DNA from: Clarkia xantiana subsp. parviflora
Taxonomy: Eukaryota > Streptophyta > Magnoliopsida > Myrtales > Onagraceae
NCBI GenBank assembly: GCA_036873135.1
Contig: JAPTYO010000011.1
Coordinates: 17,742,747 to 17,806,746, forward strand
Reading direction: 5' to 3'
DNA: 64,000 bases
Shown here in pieces: positions 1 through 64,000 of this stretch. The notes below the pieces were generated by a model. That model did not search any database, was not told the origin of the DNA, and saw only the letters and a program-made list of their open reading frames with translations. The position numbers and the translations under genes are program-made. Position 1 is the stretch's first letter. Each line of letters opens with the position of its first letter.

Positions 1-575
1 TTTTAATAGGGTTATGGTTTTTGTTTTCTTTATTTAAGACTCTCTTAGCCGTCGTTTCTATTCGGTTTATTGATTAATGAAAAAAAAAACTGAGGTTTCC
101 TCAATCCTGCGTCAATTCCTCGGCATTCTTCTGAATCAACGAGTTCTTGCGCCTCTATCCATAAAATTCTCGGCATCCCCTTTCGAATCAACGAGTATTT
201 GATTCCTATCCCCCATCACGCTGCATCAGGAGTCAATCCAACCATATTTAGATCACAGTTGCTCCTGGTGCAAATCAAGTAGTACCTGATAATCCAGTTG
301 CTGAACCGTTGGATGAGAATCCTATAATTCCTTAACTATACTGGCAACAGTGGGAGTGGGACAACCAACTCGGTTCATGATCATAGTGGTCATGGAATTC
401 ATCTTGGGGTTAGAAATCTGAGACCAAGAGTAGGGATGGCAACGTGTCTCGGGGCCCCGCTGACCCGCGGGGCCCCGACCCGGTTTTGACCCGCCGACCC
501 GCGGGTCATGGGTTGGGTCAGGGTCGGGGCGGGTCCGGGTCTAGAGACCCGGGGCCCCGTAGACCCGCCCCGAAA

Positions 576-580
<5 letters not shown>

Positions 581-612
<32 letters not shown>
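581..612. repeat. (TA)n microsatellite
   Basis: Alternating TA tract inside the MITE at 431-1132. A second, longer tract lies at 898-965 in the same element. Confidence 0.9.
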
Positions 613-616
<4 letters not shown>

Positions 617-894
617 TTTTTTTAAAATATTTTTTATATTAATTTGATCTAACATTTACTAAACAATATGGTTAATATAGTACCTATATAAATAACATGG
701 ACCAAATTACAAATAGATGTATATTTAGATTATTAGGATTTGTTAATTTGAATTTGGTGTTTGGATTTGAATTTGTATTTTGTAATGAATTTGATGTGTT
801 TATTGTTTGTATTTGATTGGTGTTAGATTTATATTTTAAATTTATATATAATGTAATAATATGACAAAAAAATTGTATTTAATACTGAGAAGTG

Positions 895-897
<3 letters not shown>

Positions 898-965
<68 letters not shown>
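898..965. repeat. (TA)n microsatellite
   Basis: About 34 TA repeats near the right GC-rich end of the MITE at 431-1132. Short reading frames made of alternating I and Y here are artefacts. Confidence 0.9.
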
Positions 966-969
<4 letters not shown>

Positions 970-1257
970 CACATTGCGGGGCGGGTCGGGGCCCCGCGGG
1001 TCGACCCGTGAGATCTTTGACCTGACCCGACCCGGAAGGTGCATTTGGTCGGGGCCGGGTCAGCCAGGTCGACCCGCGGGGCGGGTCCGGGGCTGCGGAA
1101 ATCCGCCCCGACCCGCCCCGTTGCCATCCCTAACCAAGAGGTCGTCCAAGAAAGGTTTCAGGAGAAGGTTCCAGTAATGCCCTGATTCCTAGTACGAGCA
1201 TTATTCTTAGTGGGAGCATTGTTCTTACTGAGATCGTAGTTCAAGATGTGAATAACG

Positions 1258-1615
1258 AGCCTAGACGTAGTCAAAGGCAGAGAACTTCTCCAAAGAAGTT
1301 TCCCATCGAAAAAGGTGAGTTATTCACTTTGACTTTGATTGATGAACCGGTCATGGTTAAATAAGCTCTGGAAGGTCCTCAAGAGAAAGAATGGAGGAAT
1401 ATTTTGCCTCAATGGAAGGCATTTCGGTTTGGACGTTAGTTGATTTGTCTGCTAATCGAGAGCAATCGGGGCAAAGTGGGTTCTGAAATTGAAACTCACT
1501 GCTAATGGAAACGTTGAGCGGTACAAAGCTCTACTTGTCACCGACTGTGCGTTACACCATGGTCCTGGCCATTTCGGCATTGGTTGCTAGTCTCGATCTC
1601 GAGCTGCACCAAATG
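1258..1615 (+). pseudogene. Copia reverse-transcriptase N-terminal fragment
   Basis: Conceptual translation gives a copia signature: a charged linker (RRSQRQR), then DEPV, a stop, ALEGP and EKEWRN, then AKWVLKLKL-like and NGNVERYKA motifs. After a frameshift it continues as VRYTMVLAISALVASLDLEL and HQM. In intact copia elements this leads into the reverse-transcriptase core, but here the sequence stops just before the usual DVKTAFLNG motif. In-frame stops and at least two frameshifts make it non-functional. Confidence 0.8.
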
Positions 1616-2146
1616 TTTATTATTTAAATCTTTGTATATTATTATTATATTAGGGTGAATTTTAATTTGATTATAGCCTATTAGTTCTAAGTTTAATTAC
1701 ATGGTGAAATATTATCTATTGTATTATTTTTAATTTAAATAATTTTAAATTTTTTAGTTAATTAAATGATAAAGGGTTAATTATGTATATTCATCATGTT
1801 AGCTTGTGTCGATCTAATTATATATGATAACTGTTTATATTATTAGATTTTATTGTCGTTCATGCTTAGAACCGATTCATAACTGATTAACAATAAAGCA
1901 TGCAAATTAAGTGAATTGAGTACCGAAATGGCGTAGTTGAAAAATAATATTTTTTTTAATTCGTAATTGAACCCCCGAATTCAAATTTCTAATCGTAGAG
2001 CAATTTTATACCTAGGAGTTTAATTTATTATTCGCTTAGGTGATTTAGGATTCTGGTTAGCCATATAATTAACTATTGGCGACACTTTTCAAAATCCGCG
2101 TTTTCAAAACGTAATTGCCTTAGGTCGGATTTTTAGGGTCTGACAG
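1616..2146. other. AT-rich filler between copia pol fragments
   Basis: About 530 bp of AT-rich sequence replaces the central reverse transcriptase and RNase H of the copia remnant. No reading frame, TSD or known termini were found. It could be filler at a deletion or a decayed insertion. Confidence 0.5.
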
Positions 2147-2221
2147 GATCTATTGACCAAACCCTTACGCAATGATGTTTTCGAAAAGCACGTAAAAATG
2201 CTTGGCCTTCGTATGATGTAA
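2147..2221 (+). pseudogene. Copia pol C-terminal tail
   Basis: Translates as DLLTKPLRNDVFEKHVKMLG followed by LRMM and a stop. This is the conserved end of copia polyproteins, after RNase H. The copia at 44197-63401 has a very similar tail (TDPLTKPLRREKFEKHVK, minus strand near 56.6 kb), confirming the same family. It is separated from its reverse transcriptase by the filler at 1616-2146. Confidence 0.8.
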
Positions 2222-2364
2222 AAGGCTTGTAATGTGTGACAATAACATTTTTGGATTTGAAGTAACTTTTGAATAAAAGAATTTCTATTTGACTTTATGA
2301 TTTTTACGACGTTGTAATGACATTATTACATCAGATGGATGGTCTATAAACTAGTCATTAGAGC

Positions 2365-2882
2365 TAGGGGTGTAAACAAGTCAAGCTACTCGTGAGCTAC
2401 TCGAGATCGGCTCGGTCGATATTCAAATTCGATTCGCTAAATTTCGAGTCTAGTCGAGCTCGAGTCAAGCTTTTTGTGAAGCCGAGTCGAGTTCAAGTTC
2501 ACTGGTGCTCGACTCGAGAGGCCCGCGAGCCTAATCGAGCTTTTTTCTTTTGCCTATTCGAGTCCAGTTCGATTCCGAGCTCGAGTTTTTTGAGCTTTAA
2601 ATAATAATATTGTATATATATATATATTGAGTTCAAGCCGAGTTCGAGCTCGAGCCAAAATCCTAATCGAGTCGAGTTCGAGCTAAGGTGCGGCGTTTTC
2701 GATTTAATTGAAAAAATATAACCTAATTGATCCGAGTCGAGTCGAGCTTGAACTCGTCGAGAATGGCACCAACTCGAGTTCGAGCTCAAAAAATTAAGGC
2801 TCGGTCGAGTTCGAGCTCGAGTAAAATGAGTCGAGTCGAGCTTGCCAGATACTCGGCTCGACTCGGCTCGTTTACAACCCTA
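2365..2882. mobile_element. hAT-type MITE, 518 bp (GTGTAAAC family)
   Basis: Begins TAGGGGTGTAAACAAG and ends GTTTACAACCCTA, an imperfect terminal inverted repeat. It is flanked by an exact 8-bp duplication ATTAGAGC (2357-2364 and 2883-2890). The body consists of many short GAGTCGAGCT / GAGCTCGAG palindromes. The split copy at 5059-16552 belongs to the same family. Confidence 0.85.
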
Positions 2883-2890
2883 ATTAGAGC

Positions 2891-3876
2891 GCGTAAAACT
2901 TCCTAATAAAATATGTCGAATGTGGACCCTGCCTCGTCACACAGGCACGGGCGTCTTGATAGAAGGGAAACCTCACCCATATCAAGACCGACTAAGAGCC
3001 ATGGTATTTCGAAAGAGAAACATGGTTATGCGAAACGATCATTTGGTTTCGGGATACACGATTTGATCAAAGTTTTGCAAATCGTTGTGACGAACTTCGT
3101 TCTTCTACCACTACATTCTGGGCTAGATGAGAATCTACGATAGCATAAGACATTCTCACTCCTGATATAAAACAAATTCAGGTTATGCTGTCGACGCGCA
3201 CTTCAAACTGCGCGTGCCATGTTCGTTGACGGGGTCAGGCACAGTTGTGTTAGACTGAATCTTTTAAGATTCTGAAGGACAAACTCTTCTTCACCTTGGG
3301 CGTGTGACTGATCCCGGGTTCTGAATGAAGCAGCACCCGAAGTACCCTTACCACTCAGAACTCATATCTAAGGTTGGGCTCAATGTTCGCTCCCAGGCGT
3401 ACGAGCGCAAGCCCGAACAAAAAAGCCAAGTGACCATGTTTTGGGCACCAGTTGAGTTTGACTAAGGATGTGAGCGATGGTGATGGTCATGGACATCTGC
3501 ATTCTCCGACTCTTATATTCATTAGGTGGCCACCGGCCGGATATTAGTTGAAGGTTGTGAATACTTGTGTGGATGCTTTGGAGAAGTATCTCTATGTGGG
3601 AAACTAGGAAAATGGAGAATAAAAGTTGACCAGGGGTACAACGCGGTACAGAGAAGTAACATGTTGGTAACATGTTGGTAACATGTTGGGAATCAACGTT
3701 CCACGGACGCTACAACACTCTTAACCAATGAGTAGCACAATGTCCGTTGTGTCTGCCGGTCGGATGGAAAATCTCGTATGAACAAGACTGAAACTGGATT
3801 GGATCAATGAGTAAGTATTGACGTGTTGGTCGACAACATATTAATAAGGCACCCTCCCATTCCGGCGAGTGGGAGC
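2891..3876 (+). other. Copia 3' non-coding region and polypurine tract
   Basis: Similar throughout to the minus strand of 55284-56400, the 3' non-coding region of the copia at 44197-63401. It ends in GGCGAGTGGGAGC immediately before the LTR, a plausible polypurine tract. Short open frames here are not conserved between the two copies, so I read it as non-coding. Confidence 0.7.
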
Positions 3877-4483
3877 TGTTTGACATTTGAAGTAAATTGA
3901 CTACCGTAATAGGAGCCCATTAGTATAAGCCCAATATGCTAAGTCTAATTTGGGGTATGACACATAAGGGATTTCGAGTTAGGCTGAAATCCCCATGGGC
4001 CATACGCGGCCCAAAAAAACCGGCCCAATAATGACTATAGGTTCGATCGGCTATGCAAAAGCCCTATGTGGGTTTTTGCTCACCCATTCTTATAAATAAG
4101 AGGTGTTAGAGATTTATTGGGGTTGATCACTCTCTCCCTTTAGTTGTCAGAAAAGAAATCCCCTCTCCCTAAATTATATAGGGTTCAGCCGAACCACTAA
4201 GAACACCAAGTATGTGCCGAATTGTGACAAGCAATTCACCCCAGAGATCCATCCAGCAACCGAGTTGAAGAGGATTTGTTGTGGAGACTATTGCATGTGG
4301 ATTGCTCCCTAACCAGAGTTCCCGTCGGACACCGCCCGACAGATCGTGAACTCCCTCGTGACGTTCCTTGGGCTACGGACTGCATAATCACAAAATAGGT
4401 ATGCTCACTCTTCTGGTGCGTAAATCATTTACCAAGCATGTACTTGTGTTTATGATCCGTACTATATCCCTTAGAATCCAACA
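3877..4483 (+). repeat. Copia 3' LTR (607 bp)
   Basis: Starts TGTTTGAC and ends AATCCAACA, with TG...CA ends. It is similar to the 604-bp LTR at 62798-63401 in the opposite orientation. A TATA box (TATAAATA, 4091-4098) is placed as in the related LTRs. The partner 5' LTR is outside the window, so no TSD can be checked. Confidence 0.8.
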
Positions 4484-4547
4484 TTTCACCTAATAACAAA
4501 GCTTAAGAAGCACATGTAGCATGTTTGCTCAATATCTATAATAATTC

Positions 4548-4622
4548 TCGTTCACATCGGGTCAACCCGTAAGTGATGATCATAGATAATTTTTCATTCT
4601 CAAAGCTCCTGTGGGGTTTGAC
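4548..4622 (-). repeat. Degraded SINE fragment
   Basis: The stretch containing CGGGTCAACCCGTAAG and a tail resembling GTGGGGTTTGACC matches, with many changes, the SINE at 55546-55690 in the same orientation. The B-box is mutated. Flanking 4484-5058 otherwise shows no gene; 4700-4830 resembles a piece of a 'ttttggtcca'-type MITE like the one at 40001-40528. Confidence 0.4.
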
Positions 4623-5416
4623 CATAAAAAAATTATTGTTTAGTAGTAATGAAACATGTTAGGACTAGCGCTATATGTATATATAGAATAGAAAAATACA
4701 AATGTTAAACGGTCTTTTGGTGTCATATGTATGACCAAACTTGACTTTTGGTTCCATACATTTTCATTTTGTATACTTTTGATGCATCATTAGTTGACCA
4801 TCATTTTTATCGTTAAGTAGCCATGTGCAAATCACGTGACTTCCCTCTAAGTTTCATTTTTGCACAATTTATTCTCTATTATTTTCTCTGGTCAGCCACT
4901 TTTCTACTGGCCACCGTCCAAGTCAACCAAGAATCCCAAGTCCATCGACCACCACCAGATCGGGGCCAGCCACAACCGATCAGGGACGACCACCACCGAT
5001 TGGAGTTGTTCGGCTCCGACTGAGAAACCAGGGTTTTTGTAGATATGAGTATTCAACCTAGGGGTGTAAACGAGTCAAGCTATTCACGAGATACTCGGGA
5101 TCGACTCGGACAAAACTCGAATTCGGCTCGAAAAAATCCGAATCGGCTCGAGTCGAGCTTTCTGGTATGCCGAGTCGAGCTCGATAATGCTCGTCTCAAG
5201 TGACTCGCGAGCCTAAACGAGTTTCGAGTTCGGGTTTATAAGTCGAGTCGAGCTTAACTCTTATTATTATTCTTATTTGATACTAATTAATTATTATATA
5301 AGTCAATCGAGTTCGAGTTTAGTCGATCTCAATTTTTTTAGTAAGAAAAATGTTAATTTATTGTGAATATATAATTAACTAACAAGTCGAATTGAGCCGA
5401 GCTCGAATATGTCGAG

Positions 5417-6134
5417 TGTTGGATCACGGTCGAAGCTCCGTTACGTTCTTGACGGAAAGCTTGAACTCCTGGGCTCCGCGTAATCCTGCAAAAGGGGATG
5501 ACCTGGGTGGTGACCCAGAATCCTTCTCTGATGCTTAAATGAGTGTATGAACGATGGGGTGGTAAGCAGTAATCTAAGTTCGTATTAGAATGTGTGTTTT
5601 CTGAGGTAACTTCCTCCTTTATATAGGAGGGGAAGTTGCCTCAGTTACCTGTAACCGCGCCTGGCAGTTTTACCCACGTTCTGTATATCTCGTTCGGGAT
5701 TCCATGTATCTCGCCCCACGCTCCGCGTATCTCGGGCACGCCCTGCGTATCTTGGGGGAGTTTATCTGTATCTCAACCGTTTCCCCACTACCCTATTTAG
5801 TAGGCGGGTTTCTTGGTCTTATCCTCTGATCACAAGTCCCAATCTATATCGGGGACTCCAGAGTTATCTCATTCTAGGTCACCACCCAGGACCCCTCGTC
5901 CCATGGGACAGGGCCAGCTTTCTCGGGGCTTTATTATCGGGGCCTTCTCAAAGGCATATCGGGGCCTACTCAGAGGCTTCTCGTCGGGAGCATTCAGCTC
6001 ACATATCGGGACCGATCTCGTCGGGACCCTTCATACTGGGCTTCTGGACCTTCCAGGTCTTTTACAAGGCCCACTGGGCTTACCCGCCGTTTATTGGCTG
6101 TTAACGGGGCTGACGATTACATCGGAACCCATCA
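5417..6134 (-). repeat. Element 1 3' LTR (718 bp)
   Basis: In element orientation it starts TGATGGGTTCC and ends GATCCAACA. It is 3 bp longer than the partner at 15722-16436 because of one indel near 5450. On the minus strand a TATATAAAG box lies about one third into the LTR. Confidence 0.92.
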
Positions 6135-6146
6135 TTTGCCCCCAAG
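6135..6146 (-). other. Polypurine tract of element 1
   Basis: Minus-strand CTTGGGGGCAAA lies directly before the TGATGG start of the 3' LTR. Elements 2 and 3 have near-identical tracts (AGGGGGCAAG and CGGGGGCATG) at the same place. Confidence 0.8.
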
Positions 6147-6603
6147 ACATGGGGGACTTGCAGTCCGTCGTGTCTTCTAATTCCGGACCTCCCGACCTTA
6201 TCGTTGAAGGCTTTCATCTTCGAACCTCCCGATATTACCATCGGAGGCTTTTATCTTGGGACCTCCCGATATTACCATCGGAGGCTTTTATCTTGGGGCC
6301 TCCCGATATTACCATCGGAGGCTTTTACCTTGGGTACAATTCTTGAATAACAAGGCTTCTCACTCACAACTCCTTAGACTCCAAGGACAGTTGCCAAATC
6401 CGAGGAGACTCCTCGGTTACTGCACCATTAAATGCTAGGGATAATGAAACGACGCCTAAACCGGCGTGACTGTTACTTTCTGAAAAAGCAATATTACGTC
6501 ATTAACGTCTCTTCCGTACTGCCCCCTATAATCTCGGCGATCCAGATTGAGTCGTTTCATCTTCAACGGTCCGGATTTGAATCTGTCCAGCTGTTCTTTT
6601 GCC

Positions 6604-6610
6604 TATAAAA
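6604..6610 (+). promoter_or_regulatory. TATA box of the antisense gene in element 1
   Basis: CCTATAAAAGCC on the plus strand, about 180 bp before the antisense coding region, outside the LTR and opposite in direction to the element's own transcription. A start near 6635 is inferred from spacing only. Confidence 0.55.
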
Positions 6611-6780
6611 GCCAAAACCCTGGCACTATTCACTCCTTCCCTACCGTTCTGATTTTTGGAGACTCTGCCATTGTCAAGCCTTGAAGCTTTTTCTCCAAGT
6701 TTCGTCTTCTCCGATCAACCATCTACTCTCACCAAGCCACCAAGAGAAAGCACATAGTCACCCGTCCTCGTGAAGGAGAG

Positions 6781-9061
6781 GTGTTCGTCTCCGTGGGACA
6801 AATAAGCGCCGGGATCCGATTCCCCTTCTGCGGGAATCTGGTTGAGATGTGCAACTTCTATCAGACGCATCCATCCACCTTCTCTCCACACGCTATCCGC
6901 GTGTGGAACGCCTTCCAGGTTCTGTGCCTCCTCCAACAATGGACGTACAGCTTGCTGCTCTTCCGCACCTTTTACGGGATGAAGTGTAACAAGGCTGGCG
7001 TCTGCTCCTTCACCCCCCGACTCCCCAAATGGACCAGGGAGCAACTTTCTCGGTTCGGCTGGGATGGTGAGACCTGGAAGTTTAACAAGGATTGGGGGCT
7101 CATTCGTGACTCAGGGTCCGACAACAGTGGATGGAAGAAGTACTACTTCTTCGTTCTGAACAGCTCTATCCCATGGCCCCGATGGGAGGTTGTGGTGGAC
7201 CCTGCCCCCAAGTTTGAAGTCTACACCGAGGATGACTTCAACACTCTTCAGCTGGTCCAGCTTTACCGTTGGGGGGAGTCCTTCACTCCCCTTGACGCCA
7301 ACAAGCTCGTGGAGGGGGACCTGATCCAGATCGGAGTCCAACTCCTCGATTCCATTTCCGAGAATTTGGTTATCTGGGTAACATTTCTAACTGCTATTTA
7401 TTTTCATTTTTGCAGCCAAGAAGGCATCTCTGCTGACCCATCTCGTGTTGAAGCAGGGGGAGACCGATGCTGTCCAAGGTGGCTCCAAGCGAAAGCGGAA
7501 GTCCTTGAAGAGGGGAGCCTCCTCTTCTGCTGCTCCTCCGACTGAGGAGCAGGTCGGGATGGCCAAGCGGGCCAGAAGAGAAGAGGTGGACCAAGCCTTC
7601 GGTGTCACTACTGCCGAGGAAGGCAAGCGCGTTCGCCACGCTATTAAGAAATATAGGAGGTTGGTTCCCGAGGAGTTTATCCCTGCTGACCGGGAGTCGC
7701 GGGTCCGAGAAATCAAATATATACTTCGAGGGGAAACCCCTCCGTGTCCTCAAGGCGGGATACTACAACTTCTTTGGAAAGGACCAACACGTCCCGCGCC
7801 AAATCATCTGGTGCCCAAATAATACTCTTCCTGACTTCATTCGTCCCGCAACCGCAGGTCCATCGGAGACTCTTACTCCGAAGAAGGCTGCCACTCCAGC
7901 AAAGGCTGCGACTCCACAGGAGCCGATGATTGAGGATGACCCGACGGAAGCTCAGTTCCGTCAGGTGACCAACTTGGAGGCTTCCCCCTCCTCCGAGGAG
8001 CCAAATGAAGGCGGCTTGCTTCCCCGCCAAAGGCCAGGTCGAAGCATCCTGAGGCCAACTGTGGAGGACGTGTCTCGGAGTCCTCCCCTGGAGTTCCGCT
8101 CTCCCACTCCCGAGCCTCCGACCGAGGCTCCTCCGACTGAGGCTTCCAAGGTCATCCCTCCTCTCCCTGTGGATGGGAACCTTTACAAGGTTTACACCCC
8201 CGATCAAGAGACGGTTCCCTGGAACCCGATCGAGTCTCTTCAAGGGGTCCCACTCCATCGGGGAGATCTTCAGCCAGAATTGGCCCTGCATCTGCTGGCA
8301 GGGTCAATTCCACCAGCCTTGAGACGCCCGATCTCCTTGGCACGGGAGGATATCGAGGAAGACCTTCGCGACATGGCTATCCGTCGGATGGAGGTAAAAC
8401 TTTACTCTCGCTTTTGTTCCTTCCTTTGTTGTTCTTGCCTTCAATTATCGGACATTAATCTCTTTTCCTTTTGCCTTAGGAAACTGCGAACCAGCAGCGC
8501 TGCTTTGGTTACATCCTTGCTCTGAAGGGTGCTTTGGAGGAGGAGCAGGCCAGGTCGGACCCCGGAGCCTTGGCCAAGCTCCAGGAGGACCTCGCCGACG
8601 CTGTAGCGGCCAGGGAGAAGATAGCCAAGGAACAGACCCTCCTTGGCGAGAAGGCTATGGGCCTGCACAAGCAGGTCCAAGATCATGAAGTCGTGCTGCG
8701 TCGGGAGCGGGGGATGCTCAAGGAGGAACAGCAGCGGCACGAGGCAGAGAAGAGGCAGCTCATCCTCGAGAAGAACATTATCGAGGAAGCTAAGGCGGGA
8801 CTTGAGGCCGAGAAGGCCGAATTTCCTGCCAGGCTGGCTGAGGCAAAGGCTCAGGGCCACGAGGAGGGTCGCCAGAAGGGTCGCGAGGAGGGCCGCGAGG
8901 AGTATCGGAACTCTGATGATTTCAAGGCGGATGCCGTGGGGTTCTACAAAACCGAGGTAGAGAACGTTCTGTTCAATGCCGTCGAAGAGCTTTACACGGC
9001 ATACGAGGATTCCATCGACTTCAAGAAGTCCGAGACCCTCGCCCCTATCGCAGAGAAATAA
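6781..9061 (+). CDS. Antisense ORF of element 1 (Transposase_28-like domain, coiled coil)
   Basis: Runs opposite to gag-pol and converges on it. The first block (6781-7377) has the motifs GIRFPFC, TFSPHAIRVW, SLLLFRTFYGM and KKYYFFVLN, also seen in the antisense genes of elements 2 and 3. I take it as the plant 'putative gypsy-type transposon' domain (Pfam PF04195). Next come a basic stretch (KRKRKS, near 7490) and a P/T/S/E-rich linker (7850-8340). After a likely intron (GT at 8395, AG near 8480) a long coiled coil with RQKGREEGREE ends at 9061. The frame changes near 7380-7415 and near 7740, the first possibly a very short intron, the second a probable frameshift. No ATG precedes the conserved block before an in-frame stop, so this copy lacks its N-terminus. 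Function unknown. Confidence 0.6.
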
Positions 9062-9339
9062 TTCAGCCTCCCCGTGGAGAGTGATGAGGCCGATCCCCCT
9101 GCAGGTGCCGCGGACCCGACTCTACAGACTACGGAGCCTTCTGCCTAGGACCCCTCGAATCTTGCTCCCTCCAAAGCTGCTGAGGACCTAACTTCCAACA
9201 AGGACCAGGCTTAATGCTTTATTCTTTAAGTCCTTGTACTTTTCTCTTTGTATCCTCCTTGTATCGGAACCTTTAGGCCTTTGAGCCCTTATAAAAATTC
9301 CTTTCATCTACTTCAGTCTTGATCATTATTGCACTACTT

Positions 9340-9885
9340 AAAGCGACTTAGACTCGTTACTTAAAACGTTCTGATGCATCACTTAAGGTGACTTCATACA
9401 TCCTTCCGATGCTTTACTCGGGACTTCACCACTTAAGGTTTCTCGTCCATATCATTTAATGTAATTTCACACATCACTTAAGATGATTTTCACCCTATAA
9501 GGCTTTTATCGCGCCATTCTAGACGACTTAATCGTACCCCTTAGGGCTTTTATCGCGTCATTCCAGACGACTTAATCGTACCCCTTAGGGCTTTTTGCTG
9601 CATCATATAGACGACTTATGCGGACCCGTTAGGGCTTTTTCATACCTAGGCTTTTGGTTGCATCATAAAGACGACTTACTCATACCCCGTAAGGCTTTTG
9701 TCCGTACCTCGAAAGGCTTTTATCGCGTCCTTCAGGACGTCTTACTCATACCTCGGAAGGCTTTTAATCGTACCTCGGAAGGCTTTTATCGCGTCCTTCA
9801 GGACGTCTTACTCGTACCTCAGAAGGCTTTTAATCGTACCTCGGAAGGCTTTTATCGAGTCCTTCAGGACGACTTACTAACCGTT
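9340..9885. repeat. Hairpin tandem array between pol and the antisense gene, element 1
   Basis: Degenerate units of about 45-65 bp built from short stem-loops: GTCC-TTCA-GGAC, CCT-CGGA-AGG and CCCTTAGGG, joined by GGCTTTTATCGCG. It lies exactly between the 3' ends of the two convergent genes. Reading frames through it merely translate the repeat. Confidence 0.75.
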
Positions 9886-10029
9886 AGAATAAATCTAAAA
9901 GCAATTTGATCGGAAGCAACTTCTTTTATTCATTAAAAACTCAAAGCTGGCTTACATCAGATCAATCGATAGATAACTTGCGCCATTCGCGGCGACTTAA
10001 CATCACGCACCTCTTAAGGCGACTTAGGA

Positions 10030-13000
10030 TCAAACATGATACTTCTTCAAGTGTGCGCCACTGAAAGAATGCTTCAACGTCTTGCCATCAAGGTCTTCTA
10101 ACTTGTATGCGTTTGGGGCTGGCATCCCTACGATCTTGTAAGGTCCCTCCCATTTCAGTGATAGCTTGTTGATTCGATCTTGATGGACGAACTCATTCCT
10201 CCGCCAAACAAGTTCTTCAACGAAGAATTGTCGGGACTTGACCCGCCGATTATAGTACCTGGCTGTTGCCAGACGCATCCGAGCCTGAACTTCATCAGCC
10301 TTCCACCTTTTCTCTTCGAGCAAGTCCAAGTCCAGACGTCTCATTTCCTCGTTCGTCAGAGGCTCGTAATACCTCTTGCGATGAGACGCCACCGCTATCT
10401 CCACGGGAGCAACTGCCTCCGTGCCATAAACAAGGTCAAACGGAGTCTCCCCCGTTGATTGCTTGGGTGTTGTTCTAACAGCCCACAACACGTTTTCAAG
10501 CTCATCTAGCCAATGACCCTGCAAGGCATAGACCCTCTTCTTCAAGCCATCCATCACGTTCTTGTTGGCTGACTCGACTTGGCCATTGGTCTGAGCATGG
10601 TGGACGGAAGCTGTCCGATGCTCGATGTTCAATTCCTCCAGATACTCCTTCAACTGAGCCCCATCAAACGGAGGGCCATTATTGCTGATCAGCACTCGAG
10701 GAACCCCGTACCGGGATATGATCTGAGTCTGGAGAAACTTGAGGATCTGCTGCCCCGTCGTCTTGGCCAACGCCTTAGCCTCTATTCACTTCGAAAAGTA
10801 ATCAATGGCTACGAGTAAATACTTGCACTAACCTTTTGCTTGTGGAAGGGGTCCCACCAAGTCAATGCCCCACTGCGCGAAGGGCCAAGCACTCCTGATG
10901 GACATCAAGTCCGCGGCAGGAGCCACGATATTCGGAGCGTACCTCTGGCATGCATCACAAGATTGGACCATCGCTGTCGCTTCCTTGTTCATCGAAGGCC
11001 AATAGTAGCCTAGATTCAACGCTTTCCTCACAATGGATCGGGCCCCTTCATGACAGGCCGCGACTCCCTCGTGCAACTCTCTCAGGATCCGATTCGTATC
11101 AGGCTCCGCCACACATTTCAGAAAAGGCTTTACATGCCCCCTCTTGTATAACTGGTTGTCCACCATCACGTAGTTGCTCACGATTCGACGCAACCTAACA
11201 GCCGCCACTTCATCGTCGGGGAGTGCCCCCGTAGTCAGGTATGTGACTATCGGGGTCATCCAGGTGGGTTTCTCTTCTTCCTCCGATCCTGCTTCAATAG
11301 CGCATACCTCCGACGGATCGATGGTTGAGATAATTACCCTCTCCAGAAAATGTACCTTCCGATTCTCCTCGGGGGCTACGCCTAGGGCAAACTTGCTTAA
11401 GGCGTCTGCCTCCGCGTTTTCTTCCCTCGGGATTGCTTCAATGTCGAAGCTTTTGAAGCTTCCCTTCAAAGTCTCCACCTCGTGCAAATACTTCCTCATT
11501 GTCGGGTTCTTCGCCTCATAACTCCCCTGGACTTGATTCACGATCAGGCTAGCATCACACTTCACCTTTAAATGTTCAACTCCCGTACCTTTGGCGATTT
11601 TAAGGCCCGTGATGAGAGCCTCATACTCAGCTTCATTGTTGGTGGCCCTAAACGTCAAGGCCAAGGCATATCGCAAGGGCTCGCCTCCACCGGGCGGTAT
11701 CAATACAAATCCTGCCCCCGATCCTTCTACACTTGATGAACCATCAGTGTACATCTCCCAGGTGTTCTCCTTATTTGGCTGTTCTGTCTGTTCTGCTATC
11801 GGGACCTTCATGGTTGCCCCCTCTACAGGACCTGCTTCTTCCAGATCGGGTGCTGTAGACTCTGCTATAAAATCTGCCAATGCCTGGCCCTTAATAGTCG
11901 TTATCGGAGCAAAGTGAATACGGAACTCCGTAAGCTCGATGGCCCATTTCACCAATCTTCCCGACGCCTCCGGTCGGTTCAAGAAGTGCTTCAAGGGCTG
12001 ATTAGTTAACACCGTAACTTCGTGGGCATGGAAGTAAGGTCGTAGCTTTCGAGCAGCAACAATCAACGCAAAGAGATACTTCTCAATAGCGGGATAATTC
12101 ATTTCAGATTTGGCAAACGCCTTGCTTACATAATAAACATGAACTTGGTTGCCCTTGACAATCTTTATTAAAACAGAACTAACAGCAACTTCAAAAACAG
12201 CCAAATAGAGATAAAGCGGCTCGCCTGGAACCGGCTTCGCCAACGGCGGGAGGGCACGGAGGTGTTGCTTAAGTGCTTGGAATGCCTCCTCGCACTTTTC
12301 AGACCATTCAAACTTCTTGTGGGCCCTTAGCACATCAAAAAATGGCATGGCTCGGTCACTCGCCTTGGATAGGAAACGATTCATCGCGGCTAATCGTCCA
12401 TTCAGCACCTGGACCTCCCGATGGGTTTTCGGAGACTGCATCTCCTCGATTGCTCTCAGCTTCTCAGGATTCACCTCGATTCCTCTTTGGCTCACCATAA
12501 ATCCCAGGAATTTCCCCGAGTTCACTCCGAAAGCACATTTGTCCGGGTTCAAACGAACCTGATGAAACTTCATCCGCTCAAACGCCGCCGCCAAGTTGCG
12601 GACATGGTCTCCTGCCTGTCGGGACTTCACTAGCATGTCATCCACATAAGCCTCCATGGTCTTTCCCAGCATGTCCCCGAACAACTTGTTCACCATCCTC
12701 TGGTAAGTTGCTCCAGCATTGATCAGCCCGAATGGCATAACGTCGTAGTGATAAACATCACTATCAGCATAGAAGGCTGTATGGGGGGCATCCTCCTTCG
12801 CCATCTTGATCTGGTTGTAACCAGAATAAGCATCCATGAAGCTCAGCAGCTCATGTCCCGATGTGGCATCCACCAACTGGTCGATTCTCGGGAGCAGATA
12901 ACAATCCTTTGGGCAAGCTTTGTTCAAGTCGCAGAAATCGACACACATCCGCCACTTCCCATTACTCTTCCTCACCAGGACCGGGTTAGCGACCCAAGTC

Positions 13001-15667
13001 TGGAATCGGAGCTCCTTGATGAATCCAGCGTCGAGCAGCCTGCCCACCTCCTGCTGGATCGCGATCCTCTTATCCGCACCCATCGGACGCCTCTTCTGCG
13101 CGATAGGCTTGATCGTGGGATCAATCTTCAATTCTTGCACTATCACGTCGGGGCTGATTCCTGGCATATCGCTCGGGGACCAGTCAAACAGCTCCTTGAA
13201 CTCCTTTAGGAGCTCGATTAATTCTCGGGCTCTTTCCTCCGACAAAGCAGACCCGATCTTCACTTTCCTTTGAGGTCCGTCAATCTCGACCTCTTTCAAA
13301 TCCTCCATGGGGGCGGGACGCCCAAACTCCTCTCGAGGATCGGCATCAGTCTGAAGGACAGCCATGGCTTCCCTCCTTCTCCTTCGAGTGGCGTTAACAT
13401 AACACCTTCTGGATGCCACCTGGTCACCCTTGACTTCTCCGACCCCATTATACGTCGGGAACTTCATCTTTTGGTGGACGGTTGAGGCAACCGCCATGAG
13501 AGGGTTGATGGTGGTCCTCCCGATGATAGCGTTATACGTCCCCGCAGACTCTACCACGACGATATCCACGTTCCGCCTTTCCACTTTCCAGCCGCTACCG
13601 AACTCCACCGGTAAGGTAATCATTCCCAGTGGATAGGAAGTAGAACCAGAGAATCCTACCATCGGGAAGTTCACCTGCGTCAGGTCCTTCTTCGTCTTTC
13701 CCATGGCCTCCAGGGCGTCCATAAACAGAATGTCGGAGGAGCTCCCTCCATCTATCAGGATCCGCTTCATCTCGAATCCATCCACATCCAAAGTCACGAC
13801 CAAGGCGTCATCATGGGGGGTCTCCAGGCCTATCAGGTCCTCTGCTGAGAAAGAAATCACCATTTCCTCCTTTACAGTCCACGACCGGGACCTCTTTCCT
13901 AGCACCACAGCAGCAGAAATACGGGAATCATAATTCTCCCGAGAAGCGGAGGTATCACCTCCCGCCGCCATTCCTCCATGAATAACGTTAATGGTTCCCC
14001 GCCTCTCCTTACGGGCACCAGAGGATTCTGGCTCAACCTTCTTCTTCTTCGGAGATCGATCGCGGGACTTAGAACGGGACCGCGACCGAGTTTTGGAACG
14101 GGATCGGCACCGTCCCCTACCAACAAACTCTTTAAGCTTCCCCTTCTGGATCAGCTTCTCTATCTCCTTCTTCAGCTCCCGACAGTTATCTGTGTCGTGA
14201 CCATTGGCTCGATGGTACCGACAGTAACGATCAGAGCGACCTCCCAAGAATTCACATTCCTTCCTCGGGGGGTATCGGGCGAGACCCTGCCGATCCATCA
14301 CGGCTAGCACGGAGGTCATCGAACTATTGAGGGGCACACTACGACCCTCTCGATTATCCTTCCTCGGGGGACGCTTGTCCTCTCCTCTATCGGGGCGACC
14401 ACGGCTCCTACTTCCCTCCGATTTGTCGCTCCCTTTACGATCATCCGACAGCTTGGACGATGGCTTACTTCTTCCTGACTTCGGAGGATCAAGCTCTCCG
14501 GCAGCAATCTTCGACTCCTGCACGTCGATTTGCTGCTTCACCCTCGCTTGCAAGGCTTCCATACTCCACACAGCCTTCGCGGCTACACTGTGCATCAGAT
14601 CGGAACCATACGGAGCAGTTAGGTTCCGGAGGAAGGTACGGATGGTCTCTCCCTCCGATATCTCCTCGTCTATCTCCGCGGCACTAGCAGTGAACCGTTG
14701 GTAGTAGTATGCCAACGATTCGTCAGATCTCTGCACCACCTGGGTCAAAGACCTCACGCTCTTCAAGAGGCGCCTACGACCCTGATACTGCTTGATGAAG
14801 CGGTCGTGCATATCAGCCCAGCAAGTAATGCTTCCCGGCGGTAGGCTGAAAAACCATGTCATGGCCTTTTCTCCCAAGGTGATCGGGAACAGTGAACACA
14901 CGAGGTCATCATTCGAGGTCCTACCCATACAGGCCTGGACATGCCTCTGAACATGACGAACCGGGTCCCCTTCACCATCGTACTCCTTGATGGTCGGAAT
15001 ACCTAGCCCTGTCAGTGCGACAGTATCTAGCAGCCGTGGAACAAAAGGATGAGTAGATCGGTTCCTCAGCTCCGATGTCATATGCTTCTGGTCGCCCATG
15101 CAGATGTTGACGATTTTCACCACCTGGTCGGGGGTGATGGGGCCATTCAGGGGAATGGTCCTGTGTTGCACCGGTCCGGGACCTCAACCACAAACTTTTC
15201 CGAGTGCACAGGCTCCTTACCCTTATTCCTAGGCTGAACCTCCTGTTCTTCTTGAACCTCCCTCGGAGGAGGTGGGGGCAACTCTTCTCGTGGAGGTAAC
15301 TCTTCTCCCCTCTTAGCAGCCTCTCTCTTGTCCAGCAGAGCCTCCATGGCCGCCAGGAACATAGGCATAGCATCTGCTACTGCCTTAGCCAACTCTGAGT
15401 TTGAGGAAGCACCTACCTCCCTCCGCGGGATTTCTTCTCTGTGCACCACCGGATTTGGAGGAGCATCCACCTCCCTTCTCGGGATATCCTCCCTATTCAC
15501 CGCCGTGTCTCGGACTGAGACCTCATAATCTTCACCATGCCCCCTGTCTGAGAAACAGCAGGGTGTTCACCTTGTTCAGCAACATGCTCCGGCAACGCGG
15601 AATTCACAGTTCCAGCAGGGCGAGAACTGCCGGCCTGGACTTCCTTCTTCCTGCCACCACCAGCCAT
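10030..15667 (-). pseudogene. Element 1 gag-pol polyprotein, broken
   Basis: Start taken at MAGGGRKKE (15667), about 40 bp inside the PBS. The order is Gag core (SLFPITLGEKAMTWFFSLPP, about 14.85 kb); knuckle CRYHRANGHDTDNC; protease DGGSSSDIL (about 13.75 kb); reverse transcriptase with YVDD (about 12.64 kb); RNase H; a second archaeal-like RNase H (MYTDGSSS, about 11.74 kb); integrase HHCC zinc finger (CDACQ) and core DLVGPLP. Two frameshifts break gag (near 15500 and 15170). A TAG (10828-10830) and a TGA (10786-10788) interrupt integrase. Two catalytic acids are replaced: ISNNGPPF for the usual SDNG in integrase, and TNQPL for TDQPL in RNase H. The polyprotein ends at 10030 with a typical KWEGPY tail region. 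Confidence 0.92.
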
Positions 15668-15704
15668 CGATCTAGTAGAAACTATTGTGACTTTTTGTTC
15701 GATT

Positions 15705-15720
15705 CCCACAGACGGCGCCA
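15705..15720 (-). other. Primer-binding site of element 1
   Basis: Minus-strand TGGCGCCGTCTGTGGG begins one base after the 5' LTR. Elements 2 and 3 share TGGCGCCGTCTG after their LTRs (offset 2 bases). It would pair with a tRNA 3' end of sequence GGCGCCA; I did not assign the tRNA. Confidence 0.85.
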
Positions 15721-15721
15721 A

Positions 15722-16436
15722 TGTTGGATCACGGTCGAAGCTCCGTTACGTTCTCGGAAAGCTTGAACTCCTGGGCTCCGCGTAATCCTGCAAAAGAGGA
15801 TGACCTGGGTGGTGACCCAGAATCCCTCTCCGATGCTTAAATGAGTGTATGAACGATGGGGTGGTAAGCAGTAATCTAAGTTCGTATTAGAATGTGTGTT
15901 TTCTAAGGTAACTTCCTCCTTTATATAGGAGGGGAAGTTGCCTCAGTTACCTGTAACCGCGCCTGGCAGTTTTACCCACGTTCCGTATATCTCGTTCGGG
16001 ATTCCATGTATCTCGCCCCACGCTCCGCGTATCTCGCACACGCCCTGCGTATCTTGGGGGAGTTTATCTGTATCTCAACCGTTTCCCCACTACCCTATTT
16101 AGTAGGCGGGTTTCTTGGTCTTATCCTCTACACACAAGTCCCAATCCATATCGGGGACTCCAGAGTTATCTCATTCTAGGTCACCACCCAGGACTCCTCG
16201 TCCCACGGGACAGGGCCAGCTTTCTCGGGGCTTTATTATCGGGGCCTTCTCAAAGGCATATCGGGGCCTACTCAGAGGCTTCTCGTCGGGAGCATTCAGT
16301 TCACATATCGGGACCGATCTCGTCGGGACCCTTCATACTGGGCTTCTGGACCTTCCAGGTCTTTTACAAGGCCCACTGGGCTTACCCGCCGTTTATTGGC
16401 TGTTAACGGGGCTGACGATTACATCGGAACCCATCA
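15722..16436 (-). repeat. Element 1 5' LTR (715 bp)
   Basis: Partner of 5417-6134. TATATAA on the minus strand (15921-15927) is the likely core promoter, directing transcription away from the host gene at 16912. The LTR edge lies 475 bp upstream of that gene's ATG. Confidence 0.92.
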
Positions 16437-16552
16437 TCGAGCTCAAGTTCGAGTTTCAAAATTAGAACTTGGTCGAGTTTGAGTTCGAGTTCGAGCTTGG
16501 CAAATACTAATAGAGTCGAGTTTGATAGATACTCGACTCGTTTACACCCCTA

Positions 16553-16911
16553 ATACAGTAATTTAATTGGGCAAAAGAAAAGTGATTTAGTTTAGTTTAT
16601 TAGGGCCTAGTGTTTTCAATCGCAACACCGTCACTCATTTAATATAAAAAATTTAAAAAGAAAATGGACAAGCTAGAAATGAGATGAGAGAGAGAGAGCA
16701 AGGCAGCAGAGCAGCCCAACTCCAACGTTCCCTTTTTCGAAATATTATTATTATTTATTATAGTGTTGGTTTGGTTTGGAGCCATTTGTGTTTGAATATC
16801 ATCTTTCTTTTTGTTTCTCTCTCGGCTGCTGTCGTACTTGTAGAAGAAGAAATGATTTTGTATTGCTGATTCAATCCGATCAGAAAGAAGCAACAACATA
16901 TCCTTTTCTGG
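16553..16911 (+). other. Promoter and leader region of the MGCF gene
   Basis: Only about 360 bp separate the MITE end from the start codon. It contains a (GA)n tract at 16687-16701 and AT-rich sequence. No clear TATA box could be chosen. Most of any older upstream promoter would now lie beyond the 11-kb insertion. Confidence 0.4.
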
Positions 16912-17838
16912 ATGGGTTGTTTCGTGGCTTGCTTTGGAGGCATCTCCAACAAAAAGAAGCCAAGAAAACCATCTCAACGATTTCTTATCCGGGACATAGT
17001 AACACACCAAATCCTCTTCATTCTTCCTTCATTTCTATTTGTTTATTCTTTTCTTTTTATAGATGGATAGATTTCTTCAATTGATTGAAGTAATTAAGCA
17101 GCAGCTTTGCTTCTTTGTTTTTTGCAGATTCATGGAAGCTATCAACCCTTAGAGGATTCAGAGATTCCTGAACAACCTTCCCCCATACCTCTCATCAGGT
17201 AGGTTGGTTAATCAGCCGCACCTATTCATATTTTTCCTGACTGATCCAATTCTTCAAATTTCTACAATCTTGATGTGTTTTGATTCTTCAGTAGCAACAA
17301 GGTAACTGCGAAAATCAAGAAGAAAGTCCGATTTGATTTGAATGTCCAGATCTATGAGCCAATCCTCCTGCAAGATGAACCTGATTCATCTGAGGATACT
17401 ACTGTTGAGGGAACATCAGATTGGGATCCAGCTGGAAGGACACTGCCGTTGAACAATAGATATCAAAATTGCAGAGACACCTATTATGATGATGATGAAG
17501 AAGATGAATTTGTGTTGGCAGACAGTGATTTTGAGTATGAAAGCGACGATGACCTGGATAGCTTTGATGATGAAAGTTTGTTGATGCCTCTTGGACAGAA
17601 GAAGACAAACAGCAGCAGCTCAACTGAAGATGCTGTCTTTCCTAGAGGTAGATTTGTGGAATCAGTGTTGAACCCTGTTGAAAATCTTACCCAGTGGAAA
17701 GCAATTAAGGCTAAAGAATCCAAATGTCGATCCAAGGAGAACATTCCAGTGGAGAAGAACAAGGTAACAACATCATGTGATTTGGAGGAGTTGAAGTCGC
17801 AATGCTTACATGATAACATGAGCCTCTTCTCAAATTAG
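16912..17838 (+). CDS. Small plant-specific acidic protein with N-terminal MGCF lipidation signal
   Basis: Three exons by eye: 16912-16998, 17128-17198 and 17292-17838. GT-AG introns keep the frame and give 234 residues. The start MGCFVACFGG is followed by a basic patch (KKKPRK). Gly2 with Cys3 and Cys7 fits N-myristoylation plus palmitoylation, implying membrane attachment. A conserved block KVRFDLNVQIYEP begins exon 3. Then come a strongly acidic stretch (YYDDDEEDEF, DSDFEYESDDDLDSFDDES) and a C-terminal part with LTQWKAIKAKES. I recognise it as a plant family of unknown function and give no symbol. No stop or frameshift is seen, so it is probably expressed. It converges on the CaaX gene at 18696-19504. 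Confidence 0.8.
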
Positions 17839-18695
17839 TTGCCTATGTCAGATACAAGGAAGGCAATGCAATGCATGTCCTGCTGAAATCTTTTTCGGAT
17901 TGAAGAAGGAGATTGGTGCCTGCCTGCCTACTTAATTTGTAAGCAGCTTTTTCAATAGACCAAAAGTTATCAGGAAAGATGGGGTTTTTAAGAGCATGAG
18001 GTTGATAAAGTTAGGAAGAAGCTCCATCAGCTTCAGTCACATGTGTGTTTCATTGTTTGTTATTTTTCTTCATTTGATTGATTGATTGGTTTGTGAATGA
18101 ATGAATGAACTGAATTGAATGTGTTGTTGTTATAGTGTTCTTGTTTGTCTCTTTTATTTCTTTCTTAATGCTGTCTGTCATAACCATGATCAAAGTACAG
18201 AACCAAACCCGAATTTCCATTTTCAAAACTTGTCAAGGAGGGAATATATTTCGTCTGAGAAATAAAGGCACCTAATTTTGTGGAGCAGGATTTAGAGTTT
18301 CTTCTCTTTTTACTGCAAGCAAGCAGTATGGAAATCATGCATCAAGAAATAAGTAGAACTGAATATTTCATCCCAAATAAAGCCTAGAGCTATCCCTCCA
18401 TAAAATACTAGTTATATACTTACTACTATATAAACTAACTCACTGAGAGTGTTACAACTGAGCTAGGTAGCTATCCACAATAAAAATATATTCATATACT
18501 CTACACAAGTTGGAAGAAATTATTATATGTAGTATAATGATACAACTCAACTCAATGACTCATGACATAAACAAAAGTGTATCCATCCCCCATCAGCAAT
18601 TCTCCACACCAAAAGAGTATCCATCACACTCTTAACATTCATCCAAATGCCTGATCAAATTGATCGGGTCATGTAGGAACAAGCCTGGTTTTCTT
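17839..18695. other. Convergent 3' regions of the two host genes
   Basis: No further coding sequence is seen. 17839-18170 is probably 3' UTR of the MGCF gene and about 18300-18695 that of the CaaX gene on the other strand. AT-rich stretches suit poly(A) signals, but none was chosen. Confidence 0.5.
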
Positions 18696-19504
18696 TTACA
18701 TAATGCTGCAAACGCAAGAGTCATCCTCTTCATCACTTTCACTTGGATCGCTGTATCACAAACATAATAATATTCAGTCTCTTCTTAACCACCATTTTAT
18801 TTAGTTAGTAAACAAAAATCAGACCAAAGCAATCAGAAGAAGAGACATGGGGTTACAAACTAAGTTGAAAATTAAAAGTAAACCAATCATTTTTCTGTTC
18901 ATAAAAATACACATTAGCATGTATGGATGGATGTGGTAACTTGTCATTCATTATAGATTAATTCTTCATTCAGCCAACTGCAATTGTAGTTCATTACAAA
19001 CCCAGCATCTGCAACCAACACACTTTTATTTGCTTATCTACTTTAGAAATGACCATACTTTTCAAGCACAAATTTGCATCAACATCAAAGTCAAGCAGAT
19101 AAAATCAAATCTCTGTAACAACAGCTAGTTAGTTCCATTCCATCAAATCATGCTTTGGCATTTGTATGAGGTGTGTTTTAGCAATCACACTTTGGCATTG
19201 TTTCTAATTGATTGAATGAATTTAACAGAAGAATCGGCTACCTTGGTTGAAATTCCAGCACCTCAGCAAGGTTATTCCCATTAGTGTCATTCCAACTCAC
19301 TCTTCGGGTCTTCTTTTCTGCTTTTCTGGACATGGTGGTCTCTTTAGGAGGAGGAGCCAAGAGTGCTTTAACCTCGCTGTTCTCTTCTCCATCCTCCTCC
19401 TCCTCCTCATCCTCCTCCTCAACTTTCTTCTTCTCATCAGACTCATTATTATATGTAGGAATCATAATGGTTGCGTCGCCCACACTACTTGTAAGTGTAT
19501 CCAT
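18696..19504 (-). CDS. Small acidic plant protein with C-terminal CaaX box (CSIM)
   Basis: Two coding exons: 19504-19242 and 18750-18696, with a GT-AG intron of 491 bp, giving 105 residues. The start MDTLTSSVGDA is preferred over an upstream in-frame ATG because the upstream residues are hydrophobic and unlike the rest. A Glu-rich tract is followed by KALLAPPPKE, then the conserved basic-to-acidic block RRVSWNDTNGNNLAEVLEF, then PSDPSESDEEDDSCVCSIM and stop. CSIM is a good farnesylation motif, with an extra Cys two residues upstream. The family is plant-specific and, as far as I know, uncharacterised. The splice site falls inside the conserved QPSDPSESDEE motif, which supports the model. Confidence 0.85.
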
Positions 19505-20536
19505 CACCAATGAATAAGTATACAAGAAATGTACATGAACAACGAGCTGTTGTGACAAATCTATCTATAGATGATATGGATGCTGAAATTCTGATAGGTA
19601 TAATCAGCAGAAGCAGTCAGACAAAAACTTACTTAGACTGAGATCAGAGAGAGAGATTTGAATGAAGAATCACAAGCAGATGCTGGTACTATGGGTTTGG
19701 AAGCCTAAATCAGAAGACTTGTCTTGAAAATCACATAAAAACAACAGCCACTCAAATTTGCACAAGTCAACGCTTCCTTTTGGATGGATCATGGATCCAG
19801 TAGTGAACGCAATCGTGCCGGAAATCAATCAATCAATCAATCAAGGAAAGAGAGGAGAAAAGCACGATTGGTAGTAAAGAAAGAAACCGAAGCAGCAAAA
19901 GAATTGGTTTAACGGATAAGCAGCAATTCAGATACCATAACCAACACAGCCTGTTAATAAAGATTTAGCAAATCGGAAGTTAGAAAAGAAGAAGCAGACA
20001 GAAAGGATAGAGAGAATTTGCAAACGGAAAGTAATAGAAGAAGGAATTGACTATGAGGGAGGAACTATACTACTCCGGCAGACCGGCAATTGACTGGAGT
20101 GAGAGAGAGAGAGGGAGTCGGCCAAAACAACACACAGACGGACAAGGGGAATGGAAGGTGAAAGGAAAGAAGAGGCTTTGTTCTCTTTCTTCTTCTCCTC
20201 TCTTATTAATTTTGGTTAGATAGGATAGATAGATAACTCTTTAGCGACGCTTCTTGTTGTTAGGCGCGTGCGGAAGTTTGCTACCCACTCACTGACAGTG
20301 ACAGGTGTGGTGACGGTGGAGAATGAATGAATGAAATAATCAAGTGAACACTAGGTCAGGTGAACACTAGGGCTATTGGTCCTAAAAATCGATGAAAGCC
20401 GAAATGGTTTTGACTGAAAAAATCGAATCCTAAATATTCAGTTTGGCTTTGGTTGGATTTTTTTTACTTTAATTTGATTTTTTAATAGAATCAGAATTTG
20501 AGCTTTGAAGATTGGGGGGTAAGGTTGGCGATTGTA
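19505..20536 (-). other. 5' leader and promoter region of the CaaX gene
   Basis: No protein motif is visible. CT-rich leader-like sequence on the minus strand near 20100-20220 and a possible GT donor near 19632 suggest a 5' UTR intron, but this is inferred. A (GA)n tract lies at 20098-20113. The MULE TSD begins at 20528, so the promoter is compressed against the MULE. Confidence 0.4.
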
Positions 20537-20644
20537 GGAAAAATCACCCAAATACCCAGTATTTGAAACTCAAACACAAAAACAAGGGAAAATTTCGTTC
20601 GAAACTCAATATAACCAATGGAACATCTCCCAGATGCGCCATTT
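20537..20644 (+). repeat. MULE left terminal inverted repeat
   Basis: Matches the reverse complement of 37722-37829 with about 9 differences by eye, ending at AGATGCGCCATTT. Confidence 0.92.
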
Positions 20645-20835
20645 TCCCCTAGGGTTAATGGTCAAATTTTTTACCGTTAACCCAATTTTGGCTCAACGGT
20701 AAAAAATATGACCGTTGAGTCAAATGGCGCATCTCTCAAATGCGCCATTTGACTGAACGGTCAAATTTTTTACCGTTGAGTCAAATGGCGCATCTCTCTC
20801 AGATGCGCCATTTGTCCCGCATCTCTCAGATGCGG
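20625..20835. repeat. Left subterminal AAATGGCGCATCT repeats
   Basis: The 13-mer AAATGGCGCATCT and its inverse AGATGCGCCATTT recur about five times, partly as head-to-head hairpins with short CTC-type loops, mixed with inverted copies of a second motif (GGTAAAAAAT / AACGGTCAAATTTTTTACCG). The right end of the MULE (37555-37745) has the same arrangement. Confidence 0.85.
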
Positions 20836-20939
20836 AGTAAAATTGGCCTATAAAAACGGAGCTGTTGCGCCATTTATAGAGCGCACCAGCTCCAAATTCT
20901 CTCTCAAAAAACCTCTCAAAAATTTCTTAGATTGTTGAT

Positions 20940-23730
20940 ATGGCGCTACCAGCAGATCCGTCACTTCTTTACAGCCAGGTGACTCACATATCTCAGAATG
21001 TTACTTGGGACACGGTAATATTTATTGTTGTTAATATTAATGAACAAATTGTATTTAGACTTACATGCTGATAGGAATTTACATACCTGTTACTGCCTAT
21101 AGGTATAGACCATCGATAAAATTGTTAATTTGATAGATTCTGAAAGCTTATGAATTAGTAGTATATTTTAATTTGGAGTTACCACTTAGAATTTCTGTAT
21201 ATGCAGACTTAGTTTACGTTTAATTTTATAGATAGTTCTCCAAATAAAACTGTTAATTTGAAATTTAATAGCCACTTAAATATTTTAAGTTATAGTTGCT
21301 TTCTTAGAATATTCTAATGTATATAATGAATTAGTTGTATATTTTAATTTGTAGTTACCACTTAGAATTTCTATATATGCAGAATTAGTTTACGTTTAAT
21401 TTTATAGATAGTTCTCCAAATAAAACTGTTAATTTGAAATTTAATAGCCACTTAAATATTTTAAATTATAGTTGCTTTCTTAGAATATTCTAATGTATAT
21501 AATGAATTAGTTGTATATTTTAATTTGTAGTTACCACTTAGAATTTATATATATGCAGAATTAGTTTACGTTTAATTTTATAGATAATTCTCCAAATAAA
21601 ACTGTTAATTTGAAATTTGATAGCCACTTAAATATTTTAAGTTATAGTTGCTTTCTTAGAATATTCTAATGTATATAATGAATTAGGTGTATATTTTAAT
21701 TTTTAGTTACCACTTAGAATTTCTATATAATTTGAAAGTTAATAGCAACTTAATATTAAATACGCTATGTCATTAATTTGCGTTTAAATTTATAGGTCGT
21801 AAAACCTGCTAACGAGATCACATTTAGAGGTGCCAAGATGTAGGAGTTAGATGCCCGTACCCAACATTATGTTGACATCGCTGGATTTGGATTAGCTGGT
21901 AGAGCCTCCAATATCTACTTCGATAAGGCTTTACTCCATTCCCTCGTTGAGAGGTGGCGTAACGAGACCCACACATTTCACCTAGCTCATGGTGAAATGA
22001 CGGTGACGTTACTAGACGTTTCCGTCATTTTGGGTCTACCAATTAATGGGACGCCCGTCACCGACTTTTACCGGTTACTACCGAGGCCCGAGAGGACAAC
22101 GATGGATCGCTTCACGTTGGACACATGTCATCATCTCCTCGATATAACAGTGCCCAGAGAGGCACTAAAGGACAAAAAGGGCACGTTTGTCAACGCCAAA
22201 TGGATCAGGAGCCAGATTCAGGCACTCCCTCATGACACTGAAGAACAGGTACAACGAAAGGCTCGAGGCTATATCTTGGTCCTCCTCGGTTAAGTGCTGC
22301 TCGCCAACACTCAAGGGAATCATATTCCACTTGAGTACATATTCTTTCTTGAAGATTTGGATAGGGTTCGAGAGTACAGCTGGGGCTCAACTGTATTAGC
22401 CTATTTATATAGGGGCCTCTGCGATGTTGTTCAAAAGAAGACAAAAAACTGCCAAGGATGCGGTTGTCTTCTACAGGTATGCAAGATTTCTAGTATTGAC
22501 AGTATTTTTAATTTTATAGCTCTGTTTTTAATTTGATTTTGCACGTAGGTCTGGGTGTGGGAGCATATCTCGGTTGGCAGGCGCTCACTGCAGAACCTGG
22601 CCTTAGTCTCGGATGTTGGTGGGTTGAGCCGAAGAGTCAAAAGAACAACCCGACGTCGTTTTCCCACCAAGTATACCGAGATATGTTGGTGGGCCCCTCT
22701 GCGAAATCTGTAAGATCAACTATCCAAACTTAATTGATAATGTTTAAATTGTTTTACCATTTATTGTAGCCTGATTATTTTTAACATTACAGGTGGAGTG
22801 GGACCCATATACCGCGGAGCGGCGAGAAATGCTTCACGCCGTATGTTTCCAAGATGAGGATTTGGCGAAGAGGCGACTGCCGTTGTTCCACATGAACATC
22901 GTGGAGTGGTACCTCCCCGATCGGGTCCCGCGACAATTTGGGTTGGCCCCGACGATTCCCGACCCTCCAACTGAGCTTCAACAATGGACCAGTCTCCACG
23001 AAAAACGCACATGGGGTAAGGACGCGAGAACCCCTTATTGCGAACAGCATGGGGATCTTATCCAAGTGTGGAACAACGGCGGCATCGTGGTGGTTCCAGG
23101 TGGCGTACCAGTGACCAACGAAGCTTACATGGAGTGGTACAACTCTATTACAGTTACAATGGCGACTCCTCGTCAAGAAGAACCTGAACAGCTGCCTGGA
23201 ATTCTACCCCCAAGACACCACGATAGAATCGGAAACAACGTTATGGTGGCAGTAAGTCTTCTATTCGACCTCTTATGTCAATTTTAATAATTTTAACAAT
23301 TTTATTTGGTCCAACATATTTTCAAACTTTGCACATTTAATAGGCCAATGCGTTTGATCGTGCCGTGTTGCGAGCGAAGAAGATGCGTCGGTTAGCCACC
23401 ACTGAGTCGGGAGTTAGTTGTGCTAATGCTTTCATTGAGGACTTCCGTATAGGGTATGATTCCCTCGACTTGGTTGAGCGTTTTGAGGCACTTATGGCCC
23501 GTCCCGATTCTCCCCCCGAGGTAACTCCCCCTGATGTTGGTGCAGATTTTGGTGTCGATGTCGAGTTCGGTGATCTGATCTTTGGAGGTATGGATGTCCA
23601 AGACCTCGATACCATGTTAGATGACCCAGCACAGGGGATGTACGACGCACCTCCACCTCCCACTCAGTATACGCAGGCCGATGAACCGGGTCCCAGTTGT
23701 AGTAGGAACGTCCGGGCGAGACGCGGATAG
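20940..23730 (+). pseudogene. Plant mobile domain (PMD, MAIN-like) gene of the MULE
   Basis: Exons by eye: 20940-21014, 21796-22476, 22549-22709, 22793-23251 and 23344-23730. The product begins MALPADPSLLYSQVTHISQN. Exon 2 has PMD-type motifs: SLVERWRNETHTFHL, HGEMTVTLLDVSVILGLPI and LVLLG. Exon 3 has VWVWEHISVGR. Exon 4 has VEWDPYTAERREML and PRQFGLAPTIPDPP. The last exon is acidic and Pro-rich, ending VRARRG. Breaks: TAG at 21841-21843, TAA at 22291-22293, and a one-base frame change within exon 3 (about 22600-22620). PMD proteins are shared between plant genes (MAIN, MAIL) and transposons. Here the gene lies inside the TIRs, so it is element-borne. Confidence 0.85.
21170..21745. repeat. 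176-bp tandem repeat in PMD intron 1
   Basis: AT-rich unit repeated just over three times (GTTAATTTGAAATTTRATAG at 21252, 21428 and 21604, spacing 176 bp). It makes up most of the first intron. Confidence 0.9.
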
Positions 23731-24285
23731 AAATTTATTTTAGTTTATTATTAAATAATGTAATTTACTAAATGTCGTGAAACTTCAATGTTAGTCTTAA
23801 AAATATGTCAGGAAACTATTTTAATTTTTTTCATATTTTTTTGAGTATGTCGATTTTTAAGTTTTTTTTTCAAAAAGTTTGATTTCAGGGTACCTAACAT
23901 GCATGGTTTGGAAAAACATCATTTTTTCTAACTGTTTAGAAAAAATTTAAAAAAACATAGCACATACTTCAACTACATACGAATACAAATCCGCAAACAG
24001 TTCAGTTACAACTATCTTCAAATAAAACTATTACAACGAGTACTACTCATCTTGGCCCCGAGTGTTACAACTTCTTGCGTTGTGACCTTCTTGACGACAT
24101 CTACTGCATCTACTCCGCTTGGGTTCTTTGGATGTGTCCATTTCATTGCGAATTCTCTTTTTCTTCCGTCCCCGAGGAACAATCAGCATCCGAGGATCTG
24201 CTACTACCAAAGGCCCTTCCCATGTTGGTCATTGCAACTGCCGACGTAGTGTTTGAAACGGCATACCATAAGTTTTAATACATCT

Positions 24286-25144
24286 TGATGGACATACGCG
24301 TGATTCGGGCTCGGTTTTAATTATTCGAACCTCATACACGCGCGAAACCCGATTGCAGGCTAACCGGGGGAAACCGGGCAAGTTTCGAACTTGCCCGGCA
24401 TCCCCGGGAGGCTTACCCGGAAAATTCCGGGTGAGCTAAGCTCACCCGGAATTTCCGGGTAAGCCCCAGCTTACCCGGAATTTCCGGGTAAGCCTAGGCT
24501 CACCCGGAATTCCGGGTAAACCTAGGCTTACTCGGAATTCCGGGTAAGCTCGACACCCGGGGGGTGTCGCGTACACCCCCCATTTAGTCCCGGACGTATA
24601 GGAGACCCGATCTTTAACTAACTCCTATGTGTCCGAGACCTAAGTTTCAGAGGCGCGCGCGTCCCGCTCAGGACAGCCGCCTGAGACGCGCGTCAGAGAC
24701 CATTTCCCAAAGCTCTCCCATGCATCCCGGTTCACATTTCCACATTGAACCGGGTCAAAACCGGTTTACGGTCCAAGGTTGCCTATAAATAGCCACCTTG
24801 GGGGTAAACATTTTCAAGTCAATTCAGAAATCACTTTGGGCGAGAATGGGAAAAGCTCTGACCTCTCTCTAGAAAACCCTCTCTTTCTCTCTCTAGAAGT
24901 CGACTAATGTTGATCGTCGGAGTGAGCACACCAAGCACCCCCCCCTCTCCATGGGGACTGCTTGGTAACGCTCCTTTCGTAGGCACTGACGGACGATTTT
25001 CCAGAGAGCCCAAAGGATTCACCACCATCCAGAAGACGAAGTTAGGGCCCGCTCGTGACTTCAGAGGACGGACTTAATTCGCATTCAACCCGAAGACTTC
25101 GACGGGCTATTCCGCGGGCAACCCGCGATAACCCGGTCGAAACA
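24286..25144 (+). repeat. Element 2 5' LTR (859 bp) with palindrome array
   Basis: Starts TGATGGACATACGCG and ends GGTCGAAACA. 24410-24550 is a run of inverted repeats made of CTTACCCGGAATT and its complement (TTCCGGGTAAG), three units more than in the 3' LTR, which explains the 87-bp length difference. TATA box TATAAATA at 24784-24791. Confidence 0.92.
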
Positions 25145-25146
25145 CT

Positions 25147-25158
25147 TGGCGCCGTCTG
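25147..25158 (+). other. Primer-binding site of element 2
   Basis: TGGCGCCGTCTG two bases after the 5' LTR, shared with elements 1 and 3. Confidence 0.85.
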
Positions 25159-25182
25159 CGGATCACCCACAGAACCAACAGC

Positions 25183-26976
25183 ATGGCAAGCAACGAGCAG
25201 CCACCGCCGACTAAGACGAAAAGAAGAGGACCAGGACGTCCAAGGAAAACTCCGGCTCCGGAGTCAAGCATGAGATCTCCTCCGCAGAGAGACCCCCCGC
25301 AAAGCCAAGGCGAGGCCTCAGTCGCCTTGTCTATGCCAACAAGAAGCGTACACTCTCGGAGTAACGCGCAAGGGGGCACACAGCAAACCAACGCTCCTCC
25401 AGGCTTCGCCCACCAAACCTTCAACACGCAGGAGCAACCATACGGAATGCCAAACGCTGGAGCATACAACCAAGCACCAGGGGCACAGACTGCACCTACA
25501 GTCACCCCGGAAATGATGGCAGCACTCGAACAGCTGCTTCATCTAAGAGAGGCACTGCGCAACCAAGGATACGGGGCGCCACCACCCCCTCCCGCGCAAC
25601 AAGCAAATATGCCCCCGCCACCAAGGCAGGTGCCTCCAACGAACACACCTCAGCAGAGAGGCCCTACAATCTCAAAAACCCCCACCTTTCATGGGAATGC
25701 ACAGCAAAACAGGCAGTTCCCCCAACAAGGGACAAGACAGGAGCTCTCACACTCCCAAACACCCTACCAAGCAGGGCTATTCAATGAAGGAGCCTGGAGG
25801 CAGCCGTCTCAAACATTCCAGGGATATCAAGGTAGATATTCTCAGTACAACCCGACGCAGGCGCAATTTCCCCAACAAGGCGCAAGCATGGGACAAGAAG
25901 CATACCCCCCAAATCAGGGTAACCCAGTCACCGGGTTGACGGAGGAGATGCTTGAAAAGCTGATCGAAAAGAAGATAAAGCAAAGGAAGATGAGAGGGAT
26001 GAACACATTGGTGGACACCACATCCCACCCTTTCACTGACGAGCTGGTGTACAGTCGCGTCCCAGACGCACTGTATAATCTAAGACCAGAAAAGTACCGA
26101 GGCAAGGGAGATCCAATAGAGCATGTGCAGCAGCATGAAGTAATGCTTTTGGGAAGGACAGACAACCCTCACCACATAGCCATGACGTTCCCCCAAACGT
26201 TAGGTGGACCAGCCGCACACTGGCTCTTCTCCCTGCCAAAGAAAAGCATAGACTCGTGGCAGTCCCTCAAAGAAAAGTTCATCCAACGTTACATGGGAGA
26301 ACGTTCGATTATCAAAGGATCAAATGCCTTGGATGACGTCAAGCAAGAGTGGAATGAGTCCCTCGCAAGCTACTACATCCGATTCAATCAAAACATCTCG
26401 GAAATCCAAACGAACATCGCAGAGATAGAAATCATCCATGCCTTTGTCAGAAACCTGGGTAGGCACGGGTACGACTTAGGCCAAAAGCTTTCTACAAGAC
26501 CTGCGGAAACAATGGAAGAACTCGTGGCAAGAGTTAAAGAGTACATCGATGCCGAGCATTACAAGATGACAGCACGAGACAAGTGGGGTAAGCCCGGCAA
26601 CAAGAAAGATGAAAGCAAGCCAGGCCCCCCAAAGCAGAACCAAACCCCCCAACAAAAACAATGGACTCCGCCCCAGAAGAGAACATTCAACATTGAAGAA
26701 GACAAGAATCCAGACGTCAACACCATCGAGCTGATCCCTTTGAACGCTCCCCTGAGTGTCATACTGAAAGAAATGAAAGAGCAAAACCTCTGGAGAGAGC
26801 CATTCGGTTTCAGAAAGGGTCAGCTAGGGAAGGAGCAAGACAAGTGGTGTGAAAGCCACGAAGTCCACGGCCATGAAACAGACGACTGTAGAAGCCTTAA
26901 GTTCCAAATCAATCGAATCATACAAGAAGGCGGACTTAAGCACTACGTCGACCAGGGGGAAAGATTGAGAAGGTGA
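25183..26976 (+). CDS. Element 2 Gag
   Basis: 597 residues from the first ATG after the PBS. The N-terminus is basic, then Pro/Gln-rich and disordered (about residues 1-240). The Gag core (about 280-470) has YRGKGDPIEHVQQHE, AAHWLFSLPKKSIDSWQSLK, FIQRYMGER and ASYYIRFNQNI. A non-canonical zinc knuckle, WCESHEVHGHETDDC (about 555-570), is followed by KHYVDQG. The frame ends at TGA 26974-26976, where elements 1 and 3 continue into protease. One more G in the G5 run at 26955-26959 would join it to the next frame. Confidence 0.9.
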   Translation: MASNEQPPPTKTKRRGPGRPRKTPAPESSMRSPPQRDPPQSQGEASVALSMPTRSVHSRSNAQGGTQQTNAPPGFAHQTFNTQEQPYGMPNAGAYNQAPGAQTAPTVTPEMMAALEQLLHLREALRNQGYGAPPPPPAQQANMPPPPRQVPPTNTPQQRGPTISKTPTFHGNAQQNRQFPQQGTRQELSHSQTPYQAGLFNEGAWRQPSQTFQGYQGRYSQYNPTQAQFPQQGASMGQEAYPPNQGNPVTGLTEEMLEKLIEKKIKQRKMRGMNTLVDTTSHPFTDELVYSRVPDALYNLRPEKYRGKGDPIEHVQQHEVMLLGRTDNPHHIAMTFPQTLGGPAAHWLFSLPKKSIDSWQSLKEKFIQRYMGERSIIKGSNALDDVKQEWNESLASYYIRFNQNISEIQTNIAEIEIIHAFVRNLGRHGYDLGQKLSTRPAETMEELVARVKEYIDAEHYKMTARDKWGKPGNKKDESKPGPPKQNQTPQQKQWTPPQKRTFNIEEDKNPDVNTIELIPLNAPLSVILKEMKEQNLWREPFGFRKGQLGKEQDKWCESHEVHGHETDDCRSLKFQINRIIQEGGLKHYVDQGERLRR

Positions 26977-28358
26977 AAAGAAAATTCACGCCAAAGGAGA
27001 AAGCAAAAGAGAAAACCACTGACAACCCTCCTCCTAAAAAGAGGGGAGTTATTAATGTAATTCATGGTGGTCCAGCTGCAGGAGGACAAGTCTCCAACAC
27101 AAGAGATGTGTACGCTGCGCAGGCAAGCACACTCCCCAAGTATGGGAAAAGAAAGAAACCGGAAGAGGAGGACCCCGTGATAGGATTCTCGAGAAAAGAC
27201 ATGGCACACATCGTCTACCCACATGATGACGCGTTAGTAATAACGATGGAAATCAACGGTTTCGATGTCAAAAGAATTCTAGTCGACGGAGGAAGCTCGT
27301 CAGACATCCTCCATATCAACGTCCTCGAACAGCTGGGAATGAAAAGAGAGGACCTGAAGCCGGGAAATTTCCCGTTAGTAAGCTTTGCTGGAGCTGCTAC
27401 ATACCCACTGGGAATGATCACCCTTCCCACTGTGATAGGAGAGGGATGGAACACAATGAAAGTCGACATCACTTTCGTGATCGTCGAGAGCCTTGGCGCT
27501 TACAACGGAATTCTCGGAAGAACAACGATAAACCCCTACGAGATGGTGCCTTCAACGGCACATCAAAAGCTGAAATACCGCTTAAGGGGAGGAATTGGTG
27601 AAGTCTTGGGCGATCAGACAACAGCACGAAAATGCTATGTCAACGCCCTAAGATGCAAGAACCGCCTGGACATTGCAGTCATTGAAAGAGGACAGTGTTC
27701 CAAGTCTGAAGTCGAAAGGCGATTTGACGAGATGATGAGCAAAGGAGAAAGACTCCCAACACTTCAAACCCCAATGCTCCCAAGCATATGGGACATCAAA
27801 CAAGGAGAGTCAGAATCCATCCAAAACTACTTCAAGCGATTCGCTATTAACGCAACTTCAAGTTTGGCAGAAAAGTCAGCCGTGATCAATGCCTTTTTCC
27901 TGAACATGAACTCACCCACTTTTCTCCTATTTGGACGAACACAAGGGTGGAGAACAACCAAGTCTATGGCTGACTTAAAAGAGAAGATGAATACAGCAAT
28001 CGAAGTCGCAAACGAGCTGGGGTGGTTCAGCCCACCTGCAGAACAAGAGGAGGCGCGCGAACACAAGCGTGCAAGACAAGACTTGAACAACAACCAAGAT
28101 GGAGAATATACACCTCTAAACATAGAGGTGGAAGAATTGTTCAAGACCATCCTGAAGGATGTTTTACCTCCTCCAAGCGAGATCCGGATTGCCTTCCTTG
28201 GGAAGAATCCAGAAATGTGGTGCCACTATCACAACAAATGGGGTCACAGCACGAATGGCTGCCCCTCTCTTCGCAACAAAATCGAGGAACTGATCAAACA
28301 AGGAGCTCTGCGCTCCTACATTGCATGCAGGAAGCCAGCTTTATCAAACCGTCACTAA
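26973..28358 (+). CDS. Element 2 protease plus partial second Gag (Gag')
   Basis: About 460 residues with no obvious ATG at the start, so it is probably the continuation of Gag one frame over. It opens with a basic linker and KKRGVINVIHGGPAAGG, then the aspartic protease with LVDGGSSSDIL (about 27.28 kb) and AYNGILGRTTINPYE. Where reverse transcriptase should follow there is instead a second Gag-like segment: WDIKQGESESIQNYFKRFAI, VINAFFLNMNSPTF, MADLKEKMNTAIEV. A second knuckle, WCHYHNKWGHSTNGC, then IEELIKQGALRSYI closes it. Its order and spacing mirror the C-terminal half of Gag upstream. The frame is intact to its stop. Confidence 0.88.
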   Translation: MKRKFTPKEKAKEKTTDNPPPKKRGVINVIHGGPAAGGQVSNTRDVYAAQASTLPKYGKRKKPEEEDPVIGFSRKDMAHIVYPHDDALVITMEINGFDVKRILVDGGSSSDILHINVLEQLGMKREDLKPGNFPLVSFAGAATYPLGMITLPTVIGEGWNTMKVDITFVIVESLGAYNGILGRTTINPYEMVPSTAHQKLKYRLRGGIGEVLGDQTTARKCYVNALRCKNRLDIAVIERGQCSKSEVERRFDEMMSKGERLPTLQTPMLPSIWDIKQGESESIQNYFKRFAINATSSLAEKSAVINAFFLNMNSPTFLLFGRTQGWRTTKSMADLKEKMNTAIEVANELGWFSPPAEQEEAREHKRARQDLNNNQDGEYTPLNIEVEELFKTILKDVLPPPSEIRIAFLGKNPEMWCHYHNKWGHSTNGCPSLRNKIEELIKQGALRSYIACRKPALSNRH

Positions 28359-28722
28359 GGGAATAACCCTTCCCTTATGACATGCACATACTCTATCTTT
28401 ACTTCTCAAATGCTGAGTAGAACGTTTAGGATGGGAGATCAGTTGACTCCATCCATGCACATCCCTTGTAAATAAACAAGAAGACTAATGAAGTTCACTC
28501 CTTGCGTAGGAAAAATCACTATGTAATGGCAAGCTACCCCGGTCCAAAACCAGGAACAAGCCACATACATCACCAACAAAGGCCCTAACCCTATACGCAG
28601 AAAGGGCAACCAACAAGAAAAGCCATCAAAGTGATATCAAAGCAAGACTAAGCGAGGCTCATCACTACAAACCAAAACAAAGGACGTTTGACGCATACAA
28701 GGAGTTGAAGTATCCTCATCAA
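28359..28722. other. Spacer after Gag', element 2
   Basis: 364 bp without a reading frame or recognisable motif, leading into the hairpin array. Confidence 0.5.
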
Positions 28723-29669
28723 GGATGTGAACGTACTAATCTATTCACATCCTTGCAAAAAGTCGGGGGACAAGCGGATCATTGGGAATCCTCCCTCGCA
28801 AACAAATGCAAGTGTCGGACGTACTAATCTATCCACACTTCGCCACAATACAAGGATGTGAACGTACTAATCTATTCACATCCTTGCAAAAGTCGGGGGA
28901 CAAGCGGATCATGGGGAATCCTCCCTCGCAAACAAATGCAAGTGTCGGACGTACTAATCTATCCACACTTCGCCACAATACAAGGATGTGAACGTACTAA
29001 TCTATTCACATCCTTGCAAAAGTCGGGGGACAAGCGGATCATTGGGAATCCTCCCTCGCAAACAAATGCAAGTGTCGGACGTACTAATCTATCCACACTT
29101 CGCCACAATACAAGGATGTGAACGTACTAATCTATTCACATCCTTGCAAAAAGTCGGGGGACAAGCGGATCATGGGGAATCCTCCCTCGCAAACAAATAC
29201 AAGTGTCGGACGTACTAATCTATCCACACTTCGCCATAATACAAGGATGTGAACGTACTAATCTATTCACATCCTTGCAAAAAGTCGGGGGACAAGCGGA
29301 TCATGGGGAATCCTCCCTCGCAAACAAATGCAAGTGTCGGACGTACTAATCTATCCACACTTCGCCATAATACAAGGATGTAAACGTACTAATCTATTCA
29401 CATCCTTGCAAAAAGTCGAGGGACAAGCGGATCATGGGGAATCCTCCCTCGCAAACAAATGCAAGTGTCGGACGTACTAATCTATCCACACTTCGCCATA
29501 ATACAAGGATGTAAACGTACTAATCTATTCACATCCTTGCAAAAAGTCGGGGGACATACGAATCATTAGGAATCCTCCCTCGCAAACAAAGGCAAGGGTC
29601 GGACGTACTAATCTATCCACACTTAGCCGCAGCATCAAGTATGTGAACATACTAGTCTGTTCACATCCT
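28723..29669. repeat. 131-bp tandem array of paired hairpins with one shared loop, element 2
   Basis: Seven units begin at 28723, 28854, 28984, 29114, 29245, 29376 and 29507, plus a diverged eighth at 29638. Each unit has stem-loop A, GGATGTGAA / TTCACATCC, and stem-loop B, AAGTGTCGGA / TCCACACTT. Both enclose the same 12-nt loop CGTACTAATCTA. Reading frames through it are repeat translations. It sits between the ends of Gag' and the antisense gene. Confidence 0.92.
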
Positions 29670-30051
29670 CATAAAGAAAGACAACCACTTCAACAAGGAT
29701 CATCCTCCTTACAAAGCCACAGGCGACGGCAATACCAACTAATCCACACCCGTCACCAACAGAGATGCAATTTCCTAAGGAAAACCATCGGATTAAGGAA
29801 ATCGACCATTCAATAGAGAAACACTCTTACAAAAAGAGAACAAGTCACTGAGACAGCAATAAAGGAAGATGCAAAATAATACTAAGTATTATATCTTTCT
29901 AACATCTCATGTCAAGCATATATATATAAGATCAAACAGGTCTACGATAGCAAATCCAAACATCAAACGACAGGCAGGCTCTAAACAAGTCCTTCGCCAA
30001 AATACTACGCATGCAAAGGAACAAACAAACATACAAAGAGTCCATATTGAC
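29670..30051. other. Spacer between the hairpin array and the antisense gene, element 2
   Basis: About 380 bp, probably 3' UTR of the antisense gene. No other motif is seen. Confidence 0.5.
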
Positions 30052-32495
30052 CTAGTCAAGGAGATGGCGAACATCAACATCGCAATCCTCATTCGCAAAG
30101 GGATCACAGGCAGGAGTATCACCAAAGATATCAGCATCCCGCTCAAAGCTAAACATCGGCTCACCATCTGCACTAATGGTGTCCTCCACCTGAAGAGTGG
30201 AAGCCCCCCCCAAATCACTCAAACCAATCACACCAGGAGCATCCAATTTCTCAAAGGGAAAATGGGGGGCAAGACGATGCATTAGGGGAACGAAGTCATC
30301 AAGAAACTCCTTCTTCAAAGACTCATAACTCGCCTGAACGGCGGAAAGGAAAGGCTCACTCTGAGGATACCGCTTAAAAGCGCCGGCCTTGCCTTCCGAA
30401 ATGCCGTCCTCCCTCGCCTTTTGCAACTCGGCAGCTCGCACACCCTCCCGAAGGGCCATCCGACCTTTCACAGCAGACAGCTGATCTCGGATCTCGGCAA
30501 CGCGAGACTGACTCGAGGCAAGCGCTTCAGATAGTATGAGAAGCTCACCAGCATGGCCTTTCGCATCCTCAGTCAAAGAGACTTGCTCTTTAACCAGCTC
30601 CTCATGGCTCTCCAGAAGCTGATCCTTCTCATCAGATAACTCGATGACAAAAGATGATAAGTTGGCAATATCAGCATTAACCTGCATCAAAAATAGTATA
30701 ATCATCAAAACAAGTGCAACAATGAGCGAATCAACTCCAAGAGGAATAAACATTCACCGGAGCGAAGACCCCGATGTTCTCCTCCACAAAGGCGCGCGCA
30801 CTAGCAGAATTCGGGGGGCACTCCTTCCGATCGGCAGGAGGAACAGACCTCTGCACCACCCGAACGCCAACTTCAGGAATGCTCAAGGACGCATCCTTAG
30901 GAAAACGAAGGCGCGTACCCGAATAGGGCACCCACACACCATCTGTGACGTCGCGTTCAAAGCGACGAACAAGATCACTTCTGCGAAGCGAAGGAAGTGG
31001 AGGGATATCTGCAAAGCACAAACATAAGAAACCATACAAGCAAAATATGCTAAGTACATAAAAAGAGATTTCGCAAACCTGATACAGGGAGAATCTCCTC
31101 TGCCGCCACATGCATCGGCTCAGGGACAGGAGGGACGCGCTCACCAACATGCTTCCTCTTGTCACGTGAAGACATACGTGAACATGGGGGGACCTCGTCC
31201 GCCGTCCCATGCCTCGGCCCGGGGGCAGGAGGGACGCGCTCGGCAACTTGCTTCCTCTTATCACGAGAAGGCAAGACAGACGTCCCCTCAACTCTTGAGC
31301 GCTTGGGATCGCCCGAGGCACGCGCCGCAACATCGGTCCTCTTAGTGGAAGGACGCCGAGAAGAGTCAGTAACGGGTTCCGCCCGCTCCCTCTCAGTAGA
31401 CACATGACCTACAAACAGGGAAAAGAAAACATTGGAACTACAGACAGAATACAGCCGAAAACGATAAAAAGGAAGAAGTACTTTACCCATAGGTCCTTTT
31501 CCTCGCCCATGACGAGACCTGTCAGCAGGGGCCGGAGCAGCAACAGGGAGCCCTCGCGCAGCATCAGTCTGCAAGGCCGGCTGCTTGTTAAGAAACCAAC
31601 CTACAGGATAACATAAAACAAGGTTATAAAAATTCGAAAGCATACCAAGACACCCTGGGAAGAAGATACGACGATGCCTGCGGTAAGCAACTCCTCTTCA
31701 GAACCCTGAGTCAAAGGGACTATAACCCCCGCCTGATTGTCGCGAAAGATCTCCCGAAAGGCCTTCTCATCCTGAGGGGTATACTCGGATAAGGAAGGAA
31801 CAGGGTCACGCTCCAGAACATGACACGTCTCCCACTTAGTCCCGACGTCGCTCACAAAGAAATAATGACTTTTGCCATTCCTGCGAGCGAGGATAAGGGG
31901 TGGCAAACCGCCCGCTCGGCTTCCACTTGGCGCCCCCAAGGTCAAATGAGGAAAGGCAAGGCCACCGACTGCAGAAGGTGGACAACCGCGATTTGTCTCG
32001 TCGCTCCAGACGGTAGAAGGTCCGAAAGAGAATCAAGGAATAAGCCCATGAATGCTTGTGACACTGAATGCGAAAACAGGTCCACGCGTGAAGAGCAGCA
32101 GGGGAGAGATTAAGGGGCGAGATACGGAAGTGACGACACAAACGGACAAGATCCTTGCAGTAAGGAAAACGCAAACCCTCCTCTATCTGTCCCGTGTAAA
32201 CTACATCTAAGTCCGCAGGAGGGACGGTAACTGAGCCAACCTCGACATCTTTGCATACGTCAAACGGGAAGAATGCTTCAGTAAGAGGACAGACCCCTGA
32301 CTTATCTACGCTCTCCACAAACTCCTCCGTCGTGATACGATTGGGAGGATAGGTCTGAGTCATCGCAATGGCTTCAAGGCTAGCACCTGTCCCGGGAAAA
32401 TCGAGTCGAAGTAAAAGGGGGGTGTCCTCGCTTATCTCCAAACCATCATAAGAAAAGTAATATGTGCAAAGAAAGGGATCGGGAGACTCACTCAT
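30052..32495 (-). CDS. Antisense ORF of element 2 (Transposase_28-like domain, coiled coil)
   Basis: Begins MSESPDPFLC (ATG at 32495). The first exon carries the shared block EEGLRFPYCKDLVRLCRHFR, ISPLNLSPAALHAW, SLILFRTFYRLERR and, after a one-base frame change near 31865, KSHYFFVSDVGTKWET. Candidate GT-AG introns follow, each starting GTATGC-, GTAAAG- or GTTTGC-like. They join a Pro/Arg-rich middle (DKRKQVAERVPPAP, repeated), a DIPPLPSLRRSDLV exon with EVGVRVVQRSVPPADR, and a final coiled-coil exon (VIELSDEKDQLLESHEELVK) ending DVRHLLD. Similarity to element 3 extends from the N-terminal block to the end (APHFPFEKLD / DPQFPFGDLGD). Function unknown. Confidence 0.65.
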
Positions 32496-32499
32496 TTCA

Positions 32500-34364
32500 G
32501 CAGTTCAGGAGTGACAGTTTCTGAGAAAATTTCTAAGTATCAAAGTCGGGCGCCTGCAAGCCCGTCAACCAAGCCCTGCAAAAACCATGCACAACTCAAT
32601 CAAAAACCAAGGCAACACATCAACCACACTCATCAAAGTCCTTTGCAAGGACATTCAGCCCAACGGACCAACTGTCCGCATACAAACAGCTAGGGACCCT
32701 CCCGCTCGGGAGTCAAAAATCCTTACGCTCATCAAAGGCCTAGGCCACCTACTAATCAAATTTTCATACATTTGTGCAATGTGACACAGGTATTCAAGCG
32801 CTCTACAAAGCGACAAGTTCAAGAGCTAAAGAAATCAAAGGCATACAAAGTTGGTCATAATTACCAAAATGCCATCCGACCACCTTTTGATCAAATTTTA
32901 TCCTCAAAATGGCTCAAGGCTCCGGGGACACATACAAGCAGTTCAAATGCACTCAAGCAAGCCCATTACATGCTACGGAGAGACTTACCCCTCCCCGAAC
33001 AACCCGAAGAACACTCGGGTCAACTAAGCCACTAATGAAGGCAAACTACCAAGCAATCACCTAAGCTCCGGGGGCATGGCTATCCACTCACAAACAATCA
33101 AGGGGGCATTACCAAATTAGGGGACATCATTTCAAGTCACCCGTATCAAGATACAAAGGGTCGGGCTTTTCGCTTGAAAAAGTCCGATTTCGAACCTCCG
33201 CGATTCCCCCTCGGTTGGTCGGAACCTAGGGACCTCTTCACAAAGGGAGTTCGCTATCCTTAACTCTATCTATCTACACTTAGAGCTTAGCCAAAAGCAA
33301 ATTTTGAAAATTAAGCCAAAGTTTCACTTAGGCATTTCATCAAACACCTACCATGCACCTTATTGTAATTCAAATGTGCAGCCCTAAAGGTCTAATTAAC
33401 CTCAAGAAAAGGGAGTGGAGGACGTTACCAATCGATGCTCGACAAAAAGGACTCGAAACCGGATCGAATCGAGCTCGAAAACAACCCGCAAGAGGTGCAG
33501 CCGCCGCCCGCTGCAGCCGCCGGACCCGCCGCTGCCGCCGCCGCCTCGCCGCCGCTGCGCCGCCCTGACCTCGCCGGTGGTGCTACTGGTGGTGGCCGGC
33601 CGAAATGGGGTCTCACTAACACCCTAGAGTGAATTCTTAAAATCCCTACCTTAGCTCCTCCAAAACTCTCACCACAACCAATTCAAAAGTTGATAGTTTT
33701 ATAAACTATCATGGAGGAGGTGGACTACACAACATAGTAAGTACCATACATCAAAGAGGTACATTCCTATCCACCATTCATTTTTTAAATTGTTGATGGC
33801 TTGGGTTTTAACCATCAAATGACTTGGATAAATTTAACTAAGTCATTTCAAATGTCCTCAACTTTTTGAAAACGTTGTGTTTATGATTTTTCGTATTACG
33901 TTCGTTGCATGTGATTTTCCCAAAACCCGGCCTTATTTCATTCACCCAAAACCGTCGTCTCGCCGTCAAGACGGCCGTCTCGGACGACGGGCTCCCGGAA
34001 ACTATTGCACTGCATGAAAAGCATATTATCAAGACTTGCATGATTTATTATCATTTTGATACATTTAGTCGTGGCATGAACGTTCCGTATTTATTTGTTC
34101 ATCGTACAAGCCCGAAAGATTTCATGTGCGCTCGCACCTTAATTCTCCAAACGATCACATTTATCATATTACTCGTAGTCCGTTGTGCTACTAACCCTTT
34201 GTGCAGTTACCAAGCATGACCATCTCAAAAAACTAAGGCAAGGAACTCGTCTGAGCCGCGCGCATCCACCCTTGGTAGGTCAAAACTCAAGGTGAGCAGA
34301 CGGCCCGAATCACGCATATACCCTATCTTAGAATAGAGTTAAACAAAGGTCAAGCCATTATTTA
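32500..34364 (-). promoter_or_regulatory. Leader and putative promoter of the element 2 antisense gene
   Basis: About 1.9 kb without convincing coding sequence. 33490-33605 is a GC-rich (GCC)n-like block containing GGCCGGCC. Upstream on the minus strand, near 33700, is TTTATAAAC within a dyad (GATAGTTT / AAACTATC). Element 3 has a similar GC-rich block with GGCCGGCC and an upstream AT-rich TATA-like site. I infer an internal promoter for the antisense gene; transcription is not shown. Confidence 0.4.
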
Positions 34365-34377
34365 ACTAGGGGGCAAG
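34365..34377 (+). other. Polypurine tract of element 2
   Basis: ACTAGGGGGCAAG directly before the TGATGG start of the 3' LTR. Confidence 0.8.
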
Positions 34378-35149
34378 TGATGGACATACGCGTGATTCGG
34401 GCTCGGTTTTAATTATTCGAACCTCATACACGCGCGAAACCCGATTGCAGGCTAACCGGGGGAAACCGGGCAAGTTTCGAACTTGCCCGGCATCCCCGGG
34501 AGGCTTACCCGGAATTCCGGGTAAGCCTAGGCTTACTCGGAATTCCGGGTAAGCTCGACACCCGGGGGGTGTCGCGTACACCCCCCATTTAGTCCCGGAC
34601 GTATAGGAGACCCGATCTTTAACTAACTCCTATGTGTCCGAGACCTAAGTTTCAGAGGCGCGCGCGTCCCGCTCAGGACAGCCGCTTGAGACGCGCGTCA
34701 GAGACCATTTCCCAAAGCTCTCCCATGCATCCCGGTTCACATTTCCATATTGAACCGGGTCAAAACCGGTTTACGGTCCAAGGTTGCCTATAAATAGCCA
34801 CCTTGGGGGTAAACATTTTCAAGTCAATTCAGAAATCACTTTGGGCGAGAATGGGAAAAGCTCTGACCTCTCTCTAGAAAACCCTCTCTTTCTCTCTCTA
34901 GAAGTCGACTAATGTTGATCGTCGGAGTGAGCACACCAAGCACCCCCCCTTCTCCATGGGGACTGCTTGGTAACGCTCCTTTCGTAGGTACTGACGGACG
35001 ATTTTCCAGAGAGCCCAAAGGATTCACCACCATCCAGAAGACGAAGTTAGGGCCCGCTCGTGACTTCAGAGGACGGACTTAATTCGCATTCAACCCGAAG
35101 ACTTCGACGGGCTATTCCGCGGGCAACCCGCGATAACCCGGTCGAAACA
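34378..35149 (+). repeat. Element 2 3' LTR (772 bp)
   Basis: Same termini as the 5' LTR but with a shortened palindrome array (34502-34560). TATA box at 34789-34796. Its minus strand supplies a chimeric tail to the interrupted MULE transposase frame. Confidence 0.92.
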
Positions 35150-37554
35150 CATCTTTTGTTCTTGAACCATTTGGGAACAAAATCTTTAAGACGACGATTC
35201 GAATGACCGATGGCTGCAATGGCGTGACAACACGGGTAATGAAATAGTCTCCATCTGCCGCAGTCACAGTCCCTATCAGTCATGTTGACCGTGTAGTTTT
35301 CATCATGTTCTGCAGCCGAAACATAGTACTTCACGCCCTGCAAAAAAGTTACAGTTCTGCAAAACCTCGCATCTTCCTTAGCCTTCTCTATCAACACTGT
35401 AATTTTCGGAGAATACGTTTTCCTTGCCAAAACAGCTTCCTTTGCAACGTTCTTCCGGTCAACCCAATATTTGACCATCTTCGAGAACGTCTCAGTGACT
35501 AATGCAGTCACCGGTAACATGCGAGCATCTTTTAGGACCTTGTTGAAACACTCTGAATGATTTGTTGTCATTACACCATACCTTGAGCCGTCATCGAAGG
35601 CTAATGACCAAACATCGAAGTCACCACAACGGTCTATGAAAGGTTTATACTTCTGATCATCTGCAACCAACCACATATCAACCTCTTTCTGGAACCTCTC
35701 CCTGTTCACCTCATAAATCATGCTCGAGAATTTCTTTTTCAGCTGTTTATTCTTGAAATGAGTATTAAAGTTGCTCGCAAGATGTCGGGCACAAGACCTG
35801 TGTGAGTGATTTGGCTCCGGATAAACCTCTGCTAGAGCACGCAATATACCGATGTGACGGTCAGAAATGATGTAGACATGACGGTTCTTAGTGATATGCT
35901 CATTTACATGGGACAAAAACCATGTCCACGTTGCAATGCTCTCCTTGTCACATAACAGAATGCCAACGGGAAAACTTGATTGTCAGCATCGTATCCAACG
36001 GCAACCAACAATTTTCCTGTGTACTTTCCATACAGATGTGTGCCGTCGACGCTGATCAACGGTCGACAGTGCCGAAACCCGTGAATTGAAGGAGCGTAAG
36101 CCCAGAAGCATTTATCGAACGTCGCAGTTTCCCCAATAACGGAGTTTTTGTACTGAAAATCGAATATGGATCCAGGATTGTAATGCGCCACAGCCAGTAA
36201 ATGTTGTGGAAGTAGCCCGAATGAAGATACATGACTACCGAACAGTCGTTCAATGACTAAACATTTCGCGTACCACATCTTACGATAAGATGGATACTCT
36301 TTATACACGGAACCTTTAATCTTATTCTGCAAATCTTTTATCGTCACGCTGAGGTTATCTTTCACATGACGGTAAATCTGTCGTTGAATCATCGAAGCCA
36401 AGGTTTCTGTGATGCACGATTGGCTCAATATTAACACATGTGTGTATAGGCCCAACTTTCCTAATCGTCCACTTACCGAACCACCCTGATGTTGCACGAA
36501 GATTCCACGAACAACTTTCATCTGCGCATTTAAACAGAATTTCAATTTTGATTGATCTTGGGGTCTTACATTGTCGGGAATTCGCGATGTGCCATTCTTT
36601 AACATACATCTGCAGCGCTTCCTTGTTAGGATATTTGTCTTCCTTCTGGAAATACTTTTCCGCGTTGTTTGACGTCCTCGCAGCATGTATTTCCCAGTTG
36701 TCGCACTCTAGCCCTTGTTGCCATTCCCCCTCCACCCACTGTTCTGGGAACTCGTAGTCTCCCTCCTCATTTTCCCCCTCCTCATTTTCCCCCTCCGACC
36801 ACTGATCTATGAACTCGTAGTCTCTCACCCGGTTCTCCCGGTTCACCAACTCTTCGAATGGCTCTGCTCCAGAGTCGGATGAATACCGCTCATCCCTCTC
36901 TACAACCTCCGGTAGGGTCGCATCACCTTCATCCGCATTAGCATTGCTACATTCACCTTCATCCGCATTAGCATTGCTGCTCTCCCCTTCACTATTGCCT
37001 CCACGTATCCTTAAAACTTTCATCTGATATGTGACGTCCAGTTCTGGTATGAGAACCAGTTCAATTTGCTCGATGCCTAACGACAAAATGGACTCCCAAT
37101 AACTTTGAGAGCCGACTGTGTTCATTTCTCCATCGAACATCCAAAATAATTTAACATTTCGTGCTCGACATCGGGTCATGCTCTTAGCTACAAATATGAC
37201 ATCATCAAGTGTAATGTCTCTATCACCATCGTATCGAAACCACTCATCATCGTATCGAAACCATAGGGTCACCATATTTTCCTACATGATTATTATTACA
37301 TAATGTATTAGCACATCACTACATACATACTTACAATATATACATATTGGCAATACTAAATCTAAATCTTGTACCAGGCAATACTATTTTCTGTCATCAT
37401 TGATATAACTATGTACAACTAACTAAAATATGAACTGCAAATCAGATATATTACCTTAGTATAGATTGGTACAGCAATTGATGGACTGATTTTTCAACTC
37501 TTCAACAACAATAATAAAATATGCTGCCAAATGCGGCAAAAGGGAAAATTTCCG

Positions 37555-37745
37555 GGTTTAATAGGTGACCAAAATGGCGCAACTGCCAGATGCGCCATTT
37601 CTGGCGCATCTGGCAGTTCCGCCATTTCTGGCGCATCTGGCAGTTCCGCCATTTTGGTTAACGGTCAAAAAATGACCGTTAACAGCTCCGGGGAAAATGG
37701 CGCATCTGCCAGATGCGCCCTAAATGGCGCATCTGGGAGATGCTC
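37555..37745. repeat. Right subterminal GGCGCATCT repeats of the MULE
   Basis: Several copies of AATGGCGCATCT / AGATGCGCCATT, including hairpins with a GCC or GGC loop, plus an AACGGTCA / TGACCGTT dyad, matching the left subterminal region. Confidence 0.85.
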
Positions 37746-37829
37746 CATTGGTTATTTTGAGTTTTGGACGAAAATTTCCCTTGTTTTTGTGTTTGAGTTT
37801 CAAATACTGGTTATTTGGGTGATTTTTCC
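37722..37829 (-). repeat. MULE right terminal inverted repeat
   Basis: Reverse complement of 20537-20644, followed by TSD copy GCGATTGTA at 37830-37838. Confidence 0.92.
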
Positions 37830-37838
37830 GCGATTGTA

Positions 37839-39006
37839 AGGGTATGGTGCGAATACCACTAATACCATAACCATACCACATATTTTTTTCACTCAAACCA
37901 TAAGGTCCATAACCATAACCATTGCAGTTATGATTCTTCATACCATAACCATGGTTTTTAACTACAGTTAAACCATTTAACCACAATCATTCAAACTAAT
38001 ACAACACCATTGTTTCATACAAAAAATCCATATAAAACATACATTCAGTGTTTCGTACACGAAATCCAAATTAAACATAATCATGTTCACTTAATTAAAA
38101 AAACACTTCTTTAATCATTTTAGGGTTAGCGCAACTAATTGCAAAGAAGTGAAATGATGCCGTCTAAATGAGAGTCTGGTTAATTGAGACTAAGTTCTAT
38201 ATTATGTTTCAAATAGAATGAATGCAGTATACTGAATGGATGAAAAATAAATGGTCCAGATTGAATGCATATTATAATATTTGATTAATATTTATATAAA
38301 TATTAGTTATATATATATATATATATATATAGCGGTGATGGTTACAACCGCGGTTATTAATTCAATACCATAACCATAACTATTATGGGTACAAAACTGA
38401 CTCACCCGACTCATCCTAGCCTGCAACGTTGGCTGTATTCGACTTCGACAGCGCATCTGCTACCAGATCTGCACATGCGACATCAACCAAGGATTCAAAG
38501 CCTTGACAAGCATGTAGCCGCTGGAATTGGATGGCATGGAATAGGTCGGGAGAAGTAAATTGATTTAGGGTGCGAGTAAGAGGATATGAGGGGAGTGTGA
38601 ATTTAGGAAAGGAATGAGGTGATGGATCAGAACAATCCACCGCTAACATCTGCATTCAAAGTTAATGATAACCACAATTTGAATAAATTTCAGGAATATA
38701 TAACCATCTCCGCCAAATCCCGCAACCTTTTACAGGTCAACTCAAAGCTAGCAGGTAAAAAATCATTCAATAACCCACAAAAAAACCATTCAATAACTCA
38801 AAACTTTTGCCTAGCATGAGAGCTGAGTGAACTGACAATGAAGGGCCTCCCTTGTCAACTTGGTCCAAATGACTAATATCACATATAAAACCACTGCAAG
38901 GCAATCATGCTCTATGCTTGTCGATCCCTAAATAAATAAATAAATAAATTAGAACTGATATGAATCACAACAATACGTTACCCTCCAAGCCTTCGTCATA
39001 ATATAT
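37839..39006. other. Non-coding host or repeat sequence right of the MULE
   Basis: 37840-38400 is rich in ACCATAACC-type repeats, with a (TA)n tract at 38308-38332. A minus-strand open frame at 38416-38655 (MQMLAVDCSDPSPHSFPKF...) could be an exon of an unknown gene. No GT site keeps its frame, and I give it little weight. An (AAAT)n tract lies near 38931-38950. Confidence 0.4.
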
Positions 39007-39889
39007 GGGGTTAATAACCTATGAAAGTTGGCCCATGTTAACCGGAAAGGTCTGAAGTTTCAAATGTTGATTTAAGAGGTCTGAAGTTTCAACTATGGTG
39101 AAATTTGGTTTTTCATCCATTTTTAGGGTTAAATTTAACAGAATTGTCTGAAATGACATTCTTGCCTCTTTTAATATTTTGTTTTATATAATATCTTATT
39201 TGAGAAAATGTGAAATGACAAAATTAACCCTGAAGTCAAATTACTCCGGCCACCACCACCCCGACTCCAGCGACTACCACCTCGGCTCCGGCGACCACCA
39301 CCGAACTCCGGCGACCACCACCATGGCTCCGATTGGGCCCAAATCGGAGCCACCAGTCCTGATTGGCCCGAATCGGAGCCACAAAATTCCGATCGGAGCC
39401 CCAAAGCTCCGGTCGGAGCTCTATGGCTCCGACCTGAGCCATAGAGCTCCGATCGGAGCTTTCTGGCTCTGATTTGGGCCAATCAGGGCCGGTGACTCCG
39501 ATTTGGGCCCAATCGGAGCCGTGTGGCGGTCGCCGGAGTTGCGTGGTGGTCGCCGGAGCTGGGGTGGTGATCGCCGCAGCCGAAGTGGTGGTTGCCGTAG
39601 TCGGAGTGGCGGTTGCCGGAGCCGGGGTGGCTTTAAGGGCATTTTTGTCTTTTCATTTCAAGCATGTGAGGGAAACACTTTGATAGAAGGGCATTTTTTG
39701 AATTTAATTTTATTTCCGGTCACATGCCAAGCACGTGACCAACTTCCGTCAGTTTTAACGGAAAAAATTAACGGAGACCTCATATATCAACAAAATTGAA
39801 ACCTCAGACCTCTCAAATCAACATTTGAAATTTCAGACCTGTCCTGTTAACATGGGCCAACTTTCAGACCTTTCATAGATTATTAACCC
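39007..39889. mobile_element. GGGTTAA-ended foldback MITE, 883 bp, GC-rich core
   Basis: Terminal inverted repeats of about 85 bp begin GGGTTAATAA and include GTTGGCCCATGTTAAC and AATGTTGATTT. The TSD TAATATAT is at 38999-39006 and 39890-39897. The core (39240-39630) is GC-rich and full of CTCCGATCGGAGC-type palindromes and CCGGCGACCACCAC repeats. No transposase is present. Long TIRs with an 8-bp TSD leave the superfamily open (Mutator-like or hAT-like). Confidence 0.75.
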
Positions 39890-40000
39890 TAATATATTAG
39901 TTGCCTTGCTCTTGTTAACCCGTGCTTATCTTTATTAAGCACAACTTCCTAATCTGGAAAGAAATGTACAACAATCAAGTTATTTTAGTATAAAATAAAG

Positions 40001-40528
40001 GGGTTAACAAGTCTTTTGGTCCATGATGTTTGACAACTTTTGGGTTTTGGTCAATGATGTTTTTTTTTTACCTAGTTTTGATACCATATGTTTGCAGATT
40101 TTTTCTAGTTTTGGTCTAACCGTTACATTCCGTCCATTTTTTGACATGTTCAAGTCACGTAATCCACTCTAAACTTTAAATTTAGTCCCTCTAATACTTT
40201 CTTAACCTTTTTTTTGTTCAATTTAGTCCCGAAGATTCAAAATTGACCCCAATTGGACAATATGTCCCATTGAATTTTTGAAACTTCGGGACTAAATTGA
40301 ACAAAAAAAAAAGGTTAGGAAAGTATTAGAGGGACTAAATTGAACAAAATTGAAAGTTTAGGGTGGATCACGTGACTTGTACATGTCAAAAAATGGACGG
40401 AATGTAACGGTCAGACCAAAACTAGAAAAAATCTGCAAACATATGGTACCAAAACTAGGAAAAAAAAAACATCATTGACCAAAACCCAAAAATAGTCAAA
40501 CATCATGGACCAAAAGACCTGTTAACCC
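40001..40528. mobile_element. GGGTTAACA-ended foldback MITE, 528 bp, near-complete palindrome
   Basis: Left half GGGTTAACAAGTCTTTTGG... is mirrored almost to the centre by the right half ending CCAAAAGACCTGTTAACCC. The TSD TAAAATAAAG is 10 bp (39991-40000 and 40529-40538). The 9-10 bp TSD and long arms suggest a Mutator-derived MITE. Fragments resembling it occur near 4700-4830 and 43000-43130. Confidence 0.8.
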
Positions 40529-41368
40529 TAAAATAAAGTGATGAATGAAGGGAAACTTTTGAGTATGAAAAACACATGTGGAGAAAACACATAAGCTAGG
40601 GTTCCAAAGACTATTAGTAGTCCAAAAGGCCTAACTGGTTGCACTTGCACAATATGTACATGAAGTCTCATGTAAACACACCAAGAGGTCAAGGAAAATG
40701 TAGGTTCGTTATTGCAGCCATTGAGAATGAAGGTTGGTTATTGCAGCCATTGAGAATGAAACCATGGAGTAGATTGACCAGGTTTAAAAAAAACATACTA
40801 AAGCTCTAAATCTAAATACAAAAGCAAGTTGTAGTAATTGCTCTATGTTGGAGGCAACTAAATAAATAAGATTTAGAGATAGAAACTCTGGAACACATTA
40901 TCAAATCCAAAGAATTTTCTTATGCAAATAATAACTCATTCATTCATTATCATCTCAAACCGGACCATTAACACCCAAGGGATTAGAAAATATAATCAGT
41001 TCAGTCAGCAACATCTTTCTGAACTTCAGAAGTAGTATTGCTCGCTTGCCGCACGAAACAAATCACCATGCATGCATATCCAGAGAGAGAGAGAGAGAGA
41101 TGACTGACCTAAGATTCAGAATGACCTCAAAAGGCTACCAAAAACCGATCTCGCCTCTTTGACAAATAGATTAACTGATCCAGACAGTTGAGATGAAATC
41201 AGAATGAGATCGGCCTATAGCTGGAACTAAACAGACTGATTATCGTTCTACAACTAAGAAACAAATAGATGAAGAAATTGTGATCAAGAGTGTGACTGCA
41301 GGAGAAAGGAAGAAAGCTTACTCTTTAGCTGGAGAGATAGGGTTTTGTAAATTCGTACCTGAGCAATT
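40529..41368. other. AT-rich intergenic sequence
   Basis: No gene or element termini identified. A (GA)n tract is at 41083-41100, and a short direct repeat 'ggttattgcagccattgagaa' type duplication is near 40710-40760. Confidence 0.4.
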
Positions 41369-41454
41369 TGTCGAAGCATAAAGACTAAACCATATCTTCA
41401 CCTAAAACCTTAAGGTGATAGGTGAAGATATGGTTTAGTCTTTATACTTCAACA
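41369..41454. repeat. Long hairpin (26-bp perfect arms) at an LTR-like end
   Basis: Arms 41378-41403 and 41420-41445 are perfectly complementary (AGGTGAAGATATGGTTTAGT...). They extend outward to TGTCGAAG / CTTCAACA with two mismatches, around a 16-nt loop. Confidence 0.85.
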
Positions 41455-41717
41455 TTCCCCCTCACGTGTGGCCTAAAACATTTTGAAGGTCCAACACGTG
41501 AAACTTTAAATATGGGGTTAAACTCGGCGCTGCGGAGATTCGAACCTGCGTACTCTGATACCATGATAAGATTTAGGTATGAAATTGAGAGTTTAATACT
41601 TGTTAATATCATTACAAATATGAGAGTTACATATATACATGTACTTCTATCTTCCTATAGAAGTATTCTAATAAGGCAAGTAATACATTATATATGGTAT
41701 ATATCCTATATTCCATA
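41369..41717 (-). mobile_element. TRIM-like retroelement remnant
   Basis: On the minus strand TGGTATCAGAGTA (initiator-tRNA-Met-type PBS, about 41555-41567) is followed after only about 100 bp by a GTGAGGGGGAA polypurine tract and a TGTTGAAG start. Upstream of the PBS, TGTTATGG...ATCTTATCA could be a 5' LTR. The two putative LTRs are not clearly alike, so this may be a rearranged or composite remnant. Confidence 0.5.
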
Positions 41718-41929
41718 ACACAATTGAACGTAGATCTGCGCATAACTTTGAAAAAAGGTCCGCAATTGAACAAAGGTCCGCCACAGAAATAAGGGATTCA
41801 AAAGCAGCTCTTTGAAAGGAACAATGCATGAGAGGAAAATCTGTGAGTAGCCACAAAGGAAATGAACGAACGCAAAAGATGACTTCAGAATAATTTTATT
41901 CATGATTTATTATTAAAACTAGGTGTTGA

Positions 41930-43135
41930 CTCCGTGCTACCCGCGGGACGACATGCTAAATTGTCATTTAAAACTTAAAATTGGAGATAAACTTGAATAA
42001 TGAGAAATAACAAAGAAAAAAATTAGGAATCATACAATAAGATACAATATATTGCTAGATAAGATAAATATAGTTCACTAATAAGAGTAATCATATGTCA
42101 CTTCTCATAGGTTATGAAAGAATGTTAACATAAGCATAACCATTTTATGAATAAGTAGGGAGGATAACTACGGATGAATATAATAATCTGTATGATTTTG
42201 ACAATGAGAAATGAATGTGACAATTGTTTCCCCAAGAATTAGAGTAGGTTCTTTAATGATCTGAACGCATATATGGTGATACATTCGACCTTAGTAAAAA
42301 GGGGTTGAAGAAGACTTGAATTGAAACCAGACAATGTTACAGCAGCTTAGTATCCCTTCGCATTCGCCTTGGTGGAAGCAAGGATGCAAACACTAGAAAT
42401 TTTTCGGTTGAATGTGATAGTATTCTCTCTTTTCATGGATGTTGGCGTTAAACCCGCATCGGATCTTAAGAATGAAAGGTCAACATGGAAAGGATGTATA
42501 TGGTTCTGATATTGACAGGACTCAATAACCTTGAGACTAATCAAGTACAGTAACCACAACAGTGAAAGGGAGACCTTATCTGCTCACCATAGTGAGTTCG
42601 AAAGAAGTGAATCATGATCCGCATAGAAAGAAGAGAACTGGACCGAATAATTCCTATACGATAATCCGGTGGATTAAACCCCGTTGATAAAGTGCGTCTC
42701 AAATACGCCTAGTAGGTCATGTGTATGAAGCTGTAAAATGTTTTATACGGACACAGATCATTTGAAGTGATTCACTCGTGAATTTACTTAGATGAGATGT
42801 TCAACATGACTCAAAGTTCTTGACTATATGCGCGACAATCATGGATCAGATATTCGAAAAGTTATGCGGTTTCAAAAACAATTCGTCCAAAAAGATGAAG
42901 AAATGAGTGAGATATTAGGTTCCAAAGTTTTGAGTTGCTATTATGTAGATATTATGCAAAAAGGGTATTTTGGTCTTTTCATGCGCCAAAAATGGGATTC
43001 TGTTAGTTTTAACCAAAATTCTAACGGTGCAACACCCAGAATAACTCGGGTACCAAAAAGTAACAAAATTTAGTGGAGGTACCAATTCATTTTGGGCTGT
43101 TAACCCAGGTACCAATTTGGTTTAAATCCCAATTT
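41930..43135 (+). other. Decayed copia internal sequence (plus orientation)
   Basis: 42310-42830 matches, with inversion, 59780-60340 in the copia at 44197-63401 (for example the stretch around GAAGCTGTAAAATGTTTTATA). No intact reading frame. 42990-43135 resembles part of a MITE (AACCAAAATTCTAACGG...GTTAACCCAGGTACC). Confidence 0.6.
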
Positions 43136-43905
43136 AATAATGAAATGTTTAAATCCCATTACTCCTCCTATAAATAAGAGGTGTTAAGGGATTTTTAGGG
43201 TTAATCACAATTCCCTCACAAGAGTGTTTTAGAGAGAAAAACCCTCAACCCCACACCCTGATAGTTCGGCCGAATCATATCCCTCACCAATGGTGTGCCA
43301 AATTGCCTTCGAGCAACCTCTCCAGAGATCTATCCCCGTGCCAAGAATCGATCAGAGGCTTTGCTGTGGAGCTTGCACCACGTAGGGCTTCTCTAACAAG
43401 AACCTCTACGGGTCCCGACCGGAGGATCGTGAACTCCCTCCTGAAAAGATCTTGGGTCTACGGATCACCTTAAAGGTATGTATGAAACTTCCGCTGCGTA
43501 ATTCCAATTACTAGCATGTACAAAGTTCACTTTACCCTACCTAGGGTTTCGGCCAGCCTATGTATTTGGGGAGGCCCAATTTTGGGCCTCCAATGTCAAT
43601 TGGGAATTGGGTATTGCCCAATTACCCTAATGTGACATTTACCCAAGTTCATTAGGTAAACTATACATATTATGGGCTACCAATTACGGGGCCCATTACC
43701 ATATGCTTACAGAGACTATACCGCGTAGAGCTTCCTTAACAAGAACCTCTACGGGTTCCATCCGGTGGATCGATAAATCCCTCAGCAAGATCTTGGGACT
43801 ACGAAAAGCGATTAAGGTATGTGCACATCTTCCGCTGCGTAATTGTGATTACTATAGCACGTACCGTATTTAAGTTTCCGTAGTATTTAGCCCCGTAATC
43901 CAACA
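43136..43905 (+). repeat. Mosaic copia LTR with an internal inverted segment
   Basis: About 43136-43518 matches the family LTR in plus orientation (TATA box CTATAAATAAG, leader, CGCTGCGTAATTC). About 43519-43711 matches the LTR start in minus orientation, ending ATATGCTTACA. About 43712-43905 matches the LTR end again in plus orientation, ending CCCCGTAATCCAACA. It is followed by a PBS, so it acts as the 5' LTR side of the outer copia copy. Confidence 0.7.
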
Positions 43906-43906
43906 G

Positions 43907-43918
43907 TGGTATCAGAGT
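43907..43918 (+). other. Copia primer-binding site (outer copy)
   Basis: TGGTATCAGAGT one base after the LTR end CAACA, complementary to initiator tRNA-Met, usual for copia elements. Confidence 0.85.
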
Positions 43919-44196
43919 CTGTTTTAGGAGGTCATGATTTTGATAAATTGATGTTCTTGATTTTAACATGTTGGCCGAAATTTGAAGTAATGAAAATTTC
44001 AAATTTCTGATTTTTATAATTGTTGGTGTCGAAAACTTCATGATGTTCTTAGTAAAATTCGATGTTCATGATTTTCAAGAAAAATGTGACATTTATCAAA
44101 ATCAAATATTGGATTGTAGATCTTAGTAAAATTTGATCTTGAAATTTGACCACTTGTTTCCAATTACATGTTTCGACCGAACCCTATTGAAATTAC

Positions 44197-44334
44197 TGTT
44201 AGATTACGGGGAGTAATCACTACGGATTCTAAAACAAGGTACATGCTAGTAATCAGAATTACACAGCGGAAGATTCACACATACCTTCCGGATGATCCGT
44301 AGACCCAAGATATTCTCTAGAGGGAGTTCACGAT
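44197..44334 (-). repeat. Copia 3' LTR, left part (interrupted)
   Basis: TGTTAGATTACGGGG... in plus reading, matching the start of 62798-63401. It continues at 54876-55283 after element 3. It lacks about 58 bp present in the right LTR (two deletions, one covering the TATA box). Confidence 0.88.
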
Positions 44335-45190
44335 TGATGGATATACGCCCAATTTGAACCCGTTGACTTCCGAACCGTTGTATTTTTATCGTCCCATTTA
44401 TGATTGCAAATCGAAACTTCAACCCGGACACTTCGCGAGAGCATTGACGGCTCGGACGGGGCCGAAGCGCCCGTCCGGCAGAGACGAACTCACCTAGGTG
44501 AGGTTGGGTGGCCACACCCGACCTCCCCTAGGGGAGATCGGGTCAGCCGACCCGATCTCCCCTAGGGGAGATCGGGTGGACCAACCCGATCTCTCCTAGG
44601 AGAGATCGGGTCGGCCAACCCGATCCCTCCTAGGAGGGATGGGGTTGGCCAACCCCACCCTCCCTAGGAGGGGTTGGGTGCCCTCACCCAACCCCTACCC
44701 TTGGAGGTCGGATTTCTCCCCCCCCAAGGGCCCCGACACCACCTTCGGACTCCCCTGCTCGGTCCACTCCGCCTACCTCCTCCGAATCCTAAGGTCTTAA
44801 TTATGTGCTTAAAGGTTAATTAATTGTGTTTAAAGGCTAACGATGTCATTAAGCCACCTTAATGACACCATTGCCTATAAATACCCCACCTTCACAACTC
44901 ATTTGATCATCTTGGCCATTTGGACATTTTAGCTCTGACATCTCTCTAGCTTTATCTCTCTAGAAAAATACTGACTTAGGCATCGGAGAGGGTTCACCAG
45001 GCACCACCCCCCCCCTCCGTGTCTGGTATTGCCCCTTCTGCAGGGTAAAAGGAGAGAAGAAACAAAGGAAGGAAGGAAAGAAGAAGATAAGCTAAGGCAG
45101 AGCAGCTCAGGAACATCGGACCACACACATCCCCCGTAAGGAGTGAGATCAAAGCCGACCCCCCGTTGACCTAGATCTCATAACTTAACA
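44335..45190 (+). repeat. Element 3 5' LTR (856 bp)
   Basis: TGATGGATATACGCC to CTTAACA. TATAAATA at 44877-44884. 44515-44700 carries a short array of perfect palindromes such as ACCCGATCTCTCCT joined to its own reverse complement. Confidence 0.93.
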
Positions 45191-45192
45191 CT

Positions 45193-45204
45193 TGGCGCCG
45201 TCTG
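45193..45204 (+). other. Primer-binding site of element 3
   Basis: TGGCGCCGTCTG two bases after the LTR, as in element 2. Confidence 0.85.
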
Positions 45205-45241
45205 AGGGCTTCGAACAGAAAGCCTGGCTATTACACGAGCT

Positions 45242-48200
45242 ATGACGAACAGTAGGGTGTCCAGGCCCCAACACCCACCCGGGGGCAATGGGCGGAGAAG
45301 AGAACCCATACCCCCAGGGAGGCGGCCTAACCCTGGGAAGCAGCCAATGCATCCAGAGCCACAAGAGACACCACAACCTCCTCAGCAACAGAACAACCAG
45401 GAGGGAGGACCTTCACGCCCAGCTGGGGCTGAGTCCTCCACAGCCTCCACCCCCCGGGCAAGAAGGCCACAGAGAGAAAGAGAACAACAGGGAGTGCCTT
45501 CCCACAACACGGCACCCCCTGAGGGATACTATTATGAAGAGCAACCCCAAGGGTACCCGTATGGGATGCCAGCACAGAGAGGTGGCAACCGCGCCCACAC
45601 AGCATATGCAAGGCAGGCATACACCCAAGGGACTTACACTGAAGCTCATGGAGAGGAGCAGATCCCAACAGAAGAGCATTACTCGCACCCTCGAGCAGGG
45701 CAGCGAGAGGAGCAAAGAAGATATTACCAGGAGCCACCCCCAGAGGGAAGGCAACAATTCGTGCCTCCTAGGCAACAGCAGAACAACAGGGCTTACACCC
45801 CGCTTAGGGAGGAAAGACAAGCAAGACCTCCAAGGAGGCAGGACTTCTATGAAGCACCCCAGCAGGCGTATCAAGAGTACACCTACAGTCCATACCAGCA
45901 GGGACAAGGGAACCCAGTAGGCCCAGTCTACAACTACAATGGATATCAGAGGGATTATACTCCGGCACAGGTGATGATCACCCCGGAGGAGATAGAAGCC
46001 ATGATAACCCGGAAATTGAATGAGTCAAAGAAACCCAGCCTGCATTGTCTAAGTGACAAGACGAACCACCCTTTCACAAGGGAGCTGGAGATGAACAGGG
46101 TGCCAGACTCCCTGCACACTGTGCAAATTGCAAAGTACAATGGGAAGGGAGACCCCCTAGAGCATATCCAACAGCATGAGGCCTCTCTATTCGGGAGGAC
46201 AACTGATGAAAGATACAAGGCACTCCTTTTCCCAAACACCCTATCAGGGGTGGCCTCACATTGGTTCTTCAGCCTGCCCTCTGAGAGCATCCACTCATGG
46301 GAGCAGCTAAAAGCTAAGTTTCTGCAGAGATACCTAGGGGAGAGGAAACTCCTCAAGGGAACAGGCTCCATTGACGACGTAAAACAAGAATACGATGAAT
46401 CCCTGGCCAGCTACTATACTAGGTTCAACCAGAATATTGCAGACATCCAGGGGGACATCACTGAAGGGGAGATAATCCGAGCCTTTATCAGAAACTTAGG
46501 TCGCTTTGGGTCAACATTGGCTGAAAAGATGGCCAAAAAGCCAGCAAGCACCTTGGAGGAGCTTGCAGGGAGAGTTAAAACACATATTGACCTTGAGAGG
46601 CACAGGGCAAGCAAGAAGGCCAAAATTCAGGCAGCCAAGGAGGATACTCAAAGGCCAAACAAAGGAAAGCCACCCCAGGCACCACAGCATGCAAGGCAGC
46701 AGGAATGGCGTCCGCCACAGCAAAGAAACCAAATGGGTGAACCCTTAAAGGCTAGAGAAATAAACGTCATCAAGTTCATCCCACTAAACGCCACTCCAGC
46801 CACCGTACTTAGAGAGATGCGGAACCAAAAGCTTTGGTCACCCCCTGCAAGGTGGAGAGCCCCAATGGTAGGAAATCACAAGGATAGATGGTGTGACAAC
46901 CATGAGGCTTATGGTCACGACACAAATGAATGCTTTAGCCTAAAGCTAAGCATAAACAACATCGTCCAGAGGGGAGAACTGAAGCAATTCGTAGACCATG
47001 GGGGCAACAGTATGCAACTAGGGCCATCACAGAAGGACAAGGACAAGGGCAAGGGAAAGATAGACTACAACCCTCCACCCAATAAAAGAGGAGTCATAAA
47101 TATGATACATGGGGGAGTAGCATCGGGTGGCCCAACTGCTAACGCAAGAGAGGTCTATGCATCCAAGCTAAGCTCAGTGCCAAGGTGGAGAAAAAGGCCA
47201 AGAGAAGGAGAAGAAGTGAAGATCGAGTTCTCGGAGAAGGACAAGAGCCACATCGTCTTTCCACATGACGATGCTCTAGTTATTACTTTAGATATTGACA
47301 ATTTTGATGTAAAGAGAATTTTGGTGGATGGGGGCAGCTCAGCTGACCTCCTAAGCCTGAGAGTGTTGGAAGAGATAGGGAAAACCAAAGCAGACATCAA
47401 ACCGGTCAACTTCCCTCTAGTTGGCTTCTCAGGGGCAACAAGTTACCCCCTGGGAATGATAACCCTACCAGTGACCATGGGCCAAGGATGGACCCAGCTG
47501 AAGGTAAATGTCAATTTCTTGGTGGTTGAAACCCTGGGAGCCTACAATGGGATCCTAGGAAGGACAACCATAAACCCATATGAAATAGTGCCATCCACTG
47601 TTCACCAGAAGTTGAAGTATATCACGGAGAACGGGGTTGGAGAGGTCCTGGGTGATCAACGCACCGCAAGGCAATGCTACGTCAACTCAATGAGACGTGG
47701 ATCACACGGGACAGATACAGTGGCTGTAGTCATGGTAGGGGCCAACCAGGACAGAATAAGGAGGGGAAGGAGACAAAGGCAAAGAAGGAGGAGGAGTGGA
47801 GTGACACTCCGTTTGAGCAGGCAGTTTTTTCAAACAGTGCCTACAAGGGGACACAGGAGCAAGGCTGTGAAGGTGACATCCATACCTTGGCAGCCAGACA
47901 CCATAATAGGGAACAGGACAAGGAACTCCATCCTAAAAGGCTTCCGCTACATAGATGATATCAAGCAAATGCCACAGGAGTCTATATCAAGCTATTTCCA
48001 GAGATTCTTTGATTATGGTGCCAACATGGACATCACAAGGGGAGAAGCAGTAAGGGCATTTATTAGGAACATGCATCCAAGCTCATTCGAGGCCTATGGA
48101 GGACTCTATGAGATGGTCATGACGAGCACAATGAGAGAGCTCAAGGCGAAGCTGGACAGGGCATTTGAACAAGAGGCGGAACAGTTGGATGAAGTTCCAG

Positions 48201-48496
48201 AAAGAGGAAGAGAAACAGACACATTGGGAGGAGGTGTCAATTTCACATTCACACCCCTTACACTCAGCATAGAAGAAATTTTCCACAAGCACCTCAAGCA
48301 AGAGCTACCAACATGCAGGGAGGAAGGCAAGGCCTTCCTAGGAAGAGATGCACAGGGTTGTTGTGAATACCACGGGACCTGGGGGCATCAAACCAATGAC
48401 TGCATGGTGTTGAAGGTGGAAGTGGAAGAAATAATTTACAATGGAGGCTTCAAGGAGTACGTGGCAACAGACACAATGGCCACCCCATATCCTTAG
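45242..48496 (+). CDS. Element 3 Gag-protease-Gag' polyprotein (intact)
   Basis: 1084 residues from the first ATG after the PBS, with no stop. A Pro/Gln/Arg-rich N-terminus (1-240) precedes the Gag core (about 290-450: YNGKGDPLEHIQQHE, ASHWFFSLPSESIHSWEQLK, FLQRYLGERK, ASYYTRFNQNI). Knuckle WCDNHEAYGHDTNEC lies at about 550, then KRGVINMIHGG. Protease has LVDGGSSADLL (about 697) and AYNGILGRTTINPYE. Next are a basic stretch (RRGRRQRQRRRR), the second Gag segment (about 900-985: YIDDIKQMPQESISSYFQRF, EAVRAFIRNMHPSSFEAYGG, MRELKAKLDRAFEQE) and knuckle CCEYHGTWGHQTNDC (about 1040). The domains match element 2. Autonomous Tat elements would have reverse transcriptase here. It is likely a particle-forming protein that depends on a partner's pol. 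Confidence 0.93.
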   Translation: MTNSRVSRPQHPPGGNGRRREPIPPGRRPNPGKQPMHPEPQETPQPPQQQNNQEGGPSRPAGAESSTASTPRARRPQREREQQGVPSHNTAPPEGYYYEEQPQGYPYGMPAQRGGNRAHTAYARQAYTQGTYTEAHGEEQIPTEEHYSHPRAGQREEQRRYYQEPPPEGRQQFVPPRQQQNNRAYTPLREERQARPPRRQDFYEAPQQAYQEYTYSPYQQGQGNPVGPVYNYNGYQRDYTPAQVMITPEEIEAMITRKLNESKKPSLHCLSDKTNHPFTRELEMNRVPDSLHTVQIAKYNGKGDPLEHIQQHEASLFGRTTDERYKALLFPNTLSGVASHWFFSLPSESIHSWEQLKAKFLQRYLGERKLLKGTGSIDDVKQEYDESLASYYTRFNQNIADIQGDITEGEIIRAFIRNLGRFGSTLAEKMAKKPASTLEELAGRVKTHIDLERHRASKKAKIQAAKEDTQRPNKGKPPQAPQHARQQEWRPPQQRNQMGEPLKAREINVIKFIPLNATPATVLREMRNQKLWSPPARWRAPMVGNHKDRWCDNHEAYGHDTNECFSLKLSINNIVQRGELKQFVDHGGNSMQLGPSQKDKDKGKGKIDYNPPPNKRGVINMIHGGVASGGPTANAREVYASKLSSVPRWRKRPREGEEVKIEFSEKDKSHIVFPHDDALVITLDIDNFDVKRILVDGGSSADLLSLRVLEEIGKTKADIKPVNFPLVGFSGATSYPLGMITLPVTMGQGWTQLKVNVNFLVVETLGAYNGILGRTTINPYEIVPSTVHQKLKYITENGVGEVLGDQRTARQCYVNSMRRGSHGTDTVAVVMVGANQDRIRRGRRQRQRRRRSGVTLRLSRQFFQTVPTRGHRSKAVKVTSIPWQPDTIIGNRTRNSILKGFRYIDDIKQMPQESISSYFQRFFDYGANMDITRGEAVRAFIRNMHPSSFEAYGGLYEMVMTSTMRELKAKLDRAFEQEAEQLDEVPERGRETDTLGGGVNFTFTPLTLSIEEIFHKHLKQELPTCREEGKAFLGRDAQGCCEYHGTWGHQTNDCMVLKVEVEEIIYNGGFKEYVATDTMATPYP

Positions 48497-48756
48497 TTTC
48501 GTATCTAGCACTTTGCATGTTTCACCTTTACAAGCTTTTCAAAAACAACTTTGGAGAAGGAGAACTCACGAAGTTACTCCAACTCTACAACTATCTTTCA
48601 TTCCTACAAAGGATGTCTTGGTGCACCAAGGCATCCCAAGTGTACAAAAACATGAATGCTCCTAAAGGAGTAGTAGTTACTCAAAAGTATTTCCCAGTGA
48701 ATGTGATGTTATAATCACCAAGTTATCCTTACACAGATATGACTTCAAGTCAACGA

Positions 48757-49320
48757 CATTCGACGCCCCCAAGAGCGTATCTTGAGAGTAGTTTTCATAC
48801 TACGACATTCGACGCCCCCAAGAGCGTATCTTGAGAGTAGTTTTCATACTACGACATTCGACGCCCCCAAGAGCGTATCTTGAGAGTAGTTTTCATACTA
48901 CGACATTCGACGCCCCCAAGAGCGTATCTTGAGAGTAGTGTTCATACTACGACCTTCGACGCACCAAGAGCGTATCTTGAGAGTGGTTTCCAAAAACTAC
49001 GACCTTCGACGCCCCCAAGAGCGTATCTTGAGAGTAGTGTTCATACTACAACCTTCGACGCCCCCAAGAGCGTATCTTGAGAGTAGTTATTACACTACGA
49101 CTTCGACGCACCAAGAGCGTATCTTGAGAGTGGTTTCCAAAAACTACGAATTCGACGCCCCCAGGAGCGTATCTTGAGGTAGATTTGCAACCTACCAGAT
49201 TCGACGCCCCCAAGAGCGTATCTTGAGGTAGAAAAAACACTACCAGTTCGACGCCCCCAAGAGCGTATCTTGAGGTAGATTTCAAACTACCAGTTCGACG
49301 CCCACCAGGAGCGTATCTTT
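48757..49320. repeat. 49-bp tandem hairpin array, element 3
   Basis: About a dozen units of TTCGACGCCCCCAAGAGCGT followed by ATCTTGAGAGTAG. Each contains ACGC-CCCCAAGA-GCGT and a second stem around TAGT-TTTCAT-ACTA. The second stem changes along the array (GGTAG / CTACC, GTGGTTT / AAACTAC). Confidence 0.9.
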
Positions 49321-49545
49321 GGTCTAACCTGAGCCCTCCGGGAGCCTATCCTGTGAAACGTTAAGTGCCGTCCGAGAGCCTGTCTCGTGAACAGACTTTG
49401 ACACCCGTCAAGAACGTATCGGTGGACTAACCTGTGCCCTCCGGGAGCCTATCCTGTGAAACGTTAAGTGCCGTCCGAGAGCCTGTCTCGTGAACAGATT
49501 TCGACGCCCACCAAGAGCGTATCTTTGGTATAACAGTACAACGTA
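49320..49545. repeat. Two-copy higher-order repeat (about 118 bp)
   Basis: TAACCTGAGCCCTCCGGGAG ... CTCGTGAACAGA is repeated, nearly exactly, with CCTCCGGGAGCC and CGTCCGAGAGCC motifs in each copy. It follows directly on the 49-bp array. Confidence 0.85.
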
Positions 49546-49970
49546 TACCGTGTAAGGGGTATCAGAAGAGATCATCACACCATGCTTAGAAGGATACCAT
49601 GCTCAGAGGGATACCATGAGAAAGAAATTTCTAAGTAAAGTAATGTGAAGAACAAGTAATGTTTTTTCTTTATGAAATGGCAGATAAGACATGAAGGAAA
49701 GCACGAAAGAAGGATAAGTAAAGGAAACACACCAAGGAAAGGGTCCATACCCAAAGAGCCATACACAAGGCATAGGGAGACATTATGAGAAGAGATATAT
49801 ACAAAAGCATGAGAAGCACTAATGTAAAGGCAAACGAACCACGTAGTCAACAACACAATGCGGCAAAGAAAAGTAACAACAAACACCATCACAATCTCAA
49901 AGGACACTCAACCCATACAAGGGGAGAAGGAGTGTAGTTATATATACAAGGATAGCATGAGATAAACACG

Positions 49971-52270
49971 TCAGTCAGAACCTTCGGGGGAGTCACCCTC
50001 ACCCCCTGAAGCTGAACCGCCAGCGGAAATGGATGAAGAGGAGGAGTCTGAGGTACCAATCTCCACAGGTGTAGCATCCACCTGGGCAGGGGCAGGCTCG
50101 TCTGCAACAGCAGCCTGACCCATCAGAACAGTCGCGTAGCCAGTGGCATATGGCCCAAAGTCACCAAGGTCACCAAACGGGAACTGAGGATCAATCCGGT
50201 AAATGTGATCAACCAGATACTCACCGAACTGGTTCATCTCCTGAGTGAGACGCGTGCTATAATCGGCGGTAAAAGCAGATGAGGCCTTGTACTCAGAAAT
50301 CGCAACAGTCCTCTCTTCATCACGACACTTAGCCTCCAACTTCCGTAACTCCTCAGAATGGAGCGACGCTGCAACCTCAGCTTCCCGACGCAAACTGCCC
50401 ACAGTGGTCTCAAGCAAGGACACCTGGTCCTGGAGCTCCTGCACCCTCAAATCAGATAATCGCGCCTTCTCAGCAGCAGCAGCGACCTCCGCCTTGAGAG
50501 AGACCTGGCTGTCCTCAAGGGTCTTCCTCTCGTCAGATAACTCGAGCACGAGCGAGGACATGTTCACCATGTCAGATATACCCTAACAATTCAAACAAGG
50601 GATGAATAACCGAAAGATAGACATTATGAAAGAAATAAGAGGAAAGCAAAGAACAACTTACAGGTGCATAACGAGAAAGTACCCCTTGAACAAAGCGCCG
50701 AGTCTCCCCAGGAGACTTGGGCGGAGCAACACGATCCCCAGGGGGAACGGCGCCGCGGAGTACGCGGACACCAACCTCAGGAGTCCGCAAAGAGGAGGTG
50801 CTATCGAAGTGGAACTCCTTCAGACCAGCGAAAGGAGTTCACTCAGACCCAATAACATCTTCATCAGTGAGACGGGCGAAATCCTTCCGACTTAAAGTCG
50901 GAGGCCCACCTACACAAGCAAAACAAGTCAAGGGAGAACATAAACATAGAAAGATCAGCAAAAAGGTAGAGATCATACCTGAGGACCGTGCCCTCGGCTG
51001 GGGGGCAGGGGAACCACCACCAGCAGGTCGCTTCCCTTTGTCAGTCAGGGAAGGCACCTCTTCGACCACCATCTCCTTATCACGAGATAGGGTCGGAGGA
51101 CGAGCAGTAGGCGAAGCAGGATTCACAGCTTTCTTTCTCTTAGCAGCCGAGGCCCCGGCCTCAGAATCAGATCTCCGCGGTTTGGACTTGGAAGGTCCAG
51201 AGTCTCTGCCAACGGAGACGACCCTCTCAATCACCAAGGGGGAACACCCTAGCAAGGTAAGAAAAACAAGATAAGGAAAACATAGGTTATACCATAAAGA
51301 AGCAAATAGGAGAAAGCATACCAGAGGCCCCAGCCTTCTTCCCAGGCAGGGGGGATTTCTTCAAAGCAGAACTAGAAGGAGCCTTCCTCTTGCTCAGATC
51401 AACAGGGGCTCCCTGCACGTTATAGGTTTTTCCATGAAACCAACCTACAAAGGAAGAGCAGAAGGTAAATAAAGATGGAAAGACCAAGTGACATACCGAA
51501 CCCCCGGAATCAGGAGTTAGACTGATCCCGGCCTCGTAAAGATCCGTCTCAGTCACTAAGGACACGGGGCAGTAAGACCGGGTCCTGTTGCTCTCGTGAA
51601 TGATCTTCATAGTCTTCAAATCAACCGAAGAGAACTCTCCAAAAGCAGGCCAACCATCGGACCGATCCTCATTCAAGACCGACCAAGTGACGTATCGGTC
51701 CGTAATGAAGAAGTAATGCTTAGCCCAGTGACTGGCCGAATTGTCAATCTGGGTCACGAAACGGAGGGAGGTATCCCACTCGACCCCACTCAACCCGAAA
51801 TCAGAGAATCGGGGATCTTTGAAGGTCGGATGGCGAGTTACGAAACTCGCAAACCCCACCCTCGTCCGGTACTGGAACCGATAGAAGCATCGGAATAGAA
51901 CGAGAGAGTACTTCCAGGAGTACCAATGGCACAATACCCGGAAGCCCACCCAGACACGGAGGGCACTGGGGGCAAGGTTCACAGGAGAAATCCTGAAAAA
52001 CCTGCTCAACTCTATAAGCTCGTCACAGTAAGGCAGCCTCAGCCCGAATCGGATCTGGGAGGGGTACACGGCGACCTTCCCTATAGGAGGCTCCGTCACC
52101 GTCTCGCGAGTATTCCCCAAGGAGGGGAGAAAAGGATGCAAAGGCTCATCTAGGGGACAGATATCTCCTAGGGTAACATGTTCGTTGTAATCGGATCTAG
52201 TGAGATGGTTCTCTGACAGGATAGCAAGACCTAAGGCAAAGGTAGCAGGAAATTCCAAAGTACGAATCAA
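49971..52270 (-). CDS. Antisense ORF of element 3 (Transposase_28-like domain, coiled coil)
   Basis: The conserved first exon (to about 51500) has RFGLRLPYCDELIELSRFFR, ISPVNLAPSALRVW, SLVLFRCFYRFQYR, GVEWDTSLRFVTQ and AKHYFFITDRY, ending TPDSGGS before GTATGT. Candidate exons follow: GWFHGKTYNVQGAPVDLSKR; a Ser/Lys/Pro-rich part (PPTLSRDKEMVVEEVPSLTD); GGPPTLSRKDFARLTDEDV; EVGVRVLRGAVPPGDR; and a terminal coiled coil (LVLELSDERKTLEDSQVSLK) with an acidic Ser/Gly-rich end (GEDSPEGSD-like). A TGA at 50839-50841 interrupts the LTDEDVIGSE exon in frame, unless it is spliced out. The initiator ATG is unclear; ATGAGTGAG near 52367 matches the start in element 2. Confidence 0.65.
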
Positions 52271-52379
52271 ATTTCGACTAACACCCCAATGAAGGTCACG
52301 GTACTAAGCTAGCAGAAGGAAAGGAAGTAATGCGACCGAAAAGGAAGAGAAAAAGGAACTCACTCATCCTTCGGAGAAT

Positions 52380-53828
52380 ACGGCGTCTCTGAAGAGTCTG
52401 CGTACGCGGACACCACCAGGAGTATAATACCTACCACGACACGACAAATATCAAGATAAGAGAAATTTCCGAGGAACCGGAAATACCCCGACACTCAACC
52501 AACGACAACAACCAAGTTGAATAATTTTATCCGAGCCTAAGGTCGGGTTTTGGAAAAAATTACCATTATACCCTCCAACAAAGATTAACACACCAACGGG
52601 GGTACGATATCAAATTCAAGACCGGAATAGCCCAATCGGACAAGAAACCATATCCGGACGACCGGCAAGCATTTTTTCCAAAACCCACAACTACCAACGG
52701 CTATCTACGGCAATCCCACATTCAATCAAATTTCGGCAATCAAGCATCGGCAATCAAATATCAACGATTCAAAAATCAACGTTTTACACGGTAATGGAAA
52801 GGAAAAGAGTGGACCTTCGGAAAACCCGACCCGATATGGTAAACGGGTTCGAATTTCGGATTTGAAGACCCCCGGAAATCAGTCCTCCGCCGGAGCCTCG
52901 ATTTTTCTGCCGCCGGAGATGAGTTTCGTCTGGCCCCGTCCTTTCCGCCGCCGCAGCCGTCCGCCGTAGCCACAGAAGACCTCGCCGTCGCGAAGGGTGG
53001 CTCCTGATGTCTCAGCCGTGCTCTACGCCGTCGTGGGTCGTCGTCTGCCTGGGGTCACGTCGCCGTTCGCCGGGGGTCGCGTCGCCGTCCGCCTGGGACT
53101 GGGCCGTCGTCTTTAGCTGTACCTCCTTCCGCCGGAGTTGCTGGCCGGAATTTCGTGTCTCTCACCGGAATTCTGGCCGGCCCTAACCTTGGGGGTGCTC
53201 TCAAAACTTTTCTTGCTCTCCAAGGGTGAGTGAAGAGGGAAGATGGTGGCTATGGTAATTCTTTGAGGTATTTTTCTAACTCCTTTCTATATTAAAAGAT
53301 GATAGGGTTTTTTAGAGGTTTTTAATCACCACCATCCATCTATCCTTAAATAAAATCTAAGGGTCAAGGAAAAACCATCATTTTTATCCCTTTCACCTAT
53401 AGCTAAGTATATCTTCATACTTAGAAAAATTATCAAGATAGTTTTATTTTTGAGCATTTCATACTTAGGAAAATTTTTAGCCAAAACTAAATTTTTCCTC
53501 ACTTAGATAGAATCCCGGCACGAATTTGAAGCATAAGTCATCTAGTTGCATTCCTATCATACCCTTGTGCAAGTGTGTATTTTTTGAGTAGGCACCTGTA
53601 GTAGAGATAAGTTTATTACTCCTATCTCAGACGGACGCGTGCCTAGGCACACGTCCGTGCTAGTCTGACGTTTACAATTCCTCTATCTCATTAGACAGGG
53701 GGCAGAGTCAGAGGCAAACATCCATGGGTAAGCAAACATTCAGACAAAGAAGGTAAAACCCCGGTTTCAAATTGCGCGTGTCATACCATCCTAAAATAGA
53801 GTCAATCAAGGGTTAAGCCATTGGTTGA
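52380..53828 (-). promoter_or_regulatory. Leader and putative promoter of the element 3 antisense gene
   Basis: 52860-53170 is GC-rich (CCGCCG repeats, GGCCGGCC near 53175) and resembles the block at 33490-33605 of element 2. TTAATATAGAAA on the minus strand near 53290 could be a TATA-like site. No convincing reading frame. Confidence 0.4.
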
Positions 53829-53840
53829 CTCGGGGGCATG
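53829..53840 (+). other. Polypurine tract of element 3
   Basis: ACTCGGGGGCATG-type purine-rich run directly before the TGATGG start of the 3' LTR. Confidence 0.8.
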
Positions 53841-54870
53841 TGATGGATATACGCCCAATTTGAACCCGTTGACTTCCGAACCGTTGTATTTTTATCGTCC
53901 CATTTATGATTGCAAATCGAAACTTCAACCCGGACACTTCGCGAGAGCATTGACGGCTCGGACGGGGCCGAAGCGCCCGTCCGGCAGAGACGAACTCACC
54001 TAGGTGAGGTTGGGTGGCCACACCCGACCTCCCCTAGGGGAGATCGGGTCAGCCGACCCGATCTCCCCTAGGGGAGATCGGGTCAGCCGACCCGATCTCC
54101 CCTAGGGGAGATCGGGTGGACCAACCCGATCTCTCCTAGGAGAGATCGGGTTAGCCAACCCGATCTCTCCTAGGAGAGATCGGGTTAGCCAACCCGATCT
54201 CTCCTAGGAGAGATCGGGTTAGCCAACCCGATCTCTCCTAGGAGAGATCGGGTCGGCCAACCCGATCTCTCCTAGGAGAGATCGGGTCGGCCAACCCGAT
54301 CCCTCCTAGGAGGGATGGGGTTGGCCAACCCCACCCTCCCTAGGAGGGGTTGGGTGCCCTCACCCAACCCCTACCCTTGGAGGTCGGATTTCTCCCCCCC
54401 CAAGGGCCCCGACACCACCTTCGGACTCCCCTGCTCGGTCCACTCCGCCTACCTCCTCCGAATCCTAAGGTCTTAATTATGTGCTTAAAGGTTAATTAAT
54501 TGTGTTTAAAGGCTAACGATGTCATTAAGCCACCTTAATGACACCATTGCCTATAAATACCCCACCTTCACAACTCATTTGATCATCTTGGCCATTTGGA
54601 CATTTTAGCTATGACATCTCTCTAGCTTTATCTCTCTAGAAAAATACTGACTTAGGCATCGGAGAGGGTTCACCAGGCACCACCCCCCCCCCCCCTCCGT
54701 GTCTGGTATTGCCCCTTCTGCAGGGTAAAAGGAGAGAAGAAACAAAGGAAGGAAGGAAAGAAGAAGATAAGCTAAGGCAGAGCAGCTCAGGAACATCGGA
54801 CCACACACATCCCCCGTAAGGAGTGAGATCAAAGCCGACCCCCCGTTGACCTAGATCTCATAACTTAACA
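53841..54870 (+). repeat. Element 3 3' LTR (1030 bp) with expanded palindrome array
   Basis: Same ends as the 5' LTR. The palindrome array (54005-54350) has about five more 34-bp units than the 5' LTR, accounting for about 170 of the 174 extra bases; the rest lies in a poly-C run near 54690. TATAAATA at 54552-54559. Confidence 0.93.
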
Positions 54871-54875
54871 ACGAT

Positions 54876-55283
54876 CCTCCGGTCGGGACCCGTAGAGGTT
54901 CTTGTTAGAGAATTCCTACGTGGTGCAAGCTCCTCTGCAAAGCCTCTGATCGATTCTTGGCAAGGGGACAGATCTCTGAAGAGTTTGCTCGAAGGCAATT
55001 TGGCACACCCTTGGTGAGGGTTATATGGTCGGTCGAAACTAGGTATTAGGGGAGGAGGGTTTTTATCTCTAAAACACTATGATGAGGGAATTTTGATTAA
55101 CCCTAAAAATCCCCTAACACCTCACTTTACCCCACCTAGGGTTTTCGGCCGGCCTATGTATTTGGGGAAGCCCAATTTTGGGCCTCCCATGTCAATTGAG
55201 ATTTTGGTCTAGCCCAATTACCCTAATTTGAAATTTACCCAAGTTCATTAGGTTAACTATACACCCATTACCATATGCTTACA
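54876..55283 (-). repeat. Copia 3' LTR, right part
   Basis: Continues the LTR begun at 44197-44334 and ends ATATGCTTACA (TGTAAGCAT on the minus strand). The adjoining minus-strand GGCGAGTGGGATC is a likely polypurine tract, as in the left copia at 3864-3876. Confidence 0.85.
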
Positions 55284-55545
55284 GATCCCACTCGCCGGAT
55301 TAGGAGGGTGCCTGTTAATGTATTGTCGTCCAAATATGCATCAACATTCTCTCCTTTGATATGCTCCTTGCTTCCGAATAGTTCATACGAGGTTTACCGT
55401 GCGACCGCTGGATACGACGGGCATCGTGCTACTCATCTGTTAGGAGTATTGTAGCGCCCGCGGAACGTTGATTCCCTTTTCTCCAATCAACTTGTTATAA
55501 ACAACATTTATATATTGTACCGTGCTGTATCCTAATTCAACTGTT

Positions 55546-55690
55546 TTTTTTTCCACTCGCACCGGGTCAGCCCGTAAGGGGTAAAGTGCTGGCCATGAAC
55601 AATTTTCCATTCCCATGGTCACTAGCGGGGATTGAACCCCTGACCTCTGGTTAAGGGATGAGGCGCTGAACCACCACACCATTGTTACAT
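55546..55690 (-). mobile_element. tRNA-derived SINE, about 145 bp
   Basis: The minus strand has an A-box-like region (GTGGTTCAGCGCC), a B-box GGTTCAATCCC (55628-55638), a body with CCGGTGCGAGTGG and a short A-run. A 7-bp TSD AACTGTT lies at 55539-55545 and 55691-55697. The related copia at 2891-3876 lacks it, so it inserted after those copies separated. Confidence 0.8.
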
Positions 55691-56559
55691 AACTGTTAAT
55701 TCTCCATTTGCCTAGTTTCCACATAGGAACACTTCTTCAAGGCATCCGTACAAGTATTCACAACCTTCAACTAATATCCGGTTGGTGGCCACGTATTGAA
55801 TATAAGAGACGATGAATTACAGGTGAACTTGACCATCCCCATCGCTCATATCCTTAGTCAGACCCAACCGGTTTCCAAAGACGTTTCACTGGGCCTTTTC
55901 GTTCAGCACTACGCTCGTACGCCGGGAAGAGAGCATTGAGCCTGACCTTAGATATGATTTCTAAGTCCGTGAGGATACTTTAGGTGCCTCTTCATAAGGC
56001 TCCTGGGATCAATCACAAGCTCGAGGTGAAGAAGTTTGCGCCCGCCAAAATCACGAAGATTCCTTCCTAGAACAACCGAGCTATGACCCCGTGGTCGAAC
56101 GTGGCACGCGTTGATAGCATACCTGAACCTTTTGGGTTGAAAGGAAATGGATATCTCAATCATGCTATCACAGATTCTCATCTGGCCCAGAATGTGGTTA
56201 AATAACGAACGAAGTTCATCATGGCGATATGCAAAACGAAGATCACGTCGAGTTACTTCGAAACTATATAATCGTCTTTCTTAATCAGGTTTATCCCCCT
56301 GACTCTTAGCCAGTCTTGTTTGGTGGAGGCCTCCCTCCATCGCAAGACGACCGTACCTGTGTGACTAGGTAAGGCCCACATACGACATAGTTTGGCAGAG
56401 GATTGCGTCCTCCCGCGACTTAGTTTATATACCGTAAATCTGATGTAATCAAAACATTATGACGTCGATTGATCATAAACTCAGTTGCAATTCTTTCGCT
56501 TACAAAACGTAACTTTCTAATATCAAAATTCTATCACGGATACATTCCATTTCTAAACC

Positions 56560-58010
56560 CTACGCAATCCAAGCAGTTTTACATGCTTTTCGAATTTCTC
56601 CCTGCGTAGTGGTTTTGTTAATGGGTCTGTTACCAAGTTATTGGTGGACAAGTATTCCATAGTGATAACATTGTCTACCACCACAAATTTAGCATTAATT
56701 ATTTTATATCAATGTGTTTGGTCCTACTATGGTACTTCAGATTCTTAACTGCCGCAATGGCTGCTTGACTGCCAGAGAAGACCTTCACATGCTTATTCTT
56801 GACATTGCCACCAAGCAGCGCAGTTAGAACCCTTTTAAGCCAGACCACTTTCTGTGCATTCTTAGAGAGAGCTACGAATTCTGATTCCATCGTAGACAGC
56901 GCGACTCATATTTTCTTCTTGCTCGTCCATGAAATGGCGGCATTAGCAATGGAGGAATACTCCTCCTGTGGTGGACTTATGATCATTCGGATCGCCACCA
57001 CGATCGGCGTCAATGCAATAGGTCAATTCTAACTTCATGCCCTCATATTACAGTTCGTAGTTGGCAATACCTTATCGGATAACGAGTTCCTCGTTTTATA
57101 GTCTTTAAATGTTGATGGCCAGAATCTGATAGGAAACGTGCTACTAGGTCCACGACGTAACAGATATCCGGACGGGTGCATTGCATGCCGTACATCAAAC
57201 TACCAACCATGCTTAAATACTCCGCACCCTTCATCTGTTCACGCTCTGCCAGGTTCTTGGGGCCGTCATATATTGACAGTGCGCACCCAAACAACACCGG
57301 CGTCTCCACGGGTTTTGGCACCCTGTAATAGGAATCTTTTCAACAGATTGTTGATATAAGATTCTTGAGATAGACATAATCTCCAGGTAGCCCGATCTCC
57401 TGCAGTCTCATTGTCTAAGATATACGTGGCCTCTCCCATGTCTTTCATCTCAAATACAGATGCCAACCAGGACTTTGACTTATTCATAAAGCTCATGTCA
57501 TTTACATCAATAAGTATGTTATCCACGCATAAGGTTAAGATGACATGCTTAGACCTGGAGGTCTTATAATACACGCACAGATTCTTGTGATAAACTCTCA
57601 GATCCGTTTCCTACGATTTCCTCGTGGAATCTGCGGTACCATTGCTGAGACGACTGTTTAAGATCGTAGATGGATCTTTGGAGTACAAACTTTACGTTCG
57701 TTACCAGGAGTAATGAAACCCTTCGGTTGCTCCATGGAGATCTCTTCCTCCAAGTTTTCGAGGAGGAATGCGGTCTTAATACCCACTCGGTGCAGTTCGA
57801 AATCGAGACCTACGACCAGGCCCATGAATGACCCTTCATCGTGTTTTTACGCACAGGTGGTGAGTGTGTTTCGTCGAAGTCCACTCTTTGAAGTTGGGTA
57901 TAGCCTTTCGCAACAAGTCAAGCTTCTTATCGCTCAACCTTTTCTATCAGTGGTGAGCTTTCTTTCAGGACTCACCTAATCCTTTTGGCATTGCGGTTAG
58001 CAGGTAAATC
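56560..58010 (-). pseudogene. Copia reverse transcriptase / RNase H remnant
   Basis: Minus-strand fragments in several frames, in copia order: EQPKGFITPGNERKV and KQSSQQWYRRFHEE (57.6-57.75 kb); VILTLCVDNILIDVNDMSF and FEMKDMGEATYIL (57.3-57.6 kb; the usual YVDD is VDN); SYINNLLKRF; GSLMYGMQCTRPDICYVVDL; ESEFVALSKNAQKVVWLKR; YHSRTKHIDIK; and the tail TDPLTKPLRREKFEKHVK. Frameshifts separate the fragments. Confidence 0.88.
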
Positions 58011-61000
58011 AACTATGGACTTTAATGGCTTTCAATTAGGCGATCTCTCTCATTTATTATTTTCTTATATTTCTCCACTTGAGGTCTTTCCAATGCATGC
58101 CAATAGTCGTTAGAGTGAGGTTATCACTCTTCTAGATGGGATACTTCTTTGGAGAAGTTTGACGCCTTTGACTTTCGTCTAGGCTTGATTATCCCGTCTT
58201 TGAGTCTTAACGTCTCTCCCACTCGGAATAATGCCTCTTATCGGAGCATTTCTTCCAATTGGGATCAATTCTCCCACTCGAGATAATGCTTCTTATCAGA
58301 GCATCACTTCTATTGGGTACAAGAGAAGTGCTTTAACCATAACCGAAAACTTTTCTTATACGACTTCTTGGTCTCGGAATTTTACTTCCAAGATGAATTC
58401 CTTGATCACTAGGATCTGGAACCAAGTTTTTTGGATCACTCCCACTGGGAACAATGGGTAGTAGAGGTAGTTGTGGCATCATCATTTCAACATTACGATA
58501 ATCAGGTTCTACTTGATTCGTCCAAACAGCAATAGTGATTACTTGTGGTAGGTAATTAGACCTCCCACTGGATTTATTATGAAAATGTTCCCATTATCAT
58601 TTACCATGTCATTCACTTAAGTTGCTGGTTCAAATCTCTCCCACTCGAATTAAGTGGGACCTGATGTCAGTAATATTCTCTTCTGATTTGATCAAGACTC
58701 ATTATTCTGAACTGTCAATGCATCGGAAAATTTGTCCTCAAGTATGTAATGTCATATGCTCGACCACGATACCATGTCTTTAAGCTGTAAACATGTATTT
58801 TCAAAGAGTAGTAACATACTCTTGTCTTAAATACGTGTTTAATGCGCAAATTAATGCTGCATGGTGATATGATGTAACTCACTATCACTCTTCAGCTATT
58901 ATGGCGGCATGTTTTACCGATTATAATGGAACATAGTTTTACATTAATGTGAATCACTTCTCATCATCCCATGGGGAACGTCTAACCAAGTGACTCCAAC
59001 ATTATGTTTATAAACTATGCTTTTAGAAGTGTGCCACTTGATTTGAATGCCTTGCCTGACTTATCGTTCAAGGCGTACGGAAGGAAAATTGTTTAACCAA
59101 CTTCATCCTTCTTTGCTTGCTAACTTATTTCAGAGATTTTATCCCATCTCCGAACTGAGCACTTCAGGTTTTCACCTTATGCGTCATTCGAAACTTTTAC
59201 AAGGTTGTGGTAGCTTTCGAAGCCTACTTCTTACCGATGTAAATGTTATCAATAAGTTGTTTCCGAAGGAATGCAAACGAAAATTCAGCACATCATCATT
59301 TAAACACTTCATTATTAAACTCGTACTTTGAAACTATGTGTTCCGTCTTTTGAGCTCCACTTGCGCGTTAGCGCTATTCACCGAAGGTTTAACCTTAGGT
59401 TAAATCGTTTCATTTCTGAATTTAATTTAATTTAATCCAATCGGTTTCGCACATGATCATCATTACATTTTATTTTATTCAATGGAGTACTAATAATAAA
59501 GAAAGAGTTATATTATTCGATCTAGCTACACAATCGATGGGTTTATACAGTTCAGCTTGGTCGTGCTGACTGAGATGACGGAGTACGTGAATCGTTTCGT
59601 TTCATTTGACCACTTTTACCTGGCCGAAATTTCGTTTCGGGTCGATCCCTCTTAACCGGGTCGATTAATTTTGACAAGTAGATCACATTTCGAATCGAAC
59701 GGAAACTAAATTATTCAATAAATCCGAATCTCGAAATAACCAAAATTTTAGTAACTCAAATGAACGATAAATGACAATGGTAGGGTTCTTGATCTGAAGA
59801 TCGCGTATTCGATCCATGATTGTCGCATAAATAGTCTAGAGCTTTAAGTCATGTTGAACATCACATCTGAGTAATTCACGAGTGAATTACATCAAATGAT
59901 CCGTGTCTGTATAAAACGTTTTACAGCTTCATACACATGACCTACGTGGCGTACCAGAGACACACTTTATCAACATGGTTTAACCTAACAGATTATCGTA
60001 TAAGACCTTTATGGTCCAGTTCTTTCTATAATATGCGGATCATGGTTGATTTCTTTCGAACCTAGTATGGTGAGCAGAGAAGGTTTCCCTTTTTACTGCT
60101 TTGGTTACTTGATTGGGCTCAAGGTCATTGAGTCATGTCAATATCATGCAACCATATACATCTTTTCCATGTTGACCTTTCATTCTGAAGATCCGATGCG
60201 GGTTTTACGCCAACATCCATGAAAAGAGAGAAGGCCATCACGTTTAACCGAAACGTTTATCTTTTGCATCCTTTATTCCACCGAGGCGGATGCAAATAAG
60301 CTGCAACATTGCCTGGTCGTAATTGAAGTCTTCTTGAACCCCATTTACCAAGGTTGAATGTATCACCACATACGCGTTGAGATCATCAAAGAACCTACTC
60401 CTATTCTTGGTGAAACAAATTGTTACATTCGTTTCGCATTGTCAAAATCATACAGACTACCATATTCATCCGTAGTTGTCTCTCCACTTTTCGGAATCGT
60501 AGAGAGTTCAACACGTACTCCTTTTATTCATCATGATTCATACCATCAAGATTGCGTGGAATATCGAATCGCACTAATTCAACCAATTCATACTAACACA
60601 TCGATGATTATGCAAAAATCAGGTAGACAATAACATTTTGAGAAAGAATTGCATACATCAGATATCTATTAAGATTGAATCCGACAAATAATGATTCCTC
60701 AGTCATCTAAACCAACCGACCACATGTAAACCAATGGAAGATGGCTGTGAAAGAGTTCACGTTACCGCCGTTTTCAATCAAATAGACCAGTCTTTTAAAA
60801 CAATTTTAATCGCAAATTACCTGAACAAGAATTTTAAAACAAGCATACCCGATTTTAGCTTTCCCAATGCCCTTTTTATTTTGGAAAAATATTTCGATCA
60901 ATTCACTCATGCATATATAATTCTACTAGCCATGTAAATTATCATACGCAAGTAACATTCATCAAACAAATCACATTCATGCTTACACGTCATGCGTCTA

Positions 61001-61560
61001 ATGTTCTGAGGAACTCATACTTGCATACATAATTATACTTCCAAGTAAATTATCAAATGCAACTACATCCTCAACATTCTAGCATACGTGTCAAACATGA
61101 AAATTCCACAACAATCATACATATTTGGCGAATGGTTTTCGGTTTTAAAATATTTTTAAACATTAGGGGCTGATTTGCAATTCATGATTATATTCAATTA
61201 CGCAACATTCTAGACATGAATCCTAGGCATTTACAACCATCACAACATGTCTATCCTAGTGCGCATTTTCCATATATTTAACTAGGGCTCCGCCCACAAC
61301 ATGCAATGTCTAGCTAGCTTGACTATGTCAAGACAACATTTCAAATCATTCATTAATATATATTGAATAATAAACAATTGCAATTCAGCCCTCTAATTAA
61401 TCTAGTCCCAAAAACATGTATCTTCGAGATCCATCCCCATAATCGAAACAACGCATAAAGGTTAGCAACCCTATAAGCACTGTGTAGTCCATTTAGAGGT
61501 TCAAAAACATTTGGATTTTAAAACTTGACCACCCTATTTTATTTAATTGACTTGAATTCG
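58011..61560 (-). other. Copia internal region without surviving reading frames
   Basis: By position this should hold gag, protease and integrase, but I find no domain motif on either strand. 59780-60340 matches 42310-42830 (inverted), so it belongs to the family. The 58.1-58.7 kb part is rich in CTCCCACT(C/G)G-type repeats. Confidence 0.5.
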
Positions 61561-61564
61561 GTTT

Positions 61565-61870
61565 TGAAAAAAAAAAAACTTTTCGGTTCAGTCAATTCCG
61601 GTTCGGTTTGGTCCGGTTCGGTACGGTTCAGAAAATCCGGTTCGGCCCGGTCTTGCAAATCCGGTTCGGTTCGGTCCGTTTTTAAATTTTAAATTCTAGT
61701 TTGTTCCGAACCGGTCCAATAGAATAGGGTTTGGTTCGGTTCAACACACAAAACCGGTTCGGTTAGATCCACTTAATTACCCCGGTTCGACCCGACCCGA
61801 TTAGGTCGAACCGATTGAGAAAATCTGGTTCGATTTAAATCCGTTCCGGTTTAATTTATTGGACCGGCAA
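61565..61870. repeat. CCGGTTCGGTT-type degenerate repeat
   Basis: Dozens of imperfect copies of CCGGTTCGG / GGTTCGGTCC over 300 bp. Similar low-complexity sequence forms the ends of several plant MITEs, but no termini or TSD were found here. Confidence 0.6.
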
Positions 61871-62074
61871 TAATTAAAAATTTCAAAGGTTGGGCCGAAA
61901 TGTTTACTTGTGGCCCAAGTAGTGTTATAAAGTCCAAAAATATCTAGCTTAGCCACCAAGTAACATTAATTATTTATAATAATTTCCAATATTATAAATA
62001 TACATATATAATTCGGCCAAATACAAACATATATACATGTATTGCTAAGATTCTATCTTTAAGATTAAATGAAT

Positions 62075-62182
<108 letters not shown>

Positions 62183-62797
62183 AAATTCGGTTCATATATA
62201 TATATAATATATTTATTTATTGTCAATATTTTAAATAGGGTAACAAATATACTAACAATATATTCTCTCAATCTTTTAGGCAATAAAATCTATCAATTAT
62301 ATATTTAACCCTATTAAACATTTAGATATATTGATAGTGATATATATTTCTATATATTTATGTGAATCTATCCTTATGTTCCTAATTATAGATATATTGT
62401 TTCCTTAATTAAAAAAATTAAAATATGGTAAACAATATTCTAATGTGTGTGTGCCGAAATTTACTTGCTTGGTGACCAAGAAATTAAAAATTTTACCTTG
62501 GAAAATCGTTAAAATTTTCGGCACAAACACCAAATTAGGAACAAGTGGTCAAATTTCAAGATCAAATTTTAATAAGATCTACAATCCAATGTTTGATTTT
62601 GATAAATATTACATTTTTTCTTGAAGATCATGAACATCAATTTTACCAAGAACATCATGAAAATTTCGGTTTTACCAACAACCATAAAAAATCGAAAATT
62701 TTGAAATTTATATTTAAAATTTTCGGTTTTCAATTTAAATTTTCAAGAACACCAATTTATCAAAATCTTGAACTCCTAACACAGGCTCTGATACCAC

Positions 62798-63401
62798 TGT
62801 TAGATTACGGGGAGTAATCACTACGGATACTAAAACAAGATACATGTTAGTAATTAGAATTACGCAGCGGAAGTTTCACACATACCTTTAGGATGATCCG
62901 TAGACCAAAGATCTTCTCTGGAGGGAGTTCACGATCCTCCGGTCGGGACCCGTAGAGGTTCTTGTTAGAGAAGCCCTACGTGGTGCAAGCTCCACACCAA
63001 AGCCTCTGATCGATTCTTAGCACGGGGACAGATCTCTGGAGAGTTTGCTCGAAGGCAATTTGGCACACCCTTGGTGAAGGTTATATGGTTCGGTCGAAAC
63101 TAGGTATTAGGGGAGGAGGTTTTTCTCTCTAAAACACTCTGATGAGGGAATTGTGATTAACCCTAAAAATCTCCTAACACCTCTTATTTATAGGAGGAGT
63201 AAAGTGGACAAAAATCCACTTTACCCCACCTAGGGTTTTCAGCCGGCCTATGTATTTGGGGAAGCTCAATTTTGAGCCTCCCATGTCAATTGGGATTTGG
63301 GTCTAGCCCAATTACCCTAATGTGATGTTTACCCAAGTTCATTAGCTTAACTATACATATTATGGGCTACCAATTACGGTGCACATTACCATATACTTAC
63401 A
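62798..63401 (-). repeat. Copia 5' LTR (604 bp)
   Basis: Minus strand starts TGTAAGTATATGG and ends CCCCGTAATCTAACA, followed by PBS TGGTATCAGAG. TATAAATA on the minus strand (63185-63192). TSD ATTAC follows at 63402-63406. Confidence 0.9.
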
Positions 63402-63711
63402 ATTACAATTTTTAATTTTTTAGGCCCCAAGTTTCACAATATTCGGCCGAAATATACACATTATATTGTTTACTATATTTTAATTTTTATTAAAGGTAAC
63501 AACATATCTATAATTGGAAATCTATAGATAGATTCACATAATATATAGAAATATATATAACTATCAATATGTCTAGATAATTAATAGGGATAAAGATATT
63601 ATTGATAGATTTAGTTGGCTAAAAGATTAAGAAAATATATTGTCAGTATATTTGTTTCCCTATTAAAGATATTGACAACAAATAAATATATATATACAGG
63701 TGTATGCCAAA

Positions 63712-63756
<45 letters not shown>

Positions 63757-63783
63757 ATTGATTATTTCTTATAGATAGATTGG

Positions 63784-63860
<77 letters not shown>

Positions 63861-64000
63861 GCCGAATTATATATATATATAAGCAATACTGGGAACTATT
63901 TTACATAATTAATATTTCTTGGTGGCTAAGTTAAGTTTTTAGGGGATTTTAAAACCCTACTTAGCCAACAAGAAATGTTTCGGCCGAACCCTATGGGCTT
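63402..64000 (+). mobile_element. Outer copia copy, leader continued
   Basis: Resumes the sequence broken at 44196 and is similar, inverted, to 61880-62480 of the inner copy. It contains (TA)n tracts at 63713-63750 and 63787-63857 and runs off the window. Confidence 0.75.
63713..63857. repeat. Two (TA)n tracts
   Basis: Tracts at 63713-63750 and 63787-63857, separated by 36 bp. Confidence 0.9.

Follow-up and report, generated by a model that had tools for sequence, protein, structure and literature searches.

What follows the protease in an LTR retrotransposon that carries no reverse transcriptase (RT), and what might its product do? The question is raised by two elements in the window, the 64,000-nucleotide stretch of DNA analyzed here, in which an initial annotation had read the protease as being followed by a second, partial Gag with its own zinc knuckle.

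Three LTR retrotransposons with common terminal motifs

Rich in repeats and evidently of plant origin, because the database relatives that carry names are all plant proteins, the window contains three complete LTR retrotransposons. Element 1 (5417..16436, minus strand) has the order Gag-PR-RT-RNaseH-INT, its coding region consisting of two ORFs, and is flanked by the TSD TCGAG. Element 2 (24286-35149, plus strand) is bounded by a 5′ LTR of 859 bp (24286..25144) and a 3′ LTR of 772 bp (34378..35149), with the TSD CATCT at 24281-24285 and 35150-35154. Element 3 (44335-54870, plus strand) has LTRs of 856 bp (44335..45190) and 1,030 bp (53841..54870), with the TSD ACGAT at 44330-44334 and 54871-54875. 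Both elements 2 and 3 display the paired LTRs, 5-bp TSD, and PBS-like and PPT-like sites of complete LTR retrotransposons. The near identity within each LTR pair, 769 of 773 aligned bases in element 2 and 855 of 856 in element 3, indicates that they are young insertions; the gaps, two in element 2 (87 bases in total) and three in element 3 (174 bases), coincide with repeat tracts inside the LTRs. Tandem, partly inverted repeats lie at 24411-24549 in the 5′ LTR of element 2 and at 44485-44670 and 53991-54346 in the LTRs of element 3, with units of 34 bp and about 29 bp in the LTRs of the two elements; the element 3 LTRs hold 5.5 and 10.5 repeat copies, their remainder being almost identical.

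All three elements share the LTR start TGATGG, a PPT-like GGGGGCA, and the PBS-like TTGGCGCCGTCTG. The last, assigned by position and likeness, is the putative primer-binding site at 25146..25158 in element 2 and 45192..45204 in element 3 (both plus strand). Between the LTRs of element 1 and the LTRs of either other element, blastn gave no match of at least 150 bases, and element 1 is thus a candidate for the type of helper rather than an established helper.

Taken as sequence characters, the terminal motifs, tandem repeats, and antisense PF04195-type ORFs suggest that elements 2 and 3 are akin to the Retand lineage and to element 1. An antisense PF04195 (Transposase_28, TRP28) ORF before the 3′ LTR, a Retand trait, is present with the published position and strand. 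It lies on the minus strand at 31836..32495 in element 2 (E = 6.2e-6, 26.8 bits, cut-off 26.2) and, as a PF04195-like region slightly below that cut-off, at 51287..52270 in element 3 (E = 1.7e-5, 25.4 bits); the score in element 1 is 19.8 bits, also below the cut-off. Tandem repeats after the coding region, found in about half of published Retand clusters (PMC11963269), are present downstream of Gag2 as 7.3 copies of 131 bp in element 2 (28720..29669) and 11.6 copies of 49 bp in element 3 (48753..49319), the element 2 unit exceeding the published range of 8-100 bp (PMC11963269). The LTR and internal-region lengths of elements 2 and 3 fall inside the published Retand range, Gag and pol occupy two ORFs in 41% of Retand clusters, and nonautonomous clusters occur in the lineage (PMC11963269). 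A second antisense ORF stands beside the PF04195 ORF in both elements, at 30052..30753 (minus strand, 233 aa) in element 2 and 49971-50570 (minus strand) in element 3. Neither has a Pfam match above cut-off, the best being DUF948 (E = 2.3e-4) in element 2.

A second Gag in place of pol

Elements 2 and 3, each known from one copy within the window and hence only putative members of the families that had been annotated, have the same order: Gag1, protease, Gag2, stop, tandem repeats, antisense ORFs, and 3′ LTR. In element 2, a Gag1 ORF of 597 aa with capsid and knuckle (25183..26976, plus strand; PF03732, E = 7.2e-14) is followed in a different frame by the protease-Gag2 ORF (26973-28358, plus strand). 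The latter encodes a predicted aspartic protease at 27045..27650 (residues 25-226, matched by a profile that includes the same sequence; PF13975 E = 0.016, below cut-off), with 47.9% identity to the element 1 protease (E = 1.7e-67), and then Gag2, capsid CTD-like plus nucleocapsid, at 27783..28322 (residues 271-450, profile E = 8.8e-24; PF19317 E = 0.0019, below cut-off), with the second knuckle CHYHNKWGHSTNGC at 28221..28262. The two frames of element 2 are offset and overlap at 26940-26976, an arrangement attributable to decay or to programmed frameshifting.

Element 3 carries the same domains in one ORF (45242..48496, plus strand), the intact frame of 1,084 residues that had been annotated. 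Within it lie the C-terminal half of Gag1 that is the counterpart of Gag2 by profile match (residues 359-584; 46316..46993), a predicted aspartic protease with a DGGSS motif (residues 617-817; 47090..47692) and 57.4% identity to the element 1 protease (E = 1.1e-72), and Gag2 (residues 896-1074; 47927..48463; profile stretches with E = 1.9e-6 and 2.1e-15) with the second knuckle CEYHGTWGHQTNDC at 48362..48403. The interval originally assigned to this arrangement, 25183..48496, does cover both Gag-protease-Gag2 regions but omits the 5′ LTR of element 2 and the part of element 3 past its ORF.

With the gag of element 1 as query, elements 2 and 3 were each matched twice, before and after the protease, while the element 1 protease matched each of them once (E below 1e-60). 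The RT/RNase H and integrase pieces of element 1 found nothing better than E = 0.14 in either element, in agreement with the earlier claim that no RT follows the protease. Elements 2 and 3 thus have no detectable RT, RNase H, or INT, unlike autonomous Ty3/gypsy elements, and instead combine Gag and protease in the absence of RT and INT, as do semi-autonomous Gag-Pro elements; with a protease and Gag2 besides Gag1, they fall outside the TR-GAG definition, in which Gag is the sole coding domain.

Both second knuckles have the pattern C-x2-H-x4-H-x4-C, the same as in the first Gags. By blastp, the second Gag matched the first with E = 5.5e-18 in element 3 and E = 3.8e-13 in element 2, and the two Gag2s matched one another with E = 2.7e-33 (34.8% identity over 181 columns). 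When compared with a profile built from 38 first Gags, of which 3 come from the window and 35 from relatives, the Gag2s scored 91.1 and 74.4 bits, compared with 9.0 bits for the best of 2000 letter shuffles, bearing out the significant similarity to Gag on which the proposal hinged. By these comparisons Gag2 is homologous to Gag, comprising a capsid C-terminal domain and nucleocapsid knuckle without the capsid N-terminal domain. Weak PF03732 matches begin at profile position 53 of 97 in Gag2 and at 2-3 in Gag1, and the knuckle and capsid signature positions of Gag2 are intact.

Origin and selection of Gag2

Each Gag2 is closer to the other Gag2 than to the Gag1 of element 1, 2, or 3, and together they form a clade with support of 98-99 under two models. 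This sister relation, together with the location of both Gag2s after the protease, speaks against independent events, and the layout likely arose once, as judged from the sequences. The suggestion that the elements might be independent deletions from RT-bearing copies is correspondingly weakened, for the two copies compared. The linkers between protease and Gag2 differ in length between the elements. A clade with support 99, separate from the 35 other Gags, unites the Gag2s with the Gag1s of elements 1-3; within it the AU comparison accommodated both an origin of Gag2 in the element 2/3 line and an earlier one (p = 0.46, with long branches flagged by the program).

The sole blastn match between elements 2 and 3 at E ≤ 0.001 comprises 629 columns around the protease, the larger part of the two elements being no longer recognizably alike as DNA. 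Computed between the two elements with our own script, pS is saturated at 0.77-0.86, and pN is 0.46 for Gag2, 0.34 for Gag1, and 0.21 for the protease. The pN/pS ratio of Gag2, 0.60 (95% 0.49-0.73), compares with 0.39 (0.31-0.48) for the corresponding part of Gag1; by this measure Gag2 is less constrained than its Gag1 counterpart. The Gag2 frames are open in both elements, and none of 5000 base shuffles of either stretch was free of stops. Saturated synonymous sites combined with limited protein change indicate that Gag2 has been maintained by selection as a protein, selection that could date from an ancestor still possessing pol.

Database relatives

Two protein searches yielded 80 database relatives, picked by likeness to protease-Gag2 and limited by length. 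All 80 matched the protease profile; 68 bear plant names and 12 no name. A Gag C-terminal part precedes the protease in 64 of these proteins and follows it in none of the 80. Where at least 150 residues extend beyond the protease (38 relatives), RT/RNase H follows in 36, and integrase domains are listed for the remaining two, P0012 and P0064. The element 3 Gag2 region had no match at E ≤ 0.001 among 1777 candidate database proteins of 596-1897 residues, and no match from the two protein searches covered more than 54% of its protease-Gag2 query.

We found no published description of a Gag-protease-second Gag layout in the literature, and Table 1 of the Retand survey, unlike elements 2 and 3, includes no mention of a second Gag (PMC11963269). 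That survey began from RT domains, so that RT-less elements could not appear in it (PMC11963269); given this starting point and the selection of the 80 relatives by likeness and length, absence of the layout elsewhere is not proven. RT-based surveys would miss the whole group.

Two relatives have unusual structures of their own. P0001 (Cuscuta campestris, 711 aa, predicted protein) seemingly contains, by eye, a protease-type domain three times in tandem. P0049 (838 aa, JGI), a Gag-protease protein, has an internal near-exact repeat spanning the knuckle and the start of the protease, which is either a recent tandem duplication or an assembly artifact.

Possible roles of Gag2

LTR elements without pol need a helper for movement, and because elements 2 and 3 lack pol but are young, we infer that a helper must have moved them. 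The reading that we favor, at somewhat short of an even chance, is one of dependence on that helper: Gag2 would co-assemble into mixed particles, common to the element and a complete relative, and would aid packaging of the element's own RNA. The helper would supply RT and integrase, and the element's own predicted protease would release Gag2 from the polyprotein. Gag2 would then join particles through capsid-CTD contacts with Gag1 or the helper Gag, while its predicted RNA-binding knuckle would bind the RNA of its own element. Co-assembly and RNA binding are suggested by the combination of a capsid contact domain with such a knuckle, and we rank packaging in cis above pure inhibition because, on a helper-dependent element, selection most easily keeps a gene favoring the RNA that encodes it. 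The suggestions of the initial annotation, altered assembly or parasitism of the particles of a partner, are likewise conjectural.

The strongest rival to this packaging role, though in our estimate rather unlikely, is that Gag2 is an interference factor like Ty1 p22, co-assembling with Gag to poison or limit the particles of competitors or to control copy number. In the cited portions of the Ty1 reports, p22/p18 is a C-terminal piece of Gag that includes the nucleic acid chaperone region, has the CTD without the NTD, co-assembles in part with Gag particles, and blocks transposition (PMC8458377, PMC4599808). Gag2 has this same make-up, the NTD region of PF03732 that is matched in Gag1 being missing from it, as the late start of its profile match indicates. 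However, the yeast p22 comes from an internal transcript of the same gag, as described in those portions (PMC8458377, PMC4599808), whereas Gag2 is a separate, long-diverged copy after the protease, encoded 1:1 with Gag1 in the one frame of element 3. Moreover, harming a helper would hurt an element that depends on it, and a trans-acting inhibitor would give its own copy little advantage. It is similarly doubtful, if conceivable, that Gag2 is a dedicated protease-linked half-Gag that acts in trans on particle assembly to attack or throttle complete relatives. Such a protein would parallel Ty1 p22 independently, would have been kept for long, as synonymous saturation would imply, and would have been overlooked by RT-based surveys.

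Improbable in our view is that the elements serve a partner as an additional source of Gag and protease, with Gag2 adding only a second RNA-binding knuckle. A precedent is provided by the wheat elements RLG_Sabrina_SA and RLG_WHAM, which, in the section of the report cited, are LTR elements that encode Gag-Pro without RT and INT, as do elements 2 and 3, and presumably act together with a complete partner (PMC9744471). They differ in that no second Gag is reported there, the likeness being one of descriptions (PMC9744471), and mere supply would leave unexplained the signature positions kept in the capsid CTD part of Gag2. Quite improbable is a neutral or decaying passenger with no present role, that became attached behind the protease, perhaps through template switching, as pol disappeared. 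The faster evolution of Gag2 relative to Gag1 and protease and the splitting of the element 2 coding region over two frames would fit such decay, but the open Gag2 frames, for which stop-free shuffles were never obtained, argue against it, as does the retention of 34% protein identity and of the knuckle and capsid signature positions despite saturated synonymous sites.

The favored packaging role can be set beside other pol-less systems. RLG_Quinta, in the excerpted account, lacks RT and INT, has the same PBS, PPT, and LTR termini as RLG_Cereba, proposed to be its helper, and resembles elements 2 and 3 in having Gag plus an extra domain; it differs, as far as published descriptions can be compared, in being centromeric and encoding only Gag and DUF1, a domain of unknown function (PMC11302176). 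TR-GAG elements are likewise nonautonomous and Gag-encoding, and one is reported to transpose in Arabidopsis ddm1; in the part of the report cited they have a single Gag ORF and neither the protease nor the Gag2 of elements 2 and 3 (PMC8704663). Elements without pol are abundant in plants, for example in wheat, according to the cited section (PMC9744471). The roles of the proteins that such plant elements themselves encode are largely open, and a half-Gag in the pol slot is a concrete candidate protein; common to two diverged elements, it offers a handle on how an element might enter, bias, or block helper particles.

Sequences adjoining elements 2 and 3

Next to the 3′ end of element 2, at 35047-37275 on the minus strand, lie ORFs of a MULE/MuDR-like transposase; they are divided among frames and include a SWIM zinc finger. 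Pairs of long inverted repeats flank the element 3 region, at 43159-43520 and 62841-63202 (91%) and at 42159-42847 and 59811-60485 (84%), and maybe mark a larger or nested DNA element.
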